Positions 1-64,000 of a stretch of 64,000 nucleotides of DNA are shown one piece after another. The notes beneath the pieces were generated by a model. That model ran no database searches. It was not told the DNA's origin and saw nothing but the letters and a program-made list of their open reading frames with translations. Position 1 is the first letter of the stretch, and each line of letters starts with the position of its first letter. Origin of the DNA: Norana najaformis (Eukaryota; Annelida; Clitellata; Crassiclitellata; Hormogastridae). The translations under genes and the position numbers were made by a program. Where the stretch lies: positions 20,450,762 through 20,514,761 of the forward strand of contig OZ029927.1 in assembly GCA_964023275.1 (NCBI GenBank). Direction: 5' to 3'.

Positions 1-47
1 AAACTGTCCAGTGGATGGTAACACTTTAAGTTCTAACTATTTGCCAG

Positions 48-2924
48 AAGAAAAATTGGATACTATCACCAAAAAAATCGTTGATCCGGCACAAACGTTG
101 TCATCGACTTCAGCAGATTTCAAGTCTCCTCCTTCCCTTTCTGTTCACGCAACTACCAAATCGCATCGTTCATTATCGTCATCTACTATAACTAGAACTA
201 CTATTCCCAGTGCTGCTCCCACTTCTCTTACAACTACTTCCACTCGCCCGTCTACTATCACTACTATGACCACCACCACTACAAATCTCGCTCCCATTCC
301 CACTACTACAACCACCACGGCTACTACTAACCCTAAACCTCGCAAGACGACTTTAGCCATTGCCACGACTCGTAATTCACCAAACAATTTGTCTGATGTT
401 CAAACAACTGGTTTCGCGCAAGAGATGCCATCGTCAACAGGTATTTTGATGAATATAAAATTACTTACGCTTTTCTTTTTTGTTGCCATTGCTATTAATT
501 ATAAACCGAGGAACTAATTCCCAGTATAGAAGATCGTGGCAAAAAATTTCTATCTATCACCAAATGAAGCTCTGCAGTATTGCTGGTCATTTTGATAAAA
601 GTACAACTACACATACCTCACAGCAACACTTCTGAAATGTTTCTATCGAAGAATGTGAACAGATGTATCCTATGCAATTATCAATTCTTCTTCGAGCTGT
701 GCAAATCGTTGGCAAAGGTTATATTCGACATTGTTTGATTGTTTTTGTTAAGTTTATGCAAAGGTCAAATGATCACCCATTCATTTGATTCGACTCCAAG
801 GTGAATCGAAATAACAATGAACACTTTTCTGCTCGGACATTCTTTTCTTCCTTCCATTTCTGTCAATCACTTTACTTTGACTGCAAAGCTCGGTCCAGTA
901 GATCGAGAAGTTGCAAATTGATTTTGTTTGGAAGTAACCTTGTGCATTACGATAACTGCGCCATAAAAGTATCCGGATTAAATTATAATAGATTGTGTCG
1001 TATAGTTTATCTGGTAATCAGAGAATACATAAGGAGCTATATTAATGCTATCACATTGTCATTCAGCGTTACGTTTCGCTCGCATTATATAACCATTGTA
1101 ATGTAATGAAATCGTGTTCATGTTAATGTAATGAAATCGTGATCATGTTATGATCATTATATGATCACGTTACAATAATTTAATCAGCTTCTTCAGTTTG
1201 TTAGTGTCTCGTGTTGTTGAGCTGCAAAGTACGTAGTCCTTTGAACTGCTATACAAAAGAAGGTTTGTAGATGTATGATATGTGTTTGACTTTTGTATCG
1301 AGTTGTATTGAATTTTATTCATGTCATGTTGTATTGCCGTATTATATGGTGTTGCATTATATTGTTGCTTATTATATAGTAATGTATTGCTTCGTGTTAA
1401 GTTGAAATGTTTTGTATAGTATTGTATTGTATTTTATTATGGTGTTTTACAAAGCATTGCTTAATATTGTTTTGTATTGTTTTGTATTGTTTTATATTGT
1501 ATTGCAGAACAACACATTATGCCATATTAACTCGCACTACAATAAGATACACCCCGCACTGCACTACACTACAATCGGCTACGTTGCATTATACTTTCTG
1601 CTCTGCACAGCATTACAAAGGACGTGTTTCAATTGTTTTTGTAGGACTATTCAAGTCGTTCCAAATAAAAGAAATTCTCCTTATCGTTTTGTTATTCGAT
1701 GTGATTCTTTTCATTGTCGTTGCCGTAATAGTGGTCCTCCGAAAGCGCAGATAGTAAGTAGTTACTATTGTTGGAATTCGCATTTTACCTATATGTTTAT
1801 AGAATTTAAACTGTTATTGAATTGGAAACAGTGGTACTTGTTATGGCCAAATCTTACTTACTTAATAGTTAGTCCTGCCTATGCAGTTCTGCACATAAGT
1901 AACGCTGGTTCCCCACTGTTCTGTTAATACTGTTGCAAAGTTTTTTCTTCACTGTTCTATTGTAACCGTTGTAAAGTTTTTTTTACCTGAGTTCAGGGTT
2001 GGTTGCAAGCCCACCGCAGAATCCACCTCCTTTATCTTGTCTTGGGACAGACTGAAACTCCCCGTCGAAGTCAGTAACTTGATTGAGCATTCGGCCTATA
2101 ACTGATTAGCCTAGAAACTAAAATTAATTTGCCGCAATTTTTTGCCAATCTGATAAATGCTCAAAAACTGTTACTGAACAGTTATTGTCTGCTTACACGT
2201 CAAACGAGGGCAAGGGGCACTTAAAGAATTAACAATTTGCTACTTATTTGCTTTGAAAAAGAAGCAGTTTTTTAATTTTAATTAAATTTTATTAAATTTT
2301 AGTTTAATTGTCATATCAAATGAAACGAAAGCGAATGTGTAAAAATAAAACTAACAATATTAACGATTCAAGTTGCATGATTTTCTAACGACACAAATAA
2401 CCCTCTCTCGACCACTTCAACGCTTCCCTCAATGTGGGTCTTGTGCCAACAGTGGAAAGAAATTTCTGCATTTCTCACGACCTGCTGTGACTTTACTAGT
2501 CATGGTTTTATGTAGCGCTAGAGAGAAAGAAGAATCGACCTTGAAGAAGACTAAGCAAGAAAGTGATCCGGCCTCTTCTGCATACGGAACAGTGCTTCCT
2601 CACAAAGGACCGCCAGATGGTACTGTTCCGCCTAGTAACACCATCTACGCCGAGGTGGAAATGACCCAACGGCCAACGCCTTCCAACAATACCATCTACG
2701 CCAGTGTTCAACCCTCTGGCGAAGCGGTTGACATGGGCAAAAACGTCGTCTACGCCGAACTTGACTTTCTTCAGAAAGTCAAGCAAAATTCAAAGAGTGC
2801 TGCAAAAATAGCCGCCTGTCTCGATCCTATTTATTCCACGCCCTACAAGCCACCCACCTCAAACTGCAACACAGTGTATGCCGAACCCTTCAAAACAGAT
2901 AAAACGCCAACTGTTCATAAATAA
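48..2924 (+). CDS. Gene 1 (5'-truncated by window): mucin stalk-TM-ITIM tail of CTLD receptor
   Basis: These are the last three exons of the receptor: stalk 48-440, transmembrane 1621-1753 and cytoplasmic 2516-2924. Their phases are 1, 1 and 2, and together they encode about 311 residues in frame. The stalk (about 130 aa) is very rich in Thr, Ser and Pro, as expected of an O-glycosylated mucin-like spacer. The TM exon encodes one hydrophobic helix (around IKEILLIVLLFDVILFIV) followed by the stop-transfer sequence RKRR. It is the only copy with an Asp inside the helix. The tail carries SAYGTV, NTIYAEV, NTIYASV, NVVYAEL and NTVYAEP, which fit ITIM ([SIVL]xYxx[VIL]) or ITSM (TxYxx[VI]) patterns. 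The tail is shorter than in gene 2 because of a stop at 2922-2924. Exons for the signal peptide and lectin domains would lie before the window. Exon ends were chosen from GT/AG sites conserved across the paralogues. Signalling function is inferred from motifs only. Confidence 0.78.
1290..1510 (+). repeat. TATTG/TGTAT-rich tract upstream of the TM exon
   Basis: A pentanucleotide-like tract (TTGTATTGTATT family) lies in the intron before the TM exon. Shorter versions are at 12940-13030, 23360-23455, 35340-35420 and 47695-47770. Gene 1 has the longest. In RNA these give UGUAU-rich sequence, a type bound by some splicing regulators. Confidence 0.5.
2516..2924 (+). CDS. Gene 1 cytoplasmic exon with five tyrosine motifs
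   Basis: The exon starts at the AG of a TTTATGTAG acceptor. It enters in phase 2, so the TA left by the TM exon plus C makes Tyr (YAREKEE). The tyrosines sit in SAYGTV, NTIYAEV, NTIYASV, NVVYAEL and NTVYAEP, with a further IYSTPY pair. The first four are spaced about 18-24 residues apart, which is too far for an ITAM but typical of serial ITIM/ITSM sites that recruit SH2 phosphatases or adaptors. The stop TAA overlaps an AATAAA hexamer. Confidence 0.75.
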
Positions 2925-2925
2925 A
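2920..2925 (+). terminator. Poly(A) signal of gene 1
   Basis: A canonical AATAAA overlaps the TAA stop codon (2922-2924). The other copies lack it at this place because their tails continue. Confidence 0.4.
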
Positions 2926-3880
2926 CATTTCATAAATGAGGGTGTTATATCATATTCTGGTACTTCTAACCTGTTGCATGCAGTACATATATACTGAGAC
3001 TTCTGTTAGCCGTGTCATGTTATCCCAACATCATTAATCGAGACTTTTAGACTTTCGACGAAACTATTATTGCATTCACTTAAATCTGGATACAAACTGA
3101 TTTGTTTGTTATCTAGTGGTACAATTAGCGCCTGTAAAATACTGAGGTGTTGCGTTAAACACAGAGCCTATCACAAAACAGACTTTAGGTTATATGAACT
3201 ACAGGAAAAAACCCTTTGATGTAAATGTAATGTACATTTCTAAAATTTTTCAGCGCCACACAAGACTCGCGCCATGGAGATCAGCTTAATCACCGGCGCT
3301 ATATCAAATCAAATCCGCAATAATCAGGCTATTTGGTTCAGATATGTCTAGAAAACACAGAAGACGACATTACAAGCAGCTTTGTAAAAGATGATCACTG
3401 AAATCCAGCTCATTTTAATGCAACCAGGATATATTATAGTTTGCTCTACCCGGAAGTGGTTTATGGTGTACTTGCGGTTGACATTAGAGCCGAGACGAAT
3501 TCATCTCTCTAAACGGTTCTTGTGACCTAATATGCCTCATCGAAATTTACGTCGGGTCTACGTGAAACCTCTATCTGATGTCACAAGGTGCAATTGACTA
3601 TTCGTCTCTGACAATTCTCCTGAATATGCATATATTCATGCATCAATATGACCTATGAATATGCATAAGGTGATTACGAACAGCTTTATTCCAAAGAAAT
3701 TTCATTCCTAAATTTCATCCTAGTGGCTCAGATTCATAAAATATTATGCCAAGTGTTTCTATCTACATTGTTGGAGAGTTGTGATTTCTAAGGTCATGTT
3801 ATGACCCGGTTAGTCAAATAATAAGCCAATCATAGGCGTAATTTCCAGAGGGCGCTCGAAGTAACGATCAGTATGATGGG
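2926..3880. repeat. Duplicated 3' flank of gene 1
   Basis: This non-coding flank is homologous to 14900-16180, 25400-26460, 37400-38520 and 49750-50600. It contains short AT-rich segments, a partly open stretch ending in GGCGCTATATCAAATC-like tail sequence, and a cluster of ATGCAT and ATGAATATGCAT motifs near 3625-3670. No gene is recognised. Confidence 0.5.
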
Positions 3881-4941
3881 TTTGTGTTGCAGTTTAGTAG
3901 AATTCATAACTTTTGGATTGTAAGCATGCCACATACCATGCAACATCAGGGGCAAGTGTGACATCCGAGGCTGAAATAACAACAGTCAATGATTTTAAAA
4001 TTCAACCGATTTCATTTATTCATTATTAACTACCTACACAAATATACTAGTCGTGCCATCCTTTACATCAGTCATGCAATATTACAATTCGTCCTTTCTT
4101 TTTTGCCTTATCATCAACATCATCATCATCGTCGTCGTCGTCGTCATCATCATCGTCATCATCATCATCATATTCACCATCAAAAAGAAACTAAAAGCGC
4201 AATATTTTTATTCTTGACACAGTTCATTAAATTCTGACGGATCCAGATACGAGACGATGCCGATTACTTGACTATCTTCACAAATATAACGCTTATATTT
4301 CGTCATCACCGGTTCGTACGAGACGCTATCTAAAATATCCAATTGCATTGTTTCAGTACAGACAATAAAAAGCAAAGCTAATTCTGAACGTAACTCAAGT
4401 CTTCAGAAACTGAAATGTTTAAACCCCAGACCAGAACATTGCATGCTTGCGCTCAGCAAACGCTTACTGCATGAGCAAGAATTTAAAGTTCGCATCCACA
4501 ATTTCATGCATAAAAATGGATATGCTCTGCAGTTATCTATTAGCTGTCTACCTCTGTTGTAATGCACACATGTGTGTGCATACTTTTAGAGATATATACA
4601 ACTAAAATTTGATAAAGCCCCTTTCATTGCAAGGTTTAGAAGTGCACGCACATTAAAGCCGGGCAACAGGAACTATTAAAAAATTATAAGCAGACTGAAA
4701 GAAGTAAGTTTCAGTATAGTGCGCAGCATGGTCTCGGTAAGAGGGTCGCGAGAATCTGGAGGCACAGAGAGTTCCGGATAATGATGATAATGATAAGGGA
4801 GTCGCGAACATGAGAAGGTAGAATGTTTCACACGGATGGACCAGCAACTCTGAATAGATAACACTAACAAGTCATGAGATCATGAAAAACTGGAGTCGAA
4901 GCCGAAATATGAATGCACAATTAGAATAATAAACAATATGC
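3881..4941. other. Unit 1-specific intergenic segment
   Basis: This sequence has no match in the equivalent place of the other units, which hold the SINE there. It includes a CAT/CGT triplet array at 4110-4178. I see no gene on either strand apart from the inverted lectin relic that follows. Confidence 0.4.
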
Positions 4942-5245
4942 CTACATGACATGTTTGGCAACGTTAATAATATGTTTTGGCAATGTTGAGTTGAGCCACT
5001 GCCAACGATACGTCTTATTATAGTCGTTGATTCGATATGCATCCGTCCAAACGTACTGGTTTCTGATTGGATTGGATGGGCCATCCAAATACTGACGTAC
5101 AATTTGATTATTTTCCTCGTCTTTAATGATGATTAAATTAGAATAAGGACCCTTGCATCGTTTTCGTGTGTTATCAAAGGATGCAGTTAACGTTCGATTG
5201 TTTGTGGTATTGTATTGCACATCAAAGCATCCAGTATACGGATAA
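4942..5245 (-). pseudogene. Inverted relic of a CTLD exon (CTLD1a type)
   Basis: Read on the minus strand, an open frame contains GCFDVQYN, SFDNTRKRCKG, SNLIIIKDEENN, WTDAYR and WQWLNSTLPK. This follows the CTLD1a pattern of genes 4 and 6 ([37 protein letters not shown]). Just after LPK the bases match the paralogous donor region except that the GGTAATAAT donor has become CATATTATT. I see no partner lectin, stalk or tail exon on this strand, so it is most likely a lone, diverged and inverted exon relic beside an AT-rich junction. Confidence 0.6.
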
Positions 5246-5330
5246 CATATATATATAAATTATATAAAGAAAGATCTTCCTCATGCTCTGAAATATATAT
5301 ATATATATATATACATATATACATAACCGA
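5246..5330. repeat. AT-rich palindromic junction, unit 1
   Basis: TATATAAATTATATA, GAAAGATCTTCC and a (TA) run. The GGAAGATCTTTCC-type motif recurs at the same place in units 2-5 and marks the edge of unit-specific inserts. Confidence 0.5.
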
Positions 5331-6373
5331 GAAGACATGACGTTGCATGACAGTGGTGCATGCAAAAGGACAACCAGTTCACCCGTAGCATGGGTTCTAT
5401 ATGATTGCAGTGACAGTCACCTTTCCTCTTGCTTCCTTCTTTCTTTAATTCCCCTCTTTCCTCCTCTCATCTTACAGCACTGAGTTTTTGTCTATGTCAC
5501 ATATGAGTATAACTTCTTAAGTATGCCTTGGAAATAGGGGCCTGATCCTCTATAAGCCAGTAGCTTACATCCGATTCATGTTGCACTGTATTCAGAATCT
5601 TGATATCTTGTTTAAAAATGCTGTGTTTGGTGCAGTAAACAGTTTTGATAGACTGAAATTGTCGGATCGCTTCACGATCGAGATAATAAGAGTGAATGTA
5701 AATGTAGATGGTTTTCTATAGCGACCGTATGGCCTCGACTCCGTTCATTTTCAATGAATTTATCTGGTGAGATCCTTCACCACAGCTGCCCGTTTAAATG
5801 GTCACCACGCCATTAAATGTCTCCGTGCACGGAAAAATAGGCCATTTAGGATTTTATCTTAGCCAGCATCGTTCGTACATGGGCACTTAAATGATGTGAC
5901 GCTAGATATTCCTAAGGACCGCGATGGTAAAGGGCCTTACAAGATAAAATTGTTGAAAAGAAGAGTTGAGGCTGTACGGTCGATAAAGTAGGCATGTCAA
6001 TGCCCAAAAGCCCAGAGGCTATGCATAACATCTTAATCATGAACAGATTAATTATCGCTGACTTTATTTTAGTGCAGTTTGTACAGTTTCATTACGTACG
6101 GCAGAAGATGAGGGTGTCATTAGACCCATTGAGCTCAGATGACTGACATGGTAACCGATCGTTTCAGCACTCGCCTTACAACGCGTTATGTGCGGGTTAG
6201 AGATTTATCCGAAGGGGTCAATGAGTATGGACCTTGATAATAATTGTAATAATAATAACGGTATTAATAATTTAATACTACATCTGTTACTTATAATACT
6301 GCTACAACCACTACTATTACTGTTGCTACTACTACCATTACTACTACTACTACTACTAATACTACTACTAATA

Positions 6374-6425
<52 letters not shown>

Positions 6426-6534
6426 CAATACTACTACCAATACTACTACTAATAATAATAAAATAATAATATTAGTAACAATAATATATATCATGTATAC
6501 CTTAGCTAAACAAAGAGTAATAATAATAACAATA

Positions 6535-6593
<59 letters not shown>

Positions 6594-7289
6594 TAATAAT
6601 AATAATAATTCACGCAATATAAGCAAAAAGCATGCATGCAAAGTCGTAATAATAGGCAAACACAAGAAACATCCACATCGAAGCCTCCACATCGAAGCCT
6701 CCTTTAGTTATGAGTAACTCGTGTAACCGGAATATGAAACTCATTATAGTATATAAGTGATAATGACACTCTTACATTGGTTCATTCGGACGCGCTTCGC
6801 ATACTACAGCAACTCCATCTCATAGCAGCCCTACCCAAGTTCAGAATCCATCAGCTTCGTTCTATCCACAACTGTTCCAATAAACAGGGAAACAATGGAC
6901 ACCTGTAAAGTAGGCCTACACGAAATAAGGTCCGTGTACTGTGGAGCTTAACTGTAACCCAATGGATAAATGTTTTAAGCGTGTTAAAATCACATTGCTC
7001 CAGAATCAGATCCAACACCCGCATATAATAACAGCAAAAGGCATACATGCTACATCCTGCTAATCGACGCTTACCAGATAGCCGTGTATAAACAGTGGTG
7101 ACATTAATTGACCGGGTAGTACAGGACGCAGAAACTACGTCAAATGCGCAAGAGAAATTAAAACTATTGTAATGCTTTAGTTATCGCGTTATCAACAGGT
7201 AATGTGGGCCTATTTGCTAGACATAGTTGCATCATAAACCGAAGTAGGTATGAATCTAACCTGGTTATGTTCAAAGGAAATATAAAGAA
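5331..7289. repeat. Intergenic repeat block upstream of gene 2
   Basis: The block holds a module of about 125 bp (5710-5835: TTTTCTATAGCGACCGTATG through CCCGTGCACGGA) that recurs once to three times upstream of every gene. After it comes the 5870-6130 block, part of which moved into gene 3, then triplet arrays and unique-looking sequence containing AGCAGGATGTAGCATG. No coding gene is supported. Confidence 0.5.
6299..6610. repeat. (ACT)n and (AAT)n microsatellites
   Basis: An ACT-rich array at about 6299-6460 is followed by an AAT array at about 6513-6610. The six-frame openings across them (poly-Leu, poly-Val, poly-Ile) are repeat artefacts. Confidence 0.9.
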
Positions 7290-7377
7290 TACGAACAGTT
7301 TATGAATTCTTCATTCTGCCAAGAGTTCTCGCTTGTCCGAAGTCGTTCAGCTTCACTTAGCCCAGGAACATCCAAGA
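7290..7377 (+). promoter_or_regulatory. Conserved 5' flank/UTR of gene 2
   Basis: The block GAATACGAACAGTTTATGAA, TTCTTCATTCTG, GTTCTCGCTTGTCC and TCGTTCAGCTTCA precedes the start codon. It recurs before genes 3 (20390-20477), 4 (30260-30353), 5 (42475-42564) and 6 (57775-57866). It is the only non-coding sequence directly upstream of all five starts and is likely to contain the promoter and short 5' UTR. No clear TATA box is identified. Confidence 0.4.
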
Positions 7378-10300
7378 ATGGAACAACTGTGGTTGCGGTC
7401 GCTACTTGTAGCCTTTCTTTCGGGTGAATTAATACATTTATCTGAAGTTCTTATTTTAAAAGCGTTAATAAAAATCAATACTTATACAATGCAAGTACTG
7501 AACTTATCCTTTGGATGAACTGCAATGCTCCATGAAACATTTGAAGCCGCCGTCAGTTGTGAACAGAAGATGAACAACTGTTATAAATGGTTCCTTTATG
7601 TCATTTAACTAAAAATATATCGTTATGTTTTTATATCCCTCTAGACCTGGCAGTAATATAGCAAGGGCTAAAGCGAGTGGGACATTCATAGCACAGACTT
7701 TAGATTGTGTGTATGACTTTGAATCAGGAAGAATAATTGTGTCCCCTCTGAAAAAGTTAACTTTGATAGAAAATGCCAGTTTTGCAATACAGAATTGCGC
7801 AAAAAGACGCCTAACGTTACGATGATTTGTGATTTATGTTTTATGTCATATTATCTTTCGTTCGTGCAGGGCTGTTGCTATCATTGGAAGTGGTGCAGTG
7901 CCGGAACACACCTAAAGGAACATATAACATATCTTTATGTTACAACAATAGCTCTGGAAAGACTTGCTTCACGACATTTACTCTAAACAATAATCACTCA
8001 GTGCGTAAGAATTTCACAGCAGCCAATGACTGGTGCAAAACCTATGTTCCCGGATCTTCTTTAATCATCATCAGTAGCATAGAAGACCTAAGAACTGTCG
8101 AGGATTTCGTAGGAAGACAAATATTGGCGAATGAGACAATTCTTACGGACGCACAAAAGCCCTCGGAAATGAAAAGCTTTGAAAGGTCATGGGTAAATGG
8201 CCAGCAAAACATACCAAAAGGTAATAATAGCGAATTTGTTTAGTTGAGTTTACGAAGTGATATGTAATGTAATGTAATCGAAAATTTATAAAGCGCCTCT
8301 TCGAGATAGACTCATTAGAGGCGCTCCCGGCCCGACAACCCGGAAGCACTGGAAAATAAGAATGTCTTCAAGCGCTTGCGGAAAAGAGGGGAGAGAGACT
8401 AAGGAGTTCAAGGCGTAGATCATTAGGAAGCCCATTCCAAAAATCGGGACCAACCACAGCAAAACTTCTGCCCTGGGCCGTAGCTGATCGGACCGATGGG
8501 ACAAGCAAGTCACCCCGTACCGCCGAAAGAAGTAGCCTACGGCCTGGAATGGAGGAGGCCAAAACACAGAGCTCCCTAAAATAAAATCGAGCGCAACCTA
8601 AGAGGCAATTACGTACAAGATCCAGGATTTTGAATTTTATATGCTCCCGGATATAGGCAGCCAGTGAAGCTCCTCCGAAATGTAATCAGAGATGTGGCCA
8701 AACTTAGGGATACCTTCGATCATACGAGCAGCAGCGTGTAAGACAGATTGTAATTGCGAGATGCAGGAGGGACTCAAGCCAGCAAAGACAGCATCGCCAT
8801 AGTCAATCCAGGACCAGATAAATACATGGGCTAGAATGGTACAGCCTGGGTCGTGAGAGATTGGCATAGTGCGCAGTTGACGCAGATGGTAGAAACACGT
8901 TCGACAGACATTATTCACACGCTCCTTCAAAGTAAGTTCCTGAACCAAAATTACTCCTAGGTCACGGACTGAGGAAGAGAAGGAGATATCAGGAAAAGCC
9001 TAAGTAATCTGGCCAGATCAATGTTTTCTGATTGTTTTTGTGCAATTAGGCGCTACACTTGGTGATACAGACCGGGAATGTGGTTATCCCGATGATTCTC
9101 CTGACAAACAATGCATCTACATTATCCCGAAATGCAGCAGAAGTAATCATGGACACATGTGTGATACACAGGATGACCGCAAATGGTTGGCTTGCAACTG
9201 CAACAACAATTACGCAGTTGTCTGCCAAACAGGTTTGTTCTACGGAATCGTCGTATCTTACTATTTACTTTTTCTGACTAAAACCAGTCTCAAGTTTACG
9301 GTATGGTTTTGGGAGTTCCAATATATCAAAGTTTCGCCCAGACCCAAATTTTATGTGCCAAAATGTACCTATGTACAGAAATAATGTAAAGTCGATGTAT
9401 GCATGCATTTATTTATGTCAGTTAGTATATATAGGTGTCTATGCTGATGACACCCAACTATTCATCTCTTTCTCTCCAAACTGCTTCAATGAGTCTATAG
9501 ATCATCTTCTGTGCGTGGTTAAACAAATCTCCTCTTGGATGACATCTAATCTCTTATGCTTGAACCCATCTAAAACTGAATTCATACTTATAAGCCTACG
9601 TGACCAGCTCAAGAAAATTCCTGATCCCTCTATCTCCCTCAGCCTAGACTCTGCCTCCATCCACACCTTTAATACTAACCCTTCTGTCCGCAATTTAGGT
9701 GTTATTTTCGACCAGAACCTTACTTTTTCTGACCATATCACCCATCTTTACCCCTCCTGCTTTATGCATATCCGCGATCTTCGCAGAATCCGCCCTATGC
9801 TTGATTTCAAAACCGCATCTACCATTGCCACAGCCATAGTCCATGCAAAACTTGACTACTGCAATTCACTTTTCCTTAATATTGACACAACCCAGATTAA
9901 CCGCCTTCAAGCTATCCAGAATGCTCTCGCTCGTGCTGTCACCAAAACCCCCAAACACCATCACATCACCCCTGTTCTCAAATCACTGCACTGGCTTAAA
10001 ATACCAGAACGAATCGAGTACAAAGTCCTATCACTTACCTACAACACACTTCAATCTTCCAAACCTTCCTATTTTCGTCAGTTATTTACAATACAACCGC
10101 TTCGCTCAACCCGCTCTTCTTCTGCTCTAACACTTCTCCGCCCTCCAGTCACCTCATCCTTAATATTTGGTAATCGCTCCATAGCCATAGCTGCCCCACT
10201 ACTCTGGAATAAACTCCCCCCAGAACTGCGACAGTTTTCTGACCCATCATACAAACTCACCGATGCTCCACCGCTTGCAATTTCTGCTTCGGTCTTTCAT

Positions 10301-13300
10301 TCAAAACTGAAAACATTCCTCTTCCACAGATCGTATCCTGACACCCCTTCTTCCTGTTCTCTCTCTCTTTCCTCTCCAACCCCAACATCACCCACCGTGT
10401 ATCTGCCACGCTGTCTCTCTGCCTGACTCTTGGATCTTGACCTGGAACCGAACCCTTTTGCCTATCGATGTTGTTTTGACTGAGCGCCTGTGAATAAGCT
10501 GATCCCCGCGGCGCGGCTTTCGTTGGGCGTTGTAGAAATCTTGGAATTATGATTACGATTATGCATGCATCTACGTGTGTATGTACGTATGTACGGATGT
10601 ACGTATGTATGTTTGTATGCATGTACGTATGCATGTATGTACGTATGTATGCATGTACGTGTGTATGTTTGCATGCATGTACGTATGTATGTATGTTTGT
10701 ATGCATGTACGTAAGTATCTGGTTATTTGTATAGCGTAGTTTAAGAGCTTTAAAAGGCGCCTAATTACTTAAGATACTGGGTCATCTGATGTGTTGGTAA
10801 ACGCCTATCAATAAAAAATCGAAACCTTTCAACGTCCAGCTGTATGTGCAAGTATAATAGTCTGGAAATTTATATTACATTTTAATGCGTGTTTTGATAT
10901 TCGTTTGAGCTTTTAAGTTAGCACCCGGTCTGAAGAAGTCTTAATATCTTCTATATTATGCCAAGTTAATATCGATGAAGCATTTTAATAAGACACGTTG
11001 AGCGTTTGGTTATAAAGTTTTGAACGTATTGTAACAGGTACAGTAATTTAATATTATCCCGTATTAGCAAAGGTCCTCAAACGAAGTGTGTCCTAAGACC
11101 AACGCTAGAGCGGTAGCAGATGGAAACTGTCTGGTGTTAAAAAACTTTCATTGTCACATGCCGCAAGATTGTTTTGTCTAATTACTTTTAAAGACCACAA
11201 TAATGTCTGGCTATAGGCTACAACAACTGTGCTTTGCTACCACACAGTTGGTATCAAAGAACGATTCAGTTGCATTAGTATGTAGTATTTCATAACAGTG
11301 AAGGCGTGGTCTTTAAGTAAGACTGAATGAACTTTTGGCTGGAGCGCAAACACAACAACCGCAGTCACGTAACTGTAGTCTCAAGGCAATGAATTGTTTC
11401 TTTCACGATGAGCCGCTCAGCGCTCGTGTAAGATAATATATGTACATATATATGTTACCTTAACTTTTCTCGTGGGAAAAGTCGACCGACAGGTCTGCTA
11501 TGAATAGTTTCATGGGCATTTGTCTTAACTAAATATTCCACTAAGCTGTCCATGGATGGTTACACTTGAAGTTCTAAATATTTCCCAGCAGAAGAAAAAT
11601 TGGAAACATCGACTGCAGCAGCTGTCTCTCTTTTGTTCATTCAGCTACCACATCCCGTCGTTTATCGTCGTCATTATCTTCTATGACTAGTACTACCACA
11701 ACCCGTACAACTACCAAGACTACTAAAACATCTACCACTTCCAAGGCTACTACAACCCCTACCACTACCAAGGCTACTACAACCTCTACCACTACCAAGA
11801 CTACTACAACCCCTACCACTACCGAGGCTAATACAACCCCTAAAACTAACAAGACTACTACAACCCCTACCACTACCGAGGCTACTACAACCCTTACCAC
11901 TACCAAGGCTACTACAACCCCTACCACTACCGAGGCTACTACAACCCTTACCACTACCAAGGCTACTACAACCCCTACCACTACCAAGACTACTACAACC
12001 CCTACCACTGCCGAGGCTACTACAACCCCTAAAACTAACAAGACTACTACAACCCCTACCACTACCGAGGCTACTACAACCCTTACCACTACCAAGGCTA
12101 CTACAACCCTTACCACTACCGAGGCTACTACAACCCCTACCACTACCGAGGCTACTACAACCCTCACCACTACCAAGGCTACTAGAATCCCTACCACTAC
12201 CAAGGCTACTACAACCCCTACCACTACCGAGGCTACTAGAACCCCTACAACTAAAAAGACGACTTTGACCACATTTACGACTCGCAAATCACCAGTAAAT
12301 TCGCCTGAGCTTCAAACAACTTGTATCGCCCAAGAGATTCCTTCGTCAACAGGTATTTTGATGAATATTAAAATTACTTGCGCTTTTCTCGTCGCTTTTG
12401 CTATTATTTATAAACCCGTGAATTAATTTCCAATATATAATATCGTGGCAATAAGTTATATATATCATCGAAAACTGCGAATCGCTTTGACAAGACTACA
12501 ATTCTACATTCCTCAGGACTACGCTTCTTCAATGTTTCCATTAAGGCGTGTGAACATTTTTATCCTGTGCAATAAACAATTCTTCATTGAGCTATGTAAA
12601 TAATTGACCAAGGCTATTTATGCCATAGTTGAATGGTTGTTGTTTAGTTTATGCGTAGGTCAAATGATCCTCCGTTTATTTGATTCGACTCCTTGGTGAA
12701 TTCAATTAACAACGCTCTTTTCTCTTACAACATTCTTCCTCTGCATTACCCTCCATCACTTTATTTTCACTGCAGGCCTCTGACCAACCAATTGTGAATC
12801 TTCAATGTGATTTTGCTTAGAAGCAACCATCATTCGGCATTATGATAACGGCACTATAAAAGTTTACGGATTAGATTAGAAACGATTAACAGTCGTATTT
12901 TATCTGGAAATGAGAAAATTCTTAGGGAGCTATGTAAATGCCATCACATTATGTTATTGTATTGTATATTATTTTACTACAGTGCAATGCAAGGCATTGC
13001 ACTGTATTGTATTGCTATATATCTTATTTTAGAACATCACAATATATGCCATACAACACACCCGTTACATTAAGCTACACGCGCTCTGCACTAGACAACA
13101 TGTGGTCAGCTACGTTGCCTTATATATTCCGCTGCACTGTTCTGCACTGGTATAACAAAGGACGTGTTTCAAATGTTTTTGTAGGACTGATCGACTTGTT
13201 CCCCATAAAAGAAACTCTCATAATCGTTTTGCTATTCGTCGCAGTTGCTTTCATTGTCGTAGCTGTAATAGTTGTCTTCCGAAAGCGCAAATAGTAAGTA

Positions 13301-14656
13301 GTTACAATCGCTGGAATGCGTAATTACGTATTCTTTTCTAGGATTTAAACGGTTATTGGATTCATAACAGTGGTCCATGTTTCAGTGTTTGCCTTGGGGC
13401 AAATCTTGCATACTGAAAACTTTGTCTTTCCTGTGCCTCTTTTCCACATCGACAACGCAGGTCCTCCGCTGTTCTGTTGTAACTTGTGTAAAGTATTTTA
13501 CCTGGGTGGTTTGAAAGCCACCAGCAGAATTCGCTTCCTTTATCCTGGCTAGCAATGGGCTGAAGCTCACCTTTGAAGCCAGTAACTTGACTCATAATGC
13601 GGCTAAGATTGTTCTGGTGCAATTTTTGCCAATCTCAAATATGCTATAATTGTTACTGAACAGCCACTGTCAGTCCAAACGTTGAACCAGGGAAAACCAC
13701 TGAAAGAAGTAGAGCTTTATACAATTTATGTTTCTAAAAGTTAGCAAATTTGCTATTTCGCTAATTTTTCAAATCGCATGCAGCGAAAGCGAATATGTAA
13801 ACCCAAAACTAGTGTATATTACGAGTCGAGTTGTATGTTGTACGAAAAGCATCATTAACCCCAACTGAAGTATACTTGCTTTTCCAATGTGCGTAAACGT
13901 TCTTTGGGCCCACAGTGGAAAGAAATGTATTTCTTTCTCATTAACTGCTGCCTCTGTACTATTCATGTTTTGTGTAGCGCTAGACGTAATGAAGAATCAT
14001 ACTTGAAGAAGACTAAGCAACAAATTGAATCGCCTTCATCTGTTTACGAAACCCTGGTTCCTCATAATACATCGTCAGATGGTAGGCCTACTGTTCCGCC
14101 CGATAACACTATCCACGCCGAGTTGGAAATGACTCAATGGCCAGCGATCCCATCCAGTAATGCCATCTACGCCAGCGTGCAACCCACTGGCGGACCGGTC
14201 GACATGATCAAAAACGTCGTCTACGCCGATCTAGACTTTCTGCAGAAAGTTCAGCAAAAGCCAAAGAATGTTGGCAAAGTAGCCGCCTGTCTCAGTCCTA
14301 TTTATTGCTCTTCATATGAGCCACCCACTTCAGACATCAACACATTGTATGCCGAACCCTTCAAACCAGATAAACCACATACAACTGAATATGTCCTCGC
14401 CAAGGACGCAGTTGCTGATGGACAGAATATATATTCCTTGGCTAAAGAAATCCCATTGCACGACCCCACTGTGGTTTATTCAGCACCTAACAAGCCAAGA
14501 AAGGCATCTACCCTAACGGGTAAAGGAGTTCAGGATGCTGGTCCTATCAATCTCAAAGCGAATAAAGTAAAACACCCAGCAGCAACTAGAGGCACTGGTT
14601 CACAGGATCAAACTCCAATTTATGCAGAGCCATGCAAACTGAAAAAGTCGCCTTAA
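7378..14656 (+). CDS. Gene 2: receptor with a single chimeric CTLD, long mucin stalk and longest ITIM tail
   Basis: The proposed exons are signal peptide 7378-7423 (MEQLWLRSLLVAFLS), CTLD1a 7870-8220, CTLD2b 9050-9232, stalk 11645-12352 (original acceptor at 11589), TM 13161-13293 and tail 13978-14656. They sum to 2100 nt, giving 699 aa in frame. CTLD1b and CTLD2a, present in genes 4 and 6, are missing, and the space is filled by a reverse-oriented LINE fragment. Both flanking introns are phase 1, so CTLD1a (with DWCKT and SSLIIIS) joins CTLD2b (GYPDDS, KQC, VVCQT) into one hybrid domain. The conserved Trp before GYP is lost. The stalk is the longest in the array. The tail of about 225 aa has SVYETL, NAIYASV, NVVYADL, NTLYAEP, NIYSLA, VVYSAP and PIYAEP. 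One expected motif Tyr is His (NTIHAEL). This is probably a surface receptor; expression is unproven. Confidence 0.72.
8250..9022 (-). mobile_element. LINE (CR1/L2-like) 3' fragment replacing two lectin exons of gene 2
   Basis: Minus-strand frames read VQELTLKERVNNVCRTCFYHL, then AHVFIWSWIDYGDAVFAGL and LQSVLHAAARMIEGIPK, typical of the C-terminal part of reverse transcriptases of CR1/L2-type non-LTR elements. The 3' end (lower coordinates) has the GGCGC-TTTATAAA-TTTTCGATTAC tail with ATTAC repeats. Comparison with genes 4 and 6 places its right edge near 9022 and its left edge near 8250. About 1.9 kb of ancestral intron and exon sequence is absent at this site. Confidence 0.75.
9437..10560 (+). 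mobile_element. 5'-truncated LINE fragment starting at the RT YADD motif
   Basis: An open frame from 9437 to 10426 begins VYADDTQLFISFSP and continues with LNPSKTEF, NLGVIFDQNLTFSDHI, KLDYCNSLF and LLWNKLPPELR, the palm end and thumb of a CR1/L2-like reverse transcriptase. The paralogous introns of genes 4 and 5 are uninterrupted here, which fixes the insertion edges to about 9437 and 10560. The tail ends in ATTATGATTACGATT. The frame is nearly intact, suggesting a recent insertion. It lacks the endonuclease and most RT motifs, so it is not autonomous. Confidence 0.8.
10567..10715. repeat. TATG/TACG array in gene 2 intron
   Basis: Degenerate tetranucleotide repeat (TATGTACG family) downstream of CTLD2b. 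Counterparts lie at 33560-33795, 45738-46055 and 60845-61095. In gene 3 only a stub remains near 21200-21225, at the lectin deletion junction. Confidence 0.85.
11589..12352 (+). CDS. Gene 2 stalk exon with 30-nt coding minisatellite and two possible acceptors
   Basis: From the ancestral acceptor (exon start 11589) the frame breaks after about 12 codons because one base is missing compared with gene 3, and a TGA follows. A second acceptor, with a strong pyrimidine tract ending at AG 11643-11644, opens the exon at 11645 in phase 1 and in the correct frame for 235 codons plus junctions. From about 11700 to 12250 the exon consists of near-perfect units of the type [19 protein letters not shown] and TTTTPKTNK, encoded by a roughly 30-nt tandem repeat. 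Confidence 0.68.
13978..14656 (+). CDS. Gene 2 cytoplasmic exon, full-length tail
   Basis: This is the only tail that reads without interruption to the ancestral C-terminus (CKLKKSP, then TAA). About 225 residues carry around nine tyrosines in repeated xxYAxx contexts. The second motif reads NTIHAEL, so its tyrosine codon has become histidine, while the neighbours SVYETL, NAIYASV and NVVYADL are kept. The distal half contains NTLYAEP, NIYSLA, VVYSAP and PIYAEP, which lack the hydrophobic +3 residue of an ITIM and could bind other SH2 or PTB partners. Disrupted homologous sequence is recognisable downstream of the early stops in genes 3, 4 and 5. Confidence 0.75.
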
Positions 14657-14842
14657 CTCTTGTATGCCTCGGCCATTATGCATGTGTGTATCAATACACT
14701 TAGTATGGCGCCTTTTAAGTATCTCTCTGAAGCGCTGCATACTTGGCAACCTAAATGATCTAAATAATTTGCGTATTAGGGTTGGTTAAGAACCTTTGCC
14801 GAACAGAGTATAATGCAACAGTATTTATATACAACAGAAAAC

Positions 14843-14848
14843 ATTAAA
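14843..14848 (+). terminator. Candidate poly(A) signal ATTAAA of gene 2
   Basis: ATTAAA in the context ACATTAAAGTCC lies about 190 nt after the gene 2 stop. The same hexamer recurs at 25311-25316, 37295-37300 and 49650-49655, roughly 250 nt after the ancestral stop positions of genes 3, 4 and 5. Confidence 0.35.
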
Positions 14849-14899
14849 GTCCATCGCAGGAGACGGCAATATGATCTCTAAACGATGTACAGGAACGAG

Positions 14900-17095
14900 G
14901 CGCCTGCATTGCACCAAACTTCCACTGTTCATATAAATATTTGTCATCATATATTATGTACTGGTTCTTATATTCTGATGCAATATATAATAGCACATAA
15001 TGAGACTTCTGTTAGTCGGTGACAGTAGACAACTTCATGTTATCCGAGTATCATTAATCGAGAACATTAAATATTCGACGAATTTGTGATTGCATGCACT
15101 TTTATCTGGTTACAATTAGGAAATAATAATCGAAGTTTTCTTTTTATCTAGTGGTACAATTAACTTCTGTAAAATACTGAGGTGATGCCTTAAATATCGA
15201 GCTTACTACAAAATAGACTTTAGGTTATATGAACTTACAGAAACTTGTGATGTAAATGTAATTCTAAATCTCAGAAATTTCTCCGAGCCACACAACAGCC
15301 TCGTCAGGGAGACCAGATTAAATACCGGATCTATACCTAATCTAATGACTTCTATTGCGCCGTTATCATAATGCTCAAGATATCAATCGATGTTCGCTTC
15401 AAGTCAAAATTGCAGTCAAATATTATTTACCGTGGTAAAATATGCTTAGGGATCACAGAAGACCACCTTACGAATAGCTCTTGTAAAAGTTGAGCCACTC
15501 ATTGTAATACAACCAGTTTATATTATTGTCTGCTCTACTCGAGTGTGGTTTATGTTGTAATTTCGGTTAATGTCAAAATCGCAGTCATATATCATTTAAA
15601 GTTATAGAAGCCCCTGAAATTCTTATAAAAGCCGCAATAGCCAGGTTAATTGGTAAAATCTTTGTGGGGATCACAGAAGACCACCTTATGAATAGCTTTT
15701 GTGAAAGAGGAGTCACTGAAATCCAGCTCATTGTAATGCAAGCAGGATACATTATAGTCTGCTCTACTCGAGAGTGGTTTATGGTGTAACTACGGTTGAC
15801 ACTAGAGCCGAGACGAATGCGTCTCTCTAAATAGTATCTGAAATCTAATATGCCTCATCGAAATTTCCGTTTGGTCTGCGTGAAGCTTCTATCTGATGTC
15901 ACATGGGGTATAACTTCTCGCCTCTGGTATTAAGTGCTGAATATGCATATATTCATGCATGAATATAGACCAATGAATATGCATGAACGTTATTATGGAG
16001 TGCCGTTGTTCTAAGCAAATTTCACTCCTAACCTCCCTCCTCGACGGCTCAGATTCATGAAATATTATCCAGGTATTACCGTTTACATTTTTGGAGAGTT
16101 GTGATTTCTAATGTCATATTATGACCCGGTTAATCAAATGGTAAGCCAATCATAGACGTGATTTTCGGAGGGCAACGGAGTACCCTACCTAACCCCCACT
16201 TTTGGATCACACTTCCTACCTTTTCAAACTGATGATAAACAACTCCCTTAAAATTTATTTTGAGCCTGATCATCCCGAACTCTTAAAGCGGTGATGTCGT
16301 GTACTGAATCTGCAAGAGTGCCGAGATGAGTTTGATAGTAGTAACTCGCTTCATAAAACTTAACAGTTTTGATCGAAACAATTCATTTTCATCGCTAGGC
16401 TGTACAGTATCTTTCAACCATCGGTTCAAGGCACTCACCATATCGTATATAATTATATATATATACACACACACGTTCGCCTCGATGCCCCAATGTGAAG
16501 TTCATCGTGTTTACATCTGCCAAGCTTAATGGCTATAGTTTGTATGTGCAATGCAAAAGTACGAGCGCACTGCATTTAATATTGGGGTAGGTTGCTTTTG
16601 CAATGCCAATTGCATTATTATGGTCTACACTGAATTGCAGAGAGATGAACTTAACGTAAGAAAAAAATACAGTACAGGTCTGAATATTCATCAGCTTTTG
16701 AATCAGGTCAGATATTACCGAAAGAATTAAAATATTGCAACAACTAACAACACACCTGCGAGAACTAATAAATAAAATAATAATAAATAAAAATGACCAT
16801 AATAAATTCAATTTTAGGCCCAGAAAAGCCTCAATTTCATATACTAATTACGATTGCCTGGACTATTTAAGCGAGAAATCCAGTCACTGCCTAGTCCCAC
16901 ACGGCTCAGCTTTCAAGCTAAGCAACAGCTTTAGTGAAAGACAAGTGACTCATCATATAATGCACCACTGCATCCATTAACTTCCTTTTTCGGCGCTAAC
17001 TGTGTACTGAAATGCGCAGAGGCGTAACGTTTACTAAGTTACACAAGTTGGCGAATCAAAGCGAATATCATTATTCCGTGTTATAATAGGTTTAA
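14900..17095. repeat. 3' flank of gene 2, duplicated intergenic sequence
   Basis: Homologous to the flanks of genes 1 and 3-5 up to about 16180, with internal re-duplication of the segment ATCACAGAAGACCACCTTA (about 15455 and 15670). The region 16280-17040 matches 26480-27150 and partly 50650-51260. An open frame in the unit 3 copy (26623-27150) is interrupted in the others, so I do not call it a gene. Confidence 0.45.
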
Positions 17096-17097
17096 CA

Positions 17098-17395
17098 AAA
17101 AGGAGAAGCCCCTGAGCTATCCCTCAGGGGTAGTCATTTATTTCAGGTGCTACCGAATTTATTTTTCTTAGACTTGACATATAAGGACAAGTGGCAAGTC
17201 CTCTCTTTCGCCGTCTGGTCTTCCCACTGAGAGTGAGCACGATTAATGTAATTATATTCTAGGTGAGTTGGCTAGGGTCACAAATGGAACCGATATCCCG
17301 AAACAAATTTCTGCCCTGGCGGCGATTTGAACCACCGAGCTTACGATTAACAGCCCAGCACGCATTCCAGTTAGGAAGAGAATCTGTTCAATCCA
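17098..17395 (-). mobile_element. tRNA-Asn-derived SINE, copy in unit 2
   Basis: The right end, read on the minus strand, is tRNA-like with GGCTGTTAATC (anticodon loop with GTT, Asn) and a B box GGTTCAAATC. The body extends toward lower coordinates and includes a CCCCTGAG-CTCAGGGG inverted repeat at about 17107-17130. The same element occupies the matching place in units 3 and 5, so it was duplicated with the units. Confidence 0.6.
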
Positions 17396-17789
17396 TGTTT
17401 CAGTGGCTCACCCCAAATGACATAATTTACTACCAACTTTAGTTGTCATAGACATACACGGCTTGTCTAGTTTCTTCAACAATCGTTGAACATATCTTGT
17501 AGACTGCCGTAGAGACCACCAAAAAGGCCCACACATTAACACAATCATAGAAAGGTCGAGACAAATAACGACGATCGAAATTGTGACCTTTCCTGTCTCT
17601 GACTTTTCACGAGGCTAAATACCAATATGTAACATACTGCAATGTAATACCTAGTTTATGTAGCGCCTCTTCCAGAGATCTCCACAAAGGTGTTTCCAAC
17701 TCTGCCTTGGCGAAGCAGAAGTATTTGACTTATGGCAGAAGGCGCCTTAAATAGCCGCCGGATCCATAAGGCAGGGAGCACGAAGAAGA

Positions 17790-17810
17790 TCTTTCCATAT
17801 ATATATATCT

Positions 17811-17874
<64 letters not shown>

Positions 17875-17875
17875 A
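17790..17875. repeat. AT-rich palindromic junction and (TA)n, unit 2
   Basis: GAAGATCTTTCCATATATAT followed by a (TA) run of about 60 bp. Same site as 5246-5330 and 27939-28050. Confidence 0.7.
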
Positions 17876-19191
17876 ACAGACAAGACATGACGTCGCATAG
17901 CAGTTGCGCACGCAAAGGGAAAACCAGTTCACCCTTCGCTTGGGTTCTACATGATTGCAGTGACATTCAACCTTCCCCTTGTCCCCTTCTTTCTTTGGTT
18001 CACCTCTTTCCACCTCTCACCTTACCACACTGAGTTTTTGGTTTATTTCACATATCAATATAACTTTTTAATTATACTTTGGAAATTGGGACCAGATCCT
18101 CTATAAGCCAGTAGCTTATATCCGACTGCACTTTATTCAGAATCTTGATATCTTGATTGTAAAATGCTTAGTTTGGTGCAAAACAGTTTTGATTGACTGT
18201 GGTTGTCGTATCGCTTCACGATCGAGGTAATAAGCGTGAATGTAAATGCATACGTTTTCTATAGCGACCGTATGGCCTCGACCATGCTCATTTCAATGAA
18301 TTTATCTGGTGAGATCCTTCACCACATCTGTTCTTTTGAATGGGCGCCACGCCATTTAAGGTCCCCGTGTACGGATCGTGTATGTAGATGATTTCATGTG
18401 GCAAACGTTTAGACACGACCCTACTTCTATGAATTTATCGGGTCAGATCGTTTACCACCGCTTCAGTTTGAAACTCTGAATGGGTTCTGAGCAACTTTGA
18501 GGTCTCTAGCACAGACCATGGTAAATGTAAATGTACATCGTTTTCTATAGCGACCGTGTGGCTCGACCCTGCTCATTTTTCATTGACTTTATAGGGGTGA
18601 GATCCTTCACCGCCGCTGCCCGTTTGAATGGTCACCACACCATTTAATGTACCCGTGCACGGCAAAATAGCCCATTTAGGATGTTATCTTAGGCCAGCAT
18701 CGTTCAAACATGGGTACCTAAATGTTGTGACGCTAGATTTTCAGAAGGACCGCGATGGTAAAGGGCCTTACAAGATAAAATCGTTTAAAAAAAAGTTGAC
18801 GGTCAATAAAGTCGGCCACTCGTAGCCCAAAGTCCTAGAGGCTATGCATAACATCTTCATCGTGAGCAGATTAATTATGGCTGGGTTTACATTCGAGCAG
18901 TTTGTACAGTTTCATTATGTACGGCAAAGGATGAGGGTCTCATTTGACCCTTGACCCAATGAGGTCAGATGACTGACATGGTAACCAATCGCTTCAGCGC
19001 TCACCTTACAACGCGGAATGTGCGGGTTTGAGATTCCTATGAAGCGGTCAATGAGAATTGACCTTGATCATAATTGTAAAAATAATAACAACACTAATAA
19101 TAATGTAATACTACGTAATAATAGTAATAATATTATGTATGATGTATACCTTGGGAAAACAAAAGTAATAATAACAGCAATAAAAATTTTA

Positions 19192-19222
<31 letters not shown>

Positions 19223-20389
19223 ATGAAAATACATACATACACACATACATACTTACGTTATATATAAGCACAATGCATTCATGCAAACACAAGAAATCAG
19301 CATCGAAGCCTCATTTAGTTATGAGTATCTCGTGTAACCGGAAGATGAGTGAGTGTTAATGTCAGGGATTTTTAAAAATGATTGGTTTCTTGGGTGGGGA
19401 ACGTTTTCCTCATTTAAATGGACTTTGTTTACAAACTGAAATGGTATACCGAAAGAAAATTCATCACATCAACAAATTTTGTTATAGGCTTGCCAAAAGA
19501 CTCAGCTATGACTAGGGACAGATGATGGATTATTCTCCCCTCGTTGAATAATACAAGATGGATGCGGGTTCTTAGGTACAAGGATTTGACGGCTGGAGTG
19601 CAAACACGACTAAAGCAGACCCACAACTGGAAAATCTTTCCTTACGGGTATCTTGCTAGGTATATAAGTTAACAATTTCACATGACGAATACGGATTCGA
19701 AGCCTTTGCACAGATTTCCAAAGTAAAATGCCCATTATTCAATGTGCTACAAGGCCATACCAAGCTAAGCTCAATAAGGAAGTAACAGTGCTCACCACAG
19801 ATCTATCTCTTTGCTGCACAACTCCAAACTCGTGCAACAAATTATAGTACATAAGTGATAATGACCCTCTTAAATTTGATTCATTCGGACGCCCTTCGAC
19901 TACTGCAACTTCATCACATAGCAGCCCTACCCAAGTTCAGAATCCATCAGCTTCGTTTTATCCTCAACTGTTCCATAAACAGTGAAACAATAAACAGCTG
20001 TAACGTAGGCCTACACGCTAGCAAGTCATGAGTACTGTGAAGCTTAACTGTGACCCAATGGATAAATGGTTTAAGCGTTTTAAAATCACAATATTCCAGA
20101 ATCAGATCCAACATTCGCATATGATAACAGCAAAAGGCATACATGCTACATCCTGCTATTCGACTCTTACCAGATAGCCGTGTATATTTTAGTGGTGACG
20201 TTAATTCACTGCATGGGCGGTATAGTACGCAGAAACTACGTCAAATGCGTAAGGGGAATGAAAGCTACTGTAATACATTACTTTTCGCGTTATAAACAGT
20301 CAATGTAGGCCTATTTGCTAAACAGTGTTGCATGTTAAACTGAAGTAGGTATGTATCTAATCTGGTTATATTCAGAGGATAGATAAAAA
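17876..20389. repeat. Intergenic repeat block upstream of gene 3
   Basis: Contains two full copies of the 125-bp module (about 18250-18365 and 18540-18665), a partial copy between them, a shortened (AAT) array near 19070-19230, and sequence collinear with the blocks upstream of the other genes. No gene is seen. Confidence 0.5.
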
Positions 20390-20477
20390 AACGAACAGTT
20401 TATGAATTCTTCATTCTGCCAACAGTTAGCGCTTGTCCAGAATCGTTCAGCTTCATTCAGCCAGGAAAGGTTGATTA

Positions 20478-23400
20478 ATGGATCAACTGTGGTTACGGTT
20501 GCTACTTGTAGCCTTTGTTGCTGGTAAATGAATACATTTTATCTTATGCCGGCATCATTCGTACATGGACAACAATATGATGTGACGCTATATTCATAAA
20601 GACAGCGTTGGTAAAAGGCCTTACAAGATAAAATCCTTGAAAAGTAGAGTTGAGGATGTACGGTCGATAAAGTAGGCATGTCATAGCCCAAAGACCCGTT
20701 TTATCTTCTGTCCGTCTGCGAAGTTCTTATTTAAAAAAAAACATTAATAAAAATTAATACTTATACTCTGCAAGTATTGAACTTCACCTTAGAATGTAGA
20801 CCTTCTGTAATGCTACACGAAACATTTTATGCCCGTATCAGTAGTAAACAGAAGACGTGCAACTATTACAGATGTTTCATTCCGCCATTTAACTGAAACT
20901 GGTTTTATATCCCTCTAGGCCTAATAGTAGCGTTTATTTAGCGACGGTTAGAGCGACTGGGACAATCATACGTACAGGCTTCACATTGTGTGTATGACTT
21001 TGAATCAGGAAGAATAATTGTACTCCGACGAAAGAGTTAACTTTGATGGAAAATGGATGTTTTTGATTCGACTTATTATATAGTTCTTCTAGGGCTAGGT
21101 CTTGCATTACAGAATTGTGCAAAAAGAGGCTCAACGGTACGATTATTTGTGATTTATATGTTATGTCATAATATCTTTCGGTCGTGCAGGGCTGTTATGT
21201 ATGTTTATGTGCATGTACGTAAGTATCTGGCTATTTGTATAGCGTAGTTTAGGAGCTAATTACTTAAGATAGTGGGTCATCTGAAGTATTGATAAATGCC
21301 TATCGATAAAAATTCGAAACATTTCCACGTCCAGTTGTATGTGCAAGTATCAGAATCTGAAAATTAACCGTACACTTTAATGCGTTTTTTTATATTCGTT
21401 TGAGCTCCTACTGTAAGTTAGCATCTCTCTGAAGAAGTCTCAATATCTTCTATATTATGCCAAGTTAATATCAATGAAGCATTTTAATAAGACACGGTGA
21501 GCGTTTGGTTATAAAGTTTTTAATGTATTATAACCGTAATTTAATAGTATCCTATTTAATAAGACAGTGTGAGAGTTTGGTTATAAAGTTTTGAACATAT
21601 TGTAACCGCTAATTTAATAGCATCCCGTATTAACAATAGACCACAAACGAAGTGTGTTCTAAGGGCCAACGCTAGAGTGATAAGTGGTAGCAGATAGAAA
21701 CTGGCTGGTGTAAAAAAGCACAGGCCGCGAGATAGTTTTGTCTAATTACTTTAAATACCATAATATTGTCTGGCAATTGGCTACAGCAACTGTGTTTGCT
21801 ACTACACAATTGGCATCGAAAAACGATTCGGTTGCATTAGTATGTAGTATTTTCATACATTAATTTTAACAGTGAAAGCGTGGTCTTTAAGTCAGACTCA
21901 ATTAACTTTTGGCAGCAGCGCAAACACAACAACAACAGTCACGTGACTGTAGTCTCAAGGCAATGAATTGTTTCTTTCACGATGAATCGCTCAGCGCTCG
22001 TGTAAGATAATATATATATATATATATATATATTACCTTAAATTTTCTCGTGGGAAAAGTCTACCGACAGATCTGATATGAATAGTTTCATGCGCATTTG
22101 TCTTCACTGAATATTCCTCTAAACTGTGCATGGATGGTAACATTTGAAGTTTTAACTATTTTCCAGCAGAAGGAAAATCGGATACATCGACTTCAGCAGC
22201 TGTCTCCCTTTCTGTTCATTCAACTACCACATCAAGTCGTTTATCGCCGTCATCATCTACCATGACTAGTACTACTACAACACCTACTACTACCAAGACT
22301 ACCACAACCCGTACAACTACCAAGACTACTAAAAAACCTACCACTACCAAGGCTACTATAACCCCTATAACTCACAAGACTACCACAACCCCTACAACTA
22401 CCAAGACTACCACAACCCCTACAACTACCAAGACTACCACAACCCTTACAACTACCAAGACTACCACAACCCCTACAACTACCAAGACCACCACAACCCC
22501 TATAACTACCAAGACTACTGCAACACCTACAACTACCAGGACTACCAGAACCCGTAAAACTAATAGAGCCCCTGCCACTACCAAGACTACCACAACCCCT
22601 ACAACTACCAAGACTACTAGAACCACTATAACTACCAAGACTACTAGAACCCTTACAACTCACAAGAAGACTTTGACCACATATACGACTAGCGAGTCAC
22701 AAGTAAACTCCTCTGAGGTTCAAACAACTGGGAAAGAGATGCCGTCGTCAACAGGTATTTTGATGAATATAAAATTACTTGCGCTTTTCTCGTCCCTTTT
22801 GTTAGTATTTATAAACTGGTGAATTAATTTCCAATGCATAATATCGTGGCAATAGGTTTATATCTATCATCGAAAGACGCGCCGTAGTATTGCTGGTAGC
22901 TTCGACAAAACTACAATTCCACATTATTCAGGACCACTCTTCGGAAATGTTTCCATTAAGGCGTGTGAACATTTGTATCCTGTGCAATAAACAATTCTTC
23001 ATTGAGCTATGCAAACCACTGACCAAGGCTATTGATGCCATTGTTGGATTCTTGTTGTTTAGTTTATGCATAGGTCAAATGACCCTCCGTTTATTCGATT
23101 CGACTCCTTGGTGAATTGAAATAACAATGAAAACTTTTCTGTTACAATATTCTACCTCTCCTATGCCGTCCATCACTTTATTTTTGACTGCATAGCTCGG
23201 TCCAACCAATTGTGAATTTGCAATCTGATTTTCCTTAGATGCAACCATCGTTGGACATTATGGTAACGTCACTATAAAAGTTTCCAGATAAAATTGGAAT
23301 AGATTAACAGTCGTATTTCATCTGGTAATAAAAGAATGCTTAAGAAGTTATACAAATGCCATCACATTATGTCATTGTATTGTATGTTATTTTGTTACAT

Positions 23401-24685
23401 TGTAATGCATGGCATTGCATTTTATTGGATTGTTTTATATTGTATTGTAGAACATCAAAACATGCCATATTAAAACACATTACATTAAGCTACACCCGCT
23501 CTGCACTAAATAACATATGGTCGGCTACGTTGCATTACACTTTTTGCTGTAATGCTCTGCACAGCATTACAAAGGACGTGTTTCAATTGTTTTTGTAGGA
23601 CTGTTTGTCTCGTTCACCATAAAAGAAATTCTTGTCATCGTTTTGTTACCCCTCGCAGTTGTTTTCATTGTCGTTGCCGTGATGCTGGTCCTCCGAAAGC
23701 GCAAATAGTAAGTAGTTACAATCGCTGAAATTCGTATTTTACGGATACTTTTCTATAATTTTAACGTTCATTGAATTCAAAAAACAGTGGTCCTTGTTTC
23801 AGTATTTGACGGCGCCAAATCTTACATGTTGAATACTTAGTCCTTCATGTGCTTTTCTGCACATCGGCAACGCAGGTTCTCTAGCTGTTCTGTTGTAACT
23901 GTTGCAAAGTTTTTCTACATGGGTGGGTTGCAAGCCCACTTCAGAATACGCCTCAATTATCCTGGCTAAGGAAAGGTTGAAGCTCTCCTTGGAAGCCAGT
24001 AACTTGATTCAGCATGGGGTCTGTAGCGCAGATTAGGGTAGCAGCTAAAATCATCTTGCTGCATTTTTTCCAATCTTATAAATGCCATGAATTGCTACTG
24101 AAGAGTAGTAGAGGGAAAACCACTGAAAGATTTAGAGATTTATACTGTTTACGTTTCTACAAATCAACACGATGGCCATTTCGCAAAATTGTAAAATCAC
24201 ATGCAACGAAAGCGAATATTTAAACACAAAATTAGTAGTAAAAAGATTAGAGTTGTATATGTTGTACGAACAACATCATTAACCGCAACTGAAGTATACT
24301 TGCTTTTCCCATGTAGGTCCACGTTCTTTGGGCCCACCGTGACAACAAATGTATTCCTTTCTCACGAACTGCTGCAACTTTATAATTCATGTTTTCATAT
24401 AGCGTAAGGGAGAACGACGAATCTTCATTGAAGAAGACTAAACAACAAAGTGAACCGGCCTCATCTGAATACGCAACCGTGGTTCCTCACAACGGACCAT
24501 CATATGGTACAGTTTCGCCTAGTAACACTATCTACGCCAATGTGGAAATGATAAAACGGCCAACGCCTTCCAACAATACCATCTACGCTAGCGTGCAACC
24601 CACTGGCGAAGCGGCTGACTTGAGCAAAAACGTCATCTACGCCGATCTAGACTTTCCGCAAAAAGTCCAGCAAAAACCAAAATAG
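20478..24685 (+). CDS. Gene 3: lectin-less mucin-like transmembrane protein with ITIM/ITSM tail
   Basis: The exons are signal peptide 20478-20523 ([15 protein letters not shown]), stalk 22167-22754, TM 23575-23707 and tail 24403-24685. Together they total 1050 nt, giving 349 aa in one frame. No CTLD exon exists between the first and second exons. The sequence jumps from the first bases after the CTLD1a acceptor (about 21199) into the TATG repeat that normally follows CTLD2b. Because the introns are phase 1, the signal peptide splices in frame to the stalk. The stalk (about 195 aa) is dominated by TTTTPTTTK-type repeats. The tail holds SEYATV, NTIYANV, NTIYASV and NVIYADL, then stops after a 13-nt deletion relative to gene 2. 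It could be a functional decoy or co-receptor, or a decaying copy; open frames in all four exons favour recent function. Confidence 0.6.
20545..20702 (+). mobile_element. Fragment of the intergenic repeat transposed into gene 3 intron 1
   Basis: About 155 bp (GGCATCATTCGTACATGG through CATAGCCCAAAGACCC) match the block that lies upstream of each gene (for example 5870-6020 and 18695-18835). They interrupt intron 1 of gene 3, where genes 4-6 are continuous. This shows that at least this part of the intergenic block is a dispersed repeat. Confidence 0.55.
21800..22166 (+). promoter_or_regulatory. Conserved block upstream of stalk exon with CACGTG palindrome
   Basis: About 350 bp before the stalk exon are strongly conserved in genes 2-6. 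They include TGCATTAGTATGTAGTATTT, the E-box palindrome CAGTCACGTGACTG (CACGTG at 21940-21945 here, 34253-34258 in gene 4, 63116-63121 in gene 6) and TCACGATGAGCCGCTCAGCG. In gene 2 and gene 5 the E-box carries one substitution. The block persists in gene 3 although the neighbouring lectin exons are gone. An enhancer, intronic promoter or simple recent ancestry would all explain this. Confidence 0.3.
22167..22754 (+). CDS. Gene 3 stalk exon, Thr-rich repeat
   Basis: The acceptor is TATTTTCCAG and the exon runs open from AEGKSDTST through repeats of the [10 protein letters not shown] type to SSTG at the donor. It is 195 codons long, longer than in genes 4-6 (about 92-100) and shorter than in gene 2 (about 235). 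It probably encodes a densely O-glycosylated, extended spacer. Reading past the donor gives a hydrophobic run and a stop at 22822. Confidence 0.65.
24403..24685 (+). CDS. Gene 3 cytoplasmic exon, truncated by a 13-nt deletion
   Basis: The exon reads YVRENDESS, then SEYATV, NTIYANV, NTIYASV and NVIYADL, and ends at TAG 24683-24685. Aligned with gene 2, 13 nt are missing just before the stop, which shifts the frame. Homology to the distal tail continues to about 25063 (VVYSAS and AIYAEP remain readable) but with further stops, so that part is presumably untranslated. Confidence 0.65.
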
Positions 24686-27221
24686 CCGCCTGTATCAGCT
24701 CTATTTATTCCACGCCCTATGCTAGCCATCCACTTCGGACATCAACACAGTGTATGCCGAACCCTTCAAACCAGATAAACCACCTAAAAAACTGGACCTG
24801 GCCTAACCAAGAACGCATTTGCTGAACAACAGAATGTATATTCCTTGGCTTAAAAAATCCCATTGCACGATCCCAATGTGGTTTATTCAGCATCTAGTAA
24901 GCCTATAAAATCTTCTGCACTAACTAGTAAAGGAGTTCAGGATCCTGGTCCAATCCATCTTAAAGCGAATGAAGTAAGACAGCCAGCAGCAACTATAGGA
25001 ACTGATCCTCAGAATCAAAGTGCAATTTATGCAGAGCCAGGCAAACTGAAAAAGTCCCCTTAACTCTTGTATGCAACTCATTATTTGCATGGCCTATTTT
25101 TGGTGCACCATCGTTTGACCAGAATCCATTCAAGAACATGCCTCGACCATTATGGACGTGTATCGACACACTTAATATAGCGCCTTTTAAGTATCTTTCT
25201 AAAGAGCTCCATACATGGCTAACTGATCTAAATAATTGCGTATTAGGGTTGTTTAAGAACGTTTTGCCGAACAGAGTATAATGCAACAGTACTTAAATAC
25301 AAGATAAGACATTAAAGTCCAATGCAGGAGAAGGCAATATCTCTAACTGATATACAGGAACGAGGCTCCTGCTTGGCACCAAACTTCCACTGTTCATATA
25401 AATATATCATATATCATATATCTTGTTCTGGTACTTATATTCGGATGTAATATATAATAGTGTTATAATGAAACTGCTGTTAGTTGTTGACAGTAGACCA
25501 CTTCATGTTATCCGAGTATCATTAATCGAGAATTTTTGAATATTCTACGAATTTGTGATTGCATGCACTTTTATCTGGTTACAATTAGGAAAGAAAAAAC
25601 TGAAGTTGTCTTTTCATCTAATGTTACAATTGATTTCTGTAAAATACTGAGGTGTTGAATTAAATATAGAGCTTACTACAAAATAGACTTTGGGTTATAT
25701 GAACTTACAGAAGCCTGTGATGTAAATGTAATTCTAAATCTCATAAATTTCTCCGCGCCACTCAACAGCCGCGTCAGGGAGACCAGATTAAATACCGGCG
25801 CTATATCTAATCTAATCTAATGGCTTCTATTGCGCCGTTTTCATAATGCTTTTCGATGTTCGCTTCAAGCCAAAATCGCAGTAAAAATATCATGTACCGC
25901 TGGAGAAGCCGGGTTGAATTCTCATAAAACCCGCAATAGCCAGGTTATTTGGTAAAATCTGTCTAGGGATCACAGAAGACCACCTTACGAGTAGCTTTTG
26001 CAAATGTTGAGTCACTGAAATCCAGCTCATTGTAATACAACCAGAACATATTATAGTCCGCTCTACTCGAGAATGGTTTATGGTGTAATTGTGGTTAACA
26101 TTAGAGCCGAGACGAATGCATCTCTCCAAATAGTATATGGAATTTAATATGCCTCATTGGAATTTACGTTGGGTCTGCGTGAAGCCTCTATCTCGTGTCA
26201 CAAGGGGCATGGCTTCTCACCTCTGACATTAAGTGCTGAATACGCATATATTCATGCATCAATATGGGCCTATGAATATGCATGAACGTTATTATGGAGT
26301 GCCTTTATTCTAGGCAAATTTCACTCGTAACCTTCTTTCTCAACGGCTCAAATTCGTGAAATATTATCCAAGTAATGTCGTCTACATTTTTGGAGTGTTG
26401 TGATTTCTAATGACATATTATGAACCGGTTAATCACATGGTAAGCCAATCATAGACGTGATTTTCGAAGGAAACCGTAGTACCCTACCAAAACCAAATCT
26501 TTGGACCATACTCCCTAATTCTTCATCACTAGGCTGTTTCTTTCAACCCTCGGTTCAAGGCACTCACCATAGCGTATATATTTTTTTCACGTTCATTTCG
26601 ATGCCTCAGTGTCAAGTTCATCGTGTTCATATCTGCCAAGCTTAATGGCTATAGTTTACGTGTGCAGTGCAAAAGTACGAGCGTATCGTATTTAATATTA
26701 GGGTTGATTACTTTGCTTTATCAGTTGCATTATAAAACTCTACAAATGATTGCAGAGAAATCAACTAAAGGTAAGAAATTAATACAGTACAAGTCTGAAT
26801 ATTCATCAGCTTCTGAATTAGGTCAGATATTAAGGAAAGAATTAAAAATAGCAACAACGAGCAACTCACCTGCAAGATCTAATAAAAATGCATTTTCACA
26901 TGTCGACCTTAATGGCTTCATATTTAGACCGAGAAAAGCATCAATTTCAATTACTAAATACTATTGCCTGGATTGCTTATGCCAGGAAATCCAGCCACTG
27001 CCTAGTCCTAAAACAGTTCACAGCTCTACTTTCAAGCTAAGCAACAGCTTCAGTGAAAGACAAGTGACTGACTCATCATATAATGCACCACTGCATCCAT
27101 TAACTTCCTTTTTCAGCGCTAACTGTGTACTGAAATGCGCAGAGGCGTAACGTTTAGTAAGTTATGCAAATTGACGAATCAAACCGAATATCATTATTCC
27201 GTGTTATAATAGGTTTACCAA
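24686..27221. repeat. 3' flank of gene 3
   Basis: The segment 24686-25063 is the untranslated remnant of the distal tail. The duplicated flank follows (ATTAAA at 25311), with ATGCAT motifs at 26240-26285 and the 26480-27150 segment shared with unit 2. No further gene is supported. Confidence 0.5.
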
Positions 27222-27520
27222 AAAAGAGAAGAAGCTCCTAAGCTAGTCCTGAGGGGCGGTCATTTATTTCAGGTGCTACCGAATTTATTTTTCTTAGACT
27301 CGAAGTATAAGAACAAGTGGCAAGTCCTCTCTTTCGCCGTCTGGTCTCCCACTGACAGTGTGCATGATTAGTGTTTTTATATTCTAGCTGAGTTGGCTAG
27401 GGGGCACAAATGGAACCGAAATCCCGAAACAAATTTCTGACATGGCGGGGAGTTGAACCTCCGAGCTTACGATTAACAGCCCAGCAAGACAACCAACCAC
27501 ACCGGTTATCAAGAGAAACT
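27222..27520 (-). mobile_element. tRNA-Asn-derived SINE, copy in unit 3
   Basis: Orthologous in position to the unit 2 copy. The minus strand shows GGCTGTTAATCGTAAGCTCG followed by GGTTCAACTC (B box). The body contains CTCCTAAGCTAGTCCTGAGG and the GTGCTACCGAATTTATTTTT segment shared by copies 2 and 3. Confidence 0.58.
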
Positions 27521-27938
27521 ATTAAATCCATGTTTCGTTGACTCGCCACAAATGCCTTATGAATGATATATTTTAACACCAACTTAATCATCATTATTGT
27601 CGCACCCGATTTGCCTCGGCACAAGACTGAGCACTGAATAGCTAATATAACTGCTATAACTGCCGTAAAGGCCCCACCAAAACTGCCTACACATAAAAAT
27701 CTTTATAGAATGGCGAAAGTAAACGCTGACAATCGAAATGCGATCTTTCCTGTCGATGACTTTTCATTATGCTAAATACCAATATGTAACAAACTGCAAT
27801 GTAATACATAATTTATGTAGCCTCCCTTCAGAGATCTGCACTCAGATGTTTCCAATTCTGCCCTGGTGAAACAGAAGTATATGACTTATGGCCGAAAGCT
27901 CCTTAAATAGCCACCGGATCCACAAGGCAGGAAGCAAG

Positions 27939-28050
27939 AGGAAGATCTTTCCATATATATAATTCTATATATGGAAAGATCTTCCTCTTTCTCTGGAAAA
28001 AATATGGAAAGATCTTCCTCTTGCTCTGGAATATATGTAAATATATATAC
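27939..28050. repeat. Perfect hairpin-forming inverted repeat, unit 3
   Basis: GAGGAAGATCTTTCCATATA (27939 onward) is the exact reverse complement of TATATGGAAAGATCTTCCTC (ending 27987), with a loop of only a few bases. A further GGAAAGATCTTCCTCTTGC follows at about 28007. Long perfect arms suggest cruciform potential. Confidence 0.75.
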
Positions 28051-30259
28051 ATACAAGACATGGCGTTAACAGTGGTGCACACAAAGGGACAACCAGTTCA
28101 CCCTCAGCATGGGTTCTGTATGATTGAAGTGACAGTCACCCTTCCTCATGCTCCCTTCTTTCTTTGTCGGATCGCTTCACGATCGAGGTAATAATCGTGA
28201 ATGTAAATGTAGATGGTTTTCTATAGCGACCGTATAGCCTCGACCCCGGTCATTTTCAATGAATTTGTCTGATGAGATCCTTCACCACCGTTGCCCTTTT
28301 CAATGGGCGCCACGTCATTTTAAGGTCCCGAGTACCGATCCTGTATGTGGACGATTTTGTATGGCTACCGTTTAGACTCGACCCGGCTCCTATGAATTGA
28401 TCGGCTCATATCGTTTACCACGCTTCAGTTTGAAACTCTGAATGGGTGCTGAGCAACTTTGAGGTCTCTGTGCACATACCATGGTTAATGTAAATGTACA
28501 CTGTTTTCCATAGCAGCCGTATGGCTCCACCCTGCTCATTTTCATTGAATTCATGGGGGGTGAGATCCTTCACCACCGCTGCCTGTTTAAATGGGCACCA
28601 CGCCATTAAATGTCCCCATGCACGTAACAATAGGCCATCTTAGGCCAGGATCGTTCGTTCATGGGCACCTAAATGATGTGACGCTAGATATTCAGAAGGA
28701 CGGCGACGGTAAAGGGCCTTGAAAGATAAAATCGTTGTAAAGAAGAGTTGAGGCTGTACTGTCGATAAAATCGACATGTCAATGCCCATAAGCCCAGAGG
28801 CTATGCATAGCATATTCATCGTGAACAGATTAATTATGGCTGACTTTATTTTAGTGCAGTTTGTACAGTTTCATTACGCACAGCAGACGATGAGGGTCTA
28901 ATGAAGTCAGATGTGTCACACGGCAGACGATCGTTTCAACGCTCGCCTTACAACGCGGAATGTGCGGGTTTGAGATTCCTCTGAAGGGGTCAGTGAGTAT
29001 GGTCCTTGAAAACAACAGTAATAATATTTTAATACTACCTAATAATAGTAATAATAATATGTATCATGTATGCCTCGGGTAAACAAAGAATAATAATAAT
29101 AAAAATTATAAATAATAATAATAATAATAATACATACATACATACATGTAGGTACATTATAAGCAAAAAGCATTCATGCAAATACAAGAAACATCCGCAT
29201 CGTAGCCTCCTTTAGTTATGAGTGACTCGTGTAACCGGATGATGAGTGAGTGTTAATGTCAGGGATTTTTAAAAATGATTAACTTCTTGGGCAGGGAACG
29301 TTTTCCCCATTTAAATGGATCTTGTTTGCAAACTGAAATGGAGAGAGAAAATTCGGAGCATCAACAAATTTTTTATAGGTCTGGCAAAAGAGTCAGCTAT
29401 GACTAGGGACAGATGATGGATTACTCATAACTAGCCTCGTTCAATCATACATGATGGATGCGGGTTCTTGGGTACAAGTATATGTTGGCTGTAGTGCAAA
29501 CACGACTACAGCAAACCCACAATTCGGAAATCTTTCCTTACGGGTATCTTTCTAGGTATATTAGTAAACAATTTCACAAGACGAATACGGATTCGAAGCC
29601 TTTGCACAGATTTCAAAGGTAAAATGCATAGTATTCAATGTGCTACAGTGCCATCCCCAGCTAAGCTCAATAAGGAAGTAACAGTGCTCACTACAGGTCT
29701 ATCTCTTTGTTGCATAACTCCAAATTCATGCAACACATTATAGTATATAAATGATAATGACCCTCTTACATTGGATCATTCGTACGCGATTCGACTACTG
29801 CAACTCCATCCCAAAGCAGCCTTACCCAAGTTCAGAATCCATCAGCTTCAATCTATCCTCAACTGTTCCATAAACAGTGAAACAATGAACAGCTGTAACG
29901 TAGGCCTACACGCAGTAAGTCCTGTGCACTGTGGCGCTTAACTGTGACCCAGCGGACAAATGATTTACGCATGTTAAAATCAAGATGCTCAGGAATCAGA
30001 TTCAACACCCGCATATGATAGCAGCAAAAAGGCATACATGCTACATCCTGCTAATCGACGCTTACCAGATAGCCGTGTGTAATTGACAGGGCAGTATAGG
30101 ATGCAGAAAGTACGTCAAATGCGCAAGGGAAATGAAAGCTACTGTAATATTTTACTTATCGCGTTATAAATAGCCAGTGTGGGCCTATTTGCTAGAACGG
30201 TGTTGCATATTAGACCGAGGTGGATATGTGACTAACCTAGTAATTTTCAAAGGACAGAT
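28051..30259. repeat. Intergenic repeat block upstream of gene 4
   Basis: Contains 125-bp module copies (about 28215-28350, a partial copy, and 28500-28625), a short (AAT) array at 29085-29130, and sequence collinear with the other units. No gene is seen. Confidence 0.5.
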
Positions 30260-30353
30260 AAAGAATTCGAACAGCTTATGAATTCTTCATTCTGAAGAGA
30301 GTTCTCGCTTGTCCAGAGTCGTTCAGCTTCATTTAGCCCAGGAAAATCCAAGA

Positions 30354-33300
30354 ATGGAGCAATTGTTGTTGCGGTTGCTACTTGTTGCTTTTCTTGCGGG
30401 TAAATGAATACATTTCTTTGAAGTTCTTATATGTAAGAACATTTTAGTAAATCATTACTTATACTATGCAAGTTTTGAACTTCTATTTAGGATGTAGGCA
30501 TACAGTAATGCTACATGTGATATTTAAAGCCGCCGTCAGTAGTAAAGAAAAGATCTGCAAGTATTATAGATGGATCAATCTGCTATTCAACTGAAACATA
30601 CCATATGGTTTATATCCCTCTAGGCCTAACACTGATATAAAGACGGTTACAGCGACTGAGATATTTATGCGCATAGACTTTACATTGTGTGTATGATTTT
30701 CATTCCAGGAAGAAAAATTGTATCCCCGCCGAAAAAAATAACTTTAATGGAAAATATAGTTTTGATTCGACTTATTATTTAGGTTTTCTCTGGCTGAGTT
30801 TTGAAAATAGGGAAGTGCGCAAAAAGAGGCTAACGGGTACGATAATTTGTGATTTATATGTTATGTGATAATAGTTTTTGTTCATGCAGGGTCATGGCTG
30901 CCATTGGATGAGGTGCGGTCGCAGAACATGCCTAAACGAACATATAACCTATCTTTATGTTGCAACGAAAGCTCTGGAAAGACTTGCTTTACGACATTTT
31001 TTGACAACAATACTCACCAAGTGCGTAAGAATTTCACAGCTGCCAAGGACTGGTGTAAAACCAATGTCCCCAACTCCTCTTTAATCATCATCAATAGCAT
31101 AGAAGACCAACGAACTGTCAAGAGCTTTATCGGAAGGGAAGCATTGGTGAATGAGACAATCCTTACGGACGCACGAAAAATCTCGGCAAGACAGTGGTCA
31201 TGGGTAAATGGCCACCAAAACATACCAAGAGGTAATAATAACGAATTTTTTTAGCTGAGCACATCGCCTACTTCACGTGGATTGCCACAATTCGGCGCCA
31301 TTATAATTTACTTCATGAATGCATTTATCCTGACGTATGAGTATTTACTTATTTCTTTTTGAAAATACTGAGTATCTTTAGTTCCACTTGGCGGTCGATT
31401 TTGCAAAATGTTGTGAAAATAAAACTTTGTTTAAATCCACTCCATTCCTAATTTCACAGGTTAAATAGGCGATATGAACCACCGATGTCAAAAACTGCTT
31501 CTTAAATTATTGTCAGTCGGCCAACATACTTTGCTAACAATCGCTTAGTGTCTTTCAGGGTTCAACAAAAGACAAGTACAGAATCGTGATGCAGCTGCCG
31601 TGTTATTTGAGTCTGGACAACGAGATGTCTACTGTTTTGGTGACTTTGACCTCGCGAGGCATTATATTTGCGAATATTCAGGTAAATGAATTTGAAGCCA
31701 AACATAACTTATTGTTTATCTTATTGTATGTATAACAACAGGTAGTCGCAGATATAAGCTAATATTATTAGTAGTAACTAACACTAACTGCCCTATATGA
31801 TTATGTTATAAATAAAATAGATAAATCTATTTATATCCCGCGAGTATATTATAAATTCACAAGAAAAGCTTCGTTTTCAAATAGAGAAAAGAATAAGTGA
31901 AGAGTGCACACACATCATTAGGCGTAAGTCACTAGGTATACGTGCATGTGAAAGTAACTTCCGTTGAATCTTTGAATAATCTTTTAATCGCTCAACAGTG
32001 TGTTGCAAAGTCTACGTACAATGCTTGTAAGATGAGCTGTTATGCATTTCGGATGCTTACTCGTGATTTAAAATCCTAGGCCAAGCTAGGTTAAAGTGTG
32101 AAAATGTGATAGTCTGCACTTTATTCCACCGAGTTTATGTTGCATGCACGTTCTGTGGAATCCTCGAAATCCATCCCTGCAAATGAAAGAATCAAAGTGA
32201 AAGATCTCTAATCGCGCGGATGGCATTAATTTAATTGGATATTAATTTTCGTATAAGAACAGAGATTAGCTATAAGTTCTACTGTAGACTCGAAACGAAA
32301 CTTCAGCTTCCAACAAAACAACAGGTATTACGTCTTAAGTGAAAGTACTGCCACTTGGTATGATGCCCGAAATGAATGCTTACGATTGGGAGGAGACTTG
32401 GCTTCTCTTACGGATCTCGGAACGATTAATGGAAACAGCTCATGGCTGAGAGATAGCAATTATTATTGGATAGGACTTTATCGAAATGAGTGGATTTGGA
32501 GCAGCACTGGTAAGATATATTCCCACAATCTATTGCTAGAGGATACATGGTGGCACGTAATAGACATACGTGCCCCTTAATTTGCCGACTGATGCATTTG
32601 TAAACATGCGATTGAATTCGTCTCTATAAGAAGTTTCTTTAATTTTCGTCGTTTTAGCTTACTGTAAGTTTACCTCTCTCGTCTTTCTTTCTCGGCTTCA
32701 ACAACTGGAATCTATTATCAGCCCGTGTATCGGCTTAAGAAGGAAGTTGTTGACGTAGACCTACGCATTTCTAAACTTCCAACTGTTAACATATAGGCTA
32801 ATATTCTGCCAAAATGTTTACTCCTAACATTACATTAAAATTTCATTGACAATCGAATAGAAAAATAAAGTGTGAACATAGAACCGTACTTGTTGTGTTA
32901 GAATTATGGCTTTCAGTAGAACAACAAATCTCTGCAATCACTCATAAGTTGTAAGCCAGTAAAATAATACCACTGTAATCATATAATTTAATAATGCGTA
33001 CCAGAATTCTCTCCATCTTACAGTTAACCGCTTACTACTTCTAGTTTACCTTCAGTACTGCATGGAAGAGAAGACAACAAAATTGCGAACAGATTAAAAC
33101 TATAAGCTCAGACAAAAACAAATTTTTTTTTGAAAGAATAGATGATTGAAAACGATCTTCAAAGACTCCTTTTTGTATAATTAGGCGCTGCAATCAATTA
33201 TACAAATTGGGCAGATGGTTATCCCGATGATTCTGCAGACAAACAATGTATCTGCCTTAGTCGAAACTGCAGCAGAAGTAACAATGGACACGTGTATGAA

Positions 33301-36300
33301 ACACAGGATAAGAGCAAATGGTGGCCTTGCAACTGCAACAACAGTTACCCGGTTGTCTGCCAAACAGGTTTGTTCTACGGAATCACTGTATCGTACTATT
33401 TACATATTCTGTCTAAAACCAGTATTGAGTCTACGGTATGGATTTGGGAGATCCAATTTATCAAAGTTTCACCTAGACCCAAATTTTATGTGCTAGAATG
33501 TATGTCTGTACAAAAACAAAGTCTGTGTGTATGCATCTACAGCATGTCTGTAAGTATATATAGGTGTGTATGCATGCAGATACGTATGTACGTACGTATG
33601 CATGTGTGTGTATGTATGTGTGTACGTATGTATGTATGTAGTGTGCATGTATTTACGTAAGTATGCATGCGTGCATGTATGTACGTATATATATACGCAT
33701 GTTTGTTTGTATTTATGTATGACTTGTACGTATGTAAGTATGTATGTTTCTATCTATGTACGTGAGTATGTATGTATACGTACACATACGTAGGTAACTA
33801 GTTATTTGTATAACGTTGTTAATTAAAGATCTCTATAAGGCGCCTAATTACTTAATATACTGCGTCACCTGATGTGTTCATAGATGCCTTTTGATAAATA
33901 TATCGAAACCTTCCCACATCCAGCTGCATGTGTAAGTGTAATAGTCTGGAAATTTATGTTATGACTATTTATGCTAAAGCGGTAGCAGACAGAAACTGTG
34001 TGGCGTTGAAAAAGCTTTCATTGTCACATGCCGAAAGATAGTTTTGTCTAATTACTTTAAAAGACCAAATATTGTCTGGCTATAGGCTACAACAACTGTG
34101 CCTTGCTACTACACAATTGGTATCGAAGAACGACTCAGTTGCATTAGTATGTACATGTAGTATTTTCATACATTAATTTTAACAGTGAAAGCGTGGTCAT
34201 TAAGTGAGACTGAATGAACTTTTGGCTGCAGCACAAACACAACAACCGCAGTCACGTGACTGTAGTCTCAAGGCAATGAATTGTTTCTTTCACGATGAGC
34301 CGCTCAGCGCTCGTCTAAGATAATATATATCACCGTAAGTTTTCTCGTGGCAAAAGTCGACCGACTATTCTGCTCTGAATAGTTTCATGCGCATTTCTCA
34401 TTTGAATGATCCGGTAAACTGCCCATGGATGGTAACACTTGAAGTTGTAACTATTTTCCAGCAGAAGAAAAATCGGACACATCGACTTCAGCAGCTGTCC
34501 CCCTTTCTGTTCGCTCAACTACCACATCCCGCCGTTTATCGTCGTCATCATCTAGTGTGACTAGTACTACTACAACCATCAAGACTACTACAGCCCCTAC
34601 AACTACCAAGACTACAGTATCCCCTACAACTTCCAAGACTACTATAACCCTTATAACTGTCAAGACGGCTTCAGCTACTTTTACGACTTGCACATCGCCA
34701 AAAAATTCGTCTGAGGTTCAAAGAACTGGTATTGCGCAGGCGGCGTTATCCTCAAAAGGTATTGGATGAATATCAAAATTGCCTGCCCTTTTCTCGTCGC
34801 CTTTATTATTACTTGTGAACGGGGGAACTAATTCCCAATATCGGAAAACGTAGAAATAAATTTAGAAATATTATCGAAAGTAGAACCGCAGCATTGCTGA
34901 TCTCCGATAAAACTACAGTTCCACATACAACATGACCACATTTCGGAAATGTTTCTATCGAGGCGTGTTCATTCAGCAATTCTTCGTCCTGCTGTGCAAT
35001 CCGTCGTTGGCCAAGGCTATTTATGCCGTTGTTTGGTTGCTTTGTTAAGTTTATTCATCGGCCAAATGATCCTCTATTCATTTGATTCGACTCCAATGCG
35101 AATTAAAATAACAATGAGAACTTTTCTGTTACAATATTCTTCCTCCCCATGCCGTCCATCACTTTATTTTTGACTGCATAGGTGAATCTGGAATCTGATT
35201 TTGCTTAGAAGCAACCATCGTTGGGCATTATGTTAGCGGAACTATAGATGTTTCCGGATTCGATTAGAGTGGATTAACAGTCGTAGTTCATGTGGCAATG
35301 AGAGAATACTTAAAGAGGCATATAAGTGCAATTATGTTATGTCATTGTACTGTATATTATTTTATTACATTGTAATGAGCGGCATTGCATTGTATTGTAT
35401 TGTTATATATTGTATAGATGAACATCACAACATTCCATATTAACACACCCGTTACATTAAGCTACACATTCGCTCTGCCCTAGACAACATGTGGTCGGCT
35501 ACGTTGCCTTATATATTCCGCTGCACTGCTCTGCACTGGTATAACAAAGGACGTGTTTCAATTGTTTTTGTAGAACTTTTCGAGGTGTTCCTCATGAAAG
35601 AAACTCTCATAATCGTTTTGCTATTCGTCGCAGTTGTTTTCATTGTCGTAGCTGTAATAGTTGTCCTCCGAAAGCGCAAAAAGTAAGTAGTTACAATCGC
35701 AGGAATGCGTATTTACGTAATCTTGTCTATTATTAAAACCGTTATTGAATTCAAAACAGTGGTCCATGTTTCAGTAGTTGCCGGGGCCAAATCTTAAATA
35801 GTGAATACTCAGTCCTTCGTGTTCCACTTTTCCACATCGACAACGCAGGTACTCTGCTGTTCAATTGTAGCTTCTGTAAAGTTTTTACCTGGGTGGTTTG
35901 AAAGCCAAACGCAGAATTCGCTTCCTTTATCCTGTCTGGCAACAGGCTGAAGCCCACCTTTGAAACCAGAAACTTGATTCAGAATGCGACTTATAGGACA
36001 GATTAGTGTAGCAGCTAAAATTGTTTTTCTCTAATATTTACCAGTCGTTACTCACAGCCATTGTCAGTCTAAACGTTGAACGACGGAAAACCACTGAAAG
36101 AAGTAGAGAATTATACTATTTACGTTTCTACAAATCAGCACAATTGTCGTTTCGCTAATTTGTCAAATTACATGAAGCGAAAGCGAACATGAAAACCCAA
36201 AACTAGTAGTAAAGCGATTCGTGTCGTATGTTTTACGAACCACATCATTAACCGCAACTAAAGTACAGTTGCTTTTCCAATGTAGGTCCACGTTCTTTGG

Positions 36301-36617
36301 GCCCACAGTGGAAAGAAATGTATTCCTTTCTCACGAACTGCTGACACTGCACTATTCATGGTTTATGTAGCGCTAGACGTAATGAAGAATCATACTTGAA
36401 GAAGACTAAGCAACAAAGTGAATCGCCCTCATCGGTTTACGAAACCCTGGTTCCTCACAATGGACCGTCAGATGGTACTGTTCCGCCCGATAACACTATC
36501 TACGCCGAGTTGGAACTGACTCAATGGCCAACGCCTTCCAACAATACTATCTACGCCAACGTTCAGCCCACAGGCGAGCCGGTGAAATGGGCAAAAGCGT
36601 CGTCTACGCCGATTTAG
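30354..36617 (+). CDS. Gene 4: complete two-CTLD receptor with mucin stalk and truncated ITIM tail
   Basis: There are eight exons: 30354-30399, 30890-31231, 31559-31681, 32288-32509, 33185-33367, 34462-34758, 35550-35682 and 36371-36617. They total 1593 nt, giving 530 aa with GT/AG introns throughout. The order is signal peptide, CTLD1 (two exons, with [19 protein letters not shown] and HYICEYS), CTLD2 (two exons, with [21 protein letters not shown] and VVCQT), a Thr-rich stalk of about 99 aa, a TM helix ending RKRKK-like, and a tail with SVYETL, NTIYAEL and NTIYANV. Neither CTLD shows an EPN, QPD or WND calcium-sugar motif, so protein-ligand binding is more likely than classical sugar binding. 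CTLD2 has Tyr where genes 5 and 6 have Cys in the GHVCET region. A one-base deletion in the last exon ends the tail early. Confidence 0.82.
33560..33795. repeat. TATG/TACG array in gene 4 intron
   Basis: Degenerate (TATG)n with TACG, TGTG and TATC variants, about 190 bp after CTLD2b. Long openings on both strands are repeat artefacts. Confidence 0.85.
36371..36617 (+). CDS. Gene 4 cytoplasmic exon, frameshift-truncated tail
   Basis: The exon encodes about 82 residues with SVYETL, NTIYAEL and NTIYANV. After the sequence TGEPV a one-base deletion, relative to genes 1 and 2, moves the frame. The protein then ends in WAKASSTPI, removing the fourth motif (VVYADL) and the distal tail. Homologous distal sequence, now out of frame, runs on to 37042. 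Gene 5 carries the same lesion. Confidence 0.72.
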
Positions 36618-38760
36618 ACTTTCCGCAAGAAATCCAGCCATAGCCAAAGAATGTTGGCAAAATAGCCGCCTGTCTCAGTCCTATTTATTCCACGCCCTGC
36701 TTGTCACCCACTTCATACATCAGCACAGTGTATGCCGAACCCTTCAAACCAGAGAAACCAAACATAACAACTAGACCTGTTTTCACCAAGAATGCTGTTG
36801 CTGATTAACAAGATATATACTCCTTGGCTTCTCTAATCCCATTTCACGATCCCAATGTGTTTTATTCAGCATCTAATATGCCAAGAAAAGCATCTACACA
36901 AATGAGTAAAGGAGTTCAGGATGCGGGTCGTAACAATCTAGAAGCCTATAAAGTAAAACATCCAGCAGCAAATCGAGGTACTGGTCCACAGGATGAAAAT
37001 GCAATTTATGCAGAGCCATGCAAACTGAAAAAGTCGCCTTAACTCTTGTTTACAACTCATTATTTGCATGGGCTTGCTTTGGTGCACCATCGCTTGACCA
37101 ATATCCATTCAAGAACATGCCTCGATCATTATGCATGTGTGTATCGATACACTTAATATAGCGCCTTTTAAGTATCTTTCTAAAACGCTGCATACATGGC
37201 TTTCTAACTGATGTAAATATGTGCGTATTAGGGTTGTTTAAGAACGTTTGGTGAACAGAGTATAATGCAACAGTACGTTTATACAACAAAAGACATTAAA
37301 GTCCAACGCAGGAGACGGTAATATGATCTCTAATTGATGTACAGGAACGAGGCGCCTGCGTTGCACCAAACTTCCACTGTTAATATAAATATTTGTCATA
37401 GATGAATATCATATATCATGTTCTGGTACTTATATTATGATGCAAAATATAATGGCATATAATGAGACTTCTGTTAGTCGGTGACAGTAGACAACTTCAT
37501 GTTATCCGAGTATCAGTAATCGAGAACATTAAATATTCGACGAATTTGTGATTGCATGCACTTTTATCTGGTTACAATTAGGAAAGAAAAAACTGAAGTT
37601 GTCTTTTCATCTAATGTTACAATTAACTTCTGTAAAATACTGAGGTGTTGCCTTAAAAATAGAGCTTACTACAAAATAGACTTTGGGTTATATGAACTTA
37701 CAGAAACTTGCGATGTCAATGTAATTCTAAATCTCAGAAATTTCTCCGAGCCATACAACAGCCTCGTCAGTGAGACCAGATTAAATACCGGAGCTATACC
37801 TATTCTAATCTAATGACTTCTATTGCGCCGTTATCATAATGCTCAAGGTATCAATCGATGTTCGCTTTAAGTCAAAATCTCAGTAAAAATATCATTTACC
37901 GTTGGAGACGTCCCCTCGAATTCTTATAAAAGCCTCAATAGCCAGGTTATTTGGTAAAATCTGTCTAGGGATCACAGAAGATCGCCTTACGAATAGCTTT
38001 TGTAAAAGTTGAGTCTCTGAAATCCAACTCATTGTAATGCAACCAGGATATATTATTGTCTGCTCTACTCGAGAGTGGTTTATTTTGTAATTTCGGTTAA
38101 TGTTAAACCCGAGCCGAATGCGCCTTTATAGACAGTATCTGGAATCTAATATATGCCTCATCGGAATTTACCTCGGGTCTACGTGAAACCTCCATCTCAT
38201 GTCACAAGGGGCATTACTGCTCGTCTCTCGCAATAACTACTGAATACGGATATATTCATGCATCAATATGGGCCTATAAATATGCATGAAAGTATTTGTG
38301 GAGTGCCTTTATTCTCATGAAGTTTCACTCTTAAATTTCTTTCTCCTCGGCTGAGATTTAGGAAGACTTATCCAAGGTTTTACATTACTACATTTCATGT
38401 TTGAGAGTTGTGATTTCTAAAGCCATGTTATGACCCGGTGAAGCAAATTGTAAGCCAATCATATGTGTTATTTCCAGGAGAGCGCTGTAGTAGGCCTACC
38501 CTATGTAACCCCACTTTTGAACTGGGTACCATAGCCCCTACTTAATAAAATAGTGAATAAACATTAAGTTTAGTATGAGCCTGATGAATCTGAACTCCTA
38601 AAGCGGTGAAGATTGTGCACTGTATGTGGAGGAGTGTGAAGTTGAGTTTGATGGCAATTACTCGTTTTAAACGTAACAGTTAAAACCGAAACAGTGCATT
38701 TTTATCATTATGCTGTATCTTTCAATTCTCAGTTCTAAGCAATCTACATATCTTATATAT
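36618..38760. repeat. 3' flank of gene 4
   Basis: Out-of-frame distal tail homology to 37042, ATTAAA at 37295, then the duplicated flank. An open frame at 37556-37813 (LNLRNFSEPYNSLV) has a counterpart at 49910-50170, but it is interrupted in units 1-3 and lacks a recognisable domain. Confidence 0.45.
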
Positions 38761-39795
38761 GCAAAGCCTTATTTTCGACTACCTTCATTCTTCTCTTACC
38801 ACATCTCTTTTCCTCGGTCAGAGTTCAATGACCATACACACAGGTCAAGAGAGTGTTACGCTATACAAACTCTGGTCACTGGAATAACTTAAGGTCAGGT
38901 CACAGCGCTATAAGTTCTGACAAGTAGCGGCGCATAGATAGAGCTGTGTTGGAGATGTATGTATGCCAATAAGTATCTGGCTATTCGTATAGCGCCGTTT
39001 AAGAACCTCACAAAAGCGGTAAACGGGTATCCATGCCGTGTTCTCCAAGCCTCTGGCTACCATCATTGTTCACTCATCCATGCAGGAAGAACGAAACCAC
39101 TCCAACGTTTCCACAACAGACAACAGAGGCTAAGCACTTCTCTATAAAAAACTGTAGAACTCATGGCCGAAAATATCAAATGACGATACAAATTTGAATA
39201 ATTTCCAACAATGAGAGGATTTAGCCGATTTTTGACATACTCCTGCTGTAAATACTTTTTCAAGTGATGTAATGTACGTGTTGGTGGGGTCAACTACACT
39301 GGCAGCTATACCAAGTGGTTGATACACTACATAAAATACAAATTTCCATTTTGACATCTTGAAAAAGACAGATGGATTCTGATTTTCATCGGATTACATG
39401 CTTATATCATTTCCTCTGTTTCATCTAGTTCACATTGCACGCATCGTATTGTAACGTAAATATCAGAAATAAAATTCGTGAGCGAAATAAAAGTTGCAAC
39501 ATTCAGGACAGTTTATTAACCGGAGCTTAATTAAACTAAATGCCTAAAATTGCTTACACGGTGTAATAATATTGCTTGAAGTTCCATTAAACTCTAACAT
39601 TTTCACATTAAATTTTTGGTATCTCATGGGTTGCGATTTGACACATACTGAGAGGAGGTGATTGAATGGATTGGTGATAGATTGGACACATACTGAGAGA
39701 TATCATAGAGTGAATAATGGAGGGAAAGAAAAGAAGAGGAAGACCTAGACAAATGGATTGGTGTGATGTGTATATTCCACAGCAAGAGAATGATC
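38761..39795. other. Unit 4-specific insert
   Basis: About 1 kb with no match in the equivalent position of other units. It carries a dispersed AGCGCC/AAGCGG-type repeat near 38970-39020 and the RT relic at 39688-39771. It ends exactly at the GATCTTTCCATATA junction. No gene is seen. Confidence 0.45.
39688..39771 (+). mobile_element. Short RT C-terminal relic
   Basis: The + strand reads IGHILRDIIE, a stop, then IMEGKKRRGRPRQMDWCDV. The G-H-I-L-R and EGKRxRGRPR pattern is typical of the very C-terminus of several non-LTR reverse transcriptases. Only about 28 codons remain. Confidence 0.5.
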
Positions 39796-41223
39796 TTTCC
39801 ATATAGTGCACGCAAAGGGACAACCAGTTCACCCTCAGCATGGGTGCTGTATGATTGAAGTGACAGTCACCCTTCCTCTTGCTCCCTTCTTTCTTTGGTT
39901 TATCTCTTTCCTCCCCTAACCTTACGCCACTGAGTTTTTTTAAATTTATTTCACATATCAGTATAACTTGGAAATAGTGACCGTGTCCTGTATTAGCCAG
40001 TAGGTTACATCCGACTCGTGTTGCACTGTATTCATAATCTTAGTATCTTGATTGTAAGATGTTTATTTTGATGCACTAAAAAGTTTTGATTGAATAAGAT
40101 ATCGCTTCACGATAGAGATAATAAGAGTGAATGTAAATGTTGACGGTTTTTATAGCAACCGTATGGCCTTGATCCTGCTCATCTTAATGAATTTATCTGG
40201 TGAGATCTTTCACCACCGCCTCCCGTTTGAATGTTCTCCACATCATTTAAGGTCCCCGTGTACGGATCGTGTATGTGGACGATTTCGTATGGTAACCGTT
40301 TAGACTCGACTGCTCCTATGAATTTATCGGATCATATCGTTTACCACCGCTTCAGTTCGAAAGTTTGTATGGGTGCTGATCAACTCTTATGTCTCTGTGC
40401 ACAGACCACGGTAAATGTAAATGTACACCATTTTCTATAGTGACCGTACGGCTCGACCCTGCTCATTTTTGAATTAATTCATGGGAGTGAGATCCTTCAC
40501 CACCGCTACCCGTTTGAATGGGCACCACGCCATTAAATGTCCCCGTGCACGGAACAATAGGCCAGTTAAGAATTTATCTTAGACCAGCATCGTTCGTACA
40601 TGGGCACCTAAATGATGCGCCTTGCAAGATAAGATCGTTGAAAAGAAGAGTTGAGGCTGTACGGTCGATAAAATAGGCAGGTCATAGCACAAAGACCCAG
40701 TGGCTATGCATAACTTCTTCATCGTGAAGAGATTAGTTATGGCTGGGTTTATGTTAGTGCAGTTTGTACAATTTCATTACGTACGGCAGAGGATGAGGGT
40801 CTCATTAGACCCAATGAGGTCAGATGACTGACATGGTAGCCGATCGTTTCAGCGCTCGCTTTACAACGCGGAATGTGCGGGTTAAAGATTCCTCTAAAGG
40901 GGTCAATGAGTGTGGACAATGATAATAATTGTAATATTAATAAAAGAATTAATAATTTAATAGTGCGTCTGTTACTGATAATATTGAACATTACTACCAC
41001 AACTCTTACTGCAACTACTACGACTACAACCACTGCTACTACTACCACTACCACTACCACTACTACCACTATCACTACAACAACCACTACTTCTACAACT
41101 ACTACTATAACTAATAATAATAATAATAATTTATATATCATGTATACATCAGGTAAACAAAGAGCAGTAATACTACAGATAATAATAATTCAGCACCAGT
41201 ACCTCCTTCTATATTATGAAATG

Positions 41224-41257
<34 letters not shown>

Positions 41258-42474
41258 TTAATAATAATAATAATAATAATAACAACAATAATAATAATAA
41301 TAACAATAATAATTATTATTATAATAATTATAATATACATACATACATACATACTTACAATATGAGCAAAAAGCATTCATGCAAATACAAGAAACATACG
41401 CTTCGAAGCCTCCTTTAGTCATGACTTACTTGTGAGGGTGTTATTGTCAAGGATTTTAAAAAATGATTGGCTTCTTGGGTGGGGAACGTTTTCCGCATTT
41501 AAATGGACATTGTTTTAAAAAAAAATGGTGTACCGAGAGAAAATTCGTCACATCAACAAATTTTAATAGGCCTGTCAAAAGAGTCAGCTATGACTAGGGA
41601 CAGATGATGGGTCATTCATAACTCGCCTCCTTCAATAATACGAGATGGATGCGGGTTCTTAGGTACAAGGATATGTTGGCTGGAGTGCAAACACGACTAC
41701 AGCAGACTTACAACTCGAAAATCTTTCCTTGCGGGTATCTTGCTAGGTACATAAGTTAACAACTTCACATGTCGTTTTGGGATTCGAAGCCCTTGTACAG
41801 ATTTCAAAGGTAAAATGTACATTATTCAATGTTCTACAGTGCCATCCCCAGCTCAGCTCAATAAGGAAGTAACAGTGCTCACTACAGATATATCTCTTTG
41901 TTGCACTACTCCAAATTCATGCAACACACTATAGTATATAAGTGATAATGACCCCCTTAAATTTGGTTCATTCGGACGCGCTTCGTTTACTGCAACTCCA
42001 TACCATAGTAGCCCGACCCAAGTTCAGAATCCATCAGCTTCATTCTATCCTCAACTGTTCCAATAAACAGTAAAATAGTGAACAGCTGTAACACAGGCTT
42101 ACACGCTAGTAAGTCCTGCGTACTGTAGATCTTAACTGTGAGCCAACGGATAAATGGTTTAAGCGTGTTAAAATCAAGATGCTCCAGAATCCGATCCAAC
42201 ACCCGCATATGAAAACAGCGAAAGACATACATGCTACATCCTGCTAATTGACGCTTACCAGATAGCCGTGTATAAACGGTGGTGGTGTGGGTTCACTGGG
42301 CAGAATAGGACGCAGAAACTACGTCAAATGCGCAAGGGAAATTAAAGCTGTTGTAGCACTTTACAAATCGCGTTATAAATAGCCAGTGTGAGCCTATTTG
42401 CTAAAACGGTGTTGCATATTAGACCGAAGTGGATATGTAACTAACCTAGTAATGTTCAAAGGACAGATAAAGAA
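39796..42474. repeat. Intergenic repeat block upstream of gene 5
   Basis: Two main copies of the 125-bp module (about 40147-40262 and 40432-40555), an (ACT)/(ACC) array at 40985-41118 and an (AAT) array at 41222-41337. The rest is collinear with the other upstream blocks. Confidence 0.5.
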
Positions 42475-43104
42475 TACGAACAGTTTATGAATTCTTCATC
42501 TTTGTAAAGAGTTCTCGCTTGTCCAGAATCGTTCAGCTTCATTTAGCCGTTTGAAGATCCAACAATGGAACAATTGTTGTTGCGGTTGCTGCTTGTTGCC
42601 TTTTATGCAGGCAAATGAATACGTTTCTCTGAAGTTCTTATTTGTGAAAAACATTAATAAAAATCAATGCTCCTACTCTGCAAGTATTGAACTTCTCCTT
42701 AGGATGTAGGCCTACAGTAATGCTACATGAAGCATTTGAAGCCGCCGTCAGTGGTAAACAGAAGATGTGCAAGTATTATAGATGGTTCATTCTGCCATTC
42801 AACTGAAACATACTACTATGGTTTATATCTCCTTAAGCCTAGCACTTATATAACGAAGCATAGAGCAACTGAGATATTTATGCGCGAAGACTTTACATTG
42901 TGTGTATGACTTTCAATCCAGGAAGAAATATTGTATACTTGCCGAAAACGTCAACTTTGATGGAAAATGCCAGTTTTTGATTTGACTTTCTATCTAAGTT
43001 TTCTAGGGCTGGGTTTTGAAAATAGGGAAATGGGCAAAAAGAGGCCTGAGGGTACGATAATTTGGAATTTATATGCTACTTAATAATATTTTTTGTTCAT
43101 GCAT

Positions 43105-43455
43105 GGTCATGGCTGACATTAGATGTGGTGCTGTCCGAGAACATACCTAAAGGAACATATAACATATCTTTATGTTACGACAAAAGCTCTGGAGAGACTT
43201 GCTTCACGACATTTTTTGACAACAATAGTCGCCCAGTGCGTAAGAATTTCACAGCTGCCAAGGACTGGTGTAAAACCAATGTCTCCAACTCCTCTTTAAT
43301 CATCATCAATAGCATAGAAGACCAACGAACTGTCGAGAGTTTTATAGTAAGACAAGCATTGATGAATGAGACAATTCCTACGGACGCACGAAAACTCTCG
43401 GCAAGAGAACGCCTTGAATGGTCATGGGTAAATGGTCACCGAATAATACCAAAAG
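43105..43455 (+). pseudogene. Gene 5 CTLD1a exon with destroyed acceptor
   Basis: The coding part is open and well conserved ([22 protein letters not shown]), with three extra codons relative to genes 4 and 6. The acceptor that reads TTCATGCAG in genes 4 and 6 reads TTCATGCAT here, and I found no in-phase substitute AG nearby. The matching donor after exon 1 is GC (42611-42612). Confidence 0.65.
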
Positions 43456-44504
43456 GTAATAATAACGAATTTTTTTAGTTGAGCACCTCACTAACTTCAT
43501 GTGGATTTCCACAATTTTGCGTCATTACAATTTACTTCTTGAATGCATTTATTCTGACGTATGTGTATTTAATAATTTCTTTTTGGAAAATACTGAGTAG
43601 CTTTAGTTCCACTTGGCGGTCGATTTTTTGCAAAATGTTGTGAAATTAAAACTTTGTTTGAATCCTCTCCATTCCTAATTTCACAGTTTAAATAGGCGAT
43701 ATGAACCACCGAAGTCAAAAGCTGCTTCTTAAATTATTGTCGTTCGACCAACATACTTTGCTAATAATCACTTAGTGTCTTTCAGGGTTCAACAGAGGAC
43801 AAGTACAGAATCATGATGCAGCTGCCGTGTTATTAGAGGCTGGGCAACGAGCGGTCTACGGTGTTGGTGACTTTGAGATCGTGCGCCATTATATTTGCGA
43901 ATATTCAGGTAAATGAATATGAAGCCAAACATAACATTGTTTAACTAATTGTATGTATTAGAACTGGTAGTCGCAGATATAAGCTAATATTATTAGTAAT
44001 AACTATTATTAACTCCGATACTTGATTATCTTATTTTAAAATTAGATAAAAATATTAACATCGCGCCAGTATATTATAAATTCACAAGAAAAGCTTCGTT
44101 TGCGAAGTGAGAAAAGAATAAGTGAAAAGTGCAGATTATATATCATTAGGCGTAAGTCGCTAAGTGTACACTCATGTGAAAGGAACTGGAGCTTCCGCTG
44201 AACCTTTCAAATATCTTAAAATCGCTTAAAAGTGTGTTGCAAGTCTACGTGCAATGCTTGTAAGATGAACTATTATGCATTTCGGATGCGTATTCGTGAT
44301 TTAAAGTGGTTAAAGTGTGACAATGTGTTGGCCTGCACATTATTGCTAAGAGTTTATGTTTGGGTGCATGTTTTCTGTAATCCTCGAATTCCATCCCTGC
44401 AAATGAAAGAATCCAAGCTAAAGATCCCTGAACGGGCGGCAAATAATTTAATTGGGTATTAATGTTCGTACTTGAACAGAGATTAGATATAAGTTCTATT
44501 GTAG

Positions 44505-44729
44505 ACTCGAAACGAAACTTCACCTTCAAACAAAACAACAGGTATTACGTCTAAAATGAGAATACTGCCACTTGGTATGATGCCCGAAATGAATGCTTAC
44601 GACTGGGAGGAGACTTGGCTTCTCTTACGGATCTCGGAAGGATTAATGCAAGTTCATGGCTGAGAGATAACCATCTTAGATATTATTCGATAGGACTTTA
44701 TTGAAATGAGTGGATTTGGAGCAGCACTG
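44505..44729 (+). pseudogene. Gene 5 CTLD2a exon with two in-frame stops
   Basis: Splice sites are present but the frame carries TAA right after RYYV and TGA after IGLY. The surrounding residues ([22 protein letters not shown]) are kept, so the lesions look recent. The exon is phase 1 on both sides and 225 nt long, so skipping it keeps the frame. Confidence 0.68.
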
Positions 44730-45737
44730 GTACGCTATCTCTCCACAATCTATTACTAGAGGATACATGGTGGCACGTAATAGACGTATACGTGCCCCTT
44801 GATTTGCTGATTGATGCATTTGTAAACATGCGATTGAATTCGTTTCTATAAGAAGTTTCTTTAATTTTTCGTCGTTTTAGCTTAAGTTTATCTCTCTAGT
44901 CTTGCTTTCTCGGCTTCAACAACTGGAATCTATTATCAGTCCGTAAATCGGCTTAAGAAGGAAGTTGGAGACGTAGACCTACGCATTTCTAAACTTCCAA
45001 CTGTTAAAAGATAGGCTAATATTCTGCCAAAATGTTTACTCCTAACATTATATAATAATTTCATTGATAATCAAATAGAAACATAATCAAGTGTGAACAT
45101 AGAACCGTACTTGTTAGCGTTATGGTTTTCAGTAGAACAGCAAATCTCTGCAATCACTCATAAGGTGTAAGCCACTATGGTAACATCACTGTATCATATA
45201 ATTTAATAATGGTTACCAAAATTCTCTCCATCTTACAGTTAACGGCTTACTACTTCTAGTTTACTGTCAGTACTGCATGGAAGAGAAGACAACAAAATTG
45301 CGAACAGATTAAAACTACAACCTCAAACAAAAGCAAAAAAACATTATGAAATAATAGATGATTGAAAACGATGTTCAAAGACCCTTTTCTGATTGTTTTT
45401 GTAAAATTAGGCGCTGCAATCAATTATGCAAATTGGGCAGATGGTTATCCCCTTGATTCTGCCGACAAACAATGTATCTGCCTTAGCCGAAACTGCAGCA
45501 GAAGTAACAATGGACACGTGTGTGAAACACTGGATAAAAGGAAATGGTGGGCTTGCAACTGCAACAACAGTTACCCAGTTGTCTGCCAAACAGGTTTGTT
45601 CTACGGAATCACTGTATCTTAATATTTACCTTTTTTCACTAAAACTACGGTATGGTTTTGAGAGTTCCAATTTATCAAAGTTTCGCCCAGACCCAAATTT
45701 TATGTGACAAAATGTATATATGTACAGAAACAATGTA

Positions 45738-46055
45738 AAGTCTGTGTGTACGCATGTATGCATGTGTGTAAGCATATATAGGTGTGTATGCATGCATATA
45801 CATCTGCACGTTCGCATGTGTGTATGAATGTAGTATGTATGTTTGTATGTATGTTTGTATGTATGTATGCACGTATGTTCGTATGTATGTATGTAGTAGG
45901 TATGCATTTGCGCATGCAGGTATGAATGTACATATGTATGTACGTATGTATGTAGGAATGTATGTTTTTATGTACGTACGACTTGTACGCATGTTGGATG
46001 TATGTTTGTGTGTAGGTACGTGAGTTTGTATGCATACGTGCATGTACGTGAGTAT
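45738..46055. repeat. TATG/TACG array in gene 5 intron
   Basis: The longest array of this family in the window. The His-Thr-Tyr-rich openings on the minus strand are not genes. Confidence 0.85.
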
Positions 46056-48732
46056 CAGGCTATTTGCATAGGGATGTTTAAGAGCTTAACAAGGCGCCTA
46101 ATTAGTTGAAATACTAGATCATCTGATGTGTTTGCAAATTCCATTCGATAAATAGATCGAAACCCTCCCACGTCCATCTGTATGCGTAAGCGTAACAGTC
46201 TGAAAATTTATGTTAGGACTATTTATGCTAGAGCGGTAGCAGACAGAAGATGTGTGGTGTTGAAAAACTTTCACTGTCACATGCCGCAAGATTTTTTCAT
46301 CTAATTACTTTAAAAGACCATAATATTGTCTGGCTATAGGCTACAGCAACAGAACTGTGCTTTGCTATCACACAGTTGGTATCGAAGAACGATTCAGTTG
46401 CATTAGTATGTAGTATTTTCGTACATTAATTTTAACAGTGAAAGCGTGGTCTTTAAGTAAGACTGAATGAACTTTAGGCTGCAGCGCAAACACAACAACC
46501 GCAGTCATGTGACTGTAGTCTGAATGAACTGATTCTTTCACGATGAGCCTTTCAGCGCTCGTGTAAGATAATTTAATTATTATATCACCATAAGTTTTCT
46601 CGTGGCAAAAGTCGACCGACAGGTCTGCTCTGAATAGTTTCATGGGCATTTATCATTTCAATAATCCGGTAAACCTTCCATGGATGGTAGCACTTTGTTT
46701 CTTGCAGAAAAAAAATTGGATGCATCGACTTTAGCAGTTGTCACGCATTCTGTTCATTCAACTACCACATCCCGTCTTTTATCGTCGCCATCATCTAATG
46801 TGACTAGTACTACTACAACCCGTACAACTACCAAGACTATCAGAACCCCTACAACTACCAAGACTACTACAACTCCTACAACTTCAAAGACAACGATAAG
46901 CCCTATAACTGACAAGACTGCTTCAGCCACTTCAACGACTAGCAAATCACCAATAAATTCGTCTGAGATCCAAAGAACTGGTATCGAGCAGCAGCCGTCA
47001 TCCTCAGAAGGTATTGGATTATTATCGAAATTGCCTACGCTTTTCTCGTCGCATTTTTTATTATTTATTAACAGGGCTACTAATTCCCAATATCAAAGAT
47101 CCTGGCAATAAGACAATAAATATTATCCAAAGCAGAGCCGCATTACTGTTGGTCCCCGATAAAACTACAGTTGCACATACAAGAGGACCACACTTCGGAA
47201 ATGTTTCTATCGAGGCGTATAAAGAAGCGTATGCGGTGCAATTTGCAATTCTTCGTCGAGCTGTGCAAGTCGTTGGCGAAGGATTTTTATGCCGTTGTTG
47301 GTTTGCTTTCGTTAAGTTTATGTGTAGGTCAAATGATCCTCCATTCATTTGATTCCACTCGAAGGTGAATTAAACTAACAATTAACACTCATCTGTTCCA
47401 ACATTCTTCTTCTACTTTACCCTATAATTACAGCCTCATTTTGACCGTTCAACTAATAAAAGAAAACTTTTCTCTTACAACATTCTTCCTTTTCATTACT
47501 GTCTATCACTTTACCATAACTGCAAGGTTCTGTCCAATAACTTGAATTTTCAATGTGATTTTGCTTAGAAGCAACCATCGTTGCGCATTGTGATAACGGA
47601 TCTATAAAAGTTTCCGGATTAAATCAGAATAGATCAACAGTCGTATTTTATCTGGTAATGAGAAAATACTTAAGGATCTATATAAATGCCATCATAGTGT
47701 GTTATTGTACGGTATATTATTTTATTACAGTGTCATGCATGGAGTTGCATTGTATTGTTCTATATTGCACTTTTGAACATCACACAATTCCATATTAACA
47801 CACACACACATTACATTAAGCTACACCTGCTCTGCACTAAACAACATGTGGTCGGCTACGTTGCATTATACTTTCTGTTGGAATGCTATGCGCTGCATTA
47901 CAAAGGATGTGTTTCAATATTTTTCCAGGACTGTTCGACTTGTTCACCATAAAAGAAATTTTCATAATCGTTTTGTTATTCGTCGCAGTTGTTTTCATTG
48001 TCGTAGCCGTATTACTGGTCTTCCGAAAGCGCAAATGGTAAGTAGTTACAATCGCTGAAATTCGTATTTTGCGTAAATTTTTCTAAGATTTAAACGGTTA
48101 TTGAATTCAAAACAGTGGTCCTTGTTCAGTATTTGCCTGGGACAAATATTACTCACTTAATTCTTAGTCCTTCCTGTGCTGTTCTGAACATCGACAACCT
48201 CAGATTTTCCGCTGTGCTGTTCTTACTGTAGTAAAGCTTTTTTGCCTGCGTAGATTTCAATCCAAACACATAATTCGCCTCCTTTAACCTCGTTAGGTAT
48301 AGGCTGAAGCTCTCCGTTGTAGCCAGTAACTTGATTCAGCATGCAGCTTGTAACGCAAATTAGCCTAGAAGCTAAAATTCTCTTGTTGCAATTTTTTACC
48401 AATCGGATAAATGCTCTAAATTCTTACTTATCAGTCATTGTTTAAACGTTGAACGAGGGAAAAGACCACTGAAAGAATTAGAGTTTTATGTTTCTACAAA
48501 TCAACAAAATTCCCTATTAGCTAACTTATCGAATCACATGCAGCGAAGGCGAATGTCTACACACAAAACTAGTAATATAACGAGTTGTATGATTATGAAC
48601 CACATCATTATCCGTAACTAGAATATACTCGCTTCCCCCAGTGAGGGTCCACGTTCTTTGGGCCACAGTGGAAAGAAATATTTATGCCCTTCTCACGACC
48701 TGCTGCCACTCTGCAATTCATATTTTATGTAG

Positions 48733-48979
48733 TGCTAGAGAGAATGAAGAATCGTCCTTGAAGAAGACTAATCAACAAACTGATCCGGTCTCATCTGTTT
48801 ACGAAACCCTGGTTCCTCACAATATACTGTCAGATGGTACTGTACCGCCCGATAACACTATCTACGCCGAGTTGGAACTGACTCAATGGTCCACGCCTTC
48901 CAACAATACCATCTACGCCAACGTTCAGCCCACAGGCGAGCCGGTGTACTGGGCAAAAGCGTCGTCTACGCCGATCTAG
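48733..48979 (+). CDS. Gene 5 cytoplasmic exon, same truncation as gene 4
   Basis: The exon enters in phase 2 after TG from the TM exon, so the junction codon is Cys (CARENEESS). It contains SVYETL, NTIYAEL and NTIYANV and ends in EPVYWAKASSTPI at TAG 48977-48979. The stop and frameshift position match gene 4. Distal tail homology persists untranslated to 49397. Confidence 0.62.
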
Positions 48980-51261
48980 ACTTTTCGCAAAAGTTCAGCA
49001 AAAGCCAAAGAATGTTGGCAAAATAGCCGCCTGCCGCAGTACTATTTATTCCACGCCCTGCGAGCCATCCACTTCAGTATCAACACAGTGTATGCAGAAC
49101 CCTTCAGTCCAGAGAAACCAAATATAACAACTGGACCTGTCTTCACCAAGAATGCAGTTGCTGACCAACAAGATCCTTGGCTTCAGAAATCCCATTACAC
49201 GATCCCACTGTGGTTCATTCAGCATCTATAATAAGCCAAGAAAAGCATCTACACAAACGAGCAAAGGAGTTCAGGATGCGGGTCGTAACAATCTAAAAGC
49301 GAATAAAGTAAAACATCCAGCAGCAACTAGAGGCAGTGGTCCACAGGACGAAAATGCAATTTATGCAGAGTCATGCAAACTGAAAAAGTCGCCTTAACTC
49401 TTGTATACAACTCTATATTTGCATGGGCTTGCATTGGTGCACCTTCGTTTGACCAAAATCCTTTCAAGAACATGTCTCGACCATTATGCATGTGTGTATC
49501 GATACACTTAATATAGCGCCTTTTAAGAGTCTCTCTAGAGCCCTGCATACATGGCTACCTAACTGATCTAAATACGTGTGTATCAGGGTTGTTTAAGCAC
49601 TCTTGATGAGCGGAGTATAATCCAACAGTATTTATATACAACAGAAGACATTAAAGTACAACGCAGGAGACGGCAATATGATCTCGAATTGATGTACAGG
49701 AACGAGGCGCCTGCATTCATCAAACTTCCACTGTTAATATAAATATTTGTCCTAGATGAATATCGTATATCATGTCCTGGTACTTATATTCTGATGCAAT
49801 TTATAATATCATATAATGGGACTCCTGTTAGTCGATGACAGTAAACCACTTCATGTTATCCTAATATCATTAATCGGGAATTTTAAATATTCGACGAATT
49901 TGTGATTGCATGCACTTTTATCTGGTTACAATTAGGAAAGAAAAAACTCATGTTGTCTTTCTATCTAATGGTTCAATTAAAGTCTGTAAAATACTAAGGT
50001 GTTGCCTTAAATATAGGGCTTACTACTATATAGACTTTGGGTTATATAAACTTACAGAAACCTGTGATATAAGTGTAATTCTAAGTTTCAGAAATTTCTC
50101 CGCGCCACGCAACAGCGGCATCAGAGAGACCAGATTAAATACCGGCGCTATACCTAATCTAATCGAGTGACTTCTATAGCGCCGTTATCATAATGCTCAA
50201 GGTGTCAATCGATGTTCGGTTCAAGTTAAAATCGCAGGAAAAATATCATTTAACTTTGGAGAAGCCGGGTGGAATATCTTTATAAAAGCCGGAGTAGCCA
50301 GGTTATTTCGTAAAATATGTAACAAGAGGCAGGTGACTGTTCGCTTCTGAAATTAAGCGCTGAACATGTAATTATTCATGCATCAATATGGGCCTATAAT
50401 AATGCATGAATATAGTTATGGAGTGCCTTTATTCTGAGCAAATTTCACTCCTAACCTTCCTCCTCGACGTCTCAGATTCATGAAAGATTATCCAAGTATT
50501 ACCGTTTACATTGTTGGAGAGTTGTGATTTCTAATGTCATGTTGTGACACGGTTAATCAAATGGTAAGTCAATCATAGGCGTGATTTTCCAGGGCACCGG
50601 AGTACCCTACCTAACCCCACTTTTTTTGGACCATGCCCCCTACTTTTTCAAACTGATAATAAACAACGCTCTTAAACTTTATTTTGAGCCTGATGAACCT
50701 GAACTCCTAAAGCGTTGATGTCACTGAATCTCCAAGAATGCCAAGACGAGTTTGATAGCAGTTACTCGTTTAAAACTTTACAGTATTGATCGAAACAGCT
50801 CATCTTCATAACTTGGCCGGATCCTTCAACCCACAATAATCAAAGCTCTCACCATAGTGTATATATACACACGTTCGTCTCATTGCTCTAATGTCAAGTT
50901 TATCGTGTTCAAGTTTAATGCCTATAGTTTACATGTGCAATACAAAAAAGATGAGCGTATCGTATCTAATATTGCGGTTGGTTGCTTTGCATTGTCAGTT
51001 GCATCATAATTCTCCACAATGAATCGCAGAAAAATCAACTAAACGTAAGAAACGATAAATAATTATAAGTAAGAAATAATACTGTGCAAGTCTGAATATT
51101 CATCAGCTTTTGAATTATTTCAGATATTAAGGAAAAATTAAAAATTAAAAACAGCCACAACGAACAACTCTCCTGAGAGAACTAATAAAAATGCATTTTC
51201 ACATGTCGATCCTAATAAATTCATTTTTAGGCCGAGAAAAGCCTCAATTTCAATTACTCAA
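48980..51261. repeat. 3' flank of gene 5
   Basis: Remnant of the distal tail to 49397, ATTAAA at 49650, duplicated flank with ATGCAT motifs near 50360-50410, then the segment shared with units 2 and 3 before the SINE. Confidence 0.45.
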
Positions 51262-51548
51262 AAAGCGAATAAGCTCCTAAGCTAGTCCTGAGGGGCGGTC
51301 ATTTGTCTGAAGCGTTATAGAATTAATTTTTCTTAGACTCGACATATAAGGATAAGTGGCAAGTTCTCTTTCTCGCCGTCTGGTCTTTCCACTGAGACTG
51401 TACACGATTACCGTATTTATATTCTAGCTGGTTAGCGTCGCAAGTGGAGCTGAAATGTCGAAACAAATTGCTGCTCTGGCATGAATTTGAACCTCCGAGC
51501 CCACGATTAACAGGCCAGCACCCTAACCAGTAGACTATCGCGCACCAC
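51262..51548 (-). mobile_element. tRNA-Asn-derived SINE, copy in unit 5 (best tRNA part)
   Basis: The minus strand from 51548 reads GGTGCGCGATAGTCTACTGG, then TTAGGGTGCTGGCCTGTTAATC and GGAGGTTCAAATTC. This gives a full A box-like start, an Asn (GTT) anticodon loop and a B box. It is too diverged and lacks a proper acceptor stem to be a functional tRNA gene. Confidence 0.6.
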
Positions 51549-51964
51549 TTAACAATAAAATCTACTGATTCCATGTTTCAGTGGTTCATCCCAAATGCCT
51601 TATGAATGACATAATTTAATACCAACTTTAGTTGTCATGGACGTACACGACATGCCTAGGTATTTCAGCAATCTTTGAACATATCACATACACTGCTTAG
51701 AGACCCACAAATTTGGCTATACATTAATTAACATTATCACAAAACGGTCGAGGTACATCCCGGCGATCGAAATGCGACGTTTCCTGTCTCTGACTTTTCA
51801 CGAGTCTAAATACCAATATGTAACATACTGCAATGTAATACAAAATTTATGTAGCTCCCCTTTCAGAGATCTGCACTCGGGTGTTTCCATCTCTGCCTTG
51901 GCGAAACAGAAGTAATTGACTTATGGCAGAAGGCGCATTAAATAGCCGTAGGACCTATAAGGCA

Positions 51965-52012
51965 TATATATATACAATATATGGAAAGTTCCTCTTGCTC
52001 TGGAATATATAA
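51965..52012. repeat. AT-rich palindromic junction, unit 5 (left side of insert)
   Basis: TATATATATACAATATATGG, AAAGTTCCTCTTGCTCTGGA, then foreign sequence begins. The unit resumes only at about 55801. Confidence 0.55.
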
Positions 52013-52599
52013 CATCCTTTTTAATGATCCAAAAAGAGAAATATAACAGCGAAAAGCATAATATTCACAATTGTTTTAGGAAACAAAAGGAGAACCCAGA
52101 AGGGACCAAAGTCCCGCTTATTAGGGTCCCCCCTGTACCAACAGCTATTGTTAAATGACGAATGATTGACAGCATCATTAACTGAAAAAAAAAACATAGT
52201 AGAATCTGAACGAGTTGTAATACAGAAAAAATGAACCAAACAAGAATAATCCTTAACTAGTGAAAATATATATATCTATGTATGTATGCTTGACTCCATT
52301 ATCAACTGCCTGTGTTGCAGTCTCGATTCAACTATATATACAATATATATATGTATCAAAACACTTAATATAGCGCACCTTAAGTACCTCACAAAGGCGC
52401 TGCATGCATGACTATCTAACAGATCTAAATAAGTGCATTTCAGGACAGTTTGAAAATGTTTGCTGAACAGAGTCAGTGCAAATGTGCATATGTGCAGCTG
52501 AAGGCTACTCCAAGAAGAAGGTTCAGAACAAGAGAAGACACAAAGTTGATGTGTAGAAACACAGAGCACAATGATCATCAACCTTGTTGATTCGAGACT
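52013..52599. other. Left part of the unit 5 insert
   Basis: Nothing coding is recognised. The segment 52345-52480 is a diverged copy of the CACTTAATATAGCGCC-type repeat that lies in the 3' flank of each gene (for example 37140-37265), showing that this sequence is a dispersed repeat in the same genome. Confidence 0.4.
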
Positions 52600-53265
52600 G
52601 GAACACTAGCAGTTGATGATGGAGCCAAGCATGGATTCATACAGGTCGAACAGCTTTGTACAAGAAAATTTGGCCGACAAAGATGACTGGTGAGCAGAAT
52701 GGAATGCTGTAGACCAGCAGGCTGTGATCAGTAAACAATGGAGACTCGAGGACAACTGTGACGAGGCTGCAGTCATCTCGTGTGATAAATAGATCGAGGC
52801 AGCCACCATGGGTATGTGTGGCAACGTGACGTGCTGCTTCATTTGGCGCAAGACAACCTGCGTCCTCTACGCTGATATTAAGGTTTCCTGTTACGACCAA
52901 CTGGCCTTTGAAGGTGACCAGGTTTTGATAATGACAGTGAGTTCCTGGATGAATGCCAACAATGGTGGTTGAGATCCAGGTGTCAACAATAGTGATCAGG
53001 ACACAAACTGTTGTGAATAAAGTAAGATCTCAAAGATGGTAAAGGTCACATTGAGTCCCACACATTTTGTACGCAGATCTGCCTGATGGAAAACTGCGAT
53101 CCGACTGCCTTCTGGTTGAGAAGTGAGCACATCAACATCACGGTGTGGTGCATCAACAATATAGGAACTTGTGGGTGCAGATCTCCTTAGTGTAATGTCT
53201 GAGACAGATTGATGCAATGTCTCAACCATGACTAGGATGTGAAGATCTTGGCTAGACACCAGTTA
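52600..53265 (-). mobile_element. LINE endonuclease-domain fragment
   Basis: On the minus strand one frame reads ITLRRSAPTSSYIVDAPHRD and RIAVFHQADLRTKCVGL. After a frame change, VVTGNLNISVEDAG, ARHVATHTHGGCLDLFITRD and SPLFTDHSLL follow. This order (GGIAV-like, GDFN-like, LDLxITR, SDH-like) is that of an APE-type endonuclease of non-LTR retrotransposons. At least one frameshift shows that it is dead. Confidence 0.7.
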
Positions 53266-54579
53266 GAGTTCAAAAATTAATATTAAACATAGAATTTGCA
53301 GATAAATGTTGATCTTTGTATATCAAGGTCACTTTCCCAAAAAATACAAAAAATAGATAAATATTGTTTTAAAAAATTGTAAAAGCACACTTAATGGCCC
53401 ACTGTCTGGGTTCTGGATTTGTGCCTTTGAGAGCTTCTTAAAATGTGCTATACAAATATTCAGATGCATGCATACAAAAACGTGCATACATTCATGCATA
53501 CATACACAGCATTATTATTATGTAGTATTATTGAACATTTTGTTCTTTTCTTAATCCCCAGTAAATGTTTCTAAGCTACCACATTGCTAAATTTCACTTA
53601 TCGTAACATTTTCTTGATACCAGTATTTATAATTCTGGTTGATCAGTTACAAATGTAATTGCTTCCAAAGTTTTTGCACAGTTTGAGCATTTACTACATC
53701 TAAGTTGTTTATGCTCAGTTGCTTAGCTCTGTCATCTTAGTTTGGGCGTTAGATAGTGGTACAATTGTAATAATTTTGAATCCAGACATTTGATCAAGTG
53801 AGTGGCATTAGGTGGTTATGCTTCTGAGTTGTTTTCTCCAGATCTCTCCCAACTCTCACTAATTATTTATGTTTATAAAATGTTAACAGATTTCTACTCT
53901 AAGGTTTGCTTCAAGAGTGATGTCTGTTGCAGTGAAGCCTACTGCCAACATACATCTGAATGCTGTGGTAAGTTTAACCTCAAATACAAAATCGAAAGAA
54001 CTGGCATGACCTACTGATCTAATCTCATTACACCTATAGTGCCATTTTCATAATGCACAAGATTTTGATGGATGATCACTTCAATGATCTAAGGCAAATA
54101 CAAATGCAAATGAAGTTGCAGATTCTACAGCATATATGAACCTAAGTGTCCTGCTATGAGATCATGCTACTGTGAATTAAAATTTGGTGTTACTTTATGC
54201 AGCAAATATAAATCTACTGGTGCAGAGAGTATTAAGTTCCAAGAGACATGTGTTGACCTTATAGTTTCTATTATTTTACTTATAAAGAACAGTCCAAAAG
54301 CTCAATCCTGGGGCTCGGCCACTGTATTTCCCATTCCCTTCTTTATTTGTCAGTGGAAAACATTAATCCTTTTGGAATGTTATCCTCATCTGGAAGTGGC
54401 CCTTAGCTTTGCTGAATGTAGTTTACTGGTTTCCTCTGTTATTTTATTCATTCATTATGTGCAAATTAGCTAAAATGTTGCTCTATACTGTTTATTTCTG
54501 AAAATCTATTAAGCTTCCTACGATTATGTGATTAAATTGCATGCATTTAACATAAAGTTTTGTTTCTTTTGGTGCAAAG
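53266..54579. other. Right part of the insert before the kinesin-like exon
   Basis: Apart from the possible 35-nt exon at 53933, no gene is seen. The segment 54018-54060 resembles the TCTAATCTAATG...CATAATGC repeat of the gene 3' flanks. Confidence 0.35.
53933..53967 (+). CDS. Possible small exon upstream of the kinesin-9-like exon
   Basis: A 35-nt segment between TGTTGCAG and GTAAGTTT would encode VKPTANIHLNAV and ends in phase 0, matching the start of the 54580 exon. Its position and rough content (a short linker before the LEQEL coiled coil) fit kinesin-9, but it is too short to be sure. Confidence 0.25.
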
Positions 54580-54753
54580 TTGGTGATTAAGCAACTTGAA
54601 CAAGAGTTGTTCTGGTTAAAGAAGGAACTGGCAATGCATGATGCTCTGACCAACCGTCCACAGGTTTCTTATGACCCACCAACAGAGAGGCAGCGTCTTG
54701 AGATTTTAAGGCAGGCTAAACAATTTCTTGATGGACAAGTCAGTGAAATTGAG
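54580..54753 (+). CDS. Single exon resembling a kinesin-9 (KIF9-like) protein
   Basis: The exon is 58 codons long, bounded by GTGCAAAG before it and GTTAGT after it. It encodes VIKQLEQELFWLKKELAMHD, then ALTNRPQVSYDPP and FLDGQVSEIE. The charged coiled-coil text LKKELAMHD-LTNR, followed by a Y-(D/E)-P and a short acidic FLDG or YLEG segment, is what I recall of the region after the motor domain in kinesin-9 proteins (KIF9), which act in cilia and flagella. No motor-domain exon is visible. It lies in an insert between genes 5 and 6, just before the assembly gap, so it may be a captured fragment, part of a real gene, or a misjoin. Confidence 0.55.
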
Positions 54754-55208
54754 GTTAGTTATTTATTCACTCGTTCGTTTGTTCAGAGCAATCATTTACC
54801 ATATTTTCACTCATATAACCCACGCACAGATATAACTGAGATAACCCACCAAGGGGGTCTGTATAATCTCTTATATAACCCACGGGATATGTGCATGAAA
54901 ATATGGTTGTGATCTTTCAGATATTGACAGAAATGGTCAAAAGAGGACAGTTCTCATTGGCAATTAACCCATGACCATAGAAGAAGACATCTAGAGGAAG
55001 GCCTTGCTTATTATATTTATGAGGAAAGGAGAGTGAATTGTGGACTTGAATGTAAAAATGCAGCACTTGCTGAATGCATAACATATTAGTTGTACAACAT
55101 AAAATGGTGTCATTGTATACAATGGTACTGGAATTTGATTTATTTCTTGGATAGGATATTAAACCAACTTTGTAGCTGTGCAGTGCTGTCCGAGTCTTGC
55201 TCGTGATT

Positions 55209-55218
55209 NNNNNNNNNN
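55209..55218. other. Assembly gap (10 N)
   Basis: Ten consecutive N. It lies between the kinesin-like exon and the second LINE endonuclease fragment, so continuity across it is unproven. Confidence 0.98.
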
Positions 55219-55400
55219 GATGACACACAATTAAAAAAATTGTGAGTCAAGAAGTGTTCCTGAGATTTCAATAAATCAATGTTGAAATCACCTAGTAAAA
55301 AATTTGTTTGTCAGTTTTAGATAAACTGGACAGAAGTTGATCAATTTCTTCATTAAAAACTTCGAGGGATTGACCCGGAGGTCTATAAAGAACACCTAGA
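55219..55400 (-). mobile_element. Second LINE endonuclease fragment next to the gap
   Basis: Minus-strand translation gives [20 protein letters not shown], then [16 protein letters not shown] and, after a one-base shift, [21 protein letters not shown]. The RPP and GDFNIDL blocks are hallmarks of CR1-like LINE endonucleases. It is cut by the assembly gap on one side and a 390-bp TA array on the other. It belongs to a different family from the 52.6-53.3 kb fragment. Confidence 0.7.
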
Positions 55401-55413
55401 ATGCAGTCAGTTC

Positions 55414-57774
<2,361 letters not shown>

Positions 57775-57866
57775 AGAATACGAACAGTTTATGAATTCTT
57801 CATTCTGTAGAGAGTTCTCGCTTGTCCAGAGTCGTTCAGCTTCATTTACCTCAGTAACATCCAAGA

Positions 57867-60800
57867 ATGGAGCAACTGTTGTTGCGGTTGCTACTTGTTG
57901 CTTTTCTTGCGGGTAAATGAATACATTTCTTTGAAGTTCTTATTTGTAAAAACATTTTAGTAAATCAATACTTATACTATGCAAGTTTTGAACTTCTACT
58001 TAGGATGTAGGCCTACAGTATTCCTACATGTGGCATTTAAAGCCGCCGTCAGTAGTAAACAAAAGATCTGCAAGTATTATAGATGGATCATTGTGCCATT
58101 CAACTGAAACAAAACTATGATTTATATCCCTCTAGGCCCAACACTGATATAAAGACGGTTACAGCGACTGAGATATTTATGCGCATAGACTTTACAATGT
58201 GTGTATGATTTTCATTCCAGGAAGAAAAATTGTATCCCCGCCGAAAAAGTTAACTTTAATGGAAAATAATAGTTTTGATTCGACTTATTTTTCAGGTTTT
58301 CTCTGGCTGAGTTTTGAAAATAACGAAGTGCGCAAAAAGAGGCTAACGGGTATGATAATTTGTGTTTTATATGTTATGTGATAATATTTTTTGTTCATGC
58401 AGGGTCATGGCTGTCATTGGATGAGGTGCAGTCGCAGAACATACCTAAAGGAACATATAACATATCTTTATGTTACAACGAAAGCTCTGGAAAGACTTGC
58501 TTTACGACATTTTTTGACAACAATACTCGCCCAGTGCGTAAGAATTTTACAGTTGCCAAGGACTGGTGTAAAACCAATGTCCCCAACTCCTCTTTAATCA
58601 TCATCAATAGCATAGAAGACCAACGAACTGTCGATGGTTTTATCGGAAGACAAGCATTGGTGAATGAGAAAATCCTTACGGACGCACGAAAGCTCTCGGC
58701 AAGACAATGGTCATGGGCAAATGGCCACCAAAACATGCCAAATGGTAATAATAGGGAATTTTTTTATCTGAGCACATCGCTTACTTCATGTGGATTTCCA
58801 AAATTTGGAGTCATTAAAATTTACTTCTTGAATGCATTTATACTAAAGTATGAGTAAATAATGATTTCTATTTGCAAAATACTGAGTATCTTTAGTTCCA
58901 ATTGGCGGTCAATTTTGCAAAATGTTGTGAAAATAAAACTTTGTTTAAATCCTTTCCATTCCTAATTTCACAGTTTAGATAGGCGATATGAACCACCGAT
59001 GTCAAAAACTGCTTCTTAAATTATTGTCGGTCAGCCAACATACTTTGCTAACAGTCACTTAGTGTCTTTCAGGGTTCAACAAAGGACAAGTACAGAATCA
59101 TGATGCAGCTGCCGTGTTATTGGAGCCTGGACAACGAGCGGTCTACGGTGTTGGTGACTTTGACCTCGCGCGCCATTATATTTGCGAATATTCAGGTAAA
59201 TGAACTTGAAGCCAAACATAACTTATTGTTTATCTTATTGTATGTATCACAACTGGTAGTCGCAGATATAAGCTAATATTATTAGTAGTAACTAACACTA
59301 ACTGCCCTATATGATTATGTCATAAATAAAATAGCTAAATCTATTTATATCGCGCGAGTATATTATAAATTCACAAGAAAAGCTTCGTTTGCAGATAGAG
59401 AAAAGAATAAGTGAAGAGTGCACACACATCATTAGGCGTAAGTCACTAGGTATACGTGCATGTGAAAGTAACTTCCGTTGAATCTTTCAATTATCTTAAA
59501 ATCGCTCAAAAGTGTGTTGCAAAGTCTACGTACAATGCTTGTACGACGAGCTATTATGCATTTCGGATGCGAACTCGTGATTTAAAGTCATAGGCCAAGT
59601 TAGGTTAAAGTGTGCCAATGTGTTAGTCTGCACTTTATTCCGCCGTGTTTATGTTGCGTGCACGTTCTGTATAATCCTCGAAATCCATCCCTGCAAATGA
59701 AAGAATCAAAGCGAAAGATCTTTAATCGCGCGGACGGCATTAATTTAATTGGATATTAATTTTCGTACAAGAACAGAGATTAGCTATAAGTTCTATTGTA
59801 GACTCGAAACGAAACTTCAGCTTCCAACAAAACAACAGGTATTACGTCTTAAGTGAAAGTACTGCCACTTGGTATGATGCCCGAAATGAATGCTTACGAT
59901 TGGGAGGAGACTTGGCTTCTCATATGGATCTCGGAAGGATTAATGGAAGCTTATGGCCTAAAGATTACGACGGATATTTTTGGATAGGACTTTATCGAAA
60001 TGAGTGGAATTGGAGCAGCAATGGTAAGATATATTCCCACAATCTATTGCTAGAGGATACATGGTGGCACGTAAACTTCCAACTGGTAACAGATATAGGC
60101 TAATTTCTGCCAAAATGTTTACTCAATATTACATAATAATTTCATTGACATTCGAATAGGAAAATAATCAATTGTGAACATACAACCGTACTTGTTGTGT
60201 TAGCATTATGGTTTTCAGTAAAACACAAAATCTCTGCAAATACTCATAAGGTGTAAGCCAGTGAGGTAATACAACTGAAATCATATTATTTTAAAATGCG
60301 TACCAGAATTCTCTCCATCTTACAGTTAACGGCTGACTACTTCTAGTTTTCTGTCAGTACTGACTGGAAGAGAAGACAACAAAATTGCGAACAGATTAAA
60401 ACTATGAGGTCAGACAAAAACAAAAAACATTATGAAAAAATATATGATTGAAAACGATCTTCAAAGACCCGTTTCTGATTGTTTTTGTGCAATTAGGCGC
60501 TGCAATCAATTATACAAATTGGGCAGATGGTTATCCCGATGATTCTGCCGACAAGCAATGTATCTGCCTTAGCCGAAACTGCAGCAGAAGTAACAGTGGA
60601 CACTTATGTGAAACACAGGATAAGAGCAAATGGTGGGCTTGCAACTGCAACAACAATTACCTGGTTGTCTGCCAAACAGGTTTGTTCTACGGAATCACTG
60701 TATCTTACTCTTTACATTTACTGACTAAAACCAAGTCTTGAGTCTACGGTATGGTTTTGGGAGTTCCAATTTATCAAAGTTTCGCCCAGACCCGAATTTT

Positions 60801-63606
60801 ATGTGCCAAAATGTGTGTATGTAGAGAAACAATGTAAAGTCTGTGTGTATGCATCTATAGCATGTCTCTAAGTATATATAATTGTGTATGCATGCATATA
60901 TGTATATACGTTCGTATATATGTATGTATGTAGTATGTGTGTATGTATGTTTGTATGTATGTACGTATGTATGTATGTATGTATTATGTATGTGAATATG
61001 TACATATGTATGTACGTGTGTATGTTTGTGTGTATGTACGACTTGTACGTATGTATCCATGTATGTTTGTATGTATGTACGTGAATTTGTAAGTATCTGG
61101 TTTTTGTATAGCATTTTTGGGAACTTAACAATTCGCCTAATTACTTAAGATACTGGCACATCTGATATGTTGATAATTGCCTTTCGATAAATAGATCGAA
61201 ACCTTCCCATGTACAGCTGTATGTGTAAGTGTAATGGTCTGGAAATTATGGTAGGACTATTTTGCTAGAGCAGTAGCAGACAGAAACTGCGTGGTGTTGA
61301 AGCAACTTTCATTGTCACATAACGCAAGATAGTTTTGTCTAATTATTTTAAAAGACCATAACATTGTCTGTCTATAGGCTACAGCAATTGTGCTTTGCTA
61401 CTACACAATTGGTATCGAAGAACGATTCAGTTGCATTATTCCTTTTTTCATTTACTTTGTAATTCTTCTTTTACTGAGGACTCAGTGTCGCCCTCCAACA
61501 AAGGTGTAGTATGTTTTCCCTCTTTGAAGCGCCAGGGCCTTGACCCTAGTGCCCCATCTAATTACCGTCCCATTTCTAACTTGGCCTTTCTCTCGAAGCT
61601 CCTTGAAAGGTCCGTCTCTCATCAGCTATCTCGCTACCTCGACACTAACACTCTTATGCCTCCAATTCAGTCGGGGTTCAGGAAATATCAATCCACCGAA
61701 TCGCATATGACTCGTCTTCTTGCTGACGTATTTGGCCCTTTTCGATGTAAGTGCTGCTTTTGATACCGTTGATCACTCCATCCTATTGGAGCGTTTGGAG
61801 ATTTCATTTGGCATCACTTGTTCTGCCCTCATCTGGTTTCAATCATTTCTGCTCATCTGGTTTCAGTCATTCCTGTCAGACCGCCTTCGATCTGTTGTTT
61901 TTGGGCCCTCAAGGTCCCTCTGGGTTACCCGTCTTCTCACCCAATGGTTCCGTCCTAGCTCCTGTCTATATTTCATGTACCTCTGACCTAGCTCGGACCC
62001 TCCTCCCACTGAGTGTTGCCGTCCTTCAGTATGCAGGCGACACCCAGTTTATGCCCATGGTCCGGCGGAGGTGGCCCCAGCCTTTTCCTCGATGCCACTT
62101 ATGTTCTTGACCTATGGATGTCCTCCAATCGCCTCCGTTTGAACTGTAATAAGACCCAGTTCACCTGGCTTGGCGGCTGCTTGCAGCATTGCAAGACTGA
62201 TCTCTCCTACTTACGCCAGAGATTTCCGGATACCTTCTTCTCTACTACGGTCCGGGATCTCGGGGTTTATGTTGGACCAGGAGCTTAACCTGTCGGCTCA
62301 TGCTAACAGCGTCTCTCGCTCTTGTTTTGACCATCTTCTTCAGCTCCGTACCATTCGCCGTACTCTTTCCTTCCACGCTATCTCCACTCTGGTCCATGCC
62401 CTCATTTGCACTAGGGTTGACTTTGGTAACGCCAACTTTAACGGCCTACCGATAGCCAACATTGCAAAGCTGCAGTCTCTGCTTTACTCCTCTGCTCGTC
62501 TCATTGGGGCATTCCAAAATATGGCCACATCTCGTCTTATATTCGTGACACTCTTCACTGGCTCCCCGTCCAGCAGCGTGTCCACTTTAAGATCCTCTCC
62601 CTCATGCGCAGTTGTGTTGTTGGCTCTGCTCCCCTTTACCTCATTGACTTCTGCACTTTGGTCTCCTCGTTGCCGGGGCGTAGCACCCTTCACTCGGCCA
62701 ATCAAGATCTCCTGTTTGTCCCGCGAATGCGCACCGCTACTGCCCAGTCCAGAAGCTTCGCCTACGTTGGTCCCACTTGCTGGAATCGTCTCCCTTGAGA
62801 ATTGTGGCTTGAGCTCCTTTTTCTTCCCTCTCAGCGTTCCGCAGGCGCCTAAAGACTGTACTGTTTAACAGTGATTTTACTTGTTCCGGTCGGAAGCACC
62901 TCTGTTGAGTTTGTCTTCTAACAGGCGCTATATAAACCTCGAATTACAATTGCAGTTACAGTTAGTATGTAGTATTTTCATACATTAATTTTTACAGTGA
63001 AAACGTGATAATTGTAATTGTAAAGGTAATTGTAAATGTAATTTGAGATTTATAAGTGGTCTTTATGTAAGACTATAATAAATTTTGACTGCAGCGCAAA
63101 CATAACTACCGCAGTCACGTGAATTTAGACTCAAGGCAATGCATTGTTTCTTTTACGGTGAGCCGCTCAGAACTCGTGTAAGATAATATGTTTTCTCATG
63201 AGAAAATATAAGTTTTCAAAAGGCGGCCGACAGGTCTTCTATGAATAGTTTCATGAGCATTTCTCATTTGAATATTCCGGTAAACTGTCCATGGATGGTA
63301 ATACTTGAAGTTTTAACTATTTTCCAGCAGACGAAAAATCGGATACATCGACATCAGCAGCTGCCTCCCTTTCTGTTCAATCAACTACCACAACCCGTCG
63401 TTTATCGTCGTCATCATCTACTATGATTAATACTACTACAACCCCTACAACTACCAAGACTACTAAAACCTTTACAACTACCAAGACTGCTGTAACTCCT
63501 ATAACTGACAAGACTGCTTCAACCACTTTTACGACTTGCACATCACCAATAAATTCGTCTGAGGTTCAAAGAACTGGTATTGCGCAGGAGGCGTTATCCT
63601 CAAAAG
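57867..63606 (+). CDS. Gene 6 (3'-truncated by window): two-CTLD receptor, signal peptide through stalk
   Basis: The exons are 57867-57912 ([15 protein letters not shown]), CTLD1a 58403-58744, CTLD1b 59073-59195, CTLD2a 59802-60023, CTLD2b 60497-60679 and stalk 63328-63606. All introns are phase 1 with GT/AG ends, and the frame is open throughout (398 codons plus 1 nt). CTLD1 shows five N-glycosylation sequons (NIS, NES, NNT, NFT, NSS), [22 protein letters not shown] and a C-terminal HYICEYS. CTLD2 shows [34 protein letters not shown] and VVCQT. No EPN, QPD or WND calcium triad is present. The TM and tail exons should start roughly 0.8 kb after the stalk, beyond the window. The intron before the stalk is enlarged by a LINE insertion (about 61438-62960). 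This is the best-preserved ectodomain with gene 4. Confidence 0.8.
60845..61095. repeat. TATG/TACG array in gene 6 intron
   Basis: Same intronic position as in genes 2, 4 and 5. It precedes the LINE insertion by about 350 bp. Confidence 0.85.
61438..62960 (+). mobile_element. Degenerate LINE RT fragment in gene 6 intron
   Basis: Several frames on the + strand read [19 protein letters not shown], then [46 protein letters not shown] and [15 protein letters not shown]. These cover RT motifs from the fingers to the thumb, broken by frameshifts and with the catalytic YADD replaced by YAGD. The element is inserted into a sequence continuous in genes 2-5 (GATTCAGTTGCATTAGTATG), so it post-dates the unit duplications. 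It ends with AGGCGCTATATAAACCTCG and an ATTACAATTGCAGTTACAG tail. Confidence 0.78.
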
Positions 63607-64000
63607 GTATTGGATGAATATCAAAATTGCTACGCTTTTCTCGTCAGTTTTCTTATTATTTATGAACAGGGGAACTAATTCCCAATACCGAAAATTGTGG
63701 CATTATGATTATCAATATTATCGACAGCAGAGCCGCAGTATTGCTGGTCTCAGAAAAACTACAGTTCCACACACAACAGGATCACACTTCGGAAATGCTT
63801 CTATCGAGTCGTGTGAACAAGTGTTTCCGGTGCTTTTTGCCATTCTTCGTCGAGCTCTGCAAGTGGTCGGCCAAATCTATTTATGCCGTTGTTGCATTGC
63901 TTTTGTTAAGTTTATTCGTCGGTCAAATGATTCTCTATTCATTTGATTCGACTCCAAGGTGAATTAAAATAACAATTAACACTTTTCTGTAACAATAACA

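Follow-up and report, generated by a model that had tools for sequence, protein, structure and literature searches.

Do the lectin-like, Ser/Thr-rich and tyrosine-motif exons that recur along this DNA belong to one kind of membrane receptor, and if so, what might such receptors do? The window, meaning the whole stretch of 64,000 nucleotides that was analysed (C15:20450762-20514761), had been described in a sequence-only reading as holding a tandem family of six copies with all parts in common. A search of the genome (608.4 Mb in 17 contigs) shows that the window is a slice of a larger array: 21 same-strand copies extend from C15:20,421,617 to ~20,680,075, and the figure of six is superseded. 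A full-tail query gave 32 matches in the genome, all of them on the plus strand of C15 at 20.428-20.680 Mb, and exon mapping over 274 kb identified 21 units (A, B and U1-U19) at ~10-18 kb spacing, 20 of which have a tail.

Six units touch the window (Table 1), with U4 alone both complete and intact. The description of six copies sharing all parts holds for U4. It also holds for U6, which is intact and has its last two exons outside the window (TM at 64416-64524 and a short tail from 65216). It was wrong for U1, U2, U3 and U5, which are broken or have lost exons. U1 has its lectin exons, which are broken, upstream of the window. In U2, exon mapping found neither a CTLD1b nor a CTLD2a exon; the phases of CTLD1a and CTLD2b are compatible, and a working single-CTLD gene made by joining them was considered and rejected, the stalk frame being broken. 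In U3, exon mapping found no CTLD exon between the signal peptide and the stalk.

Table 1. Exons and units of the receptor array located in the window (positions are those of the window).
Feature	Position	Strand	Basis
U1 stalk exon, Ser/Thr-rich	48..440	+	open frame, homology, AG/GT ends
U1 TM exon, phase 1 in / 2 out, one Asp in helix	1645..1753	+	
U1 tail exon, 136 aa, tyrosine motifs	2516..2924	+	
U2 signal-peptide exon	7378..7423	+	
U2 CTLD1a exon	7870..8220	+	
U2 CTLD2b exon	9050..9232	+	
U2 stalk exon, 27-nt Thr-rich repeats, frame-broken	11589..12352	+	
U2 TM exon	13185..13293	+	
U2 tail exon, full length, 226 aa	13978..14656	+	
U3 signal-peptide exon	20478..20523	+	
U3 stalk exon	22167..22754	+	
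U3 TM exon	23599..23707	+	
U3 tail exon, 94 aa to first stop	24403..24685	+	
U4 signal-peptide exon	30354..30399	+	spliced gene model
U4 CTLD1a exon	30890..31231	+	spliced gene model; CTLD1 profile comparison
U4 CTLD1b exon	31559..31681	+	spliced gene model; CTLD1 profile comparison
U4 CTLD2a exon	32270..32509	+	Lectin_C match; acceptor moved from 32258
U4 CTLD2b exon	33185..33367	+	Lectin_C match
U4 stalk exon	34462..34758	+	spliced gene model
U4 TM exon	35574..35682	+	spliced gene model
U4 tail exon, short version, SVYETL + TIYAEL + TIYANV	36371..36617	+	spliced gene model
U5, eight exons all present, pseudogene	42565..48979	+	2 in-frame stops in CTLD2a, two altered splice sites
U6, signal peptide to stalk, intact	57867..63606	+	

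Across the whole array, 10 of the 21 copies (A, U4, U6-U12 and U16) are intact from signal peptide to TM with good splice sites, giving 440-521 codons; the other 11 are broken. This count depends on exon boundaries: it stood at 6 of 21 with the first stalk boundaries, at 8 after boundary correction, and at 9 and then 10 when the divergent first exon and the stalk acceptor of U9 and U12 were placed by hand. The tails of the ten intact copies range from 82 to 220 aa, with full length (220 aa) only in U8. The remaining open tails of full or near-full length are those of B, U2, U15, U18 and U19, copies whose heads are broken or incomplete.

The structure of a complete copy is given by gene 4 (U4), whose exons were joined manually and verified with a script. 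It consists of eight exons, all GT-AG, on the plus strand from 30354 to 36617, with a splice phase of 2 at the TM-to-tail junction and 1 at every other junction. The spliced product contains, in order: a signal peptide; CTLD1 and CTLD2, each split between two exons; a Ser/Thr stalk; one TM helix; and a tail with tyrosine motifs. The eight exons agree with the earlier reading, and its product length of 530 aa does not. An acceptor for CTLD2a at 32258 has AG in just 6 of 16 copies and was rejected; the site 12 nt downstream, at 32270, has AG in all 16 copies having the exon, and in U8, U10 and U11 stops fall in the interval from one site to the other. Placing the acceptor at 32270 on these grounds makes the product 528 aa. 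The order of a hydrophobic N-terminal exon, then lectin exons, a single TM at about residue 425-446 and finally the tail predicts type I, single-pass membrane topology.

Such an arrangement could in principle reflect accidental joining of separate genes. This was rejected on the evidence of a second cluster, on C10, where Lectin_C matches occur on both strands at 0.38-0.95 Mb (at least 22 of at least 90 genome-wide, both lower bounds, as 150 of 373 candidates were scored). One C10 gene, L032, has CTLD1a, CTLD1b, CTLD2a, CTLD2b, TM and tail exons in the order of the array, in a model that places all but the signal peptide, the stalk and the end of CTLD2b. Its placeable junctions have the array phases, including a TM exon with phase 1 in and 2 out, and its tail contains TYYATV, TNYATV and HVYADLGF. 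That order and phases recur in an unlinked, divergent gene makes it very unlikely that separate genes were read together by accident. Together with spliced gene 4 and the repeated same-strand units, this recurrence supports what was proposed at the outset on the order of domains, the type I orientation and the tandem arrangement.

Neighbouring genes in both clusters show parts of the same structure. The C10 gene that follows, L033, contains both CTLDs and an open stretch rich in Ser/Thr, and its TM resembles that of L032; a tail was not found for it. L031, also on C10, has CTLD exons, and the 10 kb read there showed no tail. Adjoining the array on the minus strand is a divergent gene with CTLD exons and a tail containing HYSFV and TQYAELGF, and its TM matches the C10 TM at 67% (E=2.5e-7). 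A genome search with the C10 tail matched that tail alone, so the kinship of tails between the clusters rests on motif, phase and TM.

A domain search of spliced gene 4 upheld one of its two lectin assignments directly. In a Pfam scan of the gene 4 protein, CTLD2 is a clear Lectin_C domain (E=1.3e-12), and three further array ectodomains match Lectin_C at 9e-13 to 9e-17; no other domain exceeded the cut-off in any of the four. Among PDB sequences, the nearest solved structure to gene 4 is the mannose receptor MRC1, aligned on CTLD2 (E=2.5e-8). The CTLD1 domains of gene 4 and of U9, each scanned alone, gave no Lectin_C match. For this reason "Lectin_C in two stretches" was dropped as proof of CTLD1, the domain being too weak alone. 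The CTLD1 of U16 alone reaches 22.3 bits (cut-off 22.6) over positions 3-106 of the 107-position model, and that of the C10 relative alone reaches 33.4 bits. A profile built from five array CTLD1s found no significant match among solved structures (best struthiocalcin-1, E=0.08); against the C10 CTLD1s it aligns end to end (hhalign E 9.8e-8, probability 94%). This alignment to a Lectin_C-positive relative identifies CTLD1, by sequence comparison, as a strongly diverged C-type lectin-like domain.

Sugar-binding C-type lectins are defined by EPN/QPD-type and WND calcium/sugar motifs. These are absent from CTLD2 of the ten intact array copies, in which the loop reads G[YH]P[DN]D and the WND position reads W[WR][ATP]CNC in nine, with an insertion in U11. 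CTLD2 of the C10 gene lies nearer the canonical pattern, with QPND and WRD. The absence of these residues from the array suggests that its heads may bind proteins, or bind without calcium.

The tail is the second defining part of the receptor. All ten intact copies have three or four Yxx[LVI] motifs, and in two to four motifs per copy, position -2 relative to the tyrosine is S, I, V, L or T. The ITIM consensus is (I/V/L/S)xYxx(L/V), with recruitment of SHP-1/2, according to passages of one source (PMC10008955). All 10 intact copies fit this consensus at least once, with motifs such as SxYxx[LV] or VxYxxL. In an alignment of 19 tails (U13 and U14 left out), membrane-proximal tyrosines 1 to 4 are kept in 17/19, 18/19, 19/19 and 14/14 tails, respectively. 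Tyrosines 1 and 4 lie in SxYxx[VL] and VxYxxL in most copies, which are ITIM forms, and tyrosines 2 and 3 lie in TxYxx[VL] in many, which we take to be ITSM. When all ten tyrosine columns are compared with other residues, they are not better kept (permutation p=0.29). U4, U5, U6, U7 and U10 have a common 1-nt deletion that ends the tail early. The deletion leaves VxYxxL outside the gene 4 frame; the gene 4 tail has SVYETL, TIYAEL and TIYANV. The TM core has no charged residue in the ten intact copies; one Asp is present in the TM of two broken copies, U1 and U15.

If these are recognition receptors, heads and tails might be expected to differ in their freedom to change. Selection was assessed with an MG codon model, omega free versus omega = 1, in the ten head-intact copies, with broken-head copies left out. 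Three regions are indistinguishable from neutral: CTLD1a (omega 0.79, p=0.15), CTLD2 (0.87, p=0.36) and the stalk (0.84, p=0.13). Lower values were obtained for TM (0.62, p=0.05) and tail (0.65, p=0.015), and an elevated one for CTLD1b (2.23, p=0.009). Pairwise counts again place CTLD1b highest and TM and tail lowest. Nine tests were run and gene conversion, which upsets tree-based tests, is evident, making the CTLD1b elevation only marginal.

The clearest constraint lies in the membrane-proximal tail. Among six long tails, of which five come from copies whose heads are broken or incomplete, omega is 0.47 over the first 90 codons (2dlnL 17.2 versus omega = 1) and 0.69 over the remainder (p=0.036). 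With five of the six heads in this state, the constraint may be partly past. The kept part of the tail in five short-tail copies, a set that also includes broken-head copies, shows no constraint (pN/pS 1.12). An earlier codon test, ambiguous in a fixed parameter, had given 2dlnL of 9.8 for CTLD1b and 10.9 for the first 90 long-tail codons, and below 2.6 for CTLD1a, CTLD2, stalk, TM and a 72-codon tail; it was repeated with the omega-only model. Overall, change seems less restricted in the heads than in the tail, a pattern that recognition receptors would be expected to show. A simulation indicates that the persistence of open frames exceeds chance: the 694-codon frame of U8 remained stop-free in 7.7% of cases at 3% neutral divergence, 0.9% at 5% and 0/1500 at 10%. 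The simulation included substitutions only, and 694 codons exceed the 440-521 of the intact copies, making the survival figures somewhat too low for these.

Heads and tails also differ in their genealogies. Trees were built for 14 shared copies, including the broken B, U1, U5 and U18; U13, U14, U19 and copies without the exons were left out. The lectin-exon tree and the TM-plus-tail tree reject one another (AU p 7.9e-6 and 8.8e-8). In U8, the lectin exons are 95.7% identical to those of U7, and the TM and tail are 91.9% identical to those of U11 and 81.4% to those of U7, with identity falling after CTLD2b. Copies U4-U7 and U10 combine one head class with short tails, and U8 and U11 combine that class with longer ones. 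This conflict of genealogies means that copies have exchanged heads and tails.

The receptor family is real, its arrangement is unusual and its general kind is known. Vertebrate ITIM lectin receptors (CLEC4A/DCIR, CLEC12A/MICL, inhibitory Nkrp1 and Ly49) resemble the array in pairing a CTLD head with an ITIM tail, and their genes are clustered. They differ in being type II and in having a single CTLD and, as a rule, one ITIM. The array receptors, of type I, carry two CTLDs, a Ser/Thr stalk and three or four Yxx[LVI] motifs each. The best-known examples of ITIM-type control exerted by lectin heads are the type II receptors of the vertebrate NK complex. The mannose receptor family (MRC1, MRC2 and PLA2R) is type I and, like the array, has multiple CTLDs. 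Its members combine eight or more CTLDs with cysteine-rich and fibronectin-II domains; the array, in contrast, has only two CTLDs and an ITIM-like tail, and none of the family's other domains was matched.

Among invertebrates, Hydractinia Alr receptors have type I form and tails with tyrosine motifs. Passages of one account mention 41 members of the Alr complex, with V-set/I-set Ig domains as heads (PMC11999971). Alr is a many-gene complex, as is the array; its heads are Ig, whereas Pfam scans of four array proteins detected no Ig domain. A Ciona CD94-like receptor is described, in excerpts of another report, as without carbohydrate-binding capability (PMC5465252). The Botryllus CD94-like receptor is type II, unlike the array, and neither the Botryllus nor the Ciona excerpts mention two CTLDs or ITIM arrays. 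Among the matches listed in a search of open-access full-text literature, a scope that takes in few subscription papers, no title or abstract opening describes a type I two-CTLD ITIM receptor family.

What, then, might these receptors do? With about even confidence, the locus can be read as encoding fast-evolving, tandemly amplified type I lectin receptors with inhibitory-type tails, perhaps acting in immunity or self-recognition. In whatever cell type expresses them, the two lectin-like heads on their Ser/Thr-rich stalk would bind a ligand, probably a protein or one held without calcium, as array CTLD2 is without the usual calcium/sugar residues. Ligand binding would lead to receptor clustering, followed by: phosphorylation of the membrane-proximal ITIM/ITSM-like tyrosines by a Src-type kinase; recruitment of SH2-domain phosphatases; and damping of cell activation. 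Unequal crossing-over and gene conversion would create, delete and re-pair heads and tails, and re-pairing would be how the recognition repertoire, whether immune or self/non-self, is renewed. The recognition role suggested in the sequence-only reading gains only indirect support from the tail constraint, the marginal CTLD1b elevation, head/tail exchange and much copy turnover, and loses from the broken state of 11 of 21 copies.

The same receptors could instead use the tail as an activating or adaptor-docking scaffold, the ITSM binding SAP-like adaptors and distal YxxP binding Crk/Nck-type SH2 domains, in keeping with the known SH2 preferences for these motifs. This is unlikely, and it has specific points in its favour: full tails contain YSTP and YAEP sites beyond the ITIM-like ones; YxxP is present in 4 of 10 head-intact copies (U8, U9, U11 and U16); and activating signalling by ITIM-bearing lectin receptors is described in passages of PMC10008955. 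Against these, 9 of 10 head-intact copies have a distal tail that is cut short or absent altogether, and it is the less constrained part (omega 0.69 versus 0.47).

Less probable still is a role as adhesion or environmental-surface lectin receptors, for feeding, symbiont or mucus contact, outside defence and self-recognition. The Ser/Thr-rich stalk and the N-glycosylation sequons carried by the heads would suit such a role, and non-immune tissues also use lectin arrays; however, serial constrained ITIM-like motifs combined with head/tail exchange would, in our judgement, be unusual for simple adhesion. The proposal that the array is largely dead, its gene-like look coming only from recent duplication of one gene, is very improbable. 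In its favour, 11 of 21 copies are broken and omega = 1 fits most lectin exons. Against it, ten copies have kept 440-521 codons open at a divergence among their lectin exons of ~4 to 26% where listed, and long-tail omega is 0.47.

For the reading as inhibitory recognition receptors, a more specific form is possible but doubtful. The genes would form an uncharacterised immune or self/non-self recognition complex whose heads are C-type lectin-like instead of Ig. It would comprise at least two unlinked type I two-CTLD ITIM clusters, where changing lectin heads are joined anew by recombination to conserved inhibitory tails that vary in length. It would then be an invertebrate-style parallel of the NK and Alr complexes. 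A large type I two-lectin version would show that the lectin-plus-inhibitory-tail solution was reached by another route. Heads and tails could be followed as separately exchanged modules, and if the locus is polymorphic, it would be a candidate recognition locus that is directly testable.

CTLD sequence related in organization to the C15 receptor array also occurs on contig C10 of the same genome, where a second large cluster includes the CTLD gene stretches L031, L032 and L033. The exon order and phases of L032 are those of the C15 array. L031 contains a long TA run similar to the uninterrupted tract lying, with a kinesin-like stretch, among the sequences between array copies in the window.

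Features of the C15 array, its surroundings and C10. Window coordinates that are negative or exceed 64,000 are C15 positions outside the window, counted from its start.
Feature	Position	Strand	Evidence
Lone divergent CTLD exon, U1-U2 interval	window 4945-5259	minus	Lectin_C, 22.8 bits
L010, divergent gene adjoining array	C15, approximately -38200 to -32400 in window numbering	minus	CTLD exons, TM, tail
Inverted CTLD2b piece inside U17	C15, window coordinates 203963-204073	opposite to plus-strand rest of U17	
LINE-type remnant near U2 CTLD2b	within window 8640-10423	plus	RVT_1 match, E 9.6e-5, below RVT_1 cut-off
Retroelement-like ORF near U2 CTLD2b	within window 8640-10423	minus	judged by eye
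Retroelement-like open frames, U6 CTLD2b-to-stalk interval	window 61362-62868		judged by eye
Kinesin KIF9-like stretch, U5-U6 interval	window 54556-54909	plus	PDB sequence match, E 3.3e-11
Perfect (TA)192 tract	window 55417-55800		384 bases, uninterrupted
Second large CTLD cluster	G000:C10:384000-945000	both	at least 22 Lectin_C matches

Retroelement-like sequence occurs within receptor copies U2 and U6. In U2, the LINE-type remnant and the retroelement-like ORF flank exon CTLD2b, where exons CTLD1b and CTLD2a are missing; the ORF has no Pfam match. In U6, the two pieces of the open frames that were scanned (61711-61983 and 62143-62865) likewise gave no Pfam match.

Opposite-strand or inverted CTLD sequence on C15 includes a piece inside copy U17, the gene L010 and a lone exon. 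The tail of L010 carries the motifs HYSFV/TQYAELGF, and its TM resembles that of the C10 subfamily. The lone exon between copies U1 and U2, barely above the Lectin_C cut-off of 22.6 bits, is perhaps a fragment of the sister subfamily adjoining the array.
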